This document shows positions 1 through 64,000 of a DNA stretch of 64,000 nucleotides, in pieces. The stretch is from Mesostigma viride. Taxonomy: Eukaryota; Streptophyta; Mesostigmatophyceae; Mesostigmatales; Mesostigmataceae. The notes under the pieces were generated by a model. The model was not told the DNA's origin, ran no database searches, and was given only the letters and a program-made list of their open reading frames with translations. Position numbers and translations under genes: made by a program. How positions within the stretch are numbered: the stretch's first letter is position 1; each line of letters opens with the position of its first letter. The DNA lies in assembly GCA_009746045.1 (NCBI GenBank), contig RPFO01001017.1, positions 1-64,000 on the forward strand, given 5' to 3'.

Positions 1-1470
1 CCCCCCCCCCCGACGCCCCCGACCCCCGACCCCCGACCGCACCCGCACCCCCGACCCCGACCCCGCCCCGACCCCCCGACCCGACCCCGACCCCCCGACC
101 CCCGACCCCCCGACCCCCCGACCCCCGACCCCGACCCCGCCCCCCGACCCCCGACCCCGACCCCGAATCGCCGAACCCCCGCACCCCGCACCCCCGAACC
201 CCGCACCCCCGACCCCCCGACCCCCGAACCCCGACCCCCGACCCCGACCCCCCGACCCCCGACCCCCCGACCCCCGAGCCCCCGACCCCCGACCCCCGAC
301 CCCCCGACCCCCGACCCCCGAACCCCCGAACCCCCGAATCGCCGAACCCCCGCACCCCCGCACCCCCGAACCCCCGCACCCCCGAACCCCGAATCGCCGA
401 ACCCCCGCACCCCCGACCCCGAACCCCCGACCCCCGACCCCCCGACCCCCCGAGCCCCCGACCCCGACCCCCGACCCCCCGACCCCCCGACCCCCGACCC
501 CCCGACCCCCCCCGACCCCGAACCCCCGAACCCCCGAACCCCGAACCCTCGAACCCCCGACCCCCGAACCCCGAGCCCAGGAACCCCCGAATCGCCGAAC
601 CCCCGCACCCCCGAACCCCTGAACCCCCGAACCCCGAACCCCGAATCGCCGAACCCCCGCACCCCCGACCCCCCGAACCCCCGACCCCCCGACCCCCGAA
701 CCCGACCCCGACCCCCCGACCCCCGACCCCCCGACCCCCCGACCCCCGACCCCCGACCCGACCCCGACCCCCGACCCCCGACCCCCGACCCCCGACCCCC
801 CGACCCCCCGACCCCCGCCCCGACCCCCCGCCCCCCGACCCCCGACCCCCGAATCGCCGAACCCCCGAGCCCCCGACCCCCCGACCCCCGACCCCCCGAC
901 CCCGACCCCCCGACCCCCCGACCCCCGACCCCCCGACCCCCCGACCCCCGACCCCCGACCCCCCCCCCCCGCCCCCCCCCCCGACCCCCGACCCCCCGAC
1001 CCGAGCCCCGACCCCGACCCCCGACCCCCGAACCCCCGACCCCCCGACCCCCCGAACCCCCGACCCCCGACCCCCGACCCCCGACCCCCGACCCCCCGAC
1101 CCCCGACCCCCGAACCCCCGACCCCCCGACCCCCGAACCCCCGACCCCCCGACCCCCCGACCCCCGAACCCCCGTACCCCCCGACCCCCCGACCCCCCCC
1201 GAGCCCCGACCCCCGCCGAACCCCCGAACCCCCGAACCCCCGAACCCCCGACCCCCCGACCCCCGACCCCCGACCCCGACCCCCGACCCCCCGACCCCCC
1301 GACCCCCCGACCCCCGAACCCCCGAACCCCCGAACCCCCGAACCCCCGAACCCTCGAACCCCCGACCCCCGACCCCCCGAACCCCCGAACCCCCGAACCC
1401 CCGAACCCCCGAACCCTCGAACCCCCGACCCCCCGAACCCCCGAGCCCAGGAACCCTCGAATCGCCGAAT
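1..1470. repeat. C-rich degenerate satellite array
   Basis: Almost 1.5 kb consists of runs of four to eight C separated by GA, AA, CA or GAAT, giving loose 6–8 bp units of the type CCCCCGA. A longer motif containing AATCGCCGAACCCC recurs about every 100–250 bases, which suggests higher-order duplication. No gene can be supported here. The G-rich complementary strand could form G-quadruplexes. The unit is too irregular to call a telomere, although the C-rich strand lies 5' at the window edge as a left telomere would. Confidence 0.9.
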
Positions 1471-1483
1471 CACATTATCAGCT

Positions 1484-1580
1484 AATCACATAGTCATATA
1501 ATAGCCTAACCACCTAATCACCTCATCACCTAATCAGCTAATCAAAGCTAGTCACCTAATCACCTAATCACATAATGACA
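1484..1580. repeat. Degenerate CACCTAATCA-type short tandem repeat
   Basis: Variants of CACCTAAT, AGCTAATCA and CACATAAT follow one another for about 100 bases directly after the C-rich array. From here to about 2570 no gene or RNA is recognised. Confidence 0.6.
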
Positions 1581-2572
1581 TCACACATGCAAATATCACG
1601 ACTACTCTCTATACACCCTAATCTCAACACCCCACACCCATCCCCAACACCCTGTCCCTGCGCAGGAATTATCAGCACATCTCCCCCAGCGGTCCATCCG
1701 CAGCACATGGCATGCACCCTGCCGCTGTATCCCTGGCTACTTCCTGACGCAGCAGGCGATCGGGGCGCAACAGTACTGCGTAGCAGTGCCACCTGGCCAT
1801 GGCCAACTGGGGCCCGGTGGAAAGCTTTGAAGGTTAAAGCTTCACCCTAAACATGCAGCAACCGGAGGACTTGAGGCCCAGAGTACTAGTGGACTACACA
1901 GGCACACGTACCAACCGCTTTGTTCGTTCGCCACCCCAAAGGGCAGGGACAGGCAACCAGGCGGTGGATACCATTTGACCATGGGGGCAACTGCAGGGGC
2001 CAGCAATGCCTCGCCAGGTGGCACATGCGCAGGCTGACGGGAGTCGGTGTCCTAGCCGAGAGAAAACCTAGGGCCCAGAAATGCCCGTTTGGCGGTCGTA
2101 AGCGCACCCCATCCAACCATGCGTCCTGAACCGAAGGACGGCAAGCACAGGCCCGATGGGGCCAATGAAAGCTGAGACTACTCATTGACCAGCCATGTCT
2201 GCTGGCGCTCACCTCGAACACCAATCTTTCTGGTCGACCGGGCTCAGTTTCCGGTAGCTGGGGAAGAGAAGGTACGAAAGGGAGCCCGCGAACTTGTATA
2301 TCTGCCGCGTGGTGCGCGCACAGAACGCGGAAAGGTAGGATGGATTAGATTTTCAGATGCATGTCCGCAAACGGCGAATCCACAACGTGTGAACCAGCAC
2401 GTCTAGCTGATGCCCAAACCAAGTTTGCCATGAGAGAGAATCCGATCAGCTGCAGTCATTTCAAGGAAAACCAGTATGCCCGTCAGGTATAGGCGTCTGC
2501 TGGGCTATTGACCCCAAGCGCTACAGAAATAAGACCTTCTAAGTGAATAGTAAACGCCATGATTAAACTTAC

Positions 2573-2716
2573 GAGAAAGAACGTCAGGAAGGAAATGGAC
2601 GTGACACGTGCCACCACCTCTGCTGGCGTGAACGAAGAACCCTCCCAGCCTTCCGCTTCCCCATTCGCGTTGACAACTAGGCCATGAATTCCGTCGCTGC
2701 CTCCCACCCAGCGCAT
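2573..2716 (-). CDS. Possible first exon of an unidentified gene
   Basis: On the minus strand an ATG at 2716 opens 48 codons that end exactly at a good donor (CTC|GTAAGT, exon end 2573). A TGA lies two codons upstream, so this would be a first exon. The peptide begins MRWVGGSDGIHG and ends in a hydrophobic stretch (VTSISFLTFFL) that could begin a membrane helix. I could not find a following exon in 1580–2570 and do not recognise a family, so this is a weak candidate. Confidence 0.2.
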
Positions 2717-3052
2717 GGCTCAAGCTGTCTGGCATCCAAACACCGGCATGCAGGGCAATTCAACAGCACCGTGACAGGTTACGGATAAAGACAGCCAGCA
2801 CTCACGAGGCCCGAGACATGACTACGAGTCACAACGGGTTGCGAAACACAAAATGTTTCGCGCGTCTTGCTCACATTACACGCTCGCGTGATGTCCCTTC
2901 CTTAACCAGGCAAACAGGGAAATGGTCACCAATGCGTAATTCGAGATGTCAGGAGTTAAAATATGGCGCTAGCTCATCTTTGAGAATTATGTTATAGATT
3001 TATTCACGTTGGTGCCCTGGTAGTTGCGGTAGGTCGTGTTGTTACGCGAGTG

Positions 3053-3279
3053 CAGTCATTCACGCCTTAAGGTTCGAGGTTTTTGAGGGGTCAACCCAAC
3101 TTAAGGCGTGAACCTAACTAAGGCGTGAATGATTCTACTAAATTCTACCAATTTGAAATAAGGATACTAAAACATACTATTCTGAACTACTTTGAACTCG
3201 TAATGCCGAAACTCTATTCGACCCCAACTTAAGGCGTGAACACAACTACAGCCAACCCAACTTAAGGCGTGAATGACTG
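3053..3279. mobile_element. MITE-like element with 19-bp perfect terminal inverted repeats
   Basis: CAGTCATTCACGCCTTAAG at 3053–3071 is matched perfectly in reverse complement at 3261–3279, giving a 227-bp unit. The outer flanks (ACGCGAGTG before, TACGCGTAC after) are also partly inverted. Inside, the motif TTAAGGCGTGAA is repeated several times in direct orientation. No coding capacity is seen. The same motif occurs alone at 20163–20176. This fits a non-autonomous DNA transposon, but no clean target duplication is visible. Confidence 0.55.
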
Positions 3280-3953
3280 TACGCGTACCAGCCACGTTTT
3301 TCCCCAATCTGGCTTTGCCACGAGTCATCAACAAACTCCGGGCTGCAAAATATAAACAAGGGAATGCCAGCACTTATTGCAAACTGCACGCAAAATTTGT
3401 ATCTGGCACCAAGAACGATACGTTACGACCATGCATTCGCTGATACTTAATGGACCGCACAATCGTTCATGTTTGGACGCAAGAAATTCTTGCTCTCTGC
3501 TCAGTCTGCTGCTGACTGCGGCGTGGGACACAACAACAACAACAACAACAACCGTAATAAGATACTTGGGCTGCGCCCACTTGGACGCGTGGCGCGCGGG
3601 CGACTCGATTTCCGGATTTCGATCTTAAGTCGCCTGCGGTGGCGAATGCCATAGCTGTTGTGGAAGAATCAACGTTGCCAACGGCCGGGGAGCGCGGGCG
3701 AGTGCGTCACCAGCGCATCATCGCGTAGTTGCAGCCTGTCCGACCCCCATTACTGCCGGGAATAATAGCCATTCCTGTCAGTGCGTGACGTTGTGCACGA
3801 CAAGGCGTTTTGCACCAAAATTGAATTTGAATTTTGCGCCTTCCGGTTACACGCAAGTATTTAAACCGTTTGTGTGTTAGTGCTCGGTTCATTCAGCGAT
3901 ATCTCGACCTCGCCGACCAGTATCACGAGCTTGCAGCGGGGACACCCCTCGTT

Positions 3954-5770
3954 ATGGACACGAGGGCGCGGGCTCTTTGTTTATTCCGAAGCTTATACAG
4001 AGTAAGTGTTCCTCCTCTACGTGCTTATCAATGTCCATGTAATTTTTTCGTCACCCTAATGCTATGCCTAACGATATTTTTTCGTTGCAATGGTTTGATG
4101 CCACCAATGCCGTGGTGATGGCGGGTCTTTGCAAGGGAATGCGGCGTGGCTATGTAATAACCCCCGCAACCCAGGGTTGTTGGCAGAGACATCCCTTTTG
4201 CCTTCTTGTTCACGAACTACCCTTCCGCGCATTCTGAAAACGTCGTTCTGTTCTTGCTGTTTCTCCCGTGCTCACCTGTCCATACTAACTGGTCATGCAC
4301 TTTCACTATGCCTTCGACGACTTGTTTGTGCAGCAAGCGGCTCGCATGCCCACGGAACGTCGACGGGAGTTCATCAGGTACATGTTGTACCACCGCCATG
4401 CCACGACCTTATCAACTTTCGTGCAAGCCCATGCCCTCACGCAATCATGACTTACCTAGTTGTCACCTCTGTAGCCAGAGCGGGTTCCGCAAGCGGGTTG
4501 CCGCGCTGCTTCGTGTTGGGCTTTCCAATCAAGCCCTTTCGTGTACAGAGGCCACCCGTGTTTCCGATGTCAAAACATCGGTGGCTTTCTTGTCGACAGG
4601 CATACCTCGTTTGGGTGGGGCGCACGATGCCTGTGTCCTGAAGACTTGAGCAGTAACGTGAAACTGTCCTTTCCCCTGTGGTTGCGTGGCCCGTGGCATG
4701 AGCAGAAAGAAGACACGTGCCGAGTTTGAGCAAGGGAGGCAGGAGCGTGACCCGGACAAGGTCCGTCGCCTCGCTGCCTGCCTGTCCCACCTGGGACATG
4801 TTGTCTGCATGTGGTGCTTGTGGTGGCTGCCCTTCCTCCGTTGCTGCGCTGCTGCGTTGCTGCCTGAACCATTCCTGACACGCCCTTTGTTTGAGGCATG
4901 AGATGCTGCGAGCGTATGCTCTGTTGTTTGGGTGGTGGAAGGAGATGGGTACCGTGTCTGCCCCTGATGGATGGTACACGGAAGTTGACACGGGAACGGA
5001 ACCTTTGAAATCGTAACTTAATCGTAACTTAACGCGGTAATGACCATATGCAATCATTCTTAGTCGTACTTGTCAAATTTGCCTAGTCAGCGCTGTGTTG
5101 CACCATGTGCATGTCTCCTTTGGTGCGCTTATGCTATCTCCTTTCACCCCTTCTTGCGAGGACATGTGTCGTGGCGCCTGCGCCGCTGGCATTGGGCTGC
5201 TGGTATCCACGTTTCCATGGTTTTACCTTTTCATCCAAACCGTGTGTCCGATCCGTCCGGTGTTGCGTCGGTCGACCCTGCTCCCCCTGTGCTGCCTGCC
5301 GCCACCTGCAGATCGAGTTCTTGTTACGCGTGGCAGAAGTGCAACTGGACAACATCACGATCATGGTGCGTGCCGTGCCCGCGATTTTCCTCGCAATGTG
5401 CCCCATATGTAACCTTGCTGCCACGTGACGTTGCATGGCATCAATTGTTCTCGTTCAGGCAGTATCGCTAGTCAGGTTCGGTCTTGTTTTTGCAGGCTGG
5501 TGCGGTAGGTGCAGAGTTGTTGCTTGCCCTCGCTGGCGCTTGGCCCGCACTTGATTGTGCCACCACCCATCCAATCCCTACCCCCCCACACACACACTTC
5601 CCACCCCACGGATAAAACCTGCCTGCCCCAGCCCTGTCCTCACGCTGCCTGTGCCTTCCTCGCCTCCTTGTGCCTTTTCTGGCCTTGGTGGCTCACAGGC
5701 GCGCCACCTGTCCGAGTTGGACCAGCTGGACATGACCTCCATCAAGGGCGTGCGCTCGTCCATCCTGTGA
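3954..5770 (+). CDS. LYR-motif (Complex1_LYR) protein, five exons
   Basis: Five exons join in phase: 3954–4001, 4334–4377, 4706–4760, 5312–5365, 5699–5770 (273 nt, 90 residues, stop TGA). All introns are GT–AG. The protein starts MDTRARALCLFRSLYR, carrying the LYR tripeptide at residues 14–16. It continues with a basic block (MPTERRREFIRKKTRAEF) and a helix (EFLLRVAEVQLDNITIM), then ARHLSELDQLD. Order and length (~90 residues) match small LYRM proteins. Members of the family work in mitochondria with the acyl carrier protein in Fe–S cluster biogenesis or respiratory-complex assembly. Which LYRM subfamily this is cannot be settled by eye; it looks closer to plant and fungal LYR proteins with MPT..RR.FIR than to ISD11. 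The start is the first ATG ahead of the LYR helix. The gene ends 277 bp before the reductase start, on the same strand. Confidence 0.8.
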
Positions 5771-6047
5771 CCAAGACGCTGTGATCGGGATCCTGTGATC
5801 TATTTCAGGCTGCGGTAGGAGCCTAGGGCACTATTCACGATCGACGGCGCATCGAGGTTGAGGACTTTTGACTACATCAAGAAAGAGTGGCCAGCACACG
5901 CAGGAGAGGCTGTTTCTGTCTCAAGGAGCTCGTGAGACACTGGGCCATTCGCAAGCCCGCTCGCCACCCTTGACGTGCAAACCGCAAAAGAGTTTTGTTA
6001 GCAGGAGCGTCCTGCCATCCGCCCGCGCACGCAGCACCACCGGACGC

Positions 6048-9000
6048 ATGTATTCCGGATCGCTCAAGCGGGGCGCCACGCGCATCGCACAGTCGCTGAT
6101 CAGCAACCACCAGCGGCCGTTCACGTCGTCAGGCATCCCCTCGTCCTCCCACCAAGGGGGCCTCTCGCAGTGTCGCCAGCTGGCAAAGGGGCTCGCAGAG
6201 AACGGGACGGCTGCCAGCAAACAGGCCGGCAAGATGGCGCCGACAGCAGCGCCACCCACCACCGCGGGCGCGGTGCAGCAAGCCGCCCGGCGGGCGCCCC
6301 TCACACCGCTGGACGCCAACACCACGTGCCTCACGATGTCGGAACAAGACTTTCTGCTGGCGCCCGGGTCAGCGCGCGGACTATGCGGCGTCGCTGCCGC
6401 CGCGCCCGAGGCCGCCTCGCCACCGGCCCCCGCACAGAGCATCCCTGTGGACCTGCCCACCGACTACCAGCGGTTCATCCACCTGTCCAGGTGCGTGCGC
6501 CGCCTCCTTCCATGTGTTGCTCCTTTCTTCGCCACCTTTGATGCATTTGTATTTCGTTTCGCCAAACATGGGAGATGTGTGGGCAACATGATAGGGCGCT
6601 GCAACACCGCGGTTTCTGCATTCGCGTCTTCCATAGACTAAGGGGGTTGTTAATCCGCTTGCCCTTTGTCGTGCCCTTCTCGACCCTATCGCCCATCACC
6701 ATGCCTCATGGCATCCATCCATTGCGTTTGGCGCCAACTTGTCCTTCCCGCTCGCATCTCCTGCTCCCCTTGCTGCCCCTTCTTCTCCCCCTTGCGTCTA
6801 CCCCATGCCTCCCTACCCCAGGTACGCGCGGTGGGATTACCGCAAGCACCGCCGTGAGACGTGGGCGGAGACCGTGGAGCGCTACTTCCGCTTCTTCGAG
6901 GGCCACCTGGAGCGCATGTGTGGCTTTGAGCTGGACAAGCGCGTGCGGGCGCAGCTGGCGCACGCGGTCGGCACGCTGCAGGTCATGCCCTCCATGCGCG
7001 CGGTGATGACTGCGGGGCCTGCCCTGGAGAGGGAGAACGTGGCCGGGTGAGCCAGCGCACGGGTGGTAGTCGTTCGTGGTGACAGTTGTGGTGGTGGCTG
7101 CTGTCATTGTTTCCATGGTTGTGGTGGCGAATACTGGTGACAGTGGTGTGTGTGTGGGGGGGGGTTGGTGCAGGTGGTTGTTGTGGTTGTAGTGGTTGTT
7201 GTGGTTGTTGCGGTGGTTGCGGTGGTTGCGGTGGTTGCGGTGGTTGCGGTGGTTGCGGTGGTTGCGGTGGTTGCGGTGGTTGCGGTGGTTGCGGTGGTTG
7301 CGGTGGTTGCGGTGGTTGCGGTGGTTGCGGTGGTTGCGGTGGTTGCGGTGGTTGCGGTGGTTGCGGTGGTTGCGGTGGTTGCGGTGGTTGCGGTGGGGGG
7401 ATTGGGGGGTTGGGGGGGTTGGGGGGTTGGGGGGTTGGGGGGTTGGGGGTTTGGGGGGTTGGGGGGTTGGGGGGGGGGGTTGGGGGGTTGGGGGGTTGGG
7501 GGGTTGGGGTGGTTGGGCGGTTGGGCGGTTGGGGCGGTTGGGGCGGTTGGGGCGGTTGGGGCGGTTGGGGCGGTTGGGGCGGTTGGGGCGGTTGGGGCGG
7601 TTGGGGCGGTTGGGGCGGTTGGGGCGGTTGGGGCGGTTGGGGCGGTTGGGGCGGTTGGGGGGGTTGGGGCGGTTGGGGGGGTTGGGGGGGTGGCGGGGGG
7701 TGGCGGGGGTGGCGGGGGTGGCCGTGGTGGCGGGGGTGGCCGTGGTGGCCGTGGTGGCCGTGGTGGCCGTGGTGGCCGTGGTGGCCGTGGTGGCCGTGGT
7801 GGCCGTGGTGGCCCTGGTGGCCGTGGTGGCCCTGGTGGCCCTGGTGGCCCTGGTGGCCCTGGTGGCCCTGGTGGCCCTGGTGGCCCTGGTGGCCCTGGTG
7901 GCCCTGGTGGCCGTGGTGGCCCTGGTGGCCGTGGTGGCCGTGGTGGCCCTGGTGGCCGTGGTGGCCGTGGTGGCCGTGGTGGCCGTGGTGGCCGTGGTGG
8001 CCGTGGTGGCCGTGGTGGCCGTGGTGGCCGTGGTGGCCGTGGTGGCCGTGGTGGCCGTGGTGGCCGTGGTGGCCGTGGTGGCCGTGGTGGCCGTGGTGGC
8101 GGTGGTGGTGGTTGTTGTGGTTGTTGTGGTTGTTGTTGCAGTGGTGGTTTATGTGGGGTCTACATAGCAGAGGGAGAGCGTTGTGGGATGAGCCAGCATT
8201 GCCTTGTTCTGCCATCCTCCGCAGTCCCCCCCCCTCTCCCCTCCCTCCTTATCGCCATGTCCGCACCGTGACGACTTGGTTCGGTGCCTCCTCTTTCTCC
8301 CCATGCCACGCACGTGCAGCTACAACTGCGCCTACTGCCGCATCGACGGCGTCAGCCGCTTTGCCGAGGTGCTCTACATCCTCATGAACGGCACCGGTGT
8401 GGGCTACTCGGTGTGCCAGGACGCCATCTCCAAGCTCCCCCCTGTGCCCGCCTCCCTTGCCCATCCGCCCCTCGTGTCCGACCCCTCGTCCCCCGCCCCC
8501 GTCATCGTAGTGGAGGACAACAAGGAGGGCTGGTCTGAGGCCTTTGACCGCGTGGTCCGCACCCTGTTTGACGGCAAGGTCCCTGTGTGGGACATGTCGC
8601 ACGTGCGGCCCGCAGGCACGCCGCTGCGCACGTTCGGCGGGCGCGCGTCAGGGCCCGAGCCCCTCAACGAGCTGGTGAGCGTCAGGGCATGACCTTGATG
8701 TTTTTCACCATGTTCTCCTGATCCCTCACCCTAGTATCTGGCCCTAGCCCCCCTCAATGAGCTGATGGGCACCATGGCGTGGCCTACTTGCCCGGCTTAA
8801 TACTGGCCCTGTAGCTTACACTGTTGTCTGGCCATATTCCCCCCTTAACGAGCTGGTCAGCGTTGAGACTTGAACGTGATGGTCTTATTGCTCCACTTGC
8901 TGGCCCTATGGCTTGCCATATTGTCTGCCTTTATGACCAAGGATCTGGCACGCGCCAACCTCGTGGTGACCACCTCAAGGAGCGCCGACACGTGGGCAGT

Positions 9001-12000
9001 GGTACCCGCCCTAAGGCGCCTCTTACCCGCTGTTGTGACTCATCAGCCTCCTTTTAACACGCGCATCCCTGGCCCTAACACCCGTCCCCCCCCCCCCTAT
9101 TTCCCCCTACCCTACCCTAAACAGTTTGAGTTCACGGTACGCTCCTTCATCCGCGCGGCCGGCCGCCGCTTCACCAGCCTGGAGGTGCACGACATCATCT
9201 GCAAGGTGGCCGCGGTCATCGTGTCGGGTGGCGTGCGGCGGTCGGCGCTCATCTCGCTGTCGGACGTGGACGACCCGGACATGCGCGGGTGCAAGAGCGG
9301 CGCGTGGTGGGAGCACAGCCCCCACCGCGCGCTGGCCAACGTGTCGGCCATCTACAAGGGCAAGCCAAGCGCGCTCACGTTCATGCGCGAGTGGACCGCG
9401 CTCTGCGAGTCTGGTGAGGGCAAGATACCGTTGCTTACTAGTATGATATTGTATTGTAGTCATAGCACGCCTTAACAGGTGACGGCGGTGGCGTTGTTTC
9501 GTAGCATGCTCTATGGTAATCATTGCATGCGTCAACAGAGCGAGTCAGGTGTGCAGCATGGAGCATCATGCTTTTGCACACCAACCTCTGGGAGTCTGAC
9601 GGGGATGTAGACGTGCTCCTTCACATGTTGGTTGCGCTGGTAGTGTCAATCAGCGAGTCGGGTGGGAGGGGCCGGGCATCATAGCTGTGCCTCAGTGGGG
9701 GGCTGCACGGGGGGTGGGCACTGTCGTGGCATACTTGCACCAATGGGGCCAGGTGCCGGGCACGCTGGATGTTTCTGCGGACACACAGCCAGTCAATACG
9801 TGGGTCTTGTTGGTCACGTGTGGCTTGTGCTGTAGAGCCATGAAGCATCACTCATATTTTTAACTTGTTTTACCAGTCCTTAAACACACCCGTGTATCAA
9901 CCCTCTCCACTGTTGGTGGCCCCCCGCCACCACTACATCCACATTTATAACCACAACCGTCGCCACAACCATCGCCACCACAACCACGATCACAACAACC
10001 ACCACCACAACAACTACAATGACCATCCCCCCCCAGGCTCGGGCGAGCGCGGCATCTACAACACGGACGCGTGCCGCCGCATCTCCTCGCGCCACACGCA
10101 CGAGGACGGCACGCTGAGGCGGCAGCCGCGGGACGACTTCGGCACCAACCCGTGCTGCGAGGTCATCCTGCGCTCGTGCCAGTTCTGCAACCTGTCCGAG
10201 GTGAGCGGCCGAGTATCTACGTGTGGTGAGCGCCTGCCTGGGGTGGGGTGGGGGAAGGGGGGGCCTATGCGCCTGGGGGGGGGGTTGAAAGGGGCCACAA
10301 TGGTACTATTTGTTGGTGGGTCGCTTATTCATGGATTGCATCAGTGGCAATGCTAGGGGTGTAACGTAGGTATGACATCACCTTCCGGAGAGTGAGGCGA
10401 AGCAGCATGCCAAGGAACCCTTGCTCCTTGCTGCATGCCTGCCTGACCCACCAGGGCTGCCCCCTGCACCGTTGCCTGCCGCCCACCTCCCTGATACCCC
10501 TCCCCCCCAGGTGGTCATCCATCTAACTCATGGGCCTGCACGCAACATTTACCTGCTTCCCCTCTCCCCCATCCCTGTTGCCCCCCAGGTGGTCATCCGT
10601 GCTGATGACACGCGCGCATCGCTCGAGGCCAAGGTGCGCTCGGCCACCATCCTGGGCACGTGGCAGTCCACGCTCACCAAGTTTGGCCCGCGCCTGAGCC
10701 CCGAGTGGAAGAAGAACACGGTGGAGGAGCGGCTGCTGGGGGTGTCGCTGACGGGCATCATGGACAGCTCCCTGACCAACGGGACGGGGCCGGGGGGGCT
10801 GGACACGCTCGCGGAGCTGCTGCAGCACCTGCGCCAGGTGGCGTACGAGACCAACCTCGAGTGGTCGCGCAAGCTGGGCATCGAGCCCTCGGCCGCCATC
10901 ACTTGCATCAAGCCCAGCGGCACCGTCAGCCAGCTGTGCGACTGCTCCAGCGGCATCCACCCACGCCACTCCGCCTACTACATCCGCACCGTGCGCATGG
11001 ACAAGAACGTGAGTCTCCTGTATTTGCGCTTCTAGGGGCATATGTATAGATTGGCTTGCTGTGCATGATCTGTGGGAATGGACAAGATTGTGGGTGTCAC
11101 TGTCCTTAAGACCTTTACTAATCAGTCTGAGAATGTGTGGGCGGGTGGCACATGTAAGATATCCTTACGCAAATGTTGCACTGGATTACTGTCTGACTTG
11201 AGCAGAAGAACAAGCACCTTGTTCACAGCTAACGTAGATCCCCACCTGTCCTCCCCGTCCCCTCTCCCATATATCCCCCCCCACCCTCCACACTCCTTTC
11301 TGCCAAACCAAATTCTGGCCTCCCCCCCGCAGGACCCCCTGTGCCGCTTCATGCAGGAGCGCGGGTACCCCCACGAGGCGGACGCGATGAACCCCCTCCG
11401 CTCCGTCGTCTTCTCCTTCCCGGTGGCCGCGCCGGCCTCCTCTGTCTTCCGCAAGGACCAGAATGCGCTGCAGATGCTGGAGCTGTGGCGGCTGTACCAG
11501 ACGCACTGGTGCGAGCACAAGCCCAGCGTGACCGTGTCGGTGCGGGAGAGTGAGTGGATGGCCGTCGGCGCGTGGGTGTACGACCACTTTGATGAAGCCA
11601 GCGGCATCGCCTTCCTGCCCTACTCGGACCACGTGTACAAGCAGGTGAGCCTCGTTGTACCCCACCTGCGTAACGAATGCTTAATCAATTAATTGCATGT
11701 GACTGCTTGCTTCTGGCGGTGCTCCAGGAATTCCATCGGTAGTCTCTTGGTCTGTCCTGCACAGTCACTAACACATACTGTATTGAGACAGGCATCACGG
11801 CTTCCTTTATAAGAAAGCCCTGTTCAGCGCAGCCCTTAGCACGCATTGCCTGCTGGTCGTACTCCTTGCTACCCTTGCCTGTGTCCTTGCGTGACCCTTT
11901 GTGCTGGTTTCGGTTGCCTGTGTGCTGGTCCCCATATCCCTGGTTTCCGGTTTCTCCCGCAGGCGCCCTACCAGGAGGTTGGCGTGGAGGAGTACGAGGC

Positions 12001-12118
12001 GCTGCGTGCACGTATGCCCTCGACCGTGCAGTGGGAGGAGCTGGGCGAGTTTGAGAAGACGGACAACACCAATGTGACCTCGGAGTTTGCGTGCACGGGC
12101 ATAAACTGTGAGGCCTAG
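6048..12118 (+). CDS. RTPR: Adenosylcobalamin-dependent ribonucleoside-triphosphate reductase (class II RNR), eight exons
   Basis: Eight exons join in phase with GT–AG introns: 6048–6490, 6822–7046, 8320–8674, 9125–9413, 10037–10200, 10589–11008, 11333–11644, 11963–12118 (2364 nt, 787 residues). The enzyme reduces ribonucleoside triphosphates to deoxyribonucleotides using a B12-generated thiyl radical. Visible hallmarks are YARW near the start of the catalytic part, the partner cysteine in GYNC (C226), and TNPCCE with the thiyl cysteine C477 and E479. C488 follows 11 residues later, the spacing known from the Lactobacillus enzyme, and IKPSGTVSQL is the KPSGT motif. A C-terminal pair C780/C785 has the CX4C spacing used for re-reduction. 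The first ~35 residues (MYSGSLKRGATRIAQS...) are basic, Ser-rich and lack acids, so an organelle transit peptide is possible. The frame stays open upstream to 5868 but has no ATG. Introns contain decoy copies of exon edges. Class II RNR is rare in eukaryotes; Euglena is the known example. Confidence 0.92.
7196..8105 (+). repeat. Nonamer minisatellite in RTPR intron 2
   Basis: About 0.9 kb of 9-bp units fills the second RTPR intron. It has three blocks: GGTTGCGGT units (7207–7393), GGTTGGGGN and GGTTGGGGC units (7394–7690), and GGTGGCCGT/GGTGGCCCT units (7700–8100). All are open in several frames on both strands and give meaningless peptides (PWW, HGH, GRG repeats). The unit length being a multiple of three explains the long open frames. 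The T- and G-rich strand may form G-quadruplexes. Confidence 0.95.
8662..8885 (+). repeat. Degenerate tandem copies of the RTPR exon 3 donor boundary
   Basis: The exon 3 end and donor (CCTCAACGAGCTG|GTGAGCG, donor at 8675) reappear in the following intron at about 8752–8770 (CCTCAATGAGCTGATGGG) and 8843–8862 (CCTTAACGAGCTGGTCAG). The period is about 90 bp. Flanking words such as TGACCTTGATG and TGAACGTGATG are also shared, so a block spanning the splice site was duplicated. Confidence 0.75.
10502..10605 (+). repeat. Duplicated acceptor boundary upstream of RTPR exon 6
   Basis: CCCCCCAGGTGGTCATCC occurs at the true acceptor (exon start 10589) and 78 bp upstream (10503–10520). The upstream copy diverges after GGTCATCCAT and would not preserve the protein, so it is a decoy acceptor. 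Confidence 0.7.
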
Positions 12119-12794
12119 AGCGAGCCAGTTTACAAAGCAGAGGGCATGGGGCACTCGGATGACTCCTTGCCAAAACTGCTGTGGCGTCAAACTGCTGATC
12201 GGCTACAATTTTGTTGACCCGTCCGGTCCACGCGTGGCGGTATTCCGCCTTCCCGCCACGAGTGTTTAGTGCGGTGTACATCTCCAGTATTTTTACCTTC
12301 AAAAATTGGGACAACCAATGTTGCCTTACTTTATGTCCACGTTTCTCATGGCGTTTCTGTATAGCTTAGGTGAGAACAGTGTAGAAGCAGCAGTCCATTC
12401 GAGGTAAACTTCAGGGGACCCTATGGCACTCTCCGCTTCTAGGGAGTGCATGCTGATGCAAGTGTTATTACTTTTTCCTGCTCATGGGTTTTACAAGGGC
12501 GATTGGGAATGGCCCAGTGCCGATCTAATAGGCAATAGAACCCAGATGGGCATTGCGGGCAGATCTGTAATCTTTTACTGGCTGCTTTTATTTATCTTCT
12601 TCTCTTTTTTTTTTTTAATGAAAATGCTTTCCTGTTGTTGACTTGGAGTAAAGCCGCCCCGTCGGAGTATCCTAGGCGTTGTCTCCGCCCAAGCTTGTCC
12701 CTCAAAGAGCAGCGTGGGCACGGGTGCAGGTGGGTGGGTGGGAGCTGCAAAAAGGCCTCCTTACATCCACATCATCATTCATTCATCATTCATG
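12119..12794. other. RTPR downstream region, no gene seen
   Basis: Probable 3' UTR and intergenic DNA. A T-rich stretch lies at 12588–12618. No conserved coding sequence is recognised before the CATT microsatellite. Confidence 0.5.
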
Positions 12795-12931
12795 CATTCA
12801 TTCATTCATTCATTCATTCATTCATTCATTCATTCATTCATTCATTCATTCATTCATTCATTCATTCATTCATTCATTCATTCATTCATTCATTCATTCA
12901 TTCATTCATTCATTCATTCATTCATTCATTC
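12795..12931. repeat. (ATTC)n microsatellite
   Basis: About 34 near-perfect tetranucleotide units lie directly against the LINE ORF1 fragment that follows. Confidence 0.97.
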
Positions 12932-13085
12932 ACAACGACGACGGGAGCTATGGCCGACCTACCTCCAGCTCCGGCAGACGGCGGGGCAGAAGCCGGTCTA
13001 CTGGAAGGGGGCGGACATCTACGTCGCCCACAAGCCCTGGCAGGCGACCCCTGCCGCCCCAGCCACCCCAACCACCCCAGCCTAG
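12932..13085 (+). pseudogene. LINE ORF1 3'-end fragment
   Basis: The segment reads [14 protein letters not shown], then KPVYWKGADIYV and an Ala/Pro/Thr tail ending at TAG 13083–13085. The same C-terminus recurs at 17610, 19144 (minus), 28630 and 30740, so this is a truncated copy of a non-LTR element ORF1. The motif resembles the end of L1-type ORF1 proteins (RRM-like domain followed by RR.ELWP). Confidence 0.8.
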
Positions 13086-14398
13086 GGAATGTAGCAGTAG
13101 TGTAGACTAGAAAGCTTAGCTATGTGGCCATGTATGCCTACGTGATGGGCCCACACCAGCCCTTGCAACAGCCGTAGCAATTTCGAGTCATGCTTTGCCC
13201 ATGCAGGGAGTTACTCTCTGCTGAGAGGCCATGTGTACACCAGCTATAGCCTAGCCACATACCTTCCACCCCATATGTCATGCAGGCCTTCTAGGCCCTC
13301 TCCTCAAGCCGCCTTGTGTGCTTGTGCTTGTTTAGGAGGCATGAACCATCATGGTGGTGCAGGTGCACCTTGTGCACCCAGAGCAGGTGATAGTTGTCCA
13401 TCCTCCACCTGCAGGTTGTCGCCCTGATTGTACTACAAACCCACAGATGCCCCTTTCTCAGGGCTATGTGCATGTTACATGCATATGCCCCCCACGGAGC
13501 TATGATTTTCATTCATTCATTCATTCATTCATTCATTCATTCATTCATTCATTCATTCATTCATTCATTCATTCATTCATTCATTCATTCATTCATTCAT
13601 TCATTCATTCATTCATTCATTCATTCATTCATTCATTCATTCATTCATTCATTCATTCATTCATTCATTCATTCATTCATTCATTCATTCATTCATAACA
13701 TATCTCCATGGGGAGCATGTGTAACACCTATCCCTGAGAGGGGGCTTATGGTTTTTTATACATTCTGGGCTACAACCTGCAGGTGGGGGATGTAAACTGC
13801 CACCTAGTACTCTGCCAGGTGCACATGCAAGGTGCACCTCCACCACCACGATGTATCAAACGTAAATTAAGGCCTGGCATGGGGACCCATGCCAGGGACC
13901 CATGGATGTTGCATTAAGAATTTAGCCATGCTATGCCATGCAGAGAGATGCTCTCTGTCGAGAAGCCATGCCCTAGCTCTTGTATAGCCATGATGATCTT
14001 CCCCCACATGACATACTCCCCCTTAGCTGGGCATAGTGTGAAGATCATGAGGGTGCCGGTGCCCTTGAGGCACCTAGAGCAAGTGCTGCTTACATTCCAC
14101 TCTTGCAGGAAGTAGCCTAGAATGTATTAAAAGCCATATGCCCCTTCTCAGGGATATGTGCTACATTGACTCCCAACGGAGTGATGTTGATAATTAATTA
14201 ATTAATTAATGGGGACGTACGTGTAATACATAGTGGTGCAGGTGCACTTCGTGCACCCAGAGCTGGTGTAGTTTACACCAGGCTACCCTTGCAGGAAGTA
14301 GCCCATTAATTAATTAATTAAGAACATAGCTCCGTGGGGAGCATATGTAACACATAGCCCTGAGAAAGGGGCATCTATGGGTTTGTCCCCCTCAAGCT
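13086..14398. mobile_element. LINE 3'-UTR and tail modules with microsatellite junctions
   Basis: Non-coding modules repeated elsewhere in the window: CAGGGAGTTACTCTCTGCTG, a block containing TACATTC..CTTGCAGGAAGTAGC, and a terminal block ending CTCCCNACGGAG(C/T)(T/G)ATG. The terminal block abuts (CATT)n at 13507–13696 and (TTAA)n at 14192–14210 and 14308–14322. On the far side of the (CATT)n tract the block recurs in reverse complement, so two tails face each other across the microsatellite. Confidence 0.7.
13507..13696. repeat. (CATT)n microsatellite between opposed LINE tails
   Basis: About 47 tetranucleotide units form the tract. Left flank: the LINE terminal block reading ...CCACGGAGCTATGATTTT. 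Right flank: the inverted block reading CATATCTCCATGGGGAGC. Confidence 0.97.
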
Positions 14399-15436
14399 TC
14401 TTATGCGGCTCATCCTGAACCGCCTGCGCACGGCCCTGGACGGTCACCTCAGCGAGACTCAGCACGGCTTCCGTTCAGGTCGCAACACAGTACAGGCGCT
14501 CTTCGCTACTCGCCGCCTGGTGGAGGAACTGCAACGCCTTCAGCCTGGTGAGTCCCCTTTGCACCTTGTGCTGGTGGACTTCATCAAAGCCTTCGATTCG
14601 GTTTTCTGGCCTGCGCTTTGGGCGGACATCCTCGAGTTGTTCCGGATCCCCCGCCCCCTGATTGCTGTCATCCGCAACCTGTATGAAGGGTCCACCACTT
14701 CGGTGCGCACTTCTTACGGGACCACGCCCCCATGCCCTTTATAGAAGGGTGTGTGGCAGGGCTGCGTGCTGTCGCCCTACCTGTTTGATTATTGTTGTCG
14801 AATACGTAATGATTCAGGCGCGCAAGCGATTTGCCCGCATTGTGGGCAGGGAACCAGGAGTGCAGGTTGCTAACAAATTCTGGCATGGCGGTGCGGACAC
14901 GGAGATTCGGCTGGCAGACATCATCTACGCAGACGACACCACCCTCTTCGAGGACACTGGGCACGTGCAGACATGGCTTGACTGCCTGGCTCTCGAGGCC
15001 CGTGCAGTGGGGCTTGAGGTCAGCAAGAAGACAGAGGCCCTGGCGGTTGGGCTCACCAACTCACCGCCGCCCCTCTATCTCCTAGACGGCTCTCGAGTCC
15101 AGTATCGGGACCGCGTTAAGCTGCTAGGCAGCCTGCTCCCCAGCTGCGAGGCCGATGTGGACCATCGCATCTCCCTCGCCTGGCACGCTTTACGCCAGTA
15201 CCGGGCCCTGTGGCGCAAGCCCCTGGGCAAGATCGAGAAACAGGACCTGTTCAAGGTCCTCGTCCTTCCTGTTCTCACGTATGGACCCTCACCGCCGACC
15301 TGGCCCGCAAGCTGGACGGCGCGGTCACCAGCATGCTGCGTTCCATTTTCGTAGTAGGATATGCTGCTCACGTCCGCAATGAGGACCTGTACCAGGGCAT
15401 GCCCTATATCACCAGCACCATTAAGCAACATGGCAC
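14399..15436 (+). pseudogene. LINE family A reverse transcriptase fragment
   Basis: Frames spell an RVT_1 domain: ETQHGFRSGRNTVQALFA, LVLVDFIKAFDSVFWPAL, then the catalytic box IIYADDTTLFED and KLLGSLLPS. The 5' part of the element is missing. A frameshift lies near 14745–14790 (after PCPL), and the thumb/tail part shifts again near 15290. A minus-strand copy at 26.2–27.25 kb shows the undamaged order. Confidence 0.88.
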
Positions 15437-15467
15437 GAGCCACGAGCCACGAGGTAGCCATGGCTGT

Positions 15468-17779
15468 CGGAGCTCATAACTTTCACGTTTGAGCACCGAA
15501 TTCAGCTGTGAATATCACAATCGCTTCGTCTTTCTTAGACGCACATGCTGATATAATTTTCCGAAGCTATAACGCACTATACGATGAGCAAACGCCTCTC
15601 GACGCAACGCAGCCTGGCGGCTGCGCTCAGCAATGAAAATACGTCTGCAGCCCCGGCTGCAGCTTCGCCAACCGGCCCAGAAGGCAGCGGCGCCACTAGC
15701 CAAGCTCTAGTGGTCGCCCAGCCCCCTGCTGAGCCCGCCTCGCCCGCAGCGTCGCCTGAACCCAAGCGCAGTCGCTCTGCCGAGCCGAGTTGGATAGCGG
15801 CCGACTTTGTCGCCGAAGCCAGCCAGCCCGGCTTCCTTGACACGCTTACCACGGAACGCATCCTGGTCTGCGTGTTTCAGGGAACGCACGCCTCGCTTCT
15901 TGCACTATGCAAGCAGCTCTTCAACCAAGGTCGCCTCTTTGACCCTCGCTGGATTCGTATCTCCTGTTTCGACACCATTCCCAGCCTCCACCGCCCCTAC
16001 CTCCAGCATGTCGCTCTCTTTTCCCTCCTTGGACGCTCCATCGGGGAGCTTTGGCCCCCCAAGCCTCTCACCACCACCTTAACCGAATCCTCCATCCGCT
16101 CACTCCTTAAGGAGGCCCTCGAGGAGCACGTGGACCCCATTGCTGCAGATGTGGCGGCCATCGGCGGCACGCTGACTGCCGAGCTTCCCCTCCTTTCCAC
16201 CGCCACCTCCACCATCTCCACCGCCACCTCCACCCGATTACAATTCGTTCAAGTGGCCCGCCGGAGCGGCTGTACAATTTTTCCCAGTGAGCGCGCTGCC
16301 AAGTGTACTTGTGGGCAAATTTTTAGGTGCCCCGTCACTTCGAGGTACTAAAAATTAGGCTACGGTACGAATTCAGCGAATTTCAGCGAATTTTCAGTCG
16401 AACCAAAGGAAGTGACGCCAAGTACCAAAAAGTTTCCGTTACGAATTTTCAGCCCAACACTCGCGCAAAATGAAGTGACGGCAACTACCAAAACGTTTCC
16501 GTTACGAATTTTCACTCCCACACGTTTGCACAAAAGGAAGTGACGGCAACTACCAAAAAGTTTCCGTTACGAATTTTCAGTCCCACACTTCGCGCAAATT
16601 TTAGTAGGGCTGCACGCAAGCTACCTTTCAAAATTTTGCGCTAGTATGGAACGCATTTCATTCGTCTGGAGGAACGCTGCCCGCCAACTACCCCCGTTCA
16701 GAATGTTCCGCCGAAATTTACTTGAGATTTGGAAATCTGAACGTGCGCGCAAATTTTAGTAGGGCTGCACGCAAGCTACCTTTCAAAATTTTGCGCAAGT
16801 ATGGAACGCAATTCATTCGTCCGGAGGAATGCTGCTCGTCAACTGCCCCCGTTCAGAAAGTTGCGCCGAACTTTACTTGAGATTTGGAAATCTGAACGTG
16901 CGGTTGGAGTTTCGCGGGGAAACCCAAGTTCCCAAGTAATTCACCAATGACGCGCTTCGAACACTTGCCCGCTAAAACCTAAGCAGCCGCTCCGGCTGGC
17001 CACTTAAACGAAACTTGATTGGCTCCTCGCCTCCTCCACCGCCACCACCTCCACCTCCGACGCCATCACCGCCCAGCTCCGTGACATCGACCAGCGTCTT
17101 AAGGACAACGCCATCGCTATCGAGGTTCTGCAGAACACCGCAGGCCTCACCGCCCAGGCGGTGAAGGACATTGCCGCCAAGCCAGCCCCGGCTGGCCTGG
17201 CCGGCGATGCTCCTCCCATCACCACCTGGGCGGACATGCTTAAGCAACATACCACCTCCACCACCTCCGCCGTCGCAGCCCAGCTCCAGCGGCAGACGCT
17301 TGACCTCCGCGAGGAGGCCGAGCTCTCCAAGCGCAGCCTCAACGCCATCCTCAAGAACTTCGACCTGGTGGAAGGTGAGAATTCCGAGAAGCTTGCACGT
17401 GCGTTTGAGAGCAAAATCCTTGCACGCATGGGCCTCCTTGGTGAGATTAAGCTGACCGCCCACCGCCTCCCCCGCGCGCGGGGTAAGGCAGGGGCGCCTC
17501 CGCTTCTTCTCATCTTTAAGAGCCCAGCGGACAAGGTTTCGTTCCTCAGACGCCGCAAGCGGCTCGAGAACACTCCCTTCACCGTGGACGACGACTTGAC
17601 CCTGGCGCAGCAACAACGGCGACGGGAGCTATGGCCGACCTACCTCCATGCAGCTCCGGCAGACCAAGGCGGGCCAGCCGGTGTACTGGAAGGGGGCGGA
17701 CATCTACGTCGGCCACAAGCCCTGGCACGCGACCCCCTCAACCACCGCGGCCCCAGCGACTCCGGCAGCCCCAGCCTAG
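15468..17779 (+). pseudogene. LINE family A 5' region and ORF1, interrupted by a DNA element
   Basis: The 5' leader GAGCTCATAACTTTCACG is shared with the copy at 27.25 kb. ORF1 begins at ATG 15584 (MSKRLSTQRSLAAAL) and runs to about 16235, where a 0.8-kb inverted-repeat element splits it. It resumes at about 17030 with a predicted coiled coil (QLRDIDQRLKDNAIAIEVLQ), then an RRM-like region ([39 protein letters not shown]). A small insertion near 17645 shifts the last frame. The TAG at 17777 matches the other copies. ORF1 proteins of L1-type LINEs bind the element RNA. Confidence 0.85.
16236..17022. mobile_element. Non-autonomous DNA element with inverted ends nested in LINE ORF1
   Basis: The ends are imperfect inverted repeats: AAGTGGCCCGCCGGAGCGGC at 16251 onward matches the reverse complement of 16984–17005 at 21 of 22 positions, and the outer ~15 bases are also similar. 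Comparison with the uninterrupted ORF1 copy near 28000 places the insertion inside a CCACCTCCACC tract. The interior has about three copies of a block with AAGTTTCCGTTACGAATTTT and two ~150-bp copies of a block starting AATTTTAGTAGGGCTGCACG. No transposase is encoded. Confidence 0.75.
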
Positions 17780-18221
17780 GGGAATACAGCAGCAGTAGAA
17801 TAGATAGACAGTGGCCTTGTACATGCCCGCCTACTAAAGGCACTAACTATACCAGCTGATGCCTAGCATTTTTAGTCATGTACATGTGTGCCTATGATGA
17901 GCCAGGTGCCTCCAGATGATACCTAGCTTTATTTAATTATGCCGTGCCCATGCAGGGGGTCACTCCCTGCTGAGAAGCCATGCCCTAGCTCTTGTATAGC
18001 CATGTTGATCTTCCCCCACATGACATACTCCCCCTTAGCTGGGCATAGTGTGAAGATCATGAGGGTGTAGGTGCCCCTGGTGCACCTAGTAGAGCAAGTG
18101 TTGTTTACATTCCCACCCTTGCAGGAATTAGCTTAGAATGTATGATAGGCCATATGCCCCTTCTCTGGGCTATGTGCTACATATACTCCCAACGGAGTTA
18201 TGTTACAATTCAATTCAATTC
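17780..18221 (+). mobile_element. LINE family A 3'-UTR ending in (CAATT)n
   Basis: The segment is parallel to 28795–29260, sharing the words GTGGCCTTGTACATG, GTCATGTACATGTGTGCC and CAACGGAGTTATGTT. It ends in a short CAATT microsatellite at 18207–18227. Confidence 0.75.
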
Positions 18222-18546
18222 AATTAAGCAACGACGCCTGCAGCTAGTAGGGCACCTAGCTCGCACCAACCAGGTAGACACCTCACGTGGCCCCCCCGCA
18301 GGACTGCGATCGCCAGCCCAGCCTGGCCGGCACCTCCTGACGTGGGCTGGGCCCAGTGATGTTCGACGCCGCAAGGCCCGCACCTTCAAAGGACAGCTAG
18401 TAGAGGACATGGGGGGCCTAGGCCTCTCCGTGATTTGGAAGAAGATGATGGACAAGGCCAAGTGGGCCCAGGTCATAGAGGACAACGAGCCCCCCCCAGT
18501 GGGGAAGCGCCCGCGTGTGCAATCCCGTGGGAGGCACGCCAGATAG
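18222..18546 (+). pseudogene. LINE family A reverse transcriptase C-terminal fragment
   Basis: Reads KQRRLQLVGHLARTNQVDTS, then HLLTWAGPSDVRRRKARTF and a basic end ...RVQSRGRHAR with TAG at 18544. The mirror copy is at 26.2 kb on the minus strand. Confidence 0.82.
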
Positions 18547-19143
18547 CTCCCCTAGGGCAGCGTGCGGCTGCCTAGATAGATGTTGTAGTTAGCATGCTGT
18601 TAGATAGATGTAGTATTTAGCCGATGTAGATAGATTAGACCGGTAGGACTGTTTGCACCCATCCATCCATCCATCCATCGGGGTTAATGCTCCGTGACTC
18701 CCCAACGGGAGCACAAGTCTAATTAATTAATTAATGGGTTTGTAATACAATCAGGGCGACAACCTGCAGGTGGAGGATGTACAACTATCACCTGCTCTGG
18801 GTGCACAAGGTGCACCTGCACCGCCATGATGGTTCATGCCTCCTAATCGAGCCTCACACAAGGCGGCTTGAGGAGAGGGCCTAGAAGGCCTGCATGACAT
18901 ATCGGGTGGAAGGTATATATGGCTAGGCTATAGTTGGTGTACACATGGCATCTCAGCAGAGAGTAACTCCCTGCATGGGCAAAGCATGACTCGAAATTGC
19001 TACGGCTATTGCAAGGGCTGGTGTGGGCCCATCACGTAGGCATACATCAGGGATTCTCCCGATTTCTGGCCTGCGCTGGTTGTCTCCTTGATACATGGCC
19101 ACATCACTAAGCTTTCTAGTCTACTACACTACTGCTATATTCC
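18547..19143. mobile_element. LINE tail modules with (CATC)n and (TTAA)n
   Basis: Contains ATAGATGTAGTATTTAGC-type 3'-UTR, (CATC)n at 18659–18679, the block GCTCCGTGACTCCCCAACGG, then (TTAA)n at 18721–18733 and an inverted tail block. The same block next to (CATC)n recurs at 23700, 26060 and 31865. Confidence 0.65.
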
Positions 19144-19540
19144 CTAGGCTGGGGTGGCTGGGGTGGCTGGGGCGGCAGGGGTCGCCTGCCAGGGCTTGTG
19201 GGCGACGTAGATGTCCGCCCCCTTCCAGTAGACCGGCTTCTGCCCCGCCGTCTGCCGGAGCTGGAGGTAGGTCGGCCATAGCTCCCGTCGCCGTTGTTGC
19301 TGCGTCAAGGTCAAGTCGTCGTCCAGCGTGTAGGAGGTCCCCCCAAGCCGCTTGCGACGCTTGAGGAACTCCATCTTATCCGCCATGGTGTCAAAGGTGA
19401 GGAGCAAGGGGGAGGGGCCGGCCTTACCCCGCGAGCGGGGAAGGCGGGTCACCCCCCGCGGCTTGCCCTTACCAGTGAGAGCCATGGGGACAAGGATTTT
19501 GTTCTCAAACGTACGCCACGTCACCGGCGGTGGACACGTG
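19144..19540 (-). pseudogene. LINE ORF1 3'-end fragment
   Basis: The minus strand reads [59 protein letters not shown] and the Ala/Pro tail to the stop at 19144. The open frame starts abruptly, so this is a 5'-truncated copy. Confidence 0.8.
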
Positions 19541-20472
19541 TGTAGTACTCCTACACACACAGATCTCGAATGATTTATCTAGTGCAAAATCCGAATGGCT
19601 TGCATCACTCCCCGGAAAGGAGAACTTTTGCCGCGGTTGGACTGTAGGGCCGTGTCAGCTGGCGATATGCCTTAGTTAGGATCCGACGGAGACGTCCGTC
19701 CTATATAGTCAGCAAAAGTTGGTGCGAGAGGTCCCCAGTTCGATTCCGACCGGCCTGGATACATTTGCAGATCGCGTTTTCCGCGGACCGGCACTGAACG
19801 CGGCAAATGGTCGAGTTCTACCGTCGCAGGCACGCATGCTAGATTATTCATCGCGGCCAAATCATTGCTGGATCATGTGACCCCCGTGCAAATCTGTACC
19901 AACAAAGGCAGCGAATTTGCAAATATTGCAGATCTTGCTATGAAACATCATAATAGAACATCACTTTTAACCATCGGCTTAATTTTTTCGCCTGTCGCCC
20001 GCCGGATTCAGTAGCCATATTTTAACGGAACGCACGTCGCCATGGCCACCTCCGCACGCCCGGTGCGCGCACTGTGCACCACAATTTCACGGTCCGTCGG
20101 TACCGTCCCGACTTTTTCAGTTTGGCGCCAAAAAAGTCCCGGCCGGGTGTCGGTCATGTCCCCTTAAGGCGTGAATGCTAATTATCGGCCGGGCGATACT
20201 CCCTTAACTTTGCAACCACCCGTCACGAAGTTCGCTTTATTTAGGGGAAAGGACTCGTCTTCCATGGAGCGTTGGATTCAAGGTCCAAAGCTCCACCGAC
20301 TAGATCCCACCCCTTTTTGGATGGTCGGTCCCGTCGTTCCAGTTTCTTGCTACATATCAAGCAAGGAGACAACCAGCGCCGGCAGGCCAGAAATCGGGAG
20401 AATCCGGACCATGGTAGCTCGTAAGCTCGAGCCTGCCGTTATCTTGTCCGCGTGATCGAGTCGCTCATGATG
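19541..20472. other. No gene recognised
   Basis: Unique-looking sequence. The only recurring word is TTAAGGCGTGAATG at 20163, shared with the element at 3053–3279. A T-arm-like motif near 19740 does not fold as a tRNA. Confidence 0.4.
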
Positions 20473-20777
20473 AATATATATCTTGACCTGGAGGGCCAGC
20501 GGGCCCCATGGTCGGCGCGGACCTGGACGTCATATTGGCGTCAGCGCTTGTCGGTGGCGCTGACTCGGGCCATGGCTGACATCATGCTCCGCCGTACGCG
20601 GGCTGATTTTGCGGTGCAGCAGGGCTATTAGGTTCCTCCCGTTAGGCGTTTCCATTGGTCTTATCGTAGTATAGAGCTTTGACATGGCTCTGTATATAGG
20701 TTTATAGCTGGGCGTTTGCTTTGGTTTGAGTGATTTCACTCTGCTGTAAGTAATTATATTTTTAATATATATCTTGA
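20473..20777 (+). mobile_element. 5'-truncated LINE C copy with 14-bp target-site duplication
   Basis: AATATATATCTTGA occurs exactly at 20473–20486 and 20764–20777. Between them 277 bp encode the last ~48 residues of a LINE C protein (LDLEGQRAPWSARTWTSYWR to FAVQQGY, stop at 20629–20631) plus its 3'-UTR. The same unit occurs on the opposite strand at 53.3–54.2 kb. The duplication identifies a genuine target-primed insertion. Confidence 0.85.
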
Positions 20778-21237
20778 TACATCTACCCACTTACCCGAAA
20801 TACTGAACTGTCGTTGTTGTTGTTGGATCGCACGCGGGTATGCCCAGCCAGACTTCAGTATGGCGTATATAGATCAGGTATAGATATGCATAATTTCGTC
20901 ATGTAACAGTTCAGCTCAGTTCACCGTATCATTTTAGAATCTATATCGTAACTTGATCGTATCGTAATCTGGAGTTGGTTAGTTAGTTGAATCCCACGCC
21001 GCACATGGGCAGCAGAGTCGAAAAGAGTAGGGGGGACATCCAGGATAAACAGCACACTCGGTCACCGGTCCGGCGCGGCACCTCGGGACGTCGAGCGAGC
21101 TCCCGACTGAAAGGAAGATACAGCGAAAACTCGATTGGCGGGAATCCGGTACATAATTGGCCAGAAAATAAATGATTCGCCAGAAGGTACGGCGGGACGG
21201 TTTCTCGTCAATAGCCGTCAGGCGTCATGATTGTGCA

Positions 21238-21314
21238 TACACCGCCAGCTTGTTCCAAAATCCAAGTCTCAAGATCTTACACCTGGGCTTCTTAAACCTC
21301 AAGCTGGCGGTGTA
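21238..21314. repeat. 15-bp inverted repeat (hairpin)
   Basis: TACACCGCCAGCTTG at 21238–21252 is perfectly inverted at 21300–21314, leaving a 47-nt loop. It could be a small fold-back element. Confidence 0.6.
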
Positions 21315-21429
21315 TAACGATTGCGCACGTGACCACTGACCACGTGTTGTTAGGAGAGTAATTGTAAACAGCAGAATCCTGAGTTGTTGTTGTTGTTGGA
21401 AACTGACCACGTGTAGATAACAAATATTG

Positions 21430-21537
21430 GGTCAAGTCAAGTCAAGTCGAGTCAAGTATCTTTCCTCACCTCTTTGGTCCATAATTGGCTAATAAAAATA
21501 TACCCGTTTCCCCGAAAGTCAAGTCAAGTCAAGTATC
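21430..21537 (+). mobile_element. LINE D 3'-tail relic with (GTCAA)n
   Basis: CCTCTTTGGTCCATAATTGG, followed by CTAATAAAAATATACCCG, matches the reverse complement of 62650–62710, the 3' end of the LINE at the right edge. Here it is bounded by GTCAA pentanucleotides, whereas the other copy carries GTTGA-type units. Confidence 0.65.
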
Positions 21538-21867
21538 TAATTACCCAGACAGATATTGTATAGCGGCCGAGGGCCGAAATATTTTTGTATATCGGATGGC
21601 ATAACTATCTATATCTAAGACGTGTAGGTATAACGGCTGTCAAAATCATGCAAATAATTTAATAACCACGTGCTCGGAGGCAAAAGTGGGGCGGACGTGC
21701 AAATTTGCTGGCATGGCTTGCGACGTCGTCAATGCGACTGCCCACGCGCGCTCCCAATAGTGAGACGTTGGCAAGCCACGCGCTGAAGCATTGTTGCGTA
21801 ATTACTACTAGCTGCGGTGGCCGACATATATGCACTGACTTGATCAGTGCAGGAAGCAGGAAACGAG

Positions 21868-23001
21868 ATGCCGCCGCTTCCTGTCTCTCCACCTGATCAT
21901 GATCCTTCCGTTTCCTTGTTCCGCTCGGCATCTGCACCGTGGGTTTATCTCAGGAAAAAACTTTTTGGACGTCCAAAAGACGCCTTAGACGCGTACCTCG
22001 ATGGCCGGCCGGAGTTGAAATTGAAAAAGCTGCTAGACCGATTGCGACGTCGGAGTTGGTCTGGCAGCTCGTGTCACGAGCTGAAATCGACCAAGCCGCA
22101 CGAGCTGGAAACAAGAACTGCTCGGCAATGTTTCTCGCTGGACGCCCCATCGTCGACCGAGGAGTGCAGCTCTATCCCGCCTCAGAACCTCGACTCCCAT
22201 GGCTCCCGGGCTTGGATTATTATGCAGCAGTCAACCAGAAACTTCATGCAAATTGAGGAGGCCGGCGCGTGCGCCTCCGCCACTGAACCAGCGGATTCCC
22301 TCGACAGCACCCTAGCTGCTCCGGAGGGTGAACACGTCTGGTGCACTACCTTCGACGGCGAGACTTCCACGACGCCTCCTGCGCCGTTACCGCCCGCGCT
22401 TGTCCGGCGCGTTTGGACCATTAGTTGTCCTCGCGCCCACCTCGTTGACCAGTGCCGGGACGAGCCGGCGGAATGCGCATCTCCGCTTTATTTCCCAGGC
22501 GACGAGCGCAGGGCGTCGGCTGGCATAGGCCCCTTCAGCCAGCGCGCGCGGAGCAGCTCGGATATTCGGCCTCCATTCTCGCCTGTGGCCTCCAGCCCCT
22601 CCTCGGTCTCTCGACAGCCGTCCCTGCACCTGGAGCGCATGCTTCCTCACAGTCTTGCGAAGCTATTCCCGGCCCAATGCGACGACCACAGCTCGCTGGA
22701 GGGCAGCTACGCGTACCAGCTGCCTTCACCCCACAGCCCGGGCACCAAACGCGAGTGGTGGGAAGTCAAGAACGACATGCTGCGCTCGGTAGTGCTTTTC
22801 GCAGGTGGAGCTGGTGCAGGGCGGTCAGAACAGTCACTGGACATGCCCGAGGGGTCATCCTGTAGGCTCGTGATGAGTGGGCCCGCGCTGTCGCTCAATC
22901 GACCGCGGCGGCGGTACACGGGCGAATTTCCCCGCAGTCCCAAGCCCCCAGCTATTCCACGTTGCCAGTCCGTTGGCAGCAAGCTTGATGCCAGCACCTA
23001 A
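21868..23001 (+). CDS. Hypothetical intronless protein, 377 residues
   Basis: An uninterrupted frame from ATG 21868 to TAA 22999–23001. The start is the first ATG of the frame (MPPLPVSPPDHDP). Residues ~30–62 form a basic helical segment (YLRKKLFGRPKDALDAYLDG, LKKLLDRLRRRSW). The rest is rich in Ser, Pro and acidic residues with RSSSDI- and SRQPS-like sites that could be phosphorylated. No family is recognised. Base composition is higher in GC than the flanking AT-rich DNA, and the frame is much longer than chance, but no paralogue or domain supports it. It could also be part of a mobile element. Confidence 0.5.
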   Translation: MPPLPVSPPDHDPSVSLFRSASAPWVYLRKKLFGRPKDALDAYLDGRPELKLKKLLDRLRRRSWSGSSCHELKSTKPHELETRTARQCFSLDAPSSTEECSSIPPQNLDSHGSRAWIIMQQSTRNFMQIEEAGACASATEPADSLDSTLAAPEGEHVWCTTFDGETSTTPPAPLPPALVRRVWTISCPRAHLVDQCRDEPAECASPLYFPGDERRASAGIGPFSQRARSSSDIRPPFSPVASSPSSVSRQPSLHLERMLPHSLAKLFPAQCDDHSSLEGSYAYQLPSPHSPGTKREWWEVKNDMLRSVVLFAGGAGAGRSEQSLDMPEGSSCRLVMSGPALSLNRPRRRYTGEFPRSPKPPAIPRCQSVGSKLDAST

Positions 23002-23680
23002 GTTTCATGTGGGTGACCTCAACCTATGGGTTCAGCTTGCTTGGGCGTTGAAGTACGGCACCAGCAGGCTTGATGCTTGTGACTACGGCGAGCTCAACAA
23101 AGCCAGCGAGCTTGATTCCGGCAAGGTTGGCACTGGCACCTGGCCTCTCTCACAGAGTGATGTGCCAGTCCTCCAACGCTCGCGTCGGCCAGGCGTCCAT
23201 TCATCAACTGGCCGTGCTGGTGTGATGTATATTATAGTCGCTGGCGTCATCTATGATTCCTGATAACAAGTGCGTTCACTTTGGGACGACTGGCCGCACC
23301 ATGCAAGGCACTCCAGACAACCCCCCAGGCAGGATTTTGAAGCGTCGCGGTCTCATGTAGGCATGGTGGTGTGCTGACACATATAGCAGCACATCGCCAT
23401 CACGTTGGAGGGTCGCCCCCAGCAAGGGCGCTGCCAGAGCGCGGGGGCATCACTGAACAGTTGTCCATTTACTTACATGGCACACTGCCTAGTAACTTCA
23501 AGCAGATTGCATTGTGCATGAGTAGTGTAATTTATGTACACATAGTTTGGTTATGACGACCCGTGGCTCCTCGTATTAGTTTTCCAAAGCCGGCGAGGGC
23601 GCTTTAGCCTAAATGGTTTTAAAACCCTGTACAGTATTAATTTTTCCTAGCATATTGTATAGTCAGTTTAATGTTGTTGC
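23002..23680. other. No gene recognised
   Basis: Probable 3' flank of the preceding frame. AGCTTGATGCCAGCACC and GGCTTGATGCTTGTGAC-like words repeat loosely (22980–23150). Confidence 0.35.
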
Positions 23681-23683
23681 CTT

Positions 23684-23962
23684 TAATTAATTAATTAGAC
23701 TCGTGCTCCCGCTGGGGAGTCACGGAGCATTAACCCCGATGGATGGATGGGTGGGTGCAAACAGTCCTACCGGTCTAAGCTATCTACATCAGCTACCTAC
23801 GACATCTATCTAACAGCATTACTAACTACAACATCTATCTATACAGCACTGGCGTGCCTCCCACGGGCTCGCACACGCGGGCGCTTCCCCACAGGGGGGT
23901 CGTTGTCCTCTATGACCTGGGCCCACTTGGCCTTGTCCATCATCTTCTTCCAAATTAATCAC
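23684..23962 (-). pseudogene. LINE family A 3'-end relic
   Basis: In reverse complement, the tail (TTAA)n, the GCTCCGTGACTCCCC block and the last codons of family A RT (WAQVIEDN..PPVGKRP and basic end) are recognisable. It is truncated upstream at about 23955. Confidence 0.7.
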
Positions 23963-24059
23963 GTGTTTGTTGCCTTTGATATTCCCAATTATGTAAGTAC
24001 CTGCGTGCCATGCAAGGCATGACCAGTTGTCTCATTGGTATATCATGCATGCTGAATAT

Positions 24060-24650
24060 ATTTAAAATTATATTAAAACTTACATCGATCAGAGTGAAGG
24101 CACCCAATTAAAACATAACAAAAGCAAACGCTTACAAGAGATACCACGACTAAGTTACTACAAGCCGGCCTGGGACACTTCACACCGTGGATTGAAGTAA
24201 AACAGCCTAATAACCGTGCTGCGCCGTAAAGTAAGCCCGCGTGCGGCGGAACAAGATGTCAGCCACGGTAGCCTGGGTAAGCGCTACCGAAAGGCGTTGG
24301 TGCCAGTACGACGTCCAGGTCCGTGCCGACCAAGCCAGGGGTCTGCTGATCCTCCAGGGCCAGGCGGTCCTCCCGGAGCCGGCAGCACTCCTTAAGGTCA
24401 GGTTTACGTCCCCATGGCCTCTAAGACAAAGGGCACCACACGATGGTGCCCGACGTCGCCATAGGCCGTGAGCTTGGCCCGCTCAGCCCGATCCGCCGTG
24501 TAGCCCGCCGCCTGGGAGGCACCAACCACATGGCTAAGAGCTGCAGGGGGCGACGGCCACAGAGACGTCAATGAGCAAGTGCCGGCCGCCTCCCGGTCAA
24601 AGTCCAGAATCACGATGTCAGCTTGGTTGGTGGTTGAATCAAATTAAATT
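24060..24650 (-). pseudogene. LINE C C-terminal fragment
   Basis: The minus strand reads a decayed form of LLIDVSVARPLA, then GYTADRAERAKLTAYGDVGH and RVVPFVLE, with the 3'-UTR continuing to about 24060. It shares the layout of the copies at 51.4–54.1 kb. Confidence 0.75.
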
Positions 24651-24699
24651 AAATTAAATTAAATTATAACATGCCTCCGTGGGGAGGTCATGTAGCACA

Positions 24700-25085
24700 T
24701 ATTCCATGATGGATGGGGTGGAGGGAGCCGCGTGATCGAACTATCCTAACTTTAAGCGATCTAGAAAATCCTAACTACACTACTCATCAAAACGCCTCCG
24801 CCGCTTGGGGGGAGGTGGCTTGCCCACAGGGTCGGGCGTGACAATCTTCAGTGCGCCTTGACAATCTTCTTCCACCGCGTCTTGTCCTGCATGGCAGTCC
24901 AAAGACGGGAGAGAGAGTGGATGCGGTGCTCAAACTGGTGGGCTGGGACCACTAGGTCGTCCAGCAACATCTGAACGTAGTTCGTGACAGGTTTCCCTAC
25001 CCTTTTGGTGTTGGGGAACCCTACCCAGGTTGGTGGTTGGGGGAGTAGAAAGCCGCGCAGCACCGCATCCTCAGACTAGATGTTT
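24700..25085 (-). pseudogene. LINE family B C-terminal fragment
   Basis: The minus strand reads GKPVTNYVQMLLDDLVVPAH, FEHRIHSLSRLWTAMQ and TRWKKIVKAH, matching the plus copy at 29800–30031. Microsatellite (AAATT)n at 24641–24665 marks its tail. Confidence 0.75.
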
Positions 25086-25344
25086 GCGTGGGGGAAAACC
25101 GGCACCGGACCATATGGCGAGCACCACTGTCAGGACTCAGCAGGAGGACAGTGTGCAAGCACAATTAGTACCAATTCTGATTCTGTTGGCATGGTGGCGT
25201 GGCTTTGCTGACGTACAGTAGCTAGGATTTCAGTAGATTGGCTTAGAGTTAGCTTAGTTAGGTTTTGCGGCTTCGCTCATGCACCCCCACCCATCAGCAA
25301 GGGAATACGTGCTACATGTTCTCCCAATGGAGCCATGTTATAAT

Positions 25345-25640
25345 TTAATTTAATGGTGGCGTGGACCCGTACCAAGTGGGCACCGGAGGTGGTGGCCCCT
25401 TCTTACAGGTTGCGAATGACAGCAATGAGGGGAAGGGGGATCCGGAACAGGGCGAGGATGTGCCACAGTGCAGGCCAGAAAAACGAGTCAAAAGCTTTGA
25501 TGAAGTCCACCAGCACGAGGTGGCGGCAGAGGGGACTCTCCAGGTACGTTGGAGACGATGCATTTCGTCTGCACGAGGCGGGGAGAAGCGAAGAGCGCGT
25601 GTACTGCCGGTGTTGCAACTGAGGCGGACGCTTAGCTGAG
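25345..25640 (-). pseudogene. LINE reverse transcriptase N-terminal fragment
   Basis: The minus strand shows LVLVDFIKAFDSFFWPALW and RIPLPLIAVIRNL in one frame and ETQLS / NTGSTRALR pieces in another, so it is frameshifted. It corresponds to 14440–14690 of the plus copy. Confidence 0.75.
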
Positions 25641-26220
25641 TCTCGCTAAGTTCATATGTGCACAATTGCTTCATGTATCAGCACACAATAGATAAAGAGT
25701 AGGATTGTTTTTGTACCTAGATAGAATAGTCCGGTAATTAATTAATTAATTAATTGATTAGGAACATAACTCCGTTGGGAGTACATGTAGCACATATCCC
25801 TGAGAAGGGGCAATATATGGCTTTTAATACATTCTGGGCTACTTCCTGCAAGGGTAGGATGTAAACTACACCTGCTCTGGGTGCACAAAGTACAACTGCA
25901 CCACTATGTATTCCAGCACCTACCTAAAGGTGCAGACATAGGGGGGAAGATCATCATGGCTATACAAAAGCTTGGATGGACGAGCCACGAGCCACGAGCC
26001 ACGAGGTAGCCATGGCTGACGGCGGAGCTCATTAATGAATTAATTAATTAATTAGACTCGTGCTCCCGTTGGGGAGTCACGGAGCATGAACCCCGATGGA
26101 TGGATGGATGGGTGCAACATTCCTACCGGTCTAATCTATCTACATTGGCTATATACTACATCTATCTAACAGCATTCTAACTACAACATCTATCTAGGCA
26201 GCCGCACGCTGCCCGAGGGG
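25641..26220. mobile_element. LINE tails and 5'-leader remnants around (TTAA)n
   Basis: Holds (TTAA)n at 25735–25757 and 26034–26054, an inverted terminal block (CATAACTCCGTTGGGAGTAC), and the 5' leader GAGCCACGAGCCACGAGG at 25982, which also precedes ORF1 at 15440. Confidence 0.6.
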
Positions 26221-26227
26221 GAGCTAT

Positions 26228-27255
26228 CTGGCGTGCCTCCCGCGGGATTGCACACGCGGGCGCTTCCCCACTGGGGGGGGCTCATTGTCCTCTATGACCT
26301 GGGCCCACTTGGCAGTTGTCCATCATCTTCTTCCAAATCACGGAGAGGCCGAGGCCCCCCATGTCCTCTACTAGCTGTTCCTTGAAGGTGCGGGCCTTGC
26401 GGCGTCTAACATCACTAGGCCCAGCCCACGTCAGGAGGTGCCGGCCAGGCTGCATGGGCTGGTCGCAGTCCTGCGGGGGGGCCACGTGAGGTGTCTACCT
26501 GGTTGGTGCGAGCTAGGTGCCCTACAAGCTGCAGGCGGCGTTGCTTAATGGTGCTGGTGATATAGGGCATGCCCTGGTACAGATCCTCATTGCGGACATG
26601 AGCAGCATATCCTACTCTGAAAATGGAACGCAGCATGCTGGTGACCGCGCCGTCCAGCTTGCGGGCCAGGTCGGCGGTGAGGGTCCACGCCTCGGCGCCA
26701 TACGTACGTGAGAACAGGAAGGACGAGGACCTTGAACAGGTCCTGTTTCTCGATCTTGCCCAGGGGCTTGCGCCACAGGGCCCGGTACTGACGTAAAGCG
26801 TGCCAGGCGAGGGAGATGCGATGGTCCACATCAGCCTCGCAGCTGGGGAGCAGGCTGCCCAGCAGCTTAACGCGGTCCCGATACGGGACTCGAGAGCCGT
26901 CTAGGAGATAGAGGGGCGGCGCTGGGTTGGTGAGCCCAACCGCCAGGGCCTCTGTCTTCTTGCTGACCTCAAGCCCCACTGCACGGGCCTCGAGAGCCAG
27001 GCAGTCAAGCCATGTCTGCACGTGCTCAGTGTCCTCGAAGAGGGTGGTGTCGTCTGCGTAAATGATGTCTGCTAGCCGAATCTCCGTGTCCGCACCGCCA
27101 TGCCAGAATTTGTTAGCAACCTGCACTCCTGGTTCCCTGCCCACGATGCGGGCAAATCGCTTGCGCGCCTGAATCATTACGTATTCGACAACAATAATGA
27201 ACAGGTAGGGCGACAGCACGCAGCCCTGCCACACACCCTTCTGTAAAGGGCGGAG
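26228..27255 (-). pseudogene. LINE family A reverse transcriptase, 5'-truncated
   Basis: The minus strand runs from GVWQGCVLSPYLFIIVVEYV through the catalytic ADIIYADDTTLFED, KLLGSLLPSCEADVDHRIS, KQRRLQLVGHLARTNQ and the basic end. There are frameshifts near 26680 and 26450. At its 5' end it abuts the 5' leader of an oppositely oriented ORF1 copy at GGAGCTCAT. Confidence 0.87.
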
Positions 27256-28789
27256 CTCATTACTTTCACGTTTGGGCACCAAATTCGGCCGTGAATATCA
27301 CAATCGCTTCGTCTTTCTAAGACGCACACGCTGATATAATTTCCCGAAGCTATTACGCAATATATGGCGAGCAAACGCTCCTCCGCGCAACGCAGCCTGG
27401 CGGCTGCGCTCGGCCCTGAAAATACGTCTGCAGCTCCGGCTGCAGCTTAGCCCACCGACCCAGAAGGCAGCGGCGCCACTAGCCAAGCTCTAGCTAGTGG
27501 TCGCCCAGCCCGGCCCCCGCGGGCTCACCTCGCCCGCAGCGGCGCCAGAACCCAAGCGCAGTCGCCCTGCCGAGCCGAGCTGGGAAGCGTTCGACTTTGA
27601 CGCCAGCCAGCCCGGCTTTTTTGACAAGCTCAACCACGACCTGATCCTGAGCTAGGTGTTCTGGGGATCGCACGCCTCGCTTCTTGAACCGTGCAAGCAA
27701 CTCTTCCACCAGGGTCGCCTCATCGATGCTTTCCAGAGGCGCACCTACAACTTCGACCCCATCCTCACCCTCCGCCGCCCCCACCTTCAGCAACGCGCCC
27801 TTTTCTCCCTCCTTCAATGGACCCTCCATTGAGGAGCTTTGGCCCCCCAAGCCCCTCACCACCACCTTAACCGAATCCTCCATCCGCTCACCCCTTAATG
27901 AGGCCCTCGAGCAGCACGTGGCTCCCATCGCTGCAGATGTGGCGGCCATGGGCGGCACGCTGCATGACTGCCGAGCTCCCCCTCCTCGATCTCCACCATC
28001 TCCACTGCCACCTCCACCCTCCTTGCCTCCTCCACCGCCATGCACCACCCCCTCCTCGATCCGCCGCCATCACCGCCCAGCTCCGCAACATCGACCAGCG
28101 CCTCAAGGACAATGCCATCGCCATCGAGGTCCTGCAAAACACCGCAGGCCTCACCGCCCAGGCAGTGAAGGACATTGCCGCCAAGCCTGAGCCCTTGCTG
28201 GCCCGGCTGGCGATGCTCCTCCCACCCAGACCTGGGCGGACATGCTTAAGCAACACACCACCTCCACCACCTCCGCCGTTGCAGCACAGCTCCAGCAGCA
28301 GAAACTCGACCTCCGCGAGGAGGCCGAGCTCGCAAAGCGCAGCCATACTCAAGCCATACTCAAGAACTTCAACATGGAGGAATGTGAGAATCCGAGAAGC
28401 TTGCACGTGCGTTTGAGAGCAAAATCCTTTAGTTGATCGCATGGGCCTTCTTGGTGAGATTAAGCTGGTCGCCCACCGCCTTCCCCGCGCGCGGGGTAAG
28501 GCAGGGGCGCCCCCGCTTCTTCTCATCTTTAATTAGAGCCCAGCGGACAAGATTTCGTTTCTCAGACGCCGCAAGTGGCTCGAGAAACTCCCTTCACCGT
28601 GGACGACGACTTGACCCTGGCGCAGATTCAACGGCGACGGGAGCTATGGCCGACCTACCTCCAGATCCGGCAGACCAAGGCGGGACAGACGGTGTACTGG
28701 AAGGGGGCGGCCATCTACGTCGGCCACAAGCCCCGGCACGCGACCCCAGCAACCACCGCGGCCCCAGCGACTCCGGACGCCCCAGCTTA
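27245..28789 (+). pseudogene. LINE family A ORF1, degenerate copy
   Basis: Leader GAGCTCATTACTTTCACG, then codons parallel to 15584–17779 but with many frameshifts and stops. Recognisable pieces are IEELWPPKPLTTTLTESSIR (27830), a coiled-coil region (28080–28400), an RRM-like region and [14 protein letters not shown] (28630), ending at TAG 28787–28789. It lacks the 0.8-kb insert of the first copy and so defines that insertion site. Confidence 0.82.
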
Positions 28790-29410
28790 GGGGAATACAG
28801 CAGTAGTAGTGTAGAATAGTTACACAGTGGCCTTGTACATGCACGCCTACTACAGGCACTATACCAGCTGACTTATGAACATTAATTAGTCATGTACATG
28901 TGTGCCCATGACGCGCCACACACCAGATGATGCCTAGCTTTATTATTTAGTTATGCTGTGACTACGCCGAGAGCCACTCTCTGCTGAGAAGCCATGCCTT
29001 AGCTTTTGTATAGCCATGCTGATCTCCCCCCCCATGACAGGCTCCCCTTAGCTGGGTTGAGCTTCATGAATCAACCCACGATCAATTATAGATCGTGGGG
29101 GCCGTGCAGGTGCCCTGGTGCACCCCGAGCAAGTGTCGTTTACATTCCCACCCTTGCAGGAAGTAGCTTAGAATGTATGCCATACGCCCCTTCTCTGGGA
29201 TATGTGCTACATTTACTCCCAATGACGGAGTTATGTTCCTAATTAATTAATTAATTAATTAATTAATTAATTAACTAGTAGTAATTAATTAATTAATTAA
29301 TTAGTTAATTAATTAATTAATTAATCAATACAAAAGCTAGGGCATGCATGGCTTCTCATCAGAGAGTGACTCTCTGCATAGGCAGAGCTTGGCTAAATTC
29401 TTAATGCATC
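28790..29410 (+). mobile_element. LINE family A 3'-UTR with (TTAA)n
   Basis: Parallel to 17780–18207. Ends CGGAGTTATGTTCCTAATTA, followed by ~85 bp of TTAA units (29240–29325), then an inverted tail module. Confidence 0.7.
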
Positions 29411-29414
29411 ATCC

Positions 29415-30031
29415 ATGGTGAGTCTCAGGCTCCGTTCGCTCAACACCTACTGGCGCTCGAAGGGCCTAGGCGAGCACCGCAAGCGCATGCTCTTCAAGGT
29501 CCTCGTCCTCACGGTGCTCACGTATGGCGCCGAGGCGTGGACACTCACACCCACACTGGCAGCTAGGCTCAACGGCACGGTTTTCCAGATGCTCCGACAG
29601 GTCCTTAACGTAGGGTTTTCCAAGCGCCCGTCATTAGAGTCTTTGTATCATGGTATGCCTCGTATTTCGGACGAGATTAGGCAGCGTAGGATTGCATTTG
29701 TAGGACACCTTGCTCGCACCAGCCAGGTCGACACCGCCCTTGGTCTGGCAGGCCCCCAGCGGCTTGGCCAGCCAGGGCCGGGCACATTCTGACCTGGCCT
29801 GGCCCCCAGGGCATTCCCAAAAGGGTATGGAAACCTGTCACGAACTACACCCAGATGTTGCTGGACGACCTAGTGGTCCCAGCCCAGTTTGAACACCGCA
29901 TCCACTCTCTCTCCCTTCTTTGGACTGCCATGCAGATCAACAAGACGCGGTGGCAGCAGATTGTCAAGGCTCACACTCCAGACCCTGTGGGCAAGCCACC
30001 TCCCCCCAAGAGGAGGAGGCGTTTTGACTGA
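29415..30031 (+). pseudogene. LINE family B reverse transcriptase C-terminal fragment
   Basis: Reads MLFKVLVLTVLTYGAEAWTL, RRIAFVGHLARTSQVDTALG, then after a frameshift near 29790 GIPKRVWKPVTNYTQMLLDD and ends PPPKRRRRFD with TGA at 30029–30031. Related to family A but clearly a different family. Confidence 0.82.
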
Positions 30032-30334
30032 TGAGTAGTGTAGTTAGGCTTTTTCTAGACTAGATAGCTTAGAGTTAGGTTAGTTCGATTACGCGGCTTC
30101 CTCCACTCCACCCATCCATCATGGAATATGTGCTACATGATCTCCCAACGGAGGCATGTTATAATTTATTTTTTAATTTAATGGTGAGTCCCATTATAGG
30201 CAGAGCTTGGCTAAATTCTTAAGGCATCATCCATGGGGGGCCATTATGGGCGCACATGCGCGTGGGCCACGTGCTAGGATAAGCCTTACTGATCTACACT
30301 ACTGCTATATTCCCTAGATAGTCCGGTAGGATTG

Positions 30335-30395
30335 CGTTTACCCATCCATCCATCCATCCATCCATCCATCCATCCATCCATCCATCCATCCATCA
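30335..30395. repeat. (CATC)n microsatellite
   Basis: About 13 CATC units at the 5' edge of an ORF1 fragment, as expected if truncated copies sit at microsatellites. Confidence 0.9.
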
Positions 30396-30867
30396 GGCAA
30401 GCAAGCAACAAGCCCTCGACCTTCGCTAGGAGGCCGAGCTCGACAAGCGCAGCCACAATGTCATCGTCAAGCACTTCGACCAGCCGGCAGGTGAGACCCC
30501 GACGAGCCTTCTCACGGCATTTAAGCGCGACATTCTTGCCCCCATGCAACTCACTGGTGATGAGCTGCAGATGTCGGCTGTCCGCCTCCCCCGCACGCGG
30601 GGTAAGGCTGGCCCGGCACCTGTGCTCCTCACCTTTAAGTACATGGCGGACAAGCTGGCGTTCCTTAAATGCCGCAAGAAGCTCTCGGAGACTCGCTTCA
30701 CGCTGGACGACGAATTGACCCTGGCCCAGCAACAGCGGCGACGCGAGCTATGGCCGACCTACCTTCAGCTCCGGCAGCGCGCAGGGGGGAAGCCGGTCTA
30801 CTGGAGGGGGGCGGTCATCCACGTTGACCACAAGCCCTGGCAGGCACTTCCTGCCACCTCAGACTAG
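30396..30867 (+). pseudogene. LINE family B ORF1 3'-end fragment
   Basis: After a frameshifted start, 30544–30867 is open: [60 protein letters not shown], stop TAG 30865–30867. Codons differ from the family A copies throughout. Confidence 0.8.
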
Positions 30868-31638
30868 GGAACATATACCAGTAGTGTAGATTAGTCAGGC
30901 TAGCATGCGGCCCACGCGCATGTGCGCCCATTAATTAATTAATTAATTAAAATCATAGCTCCGTGGGGAGCATATGTAACACATAGCCCTGAGATGGGGG
31001 CATCTATGGGTTTGTAATACAATCAGGGCGACAACCTGCAGGTGGAGGATGTACAACTGTCACCTGCTCTGGGTGCACAAGGTGCACCTGCACCGCCATG
31101 ATGGTTCATGCCTCCTAAACAAGCACAGGCACACAAGGCGGCGTGAGGAGAGGGCCTGGAAGGCCGGCATGACATATGGGGTGGAAGGTATGTGGCTAGG
31201 CTATAGCTGTGCGCCCATAATGGCCCCCATGGATGATGCCTTCAGTATTTAGCTACGCCATGCCTACAATGGGACCTCCCATGGATGTTGCAGTCAGAAT
31301 TTAATTAGCCATGCTATGCCTATGCAGGGAGTTACTCTCTGCTGAGATGCCATGTGTACACCAGCTATAGCCTAGCCACATACCTTCCACCCCATATGTC
31401 ATGCAGGCCTTCTAGGCCCTCTCCTCAAGCCGCCCTGTGTGCCTGTGCTTGTTTAGGAGGCATGAACCATCATGGCGGTGCAGGTGCACCTTGTGCACCC
31501 AGAGCAGGTGACAGTTGTACATCCTCCACCTGCAGGTTGTCGCCCTGATTGTATTACAAACCCATAGATGCCCCTTTCTCAGGGCTATGTGTTACATATG
31601 ATCCCCACGGAGCTATGATTTTAATTAATTAATTGATT
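30868..31638. mobile_element. LINE tail modules, inverted pair
   Basis: (TTAA)n at 30928–30950 is followed by an inverted terminal block. At 31320–31620 the same modules appear in direct orientation, ending ACGGAGCTATGATTTTAATT. Together they form a near-palindromic pair. Confidence 0.65.
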
Positions 31639-31863
31639 AATCCATCCATCCATCCATCCACCCACCCACCCACCCACCCACCCACCCACCCACCCACCCA
31701 CCCACCCACCCACCCACCCACCCACCCACCCACCCACCCACCCACCCACCCACCCACCCACCCACCCACCCACCCACCCACCCACCCACCCACCCACCCA
31801 CCCACCCACCCACCCACCCACCCACCCACCCACCCACCCACCCATCCATCCATCCATCCATCC
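31639..31863. repeat. (CATC)n(CACC)n(CATC)n microsatellite
   Basis: About 20 bp of CATC, ~180 bp of CACC and ~20 bp of CATC. It is followed by the tail block GCTCCGTGACTCCCCAACGG. Confidence 0.97.
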
Positions 31864-31899
31864 GGGTTGACGCTCCGTGACTCCCCAACGGGAGCACGA

Positions 31900-32494
31900 G
31901 TATATTTAGTAAATTAATTTATCAGCACACAGCATTTATTGCATATCGAGACCATAGGTGCTGTCCCCTGATCGACCACCGGCCCAGGCCATATACACGG
32001 AAAAAGCACAGCCGTTGTCAATATACTAGCTGTTGCAATTTGATATGGAATACTATCTCCAACTACTGATGGGAAGCAGTCGCATTGCTGTTGGTTGTTC
32101 CCAAACAAGGTTATAAATTGCCATAATGCCAGAACGCAGTCAAGTGCTTATTAACTAATTAATTAATTAATTAATAGTGCCAGGAGGATGGCCATGATAG
32201 GGTTCAACCGACAGGCTCCACGGATGGAAACTGGGAAGCTTTTTTGGCACATGCTCCGCCAACATTAACCAAAGCCTTCCACACCCCCTATGTGGTAGCT
32301 AGAGACCTGATGCCGACGCATCCTGTCCTCGCGCCTCGTTCCAGCCCCGTGTCAGATCCTCCGCAGAGGGGATCGAAATATAAGCAGGCGAAACTGCATA
32401 AGCAGTCCAAAATCACATGTACCTAGACCTGCTGCGCTTGCGCATAAACCTTCTCAAGGGAGGCACATCTCTTGATGTGCATCGTTCACTTCAA
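31900..32494. other. Region downstream of the DnaJ gene, no gene seen
   Basis: AT-rich sequence with a short (TTAA)n at 32156–32175. No open frame resembling a protein is found. It includes the DnaJ 3' UTR on the minus strand. Confidence 0.4.
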
Positions 32495-47085
<14,591 letters not shown>

Positions 47086-48144
47086 TGTAACCGGATGTCA
47101 CCAGGGTAAGCCTTCCAGTTCATAACGCGGCCGGCGGCGAGCGACCATCCGAAAGTAAGCTCGTTCCTTACCACTAATCTGCCAAATTATTGCATGGTGC
47201 GAAGACAGCTGACCACAGCGCGCCCAAATGATCGGATAATTCCAAGATGCAGCTGTAGGTCAGCGCGCGGGTGAATACCGAAATCACTGCAGTGCCAGGA
47301 TCCGCCATAGAACCACGTCCAAAACCATCTGTTGTGTGGCACAAACTGCCAGCTCGTCGCGTCGCCCATCGCCCAGCAAGGTTCCATAATGAGCTCGCCT
47401 GGTCATAGAAATTCAGGGAGCTTCCGAATGGCCGGAACTACTTCTTGAAGAATACGTCGTACACAAAAACGGGGAGCGAAGTGTTCGGAAGTAAAGCGAC
47501 GCTTCACACCGAATCGCGGAATGATCCATTCTGCCATAAAGGAATGATCTGGCAGGCTCTCCGCGTCCGGGTGCGACAGTTTTACGCCACGTGTCCGGAC
47601 TCGCGCACCCACCATGCAATGCCAATTTTATTTAGGACCCAGTCCGTTCGCGCAACCAGCATTGCTAGCTACCGGTATAGTTAGAGCCTCGGGGTGTGCG
47701 CAGATTGATCGTAGCTGCTGCTGCCCGATATTGTCGGTACGAATATGGTCGCTTATTAGGTTTCTGGGGGCGGCGAGGATGGTTTTGAGACGAAAAATGG
47801 GTGGCATGGCTCACCATGTTTTCCACTAATCGGCAACAGGTGAATTGTGTTCTGTGCATGAGGGGATCTTGCCATCCAGAGCTGGCAGGGCGAGCTTGGG
47901 CGAGTTTCTCACAAGGATCGGAGGCCAAAGTGTCGAGACGTGCCTTTCTGAGCATGCACGGCCCTGCTAGCGTGGCGAGCCGGGAAATTCCTGGCCTTTC
48001 CAGCATGATGTCGCATGAGCGTCAGAGACGGGAAATGGATAAGCCGGCAGGATGAGACTGGAGTAATTACATTTTCCTATTGGTCCTAGTAAAGCTGGAG
48101 CAGTTATCAAACATCGGCTTGGTATCCACGCCGCGCCGGTCCCC
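47086..48144. promoter_or_regulatory. Shared intergenic region between divergent DnaJ and HIR genes
   Basis: A 1.06-kb stretch between two start codons facing away from each other must contain both promoters and 5' UTRs. No TATA box or known motif can be claimed, and no additional gene is recognised. Confidence 0.5.
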
Positions 48145-49836
48145 ATGGGCCTATGCTGCAGCATCGTCCAGCAAGGCAACCTGGGCGTGGTCACCCGCTG
48201 CGGCCGCTTCTCGCGCACAATCGGCCCAGGCCTGCACCCGACCTGCATCTGCCTGGGCGACGTGCTCGCCGGCACGCTCAACCTGCGCATCTGCGACAGC
48301 ACGTTCCACGGCTCCTTTAAGACCCTCGACAACGTGTTTGTGGCGGTGACCCTGTCCGTCCAGTACCACGTCCAGCAGGAGGGCGCGTACCAGGCCTTCT
48401 TCCGCCTGGCCTGCCCCGAGGAACAGATGCACGCTTTAATCCGCGACGCGATGCGTTCCGCGGTCGCCAGGCTAACGCTGGATGAGCTCTTTTCGGCCAA
48501 GGACTCGTTGGCACGCCAGGTGGCATCCTCAGTGGCCACCCCCCTGGACGTGTACGGCTACACCATGGACAAGCTGCTAATTTTAGAGATCGAGCCGCCG
48601 CCCGGCGTGCGCGACGCCATGAACGAGATCCAGCGGTGTGCGCGCCTGGCAAGTGTGGCCAGGGAGCAGGCAGAGGCCGAGCGGCTGACAGCTGTCAAGG
48701 CGGCGGAGGGCTGCTGTGAGAGCATGGCGCTCAACGGCCGGGGCACCGCGCGGCGCCAAGTGGCGGTCACGCAGGGCTTGTGCCTGGCGGCGCGCAACCT
48801 GCTCAAGCACGTGGAGGGGGTGACGTTTGACAGCGCGGCCGCCACGCTCATGCTGGGGTACCACTGCGATGTGCTGGCGGCGATCAGCCACCGCCAGGAC
48901 AATACGGATGGGCATGGCGCCGCGAGCGAGGGAGGGGGGGGGCGGGACCGACCCGAAACAGGGGCAGCCATGGCCGAGGCGGGAGGGATTATAATGGGAG
49001 GGGGGGGGGCGGGGGGAGGACTGTATTGGGGTGCGGAAGGGATGGTGGCGTCGACTGGGGCTGGGCTAACGCACGGCACTATCATCGGCGGCATGGGGCA
49101 CCACCCAGGGTCGGGGGCGGCGGGCGGTGGGCAGCTGTGGAGAATGCAGGGGGGCTCACAATGGCCAGCGGATGGGCTCCACCGGAGTGGTGGTGGTGGT
49201 GGTGGTGGTGGTGGTGGTGGTGGTGGTGGTGGTGGTGGTGGTGCGGCGGCGGCCAGTCCCCACCCGCCAGGTGGCAGGTCCACATTGCTTGTCCCCTTTG
49301 GCGCGTCACCCGTGCCGTCGATGATGGAGCAATACCGGCGCACGGCACTCGAGTTCCGCACCACGCGCGAGCTGTCCCTGCGCCACGCCACGCACTGCCA
49401 GCTGGAGGCATTGCGCGTGCCGTCCACCAAGAGCAGGAAGGCGCCGCAAGAAGGAAGGAAGCCCTCAGCGCGACAGGGAGCATCCCTGGGGGGTTCCGGC
49501 ACACTCTCATCGGAGCGTGCATCCGTGCCGTTACTGCCGTCAGCATCAGGGGCTGTCTCTGCGCCCTTGCTACCATCCTCCTCCACCCACCCATCCACCA
49601 GCCCATCCTTCCCTGCAGCCTTTGGCCCCCGGCCACCCTCCTTCGGGGCGCACCCTGTGGCAGCACCCCTGCAGCATGGCTCAACTATGGCGTCGCCGGG
49701 TGCGGTCGCGATGGCTCGTCCTTTATCGGGTGGGGGTGCTGCAGTCGCGCGTCCTGGGCAGGGTGGTGCGTGGGACCCGAGGGCGCTCTCCAGGGTGCAC
49801 CCGGACCGCAACGTGGACCTGGACGCCGTCGTGTGA
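48145..49836 (+). CDS. HIR: HIR-type SPFH/Band 7 membrane scaffold protein, intronless, 563 residues
   Basis: A single uninterrupted frame from ATG 48145 to TGA 49834–49836. The N-terminus MGLCCS offers Gly2 for myristoylation and Cys4/Cys5 for palmitoylation, as in plant hypersensitive-induced reaction proteins. Residues ~5–185 match the SPFH domain: GLHPTCICLGDVLAGTLNLR, TLDNVFVAVTLSVQYHVQ, LDELFSAKDSLARQV, VYGYTMDKLLILEIEPPPGV, MNEIQRCARL and a coiled-coil helix AREQAEAERLTAVKAAEG. The family forms oligomers in plasma-membrane microdomains. Residues ~250–563 are an unusual low-complexity extension rich in Gly, Ser and Pro, including an in-frame (GGT)n tract (~49188–49242) coding about 18 glycines. 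Typical HIR proteins are ~285 residues, so the extension doubles the length. It is divergent from the DnaJ gene. Confidence 0.9.
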   Translation: MGLCCSIVQQGNLGVVTRCGRFSRTIGPGLHPTCICLGDVLAGTLNLRICDSTFHGSFKTLDNVFVAVTLSVQYHVQQEGAYQAFFRLACPEEQMHALIRDAMRSAVARLTLDELFSAKDSLARQVASSVATPLDVYGYTMDKLLILEIEPPPGVRDAMNEIQRCARLASVAREQAEAERLTAVKAAEGCCESMALNGRGTARRQVAVTQGLCLAARNLLKHVEGVTFDSAAATLMLGYHCDVLAAISHRQDNTDGHGAASEGGGGRDRPETGAAMAEAGGIIMGGGGAGGGLYWGAEGMVASTGAGLTHGTIIGGMGHHPGSGAAGGGQLWRMQGGSQWPADGLHRSGGGGGGGGGGGGGGGGGGAAAASPHPPGGRSTLLVPFGASPVPSMMEQYRRTALEFRTTRELSLRHATHCQLEALRVPSTKSRKAPQEGRKPSARQGASLGGSGTLSSERASVPLLPSASGAVSAPLLPSSSTHPSTSPSFPAAFGPRPPSFGAHPVAAPLQHGSTMASPGAVAMARPLSGGGAAVARPGQGGAWDPRALSRVHPDRNVDLDAVV

Positions 49837-50000
49837 CGGGTGGTTGGAGGCGTGGTGAGAGAGGAGTATTGAGCAGTGGTGGGAATAGGGCGCCGTTGTT
49901 TGAGGCAACGCCGTCGTGTGAGGGGGCAAATGTAGGCGTCGTGCGAGGGTGAGTTAGACGTGTCAGGGGTGGACCTGGACGCCGCCCTGTTAGAGGTGGG
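49800..50000 (+). repeat. Degenerate copies of the HIR 3' coding end
   Basis: GTGGACCTGGACGCCGTCGT with the stop (49813–49836) recurs as AACGCCGTCGTGTGAGGG at about 49908 and GTGGACCTGGACGCCGCCCT at about 49970. The copies lie downstream of the real stop. Confidence 0.75.
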
Positions 50001-50439
50001 ATGGAGGAGTGCAAGAAATCATGGTGCGTGAATGCTGGCAGCCGTTGTGTGCGCATGCTGGCAGCCGCCCCGTGGGACGTGGCAGATGCGGGTGTGTGAG
50101 GGGGCGTGGTGGCAGATGGCAGCCGCCTGCTACTGAGACCTCTGCTGTGAGAATGCATGTGGATGGATGCATCGCGCGCCACGCATCCGGAGCACGGCGC
50201 GTTGCTGCCGCACCCACGAAGACCTTCAGGGCGGCTGCAGGGCGTGCGGGTGCCAGCAGCCACAGGCATTGTAGGGCTCTGCTGGGGTCTGCGTGCCGGT
50301 CGTTCAGGCCAAAATGGAGACGCCCGAATAAGGTCACCCGAGTAACGCCCAAACATGGACCACCGAATGGGGACGCCATTGGACTTGATGAATCGGGCTC
50401 TTGGGCCGTGCTTCGACGGTGGGCGCGTGGCGTTCTCAT

Positions 50440-50850
50440 GATGAGCAATGACAGTACACTGTAGCGCCATCCAATACACTGTAGCGCCATCCTATACACT
50501 GTAGCGCCATCCTATACACTGTAGTGCCATCCTATACACTGTAGCGCCATCCTATACACTGTAGCGCCATCCTATACACTGTAGCGCCATCCTATACACT
50601 GTAGCGCCATCCTATACACTGTAGCGCCATCCTATACACTGTAGCGCGTGGCGTTCTCCTGATGAGCACCATTCTATTCACTGTAGCGCCATCCTATACA
50701 CTGTAGCGCGTGGCGTTCTCCTGATGAGCACCATCCTATTCACTGTAGCGCCATCCTATACACTGTAGCGCGTGGCGTTCTCCTGATGAGCACCATCCTA
50801 TTCACTGTAGTGCCATCCTATTCACTGTAGCGCGTGGCGTTCTCCTGATG
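50440..50850. repeat. 20-bp satellite, first locus
   Basis: ACTGTAGCGCCATCCTATAC is repeated about ten times (50457–50645), then interrupted three times by GCGTGGCGTTCTCCTGATGA. The same satellite recurs at 56.15 kb inside the EFCAB9-like gene. Confidence 0.95.
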
Positions 50851-50879
50851 AGCAATGACAGCGTTGCAACGTATCATTT

Positions 50880-51300
50880 TGACGATGATGTCACAAAGTT
50901 TTAATTGACGACGGTGCTGCCGTGTGGTGTTGATGATGGTGTGACATGGGGGTCACGAACACTTTGGCCGCGTGGCATCTGCCCGATCTGCTTGGCCATG
51001 GGAACGCATCACCGTCCGCCAGTGACATAATTACGCGCATAAGTGAATCTACTAGGTTGGGCCACGATCGAGCTTCGTAGCCGCTACCACATTCACTGCG
51101 TTGCAGACCCTGCGCAGACATCGATGGCTCATGAGTGCAGCGTGTGCATATGCATGATGGTATTTTTGTGCATATATAACGGTATCTTGTTTATGACGGC
51201 ACGGTTTGGCCCTCGAGGTCGAGCCAGTCCTCGCGGAGCTGGCAGCACTCGTGGAAGGATTCTGCGGTCTTGGGGCCCAAGGCACGAACTCTTCAAGAAC
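50880..51300. other. No gene recognised
   Basis: Unique-looking sequence between the 20-bp satellite and the LINE C relics. Its right end already resembles LINE C codons (GAGCTGGCAGCACTCGTGGA, seen again at 52632). Confidence 0.4.
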
Positions 51301-52110
51301 AAAGGGGATGACCCCATACATGTTAAAAATTATAATTACTTACATCATAGTGAAGGCACCCAAACATTACCAAAGCCAACGCCAACAAGAGATACCGGCC
51401 ACTACGAAATAACTACAAGCCGGCATGGGACACTCCACACCGTGGAATGAAGTAAAACAGCCTAATAACCGTGCTGCGCCACAAAGTCAGCCCGCGTGCG
51501 GCAGAGCAAGATGTCAGCCATAGCCTGGGTAAGCGCTACCCAAAGGCCCGTTGGCGCCAGTACGACGTCCAGGTCTGCGCCGACCAAGGGGCCCGCTGGC
51601 CCTCCAGGTCCAGGCGGTCCTCCCAGAGCCGGCCGGCAACACTTCTTAAATAAGCCGGCGGTCAGGGTCCCCATGGCCCCGAACTCCTCCTAGACAAAGG
51701 GCACCACACGATGGTGCCCAACGTTGCCATAGGCCGTGAGCTTGGCCCGCTCAGCCCGATCCGCCGTGTAGCCCGCCGCCTGGTATGCACCAGCTATTTG
51801 GCTAAGAGCCAAGGGGCGAGCCACAGAAACGTCAATGAGCAAGTGCCGGCCGCCTCCCTCAAAGTCCAGAACCACGACGTCAGGTCAGTGGGGGGGGAGT
51901 AGAGCCGCGCCGTCCGCATCCTCAGACCGGATGTTCGCCAGCGTGGGAGAAAACGGACCGGACCATGGCGAGCACCACCGTTCGTCAGGAGGACAGTGTG
52001 CAAGTACAAGTACCAATGCAATTCTGGTTTTGTTAGCCACCCATGCATGATAGGTAGTGGGTCCCAGTACGTGGGGTCCAAGGCCTGCCCGCAGCGCTAC
52101 CACACTGAGG
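51300..52110 (-). pseudogene. LINE C C-terminal fragment
   Basis: The minus strand reads FEGGGRHLLIDVSVARPLAL, GYTADRAERAKLTAYGNVGH, HRVVPFV and ends LCRTRADFVAQHGY, in several frames. The DF..GRHLLIDVSV..P and later basic residues are reminiscent of a PD-(D/E)XK nuclease fold at the end of some LINE proteins, but this is only a resemblance. 3'-UTR words such as AATTACTTACATCATAGTGA are shared with 24.1 kb. Confidence 0.75.
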
Positions 52111-52129
52111 CCGCCCTGCATAATAAATA

Positions 52130-52400
52130 TATATTCATTGAGAATGATAAATTACGGAGGTGAGATTGGCATGCAACACAAGGAAAACCCCGAAAAGAAG
52201 AAGAACCCTGAAGAAATTAATAGTCATCTGACACGGACATCCAAGGACATCCTAACATATATTCGTTAAGAATGATAGATTACGGTGGTGAGATTGGCAT
52301 GCAACCTAAGGAAAACCCCGAAAAGAAGAAGAACCCTGAAGAAATAGTAATCTGACACGGACATCCAAGGATCACGCCAGCTGCACAAGGTACAACTAAC
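52130..52400. repeat. Direct duplication of ~105 bp
   Basis: GAATGATAAATTACGGAGGT through ACACGGACATCCAAGGA (52140–52246) is repeated at 52268–52370 with few changes (GAATGATAGATTACGGTGGT). Probably a duplicated 3'-UTR of the flanking LINE relic. Confidence 0.75.
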
Positions 52401-52439
52401 TACATCACAAAACTACGACACGCAGCAACATCGCTGCCG

Positions 52440-53274
52440 GCCCACCAATGATGCAGGCCTGGGAGGGATCTAGACTGCATGGGTCGCGACAAAGTCGGCC
52501 CGGGTGCGGCGGAATAACACATCAGCCACGGTGTGAGTGAGGGCGAGTGACAGGCGCTGCCGCCAATACGAGGACCACGTGCGGGCAGACCACGGGGCGG
52601 TCTGACCCTCGAGGTCGAGGCGGTCTTCACGGCGCTGGCAGCACTCGTGGAAAAACTCCGCTGTCTTTGGGCCCATGGCCCCGAACTCCTCAAGGACAAA
52701 GGGGATGACCCGGTGGGGCCCCACATTGCCGTAGGAGGCAAACTTGTCGCGCTCAGCCACAGCGGCAGCAGCGCGCCGGCATCCACAGCCGCCCGGAGGA
52801 TGTGGCGACCGGAGAGCGGCCGAGCCACGGAGACATCGATGAGCAGGTGGCAACCCTGCCCGTCGTAGTCAAGCACGGTAATGTCGGGGCGGTGGGTGGG
52901 TGAGTAGAGGGCGGCCCCATCCATGTCCTCGCACTTGATGGTGGAGTGGGGAAAGACCGACCGAACAATGGCACACACCACCCGGAGGAGAGCGGTATGG
53001 AGATAGAGGAACCAGTTCTGGTTCTGCTGGCCACCCATGCACGCGATGCAGTGCGTCCCTGTAGTATCGAGAGCAAGCCCGCAGCTGCCGCGGGACGCAC
53101 CTGCCGTGATGAGAGGCCGGGTTGCGGGGCAAACAGCTGGTGGCGGAGAGCGATGGCGTACAGGGCCGGCACCAGCGTGAACAGAGGGCTCATGGGGAGG
53201 GCGCGCAGGAATGCGGACCCCACGCTCCCCTCAAGGGAAACTGAGTGAAACCAAGCCTTCCCCTGATCGTTCAA
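52440..53274 (-). pseudogene. LINE C C-terminal fragment, longer divergent copy
   Basis: The minus strand holds FLRALPMSPLFTLVPALYAI and YAIALRHQLFAPQPGLSS, then DMDGAALYSPTHRPDITVLD, GCHLLIDVSVARPLSG and a decayed end RRTRADFVATHAV. Frames shift at least twice. It extends further 5' than other copies and differs in sequence from them. Confidence 0.75.
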
Positions 53275-53277
53275 GCT

Positions 53278-54258
53278 CGCACCCTAATATATATTTTAAA
53301 AATATAATTACTTACAGCAGAGTGAAACCACTCAAACCAAAGCAAACGCCCAGCTATAAACCTATATACAGAGCCATGTCAAAGCTCTATACTACGATAA
53401 GACCAATGGAAACTCCTACCGGGAGGAACCTAATAGCCCTGCTGCAACGCAAAATCAGCCCGCGTACGGCGGAGCATGATGTCAGCCATGGCCCGAGTCA
53501 GCGCCACCCTAATATATATTAAAAATATAATTACTTACAGCAGAGTGAAATCACTCAAACCAAAGCAAACGCCCAGCTATAAACCTATATACAGAGCCAT
53601 GTCAAAGCTCTATACTACGATAAGACCAATGGAAACGCCTAACGGGAGGAACCTAATAGCCCTGCTGCACCGCAAAATCAGCCCGCGTACGGCGGAGCAT
53701 GATGTCAGCCATGGCCCGAGTCAGCGCCACCGACAAGCGCTGACGCCAATATGACGTCCAGGTCCGCGCCGACCATGGGGCCCGCTGGCCCTCCAGGTCC
53801 AGCCGGTCCTCCCGGAGCCGGCAACACTCCTTGAAGAAGGCGGAGGTCAGGGGCCCCATGGCCCCAAACTCCTCCAGGACAAAGGGCACCACACGATGGT
53901 GCCCGACGTCGCCGTAGGCCAGGAGCTTGGCCCGCTCCGCCCGGTCCGCCGTGTAACCTGCCGTGAGGGAGGCCCCAGCCACGTGGCTAAGAGCCAAGGG
54001 CCGCGCCACCGAAACGTCAATAAGCAGATGCCGGCCACCCCCCTCAAAGTCCAGCACCACGATGTCAGGCCGGTGGTTGGGGGAATATATACTACTAATA
54101 TATATTAAAAATATAATTACTTACAGCAGAGTGAAATCACTCAAACCAAAGCAAACGCCCAGCTATAAACCTATATACAGAGCCATGTCAAAGCTCTATA
54201 CTACGATAAGACCAATGGAAACGCCTAACGGGAGGAACCTAATAGCCCTGCAATGAAT
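53278..54258 (-). mobile_element. Three nested 5'-truncated LINE C copies
   Basis: The 3' end of LINE C (AAATATAATTACTTACAGCA, then AAAGCAAACGCCCAGCTATA) occurs at 53284, 53515 and 54098, all on the minus strand. The middle copy is the longest and encodes an intact 135-residue C-terminal frame (53653–54060: LDFEGGGRHLLIDVSVARPL, RVVPFVLEEFGAMGPLTS, stop near 53653). The outer copies are ~150–230 bp. AT-rich flanks repeat: CACCCTAATATATATT at 53278 and 53506, and GAATATATACTACTA-like words on both sides of the 54.1-kb copy, consistent with target-site duplications. Confidence 0.82.
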
Positions 54259-54700
54259 ATATATACTACTATATCGTGATAATGTTTAGCGTACAGGGCC
54301 ACACATTTCCATATCCATCCATTTATCTCGACGTCGATCCTGAGTTATTGCATGCATGCAAATTGAATTTAGGAGGCCAAGGCTAAGTTTTTCTGATTTC
54401 TAGGTTAAAATTCATGCATGAAGTGGTGGCAGTGATTACCGACAAGTCTTCGATCGCTCTATATTCACCGGTTTGAGTACGTCACTCTCCTAAATAATAT
54501 GACCGACCGCGTGAGTGTCAAGCATGCAAAAACTATCCCACATGCTAGCTGCACATGTATCAACGAGACGAACAGAGAAGGCCTAAATTAATCTGGATCA
54601 AGGTAGATGGCCCACATAAGCTCAATATCATCTGTGCACATTGTGGGGAGTGATCCTGTCTGTCTCCCTGAGCGCGCTCTGCACAAACTTTCGCACATCA
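54259..54700. other. No gene recognised
   Basis: AT-rich unique sequence between LINE C and the TAG microsatellite. Confidence 0.4.
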
Positions 54701-54701
54701 C

Positions 54702-54861
<160 letters not shown>

Positions 54862-55522
54862 AGTGGTAGTACCTAGCATGTATATATGAGACAACACCCT
54901 TGCGCATGCGAGTAACATGGACTGCCCTAATTGAACTGACATGTATTAACCACTTTCTTGCCAGGCTCAAATGATTGCCAGGCCGGGTGCCAGCTGGCCG
55001 GAGGGCACGTCAAGTACATGGTCCTAGATCCTCCTCGTTGAGGGCAGATTGCTATGATACATGCATACAGGATACGTCCTGGTGGTTGTGGGTGAAGTGT
55101 GAACCCTGGGTATGAGCCCCTAAAGTTCTCCCCTGGCCTTACCCTTCAGGCCGGTCCGGGATAGGCAGGCCTAGTTATATTCTCCCGCACCGGTGCCTCT
55201 CAATGAGTACCCACATGACGCAGTCATGTGCTTTCATGTCCTGATGGCCAAAACGCTACCGGCCTTGGCTTCCCGCCTCTACTCAAACTAGAATACAAGT
55301 CGGTGAGGTAGCTCTAGAACAGAGGGAAGCGCTTGATGATGACAGATCTAGGATACGGGTCCTCCCGATGTCAAGCCTCTGCTTATTCATGTCAATTGAT
55401 AGCATGGTCACTATCTATGCTATATAGTAATGTTGGTTGTCTCATTGATACCGGCGACCGCCCAAAGTTTGCAAGCAATGACTAGATGATCACATGCATG
55501 CAGCAAGAAGGATCATAATTGA
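54862..55522. other. No gene recognised
   Basis: Unique sequence downstream of the EFCAB9-like gene. It presumably includes its 3' UTR. Confidence 0.4.
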
Positions 55523-58500
55523 TCACCCGAAAATGGCCTTGGTCGCTTTCCCCCACGTGGAGGTGAGGTGGCCCACCATGGCCGCCGTCGCCGTGCTTCC
55601 TGCAACACCCACATGGGTGGCAGCAGCGATATTAACATACAAGACGTAGAAAGCCGTGTTATGATCCGTCGGTAGAGAACCGTTGAGTATCATGCACATG
55701 AAAGAATAGATTTCGAAATGGGTGGCTCCCACTATCCCTTTGGTTGATTGTGTTTCGACATGCACACAGCAGGAGGGACAGGATATACAGCCACATGGTC
55801 ACTGATGCCATATATATACTGATATGCTATAGGCGCATGGTGCTTCATTCAAGAGGCGGCTAGCTTCATGCTGGTAATGGGTACAGTACAGCATTCTCAT
55901 GCCACAGGCTAGTGCTGTGCTGCATCTCTAACAAAAGCATAGCAACAAAGCCACATACTGGCATGTGAAGCAGCTATCACTGTTTCCAGCTAAGTTACCA
56001 ATATTAGACGAGAGCTAATGAATTGTTGTTCACGCTTGGCTTCATGACGCCAAAAGGGTGCGGCTAGACTTGTTGAAATGGCAGGACATTGCAAATAGGA
56101 GTAGCCAGGCAGAGATGGCCACCGCTCGTACTTCCGTAGACATTCCATAATATCCTATGCACTGTAGTGCCATCCTATACACTGTAGTGCCATCCTATAC
56201 ACTGTAGTGCCATCCTATACACTGTAGTGCCATCCTATACACTGTAGTGCCATCCTATACACTGTAGTGCCATCCTATACACTGTAGTGCCATCCTATAC
56301 ACTGTAGTGCCATCCTATACACTGTAGTGCCATCCTATACACTGTAGTGGCATCCTATACACTGTAGTGCCATCCTATACACTGTAGTGTCATCCTCCCT
56401 GGATACATAGGGGTGGCAAGTGTGGGCTACTTCCTGCACTTTTCGAGGGCAGCTGTAATTGGGCGACAAGCGTGTGGGCATCTCTCCTCTAGAAGCACGA
56501 GGATGGATGATTGGGAAGGGCGACAAGCGTGTGGGCATCTCTCCTCTAGAAGCACGAGGATGGATGATTGGGAAGGGAGACAAGCGCGTGGGCATCTCTC
56601 CTCTAGAAGCACGAGGATGGATGATTGGGAAGGGCGACAAGCGTGTGGGCATCTCTCCTCTAGAAGCACAACCCTGATGTCCAGATGAATCTTGTTAATT
56701 GATATATCAGGGCTCCCCTTGTTGCCATCCCTGGCATGTGCCACCCCACGTGTTAGTTGGGATACTTCCAACAGAAGTGTCTTGATTACAATCTTCAGCC
56801 CAGGTCGCTCTTAGAGCGTTGTGGAGGCTATCACACCTGTAATTTTAACCACGTCAAGTACCACAGGCCAGGCCACTCACTGCGCTTCTTGGTCGCTGTC
56901 GCTTGCTGCTGCGCCTCTAGGCATGCGAGTGTGAACATGCGAAATTCTTCATAGTCCAGCTCCTGCACCATGCAGCCATGCATGCATGGGGGCCAGAGAT
57001 AATCAACGCCGGCCACGTTACTGCAGAGGTGGTGAACTGCCTCCCGCATGCGCAAGCATGGCAATGTCACAGGCATGACGCACCACAAAATGATAAACCA
57101 TAATTATGGAAACTACATCCAACATGTGGCAGGGAGGTAGGGCAAGATGGAAGGGGGGGAGGTTGTCGTAGGGGAGGTGAAAGCAGGCGCCTTGAAGCAC
57201 GCACGGCATCCTCATCGCCCGGCCATGGATGCCATGCAACATGCTGAAGCCCATGCGTACGGATGACAGCAGATACATCAGCAGAGAGCAGCGCAAGCAG
57301 TTCAACAGCTTGGTGATTTGGCCACAGAGGGGACGGGGGGCAGCATGCCATTTATCGGAGAGCAGGATGAAGGAGCATATCCGAGGAGCACAATGAAGGC
57401 ATGTGTGTGGAATTGTGAGGTGACATTGTCACAAGTGCCGGGTCAAGGTTGTGCGGTATCTATTGTGCGAAATCTATTCTGGGAAGGTGAAGCGAAGCCA
57501 GGTGGCCGCACGCAGAGCTCCTGTGGAAGCATGGCAGCGCAACGCGCAATCTTTTTTATTTCACTGTGGGTCTTTGCGAAAGAGTGACTGGATGCCCTAG
57601 GCAAGGGTGGAGGCTCACCGCTAAGGGGCAACTCCCAGCACCAAAGGAGGCCTCCACTAGAACTGCTACGGCACGCGGTGGGTATCCCACGGCATGTAGT
57701 GGGGTACTGCCATGGGAGGAGACATGCACTGCTAAGAGGAAGTAAAGAGACTGAATTGAACATGTACGTTTCAAGGCGAAAATCGATAGTAAGGCCCCAA
57801 CATGCCCCCCAGGGGTACCGCCCGCGCGCACCTGGCTGCCGTCGATGTCGAACTGCTTGAAAATCTTGCGCGCGCTATCCATGGAGATGTTGAAGACAAA
57901 GCCAAACCGCTCAAACTCCTGCACTTGGCGTGTCCAGACGCGCCAGCATGGCATGGCAGGGGGAGTCACCGAGCGGGAACAGGAACAAACAAAACCAGAA
58001 AAGAAGGGGTAAAAAAAGATTGGGAACGCCTGGTAGAACCCCCTCCGTGCGCCAAGAAGTGCAGTGGAGTACAATGGGGTGAGCGTGTTCAACATGCATG
58101 GACAACAGCTACAAGGCTGGCACGACATCAAAGCGCACACTAGCAGTTGCAGCCACGCCCTCAGCCAATGAATGCTGTTACAACGGGTTGCGCCTGCTGT
58201 AGTGCTACTATTAGTGTCAGATAACTTGGAATTGGCGCACACGGTTGGCGCTTATTAAACAGGGATTCACCCTCGAAAGACTCCTCACATGAGCTAGCGG
58301 TTACTCTTACGCGCTAGCGCTGGCTAATCACCCTCCTCAACCATGCAACCATACTGCTACCCTGAGGCCAACTCAGGTATCATGTTTTCCCGCTTTCGGC
58401 ATCAGATCCGCAAACACGCAAATGCCAGCCATGCGTCCGCTCCGTGTAACAAGCTGCCATCCACCGGCACCAGAGGCGGCGACCCGAGGGACGGCATGTA

Positions 58501-61500
58501 GATGTTCTCCCCTGCTGCCACCTGGCGCATGTGGGGCCAGCGACCGACCGCGTTTACAAGGGACCGCCACGCCCTACCTGCTCCCACCAGCGGTGATATG
58601 TTCATGGCCCCACCAGTACCCGGCGAGTGGAGCTATTTTTAGCGCCGCAGCCGCCCACCTGCAGCGTGATGGTGCCGCCCCCGTCCTCGTCCAGCAGCGC
58701 AAAGCACGTGCGCGAGTGGATGCTCAGGAAGACCCGCTCGTTGTGGTGCTGGCAGAGGGCACAAGGGTGAGGGGCGGAGGGCCGAGGCAACATGAGGGCA
58801 AGGGCCGAGGGCGCACCATGGTGACGATAGCCAGCAAGGGCAGAAGGCAGAGGGATCATGAGGGCGAGGGCAGAGGGGGCGTGGGGGCGTAATTTCAGCA
58901 TTGGGACCATCGGGAGAGATCGAGTCCATACAGGACAACATCATCCGGGGGGGGGCAGCCTTGGCGAATCCGTAGGATGAGAACACACCGGGCGTGCCAC
59001 CGCCCGGTGTGAGCAAGGTAAGGGTCGTTCCAGGCCAAGCCATCCAGGCAAGCATCTCAAAAATCCACGAGCACTTACTGTTACCCATTTTGTTCTAATT
59101 ATTGTGAATCACAGACGCATAAGCAGTATGACTACAGGGCTAGCCATCCAGGCAAGCGTCATTAACATCTACAACTATCTAGTATTACTCAAGTTATTCG
59201 AACAATGAGCAATTATGAACATGAGGAGTATAAATATGTCGTGTCATAGTAGGCGAAGAAGCATAGGGCTAGCATCGTACCGTCCTCCAAAGATATGTCT
59301 CACTAACTGCACATGACACTGCCCCTGGCCGCCTTGTCCTTATGATAGTAATAACGATAATAAAATGGCGATTGACAATCACAATACCCAATGAACAAGA
59401 TGTTAGCCTCCCCTGAGCCCACTGAAAGATCATGGAAAGCAGGCAGGCAACGCTTTCAAGCCCTGAAGCAACCGCTGAGATGAAGTGTGGGGCAGTGGGC
59501 TATGCGCACAATGGGACCCTGTGGGCAGCAGAGTATTCTTCAGCTAGCCCTATACTTGCCAGCCGGCAATCCTACCTTGACGGCCACACACATGCACACG
59601 AGCAGGTAGCACGCATCACCACGGCGGCTTGCTGGCGGACTCACCTTGACGGCCACACACATGCACACGAGCAGGCAGCACGCATCACCACGGCGGCTTG
59701 CTGGCGGACTCACCTTGACGGCCACACACATGCACACGAGCAGGCAGCACGCATCACCACGGCGGCTTGCTGGCGGACTCACCTTGACGGCCACACACAT
59801 GCACACGAGCAGGCAGCACGCATCACCACGGCGGCTTGCTGGCGGACTCACCTTGACGGCCACACACATGCACACGAGCAGGCAGCACGCATCACCACGG
59901 CGGCTTGCTGGCGGACTCACCTTGACAGCCACACACATGCACACGAGCAGGCAGCACGCATCACCACGGCGGCTTGCTGGCGGACTCACCTTGACGGCCA
60001 CACACATGCACACGAGCAGGTAGCACGCATCACCATGGCGGCTTGCTGGCGGACCCACCTTGACGGCCACACACATGCACACGAGCAGGTAGCACGCATC
60101 ACCACGGCGGCTTGCTGGCGGACTCACCTTGACGGCCACACACATGCACGCGAGCAGGTAGCACGCATCACCATGGCGGCTTGCTGGCGGACCCACCTTG
60201 ACGGCCACACACATGCACACGAGCAGGCAGCACGCATCACCACGGCGGCTTGCTGGCGGACCCACCTTGACGGCCACACACATGCACACGAGCAGGCAGC
60301 ACGCATCACCATGGCGGCTTGCTGGCGGACCCACCTTGACGGCCACACACATGCACACGAGCAGGCAGCACGCATCACCATGGCGGCTTGCTGGCGGACT
60401 CACCTTGACGGCCACACACATGCACACGAGCAGGCAGCACGCATCACCACGGCGGCTTGCTGGCGGACCCACCTTGACGGCCACACACATGCACACGAGC
60501 AGGCAGCACGCATCACCACGGCGGCTTGCTGGCGGACTCACCTTGACGGCCACACACATGCACACGAGCAGGTAGCACGCATCACCATGGCGGCTTGCTG
60601 GCGGACTCACCTTGACGGCCACACACATGCACACGAGCAGGCAGCACGCATCACCACGGCGGCTTGCTGGCGGACCCACCTTGACGGCCACACACATGCA
60701 CACGAGCAGGCAGCACGCATCACCACGGCGGCTTGCTGGCGGACCCACCTTGATGGCCACTAGCATGCACACGAGCAGGTAGAATTCGTCGAAGTCGATG
60801 AAACCATTGCCGTCCACGTCGAACATCTCAAACACGTGGTTGATCTTGGCTTCGGACAGGTCGGTCGCGCAGCACATGAACGACCTGATGATGCCATGGA
60901 AACAGGACAGTCGAGTAGGGGAGAATTTGTCAGGTATGGAAGCATTGGTAACAGGTCCGTCGCTCACCACATGACCTGGCATAGTGAGGTACGGGGTGGA
61001 TAATAATTGAATAGGAAACAGCCGTCAAACAGGGGCTAAAGGGGATGACAGGTCGGCGGCGCAAAGCATGACCGACCTGATGGCGTCATGTTACAAACAG
61101 CCACAGTATAGGCAGCAACAGTCCATGTGTTTCTGGTGCTACGCGTCAGTCGTGCCCCGCACTAAGCATAGAAGCATAGTGAGGTAGCATGGGGGAGCGG
61201 GTGCTAGTCAAAGGAGCGGTTGGGCCCGATCCTGGACACCACGATTCCAAAGGAGCGGTCGGCATTCCCTGTGGGTGCTAGGGACAGGTGCGTTAGTCAC
61301 GCAACGCGTGAAGGACCCGACGATCGAATGGGACAGATGACAATCCCAAGGGTGGGTGTGATACCATGGGACATACAAAAATCAGATAGAATGATGGCTA
61401 GGAATGCATAGCTCTATCTGCATTCCTAACAGGTTGGTTGATAGACACCAAACGAGAGGTAGAGCAGTTATGCTAGAGGATCGCGGTAACGTCAGCTAGC

Positions 61501-62043
61501 CGAGCGGTGTGGGTAACAGCGCATGAAGGGGGCTACAAGCTTGCAGGACAACCGTGGGTCACGAGCAAGACTGTTGCGCGACAAGGATATTGGATAACGA
61601 TTAAGGCTGAGTAGACAGGCGAGCGCGCCAGTGCAGACGGCATCTAGTGAAGGCGCCAAGGTAACACGCTCACATAGACATGGTTGGCAGCTTACACAGG
61701 CGCACCAGCTGACTGCGCCGTCTACAGATGCCATGTCGGTCAGGCAACCATACAATTATGCCAGGCCCCACTGCGATGACAGAAATGGGTGACGTCTTTG
61801 TACGACGTGGATGCGCCGCGTGGAATAGACCGACATGCCAGCGTCGTACCACAAGAAAACATCGAACTGCAACTCGATGGTTACGACGAGAGGGTACCTG
61901 AAAGCGATGTCGTCCATGCGGGCGTGCTTGCGTACGTCCAAGGCATCGAAGAGGGCCTGAATGTATTGCAACCCCCTCGCGCTAAGCAGCTGGTGCGTCC
62001 GTTCCAGGTGCAATCGCTCCAACAAGGGAAGTCGAACCTTCAT
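55523..62043 (-). CDS. EFCAB9: EFCAB9-like EF-hand protein, six exons
   Basis: Minus-strand exons, 5' to 3': 62043–61898, 60884–60749, 58748–58659, 57918–57832, 56962–56881, 55599–55523 (618 nt, 205 residues, phases consistent, GT–AG). The order of motifs follows animal EFCAB9 (~197 residues) from the first residue: an opening helix (RLHLERTHQLLSARGLQYIQ), FDALDVRKHARMDD, then canonical EF loop 71–82 (DVDGNGFIDFDE). FYLLVCMLVAIK, SIHSRTCFALLDEDGGGTIT (degenerate loop 114–125) and FGFVFNI follow. A second canonical loop 148–159 (DIDGSQ|ELDYEE) is split exactly by intron 4. EFCAB9 is the calcium and pH sensor of the CatSper channel in sperm flagella, so a flagellar role is likely here (inference). 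The last exon (STATAAMVGHLTSTWGKATK...) is the least certain. Directly after exon 2 lies a 17-unit repeat that keeps the reading frame open. Confidence 0.85.
56147..56395. repeat. 20-bp satellite, second locus
   Basis: About twelve copies of ACTGTAGTGCCATCCTATAC in intron 5 of the EFCAB9-like gene. It is the same satellite as at 50.45 kb, but nearly all units carry T where the first locus has C (TAGTGCC against TAGCGCC). Confidence 0.95.
56462..56672. repeat. 57-bp tandem repeat
   Basis: Four copies of GGCGACAAGCGTGTGGGCAT followed by CTCTCCTCTAGAAGCACGAG and GATGGATGATTGGGAAG, adjacent to the 20-bp satellite in intron 5. Confidence 0.93.
59580..60748 (-). repeat. 69-bp x17 tandem array derived from EFCAB9 exon 2 end and donor
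   Basis: Each unit, read on the minus strand, is GT(G/A)GGT or GTGAGT, then CCGCCAGCAAGCCGCC, a variable base pair or two, GATGCGTGCTGC or ..TAC, and then CTGCTCGTGTGCATGTGTGT plus GGCCGTCAAG. The second half copies the end of exon 2 (LLVCM.VA.K), and every unit begins with a usable donor after AAG. The length is exactly 23 codons and no unit has a stop, so translation through the array would add 17 copies of VSPPASRRGDACCLLVCMCV plus AVK before a stop at about 59540. Confidence 0.95.
61046..61092 (-). repeat. Degenerate copy of EFCAB9 exon 2 acceptor boundary
   Basis: GACAGGTCGGCGGCGCAAAG then CATGACCGACCTGATGGCGT resembles the true boundary at 60855–60895 (GACAGGTCGGTCGCGCAGCA then CATGAACGACCTGATGATGC), about 191 bp away inside intron 1. 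Confidence 0.75.
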
Positions 62044-62099
62044 TCCTTCCTGCAAATCAGGTCGCGCAAGCTTTCGGTGGTCTTGCTCGACATCCCTTA

Positions 62100-62625
62100 A
62101 GTTAGACCTACAATGAGCATGGTGGGGCAGCAGAGGCGGACATCCCGCCGGCTATCAAAGTTTACTTCGGCCGGGACTTTCTACCAGTTTTAAGATGGCG
62201 CACCATGGCTAGGCGCAAACTAGCACAGTTATGGGAAATGGGCAGACTAATTGCGTGAACAGGATCGTTTACAGAATTTGATATTTACGATTTGGTACTC
62301 GCAATGGTCACCGCTTGACATCGAAATGGCGAACGTGCAAATAGCCTGGCAAGACGTGTGTGACGACACTAATTGTGACGAAGTGTGGTGCCCGGCGTCA
62401 CGTGCCTCTTCGATTCCCGGCAAATTGGCAACTCGCGCCAGGGTGACAGCAGCCCGAATATACTGTAAGACGGGCCGGGTGCGGTTTCTCGGCGCGCGCG
62501 GTGGCTGCGAGTTGAGAATCCTGCAACCTGGTGAGTTTCCCGCCATCCTGATCTAATCTCTAGGGAGAGAAGTAGTAGCCCCCATGCTGACACAGGATCA
62601 AGATTGCCCTGTCGGTTCACCGGCG
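62100..62625. other. Upstream region of the EFCAB9-like gene
   Basis: Sequence between the EFCAB9 start and the LINE tail. It should hold the promoter on the minus strand. No gene is recognised. Confidence 0.4.
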
Positions 62626-62627
62626 CG

Positions 62628-64000
62628 GGAATAAACTCAACTCAACTTTTTTCGGGGAAATGGGTATATTTTATTAGCCAATTATGGACCAAAGAGGTGA
62701 GAGGGGAAATGAGTATCAGCGAATCCTAATGAAGGTGGGCACGCACACGTGTGGCGGTGACAGGTGAAAGGCTAATAGGGCGCGTTATTAGACCAGGGAA
62801 GCCATTGGACCTGAGTGATGTCGCCATGAGGCATACTGGTGAATACCTGATTACGGCCCAGTAGATCATGAAAAAGCTGGAGCGGGCTGGGCTTGTCGTT
62901 ATTGGGCCCTGGGTCCCACACCCTGTGTTGTTCCTGAGCTAACAGCCAGTAGCGGCGCATAGCCGCATTCCATAGGTATATAAAGCGCCGGACTACGCCG
63001 CCGCGGGTATACTCCTCGCGGACCTTAAAGACTGTCTCGTTGCGTATGGTCCAGATCGCGTATAGCATAGTAGTGCGTAGCCATATCCATTCTGCTTGGG
63101 AAACTGAAAGCTCGGACCCTGGTGTGCCAGCAATACCGAAAATGATGGTACGCACGCTGATTGGGAGAGTGGGTGGCGATGCCGTCCATGCGGCCCAGAT
63201 GTTAATGAGCCACGTCCAAACCCCAGGGAGATTACAGTAAAGAAACCTGTGCTCAATGGTTTCACTAGGGTGCGTGCACAGGCATGATGCATCATGACCA
63301 AAACGCTCGTGGAGCATGGCGCAGACCCCTATCGCCCTATGCATCAAAAGGTGTTGTACATCAGTGGCCCTGCGGTCCACGAGAGGGTGGTCTACCGCCA
63401 GGGTAATCATCTTAACCCAAGTGTAGCCCGGCCAATGTATTCCCCAGCGGGCTCGGCCCGGGTGGGGCTGATGGTACATATGCAACAAGATATCATAACC
63501 CCAATCTGCGGTGTACTCAAAGATACATTTGCTGGTTCTGATGTCCCCCTTGGTTAAGACCCATCCAAATTCAACCGGGTCCAGATGTAGTAGATCGAGC
63601 CGTGTGTTGCCCACGTGTAGCCATGTAATGCTCTCAACCGGGGATAATGGGTCCGGCTGGATCATGCAGATCTTGGCACAGACCATGGGACTACGCGTAT
63701 GCGGTGACACTGGGAAGCTGGCGTGTACGCATATAAGGTGGATAGTTGATACAGACACCCATTGTGGCCAGAAATAGCGTCCAGCAGTTGTAGTTGGAGC
63801 CCCTCAGGTGGCAGAACCGTCACGACTAAACCCTTGCACGCAGGCGTGACTCCGTCGGCGTAGAAGCTAACCCAGTCGCCGGTTATAATTGGCTTGCGTG
63901 GGGCAGTCATCAATGCATGCCACGCCGCTGGTATCGCACTTATAAGAGTTTGCCACGCTTGCAGGGAGGGCATGTGGGAGACCCAAGTGCTGACCTCGTC
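62628..64000 (-). pseudogene. LINE D 3' part with RVT zinc-binding region, incomplete at window edge
   Basis: The minus strand has one open frame 63758–62772 (328 residues) and an overlapping upstream frame 63973–63662, so the element continues beyond the window and is at least once frameshifted. The zinc-binding signature of LINE C-termini is visible: LLMHRAIGVCAMLHERFG, CLCTHPSETIEHRFLYC, then W.W..NIWAAW. The 3'-UTR ends near 62628 in GTTGA-type pentamers. Its tail matches a relic at 21430–21537. Confidence 0.82.

What the first reader, a model, noticed from the sequence alone, without database searches (positions are those of the whole stretch)
8662..61092. Recurrent tandem duplication of exon–intron boundaries: a candidate mode of intron growth
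Independent genes show the same thing. RTPR exon 3 donor has two decayed copies about 90 bp apart (8752, 8843); RTPR exon 6 acceptor has one copy 78 bp upstream (10503). DnaJ exon 4 has copies on both sides, exon 5 donor has three copies, and exon 9 donor has a long series. EFCAB9 exon 2 has a copy at its acceptor and 17 at its donor. The 3' end of HIR coding sequence is also copied downstream. In each case the copied block spans the boundary, so decoy splice sites are created and then decay. I know of no described mechanism that explains this genome-wide; replication slippage or repair at exon edges is possible.
Basis: partly seen in the sequence, partly recalled or inferred. Interest (0 to 1): 0.85.

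Follow-up and report, generated by a model that had tools for sequence, protein, structure and literature searches.

The report
Exon-edge tandem copies inside algal introns
Many introns of this algal genome carry old and young tandem copies of the neighbouring exon edge; they look like the by-product of ordinary local DNA duplication that splicing tolerates at the start of an intron and seldom at its end.

Summary
Ten of 27 window junctions have a copy that none of 200 shuffles reaches. It extends beyond the window: in 92 dynein and kinesin introns of the same genome, 16 donors and 6 acceptors have a copy in their own intron; exon-interior anchors of the dynein set gave 1 of 320. The copies are tandem units, mostly 40-170 bp.

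Local repeats cover introns (6.5%) and flanks (5.8%) alike, exons 0.3%. Merged into families, donor crossings exceed uniform placement (13 against 5.4). When exons are masked, so that exon conservation cannot help detection, boundary crossings match expectation (7 against 7.8). The polarity stays: 7 donor, 0 acceptor. This fits a splicing filter: a spare donor downstream is tolerated, a spare acceptor upstream is met first. A donor hotspot is not excluded. Tandem duplication across intron boundaries, and repeats crowding intron ends in green algae, are published.

The parts
8320..8674 (+). RTPR (B12-dependent ribonucleotide reductase) exon 3, source of the copied donor edge
   Evidence: Spliced product matches PDB 1l1l, E=1.7e-40; donor after 8674
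8742..8784 (+). First downstream copy of the RTPR exon 3 donor edge; approximate limits
   Evidence: Score 33, junction positions -23..+20; window coordinates placed by eye on the sequence
8841..8863 (+). Second copy of the RTPR exon 3 donor edge
   Evidence: Score 36, shuffle maximum 24, p=0.005
10503..10520 (+). Copy of the RTPR exon 6 acceptor edge, 78 bp upstream, intact AG, in frame, open insert
   Evidence: 18/18 identity, score 36, p=0.005; 78 bp, AG kept, open
11072..11103 (+). Weak copy of the RTPR exon 6 donor edge
   Evidence: Score 26, shuffle maximum 25
42119..42191 (-). DnaJ exon x4 with copied edges on both sides
   Evidence: DnaJ domain of the gene PF00226
42042..42066 (-). Copy of the DnaJ x4 donor edge (period 70 bp)
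   Evidence: Score 45, p=0.005; unit alignment
42251..42278 (-). Copy of the DnaJ x4 acceptor edge (69 bp upstream in the gene)
   Evidence: Score 31, p=0.005; AG kept
40805..40842 (-). Copy 1 of the DnaJ x5 donor edge
   Evidence: Score 61, p=0.005
40731..40754 (-). Copy 2 of the DnaJ x5 donor edge
   Evidence: Score 30
60749..60885 (-).
   Evidence: EF-hand match just under the Pfam cut-off, 24.9 against 25.4 bits; boundaries
59574..60748 (-). Donor-derived array: 17 copies of a 69-bp unit (34 nt of exon end plus intron start); stays open in the exon's frame
   Evidence: TRF; 17 junction-matching copies; stop-to-stop ORF 59540-61024 of 494 aa
61047..61090 (-). Copy of the EF exon 2 acceptor edge, 192 bp upstream in the gene
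   Evidence: Score 43, p=0.005; distance
49908..49999 (+). Stretch holding two copies of the 3' end of the SPFH/Band_7 ('HIR') coding sequence, which ends at 49836
   Evidence: Scores 31 and 37, 0 of 300 shuffles reach 37; Band_7 E=2.8e-26
39168..39683 (-).
   Evidence: TRF; no junction match, p=0.51

Best explanation
Non-coding DNA of this genome is subject to frequent local tandem duplication: blocks of mostly 40-170 bp, sometimes amplified into minisatellites. A block that straddles an exon-intron edge puts a copy of the exon end and its splice site into the intron, which grows by one period while the protein stays unchanged if the outer, original site is still used. The duplication is not aimed at splice sites. 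Selection then sorts the results. Exon-interior duplications are removed. Donor copies lie downstream of the real donor and are mostly tolerated. Acceptor copies lie upstream of the real acceptor, would be met first by the spliceosome, and are mostly removed. Shown here: tandem structure that includes both sides of the junction, equal repeat coverage of introns and flanks, near absence in exons, donor-acceptor asymmetry, boundary total equal to expectation once exons are masked. Inferred: that the asymmetry is a splicing filter, which site is used, and that the DNA event is slippage or repair of staggered breaks.
For: Twelve of the 16 unit alignments run from exon (8 nt or more) through the donor into intron (13 nt or more). 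Local repeats cover 6.5% of 42,967 bp of intron, 5.8% of 98,000 bp of flank, 0.34% of 51,715 bp of exon; shuffles 0.0%, 0.12%, 0.0%. With exons masked during detection: 30 families, 7 donor-crossing, 0 acceptor-crossing, 23 internal; uniform placement expects 3.9, 3.9 and 22.2; boundary total p=0.84, acceptor deficit p=0.027. Internal families within 100 bp of an end do not favour donors (7 against 10; Fisher against 13:2 p=0.012), so the event itself does not look 5'-biased. The same kind of copy occurs at a stop codon. Five of 7 acceptor copies lie a multiple of 3 nt away, 7 of 20 donor copies (EF gene included; difference p=0.19, weak). [quoted passage not shown]
Against: Unmasked donor crossings exceed uniform placement: 13 against 5.4, p=0.0015; with gapped crossings added 15 against 5.5, p=0.0001, and then the boundary total is also in excess, 18 against 11.0, p=0.019; among high-identity families 8 against 3.7, p=0.019. 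Masking removes most but perhaps not all of this (donors 7 against 3.9, p=0.10). Family starts in masked introns pile up in the first 20 bp (9 of 30, donor-crossing ones included). Repeat coverage is about 11-13% from -20 to +160 around donors but 1-4% at 120-220 bp upstream of acceptors. No RNA data. Small counts, uncorrected p-values, my own gene models. One of 104 introns holds a copy of the joined exon sequence, which simple boundary-straddling duplication does not explain. Five of the 7 acceptor copies have a stop in the insert today, so the multiple-of-3 hint may be chance.
Confidence: 0.65

Rival explanations
1. The 5' splice-site region is a mutational hotspot for tandem duplication (for example through R-loops, nicks or stalled forks at the start of introns), so intron growth is actively seeded at donors.
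For: Donor-crossing families 13 against 5.4 expected, p=0.0015; 15 against 5.5 with gapped crossings, p=0.0001; 8 against 3.7 in the high-identity class, p=0.019. Crossing donors 12 of 92 against interior 30 of 506, p=0.024. Repeat coverage about 12% over the first 160 bp. Two dynein paralogues carry different donor arrays that copy the same exon end.
Against: With exons masked: donors 7 against 3.9, p=0.10, boundary total 7 against 7.8. Internal families are not nearer to donors than to acceptors (7 against 10). Dynein set alone: 9 of 80 against 26 of 447, p=0.086, bootstrap of the difference -0.02 to 0.13. The gapped additions were sought at boundaries only, which favours boundaries.
Confidence: 0.2
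2. The copies are functional: alternative in-frame donors or acceptors, or repeats that are in fact coding, kept because they vary the protein.
For: The EF exon 2 array (17 x 69 bp) is open in the exon's frame across all copies. The RTPR exon 6 acceptor copy is intact, 78 bp, in frame and open. 17 of 19 donor copies keep a GT.
Against: Only 7 of 20 donor periods are multiples of three, and 12 of the 19 donor events have a stop in the insert. One open 69-bp unit makes a near-identical array open by itself. Most pairs are diverged (70-90% identity).
Confidence: 0.07
3. RNA-mediated copying: reverse splicing or reverse-transcribed message re-entering the gene.
For: One of 104 introns searched (dynein C1945, intron 13802-14016) contains a 47-nt copy that matches the upstream exon end joined to the downstream exon start (score 44).
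Against: The other 103 introns show no such join at the threshold used, and boundary copies include intron sequence. The single case has another reading: two paralogues are uninterrupted at that site, so the copy may descend from an exon that was duplicated before the intron arose.
Confidence: 0.03
4. Chance, low complexity or wrong gene models produce the matches.
For: Some hits are weak or G/C-rich (DnaJ x3 donor); two donor hits were flagged low-complexity. The splice matrices were trained partly on the window's own junctions, so the model check is not independent.
Against: One shuffle per junction gave none at scores of 24 or more in the dynein and window junction sets. The ab initio run recovers all 14 RTPR splice boundaries and 9 of the 10 of the five DnaJ introns, though it adds false small exons.
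Confidence: 0.04

Closest known systems
Tandem genomic duplication across an intron-exon boundary (potato RdRp gene, PMC4974935)
   Same: Direct tandem duplication of a block that crosses an intron-exon boundary and duplicates splicing signals; that paper also mentions an 83-bp tandem duplication inside an intron
   Different: There the acceptor-side duplication created a new intron and changed the transcript; here existing introns seem only to lengthen, and mostly at the donor side
Intron gain by exonic AGGT duplication (Rogers model; reviewed in PMC3443670; Drosophila cases in PMC2891723)
   Same: Local tandem duplication of exon sequence bearing splice motifs
   Different: In that model a new intron arises inside an exon; here no new intron is shown, though the C1945 dynein intron could be one
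Tandem repeats concentrated near intron-exon junctions in Chlamydomonas and Volvox (PMC3887541)
   Same: Intronic tandem repeats crowd intron ends in green algae
   Different: That survey used units of 1-50 bp, and the passages I read do not report exon-derived units or a donor-acceptor asymmetry
Short tandem duplications from staggered break repair in rice (Vaughn and Bennetzen 2014, seen only as cited in PMC7407515)
   Same: Insertions of 10-1000 bp that commonly form tandem duplications, a candidate DNA mechanism
   Different: Not tied to splice sites; breakpoints could not be resolved here

Membership tests
Tandem genomic duplication (intron-gain model) | Direct, abutting duplicate of a contiguous genomic block | tested here: met
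   Sixteen unit alignments: gaps between copies 0-31 bp in 13, and 50, 58 and 100 bp in three; TRF
Tandem genomic duplication (intron-gain model) | Creates a new intron between duplicated splice motifs | tested here: inconclusive
   In the modelled cases the copies lie inside one existing intron; no RNA or outgroup data. One dynein intron, absent from two paralogues, holds a joined exon copy and may be a gain
Minisatellite | Tandem units of about 10-100 bp | tested here: met
   69-bp EF array; median repeat shift in introns 94 bp, 10th-90th percentile 36-305, so some units are longer
Minisatellite | Copy number varies between alleles | not testable with these tools
   The EF locus was found only once in the assembly
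Introner elements | Similar introns dispersed over many loci | tested here: not met
   Search of the EF exon 2 region in the whole genome found only local copies; one locus tested
Intron-end repeats of green algae (PMC3887541) | Repeat density higher near both intron ends than in the middle | tested here: inconclusive
   Donor end clearly higher, acceptor end modestly (profile); 92 introns only
Intron-end repeats of green algae (PMC3887541) | Host is a green alga | tested here: inconclusive
   33 chlorophyll a/b-binding matches and 44 dynein AAA_6 matches: a photosynthetic flagellate by inference; lineage not established

The most novel reading that the evidence does not exclude
In this lineage introns lengthen mainly from their 5' end: each donor-straddling duplication leaves a spare, often intact donor downstream, the first-transcribed donor keeps being used, and the mirror event at acceptors is purged. 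Intron growth would thus be a one-way ratchet imposed by the order in which the spliceosome meets its sites, perhaps helped by a real duplication hotspot at 5' splice sites, and leaving a readable record of exon edges in about one intron in seven.
Probability: 0.33. Interest if true: 0.65.

Novelty: new variant of a known kind. Interest (0 to 1): 0.45.

Why it matters
Copies with a known, conserved source (the exon edge) act as markers of intron growth, so the rate and polarity of growth can be measured within one genome. The donor-acceptor asymmetry gives a simple genome-wide test of which duplicated splice sites a spliceosome tolerates. It also warns annotators: many intact decoy donors can sit next to a real one (17 at one exon here).

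Tried and rejected
A boundary-specific mechanism as the sole explanation was set aside after the masked control, but a donor hotspot stays open. My first family count (40 families, 13 donor, 2 acceptor, 25 internal; 6.3, 6.3, 27.4 expected) split single arrays into several families. It was redone with merging (37 families), which raised the donor excess, and then with masking; the confidence of the best explanation was lowered and that of the hotspot raised accordingly. RNA-mediated copying as the general cause was rejected: 1 joined copy in 104 introns. A first unit alignment overlapped its own source and gave meaningless 100% identities; redone (the crossing counts and bootstrap are used). 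A first ab initio filter lost genes through a stop-codon score; redone. The window background mixed large microsatellite arrays with everything else and is not used as a control. Copy-number variation of the EF array between haplotypes was sought; only one locus was found. Exons under 50 bp or with low coding score were dropped before counting introns; low-complexity alignments were dropped before counting hits. Donor hits that did not cross the junction (4 of 13 in the dynein set) count in 'any', not in 'crossing'. Exon-interior controls were run for the dynein and window sets, not for the kinesins. Host identity beyond 'photosynthetic flagellate' was not resolved.

Literature: nine paper searches ran, each showing a capped list. 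In what was listed I saw no title or abstract reporting exon-edge-derived intronic repeats with donor polarity.
Full report
What was checked.

Window result. Of 27 junctions, ten have a copy that none of 200 shuffles reaches; two of the ten are weak and one lies 1.1 kb away. The HIR example is real (0 of 300 shuffles) but lies at a stop codon.

Is it general? I took 270 kb from other places of the same 440-Mb genome: dynein heavy chain genes (anchored by PF12774; loci) and kinesin genes (PF00225; loci). Exons were defined by similarity between paralogues and by an ab initio model. In one search that model recovered all 14 RTPR splice boundaries and 9 of 10 of the five DnaJ introns, but added false small exons; its splice matrices were trained partly on those junctions. 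This gave 80 dynein introns (median 491 bp) and 12 kinesin introns, not chosen for repeats.

Anchor test. Sixty-nucleotide queries at donors, acceptors and control positions were searched in up to 400 bp of the same intron. In 92 introns 16 donors and 6 acceptors hit at score 27 or more while beating 100 shuffles; intron-interior anchors gave 35 of 506 and 39 of 506. Exon-interior anchors of the dynein set gave 1 of 160 and 0 of 160 at score 27. Restricted to alignments that cross the anchor: donors 12 of 92, acceptors 3 of 92, interior 30 of 506 and 28 of 506. Donor against interior p=0.024, donor against acceptor p=0.028, uncorrected. In the dynein set alone donor against interior is 9 of 80 against 26 of 447, p=0.086. 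Fourteen of 92 introns have a crossing copy at one end or the other.

Family test. Repeats were merged so that one array counts once (replacing). Thirty-seven families: 13 cross a donor, 2 an acceptor, 22 are internal; placing each family uniformly over the introns would give 5.4, 5.4 and 26.2 (donor p=0.0015, boundary total p=0.15, donor against acceptor p=0.0074). If gapped crossings are added, which were sought at boundaries only, the counts are 15, 3 and 20 and the boundary total is in excess too (18 against 11.0, p=0.019). In the high-identity class: 8, 1 and 10, donors 3.7 expected, p=0.019.

Masked control. A copy that contains exon sequence stays recognisable longer because the exon half does not change. 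I therefore masked the exons during detection and asked afterwards which families cross: 30 families, 7 donor, 0 acceptor, 23 internal, against 3.9, 3.9 and 22.2 expected. The boundary total (7 against 7.8) shows no excess, donors are not significantly high (p=0.10), acceptors are low (p=0.027). Internal families within 100 bp of an intron end do not favour donors (7 against 10). I read this as a symmetrical event with an asymmetrical filter; a moderate hotspot at donors remains possible.

Background. Local repeats cover 6.5% of intron, 5.8% of flanking and 0.34% of exon sequence, against 0.0-0.12% in shuffles. Introns behave like other non-coding DNA of this genome, and exons are protected.

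Anatomy. Sixteen donor events were aligned unit against unit: periods 40 to 181 bp (some are multiples of a shorter unit), 70-90% identical except the EF array (first two units 100%). In 12 of the 16 the aligned block runs from exon through the donor into intron; in the other four it is shown in another phase or reaches only 0-2 nt to one side. At 17 of 19 donor events the copy keeps a GT within 3 nt of the aligned place, and 9 of these score as high as the real donor or higher by my position matrix. All seven acceptor copies listed keep AG, and five of the seven lie a multiple of three away (p=0.045), but this does not differ significantly from donors (7 of 20; Fisher p=0.19). Two cases are notable: the RTPR exon 6 copy is an intact acceptor 78 bp upstream with an open in-frame insert, and the EF array is open in the exon's frame through all copies. 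For these two, use in the mature message cannot be excluded.

An exception. A search for copies of the joined exons (upstream end plus downstream start) inside introns found one in 104 introns: dynein C1945, intron 13802-14016, score 44. Two paralogues are uninterrupted at this place, and the exon reads AAG|GTG across the junction. Either a duplicated, once uninterrupted exon became partly intron here, as in the Rogers model, or a spliced copy was inserted. One case does not decide.

How it most likely works. Frequent local tandem duplication supplies blocks everywhere. Blocks wholly in exons are removed. Blocks across a donor leave the original donor first in the transcript; the copy is inside the intron and harmless. 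Blocks across an acceptor place a new acceptor upstream; since the AG is found by scanning from the branch point (passages of PMC10946897), it would often be used and alter the protein. That last step is inferred.

What is known. Potato: abstract and results section of PMC4974935 read. Review of intron gain: passages of PMC3443670. Drosophila: passages of PMC2891723. Green algae: passages of PMC3887541: repeats of unit 1-50 bp are denser near intron-exon junctions, especially in Chlamydomonas and Volvox. Break-repair origin of short tandem duplications in rice: as cited in PMC7407515 (passages). Gao and Lynch 2009, Hellsten 2011 and Rogers 1989 are known to me through those papers and from recall. 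What I did not see reported in the listings of my nine searches are exon-edge-derived units and the donor-acceptor asymmetry.

Limits. No RNA data; small numbers; uncorrected p-values; own gene models; one genome. The model could mistake a copy for the real site, which would move some events to the 'exon' class (one such family).

Noticed in passing
L020 5985-6198, - strand (G000 C1945 dynein intron 13802-14016): This 214-bp intron holds a 47-nt copy of the joined exon sequence on either side of it, and two paralogues have no intron there: a possible intron gain by duplication, or a spliced copy.
   Followed up: partly
window 33337-36667: An apparent piggyBac-type transposon (DDE_Tnp_1_7, E=1.3e-45) with an open 685-aa frame, TTAA at both ends and inverted 11-nt ends, inserted into and splitting a 32-bp minisatellite.
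   Followed up: partly
window 6048-12118: A B12-dependent type ribonucleotide reductase gene with seven spliceosomal introns in what seems a photosynthetic flagellate genome.
   Followed up: partly
window 59540-61024, - strand: The 17-copy 69-bp donor array keeps the exon's reading frame open throughout, so it could be read as coding repeats of 23 residues.
   Followed up: partly
L010 (C1679) and L020 (C1945): Two dynein heavy chain paralogues carry different tandem arrays at a donor with the same exon end, encoding WIENMNT.
   Followed up: partly
G000: C1909:46412, C458:134894, C2022:737504: Some dynein heavy chain genes have single open frames of about 2000-2440 codons, while others are cut into small exons: very uneven intron density within one family.
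   Followed up: no
window 6-1448: A 1.4-kb array of CCCCCGA-type units at the very start of the window, which is also the contig start.
   Followed up: no
window 42751-42779: Four ACCCTAA units (plant-type telomere motif, recalled) inside a DnaJ intron.
   Followed up: no
window 53280-53731: A 223-bp unit duplicated in tandem (97% matches); by eye, related copies lie near 54100-54250 and, inverted, near 20640-20770.
   Followed up: no
G000: C2:6330541-6334132 and C622:17695-21288: Kinesin matches with nearly identical spacing and scores on two contigs suggest retained haplotypes, useful for allele comparisons of repeat copy number.
   Followed up: no
L030 (G000 C1324): 4618 of 10000 bases are N, probably withheld or masked.
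   Followed up: no
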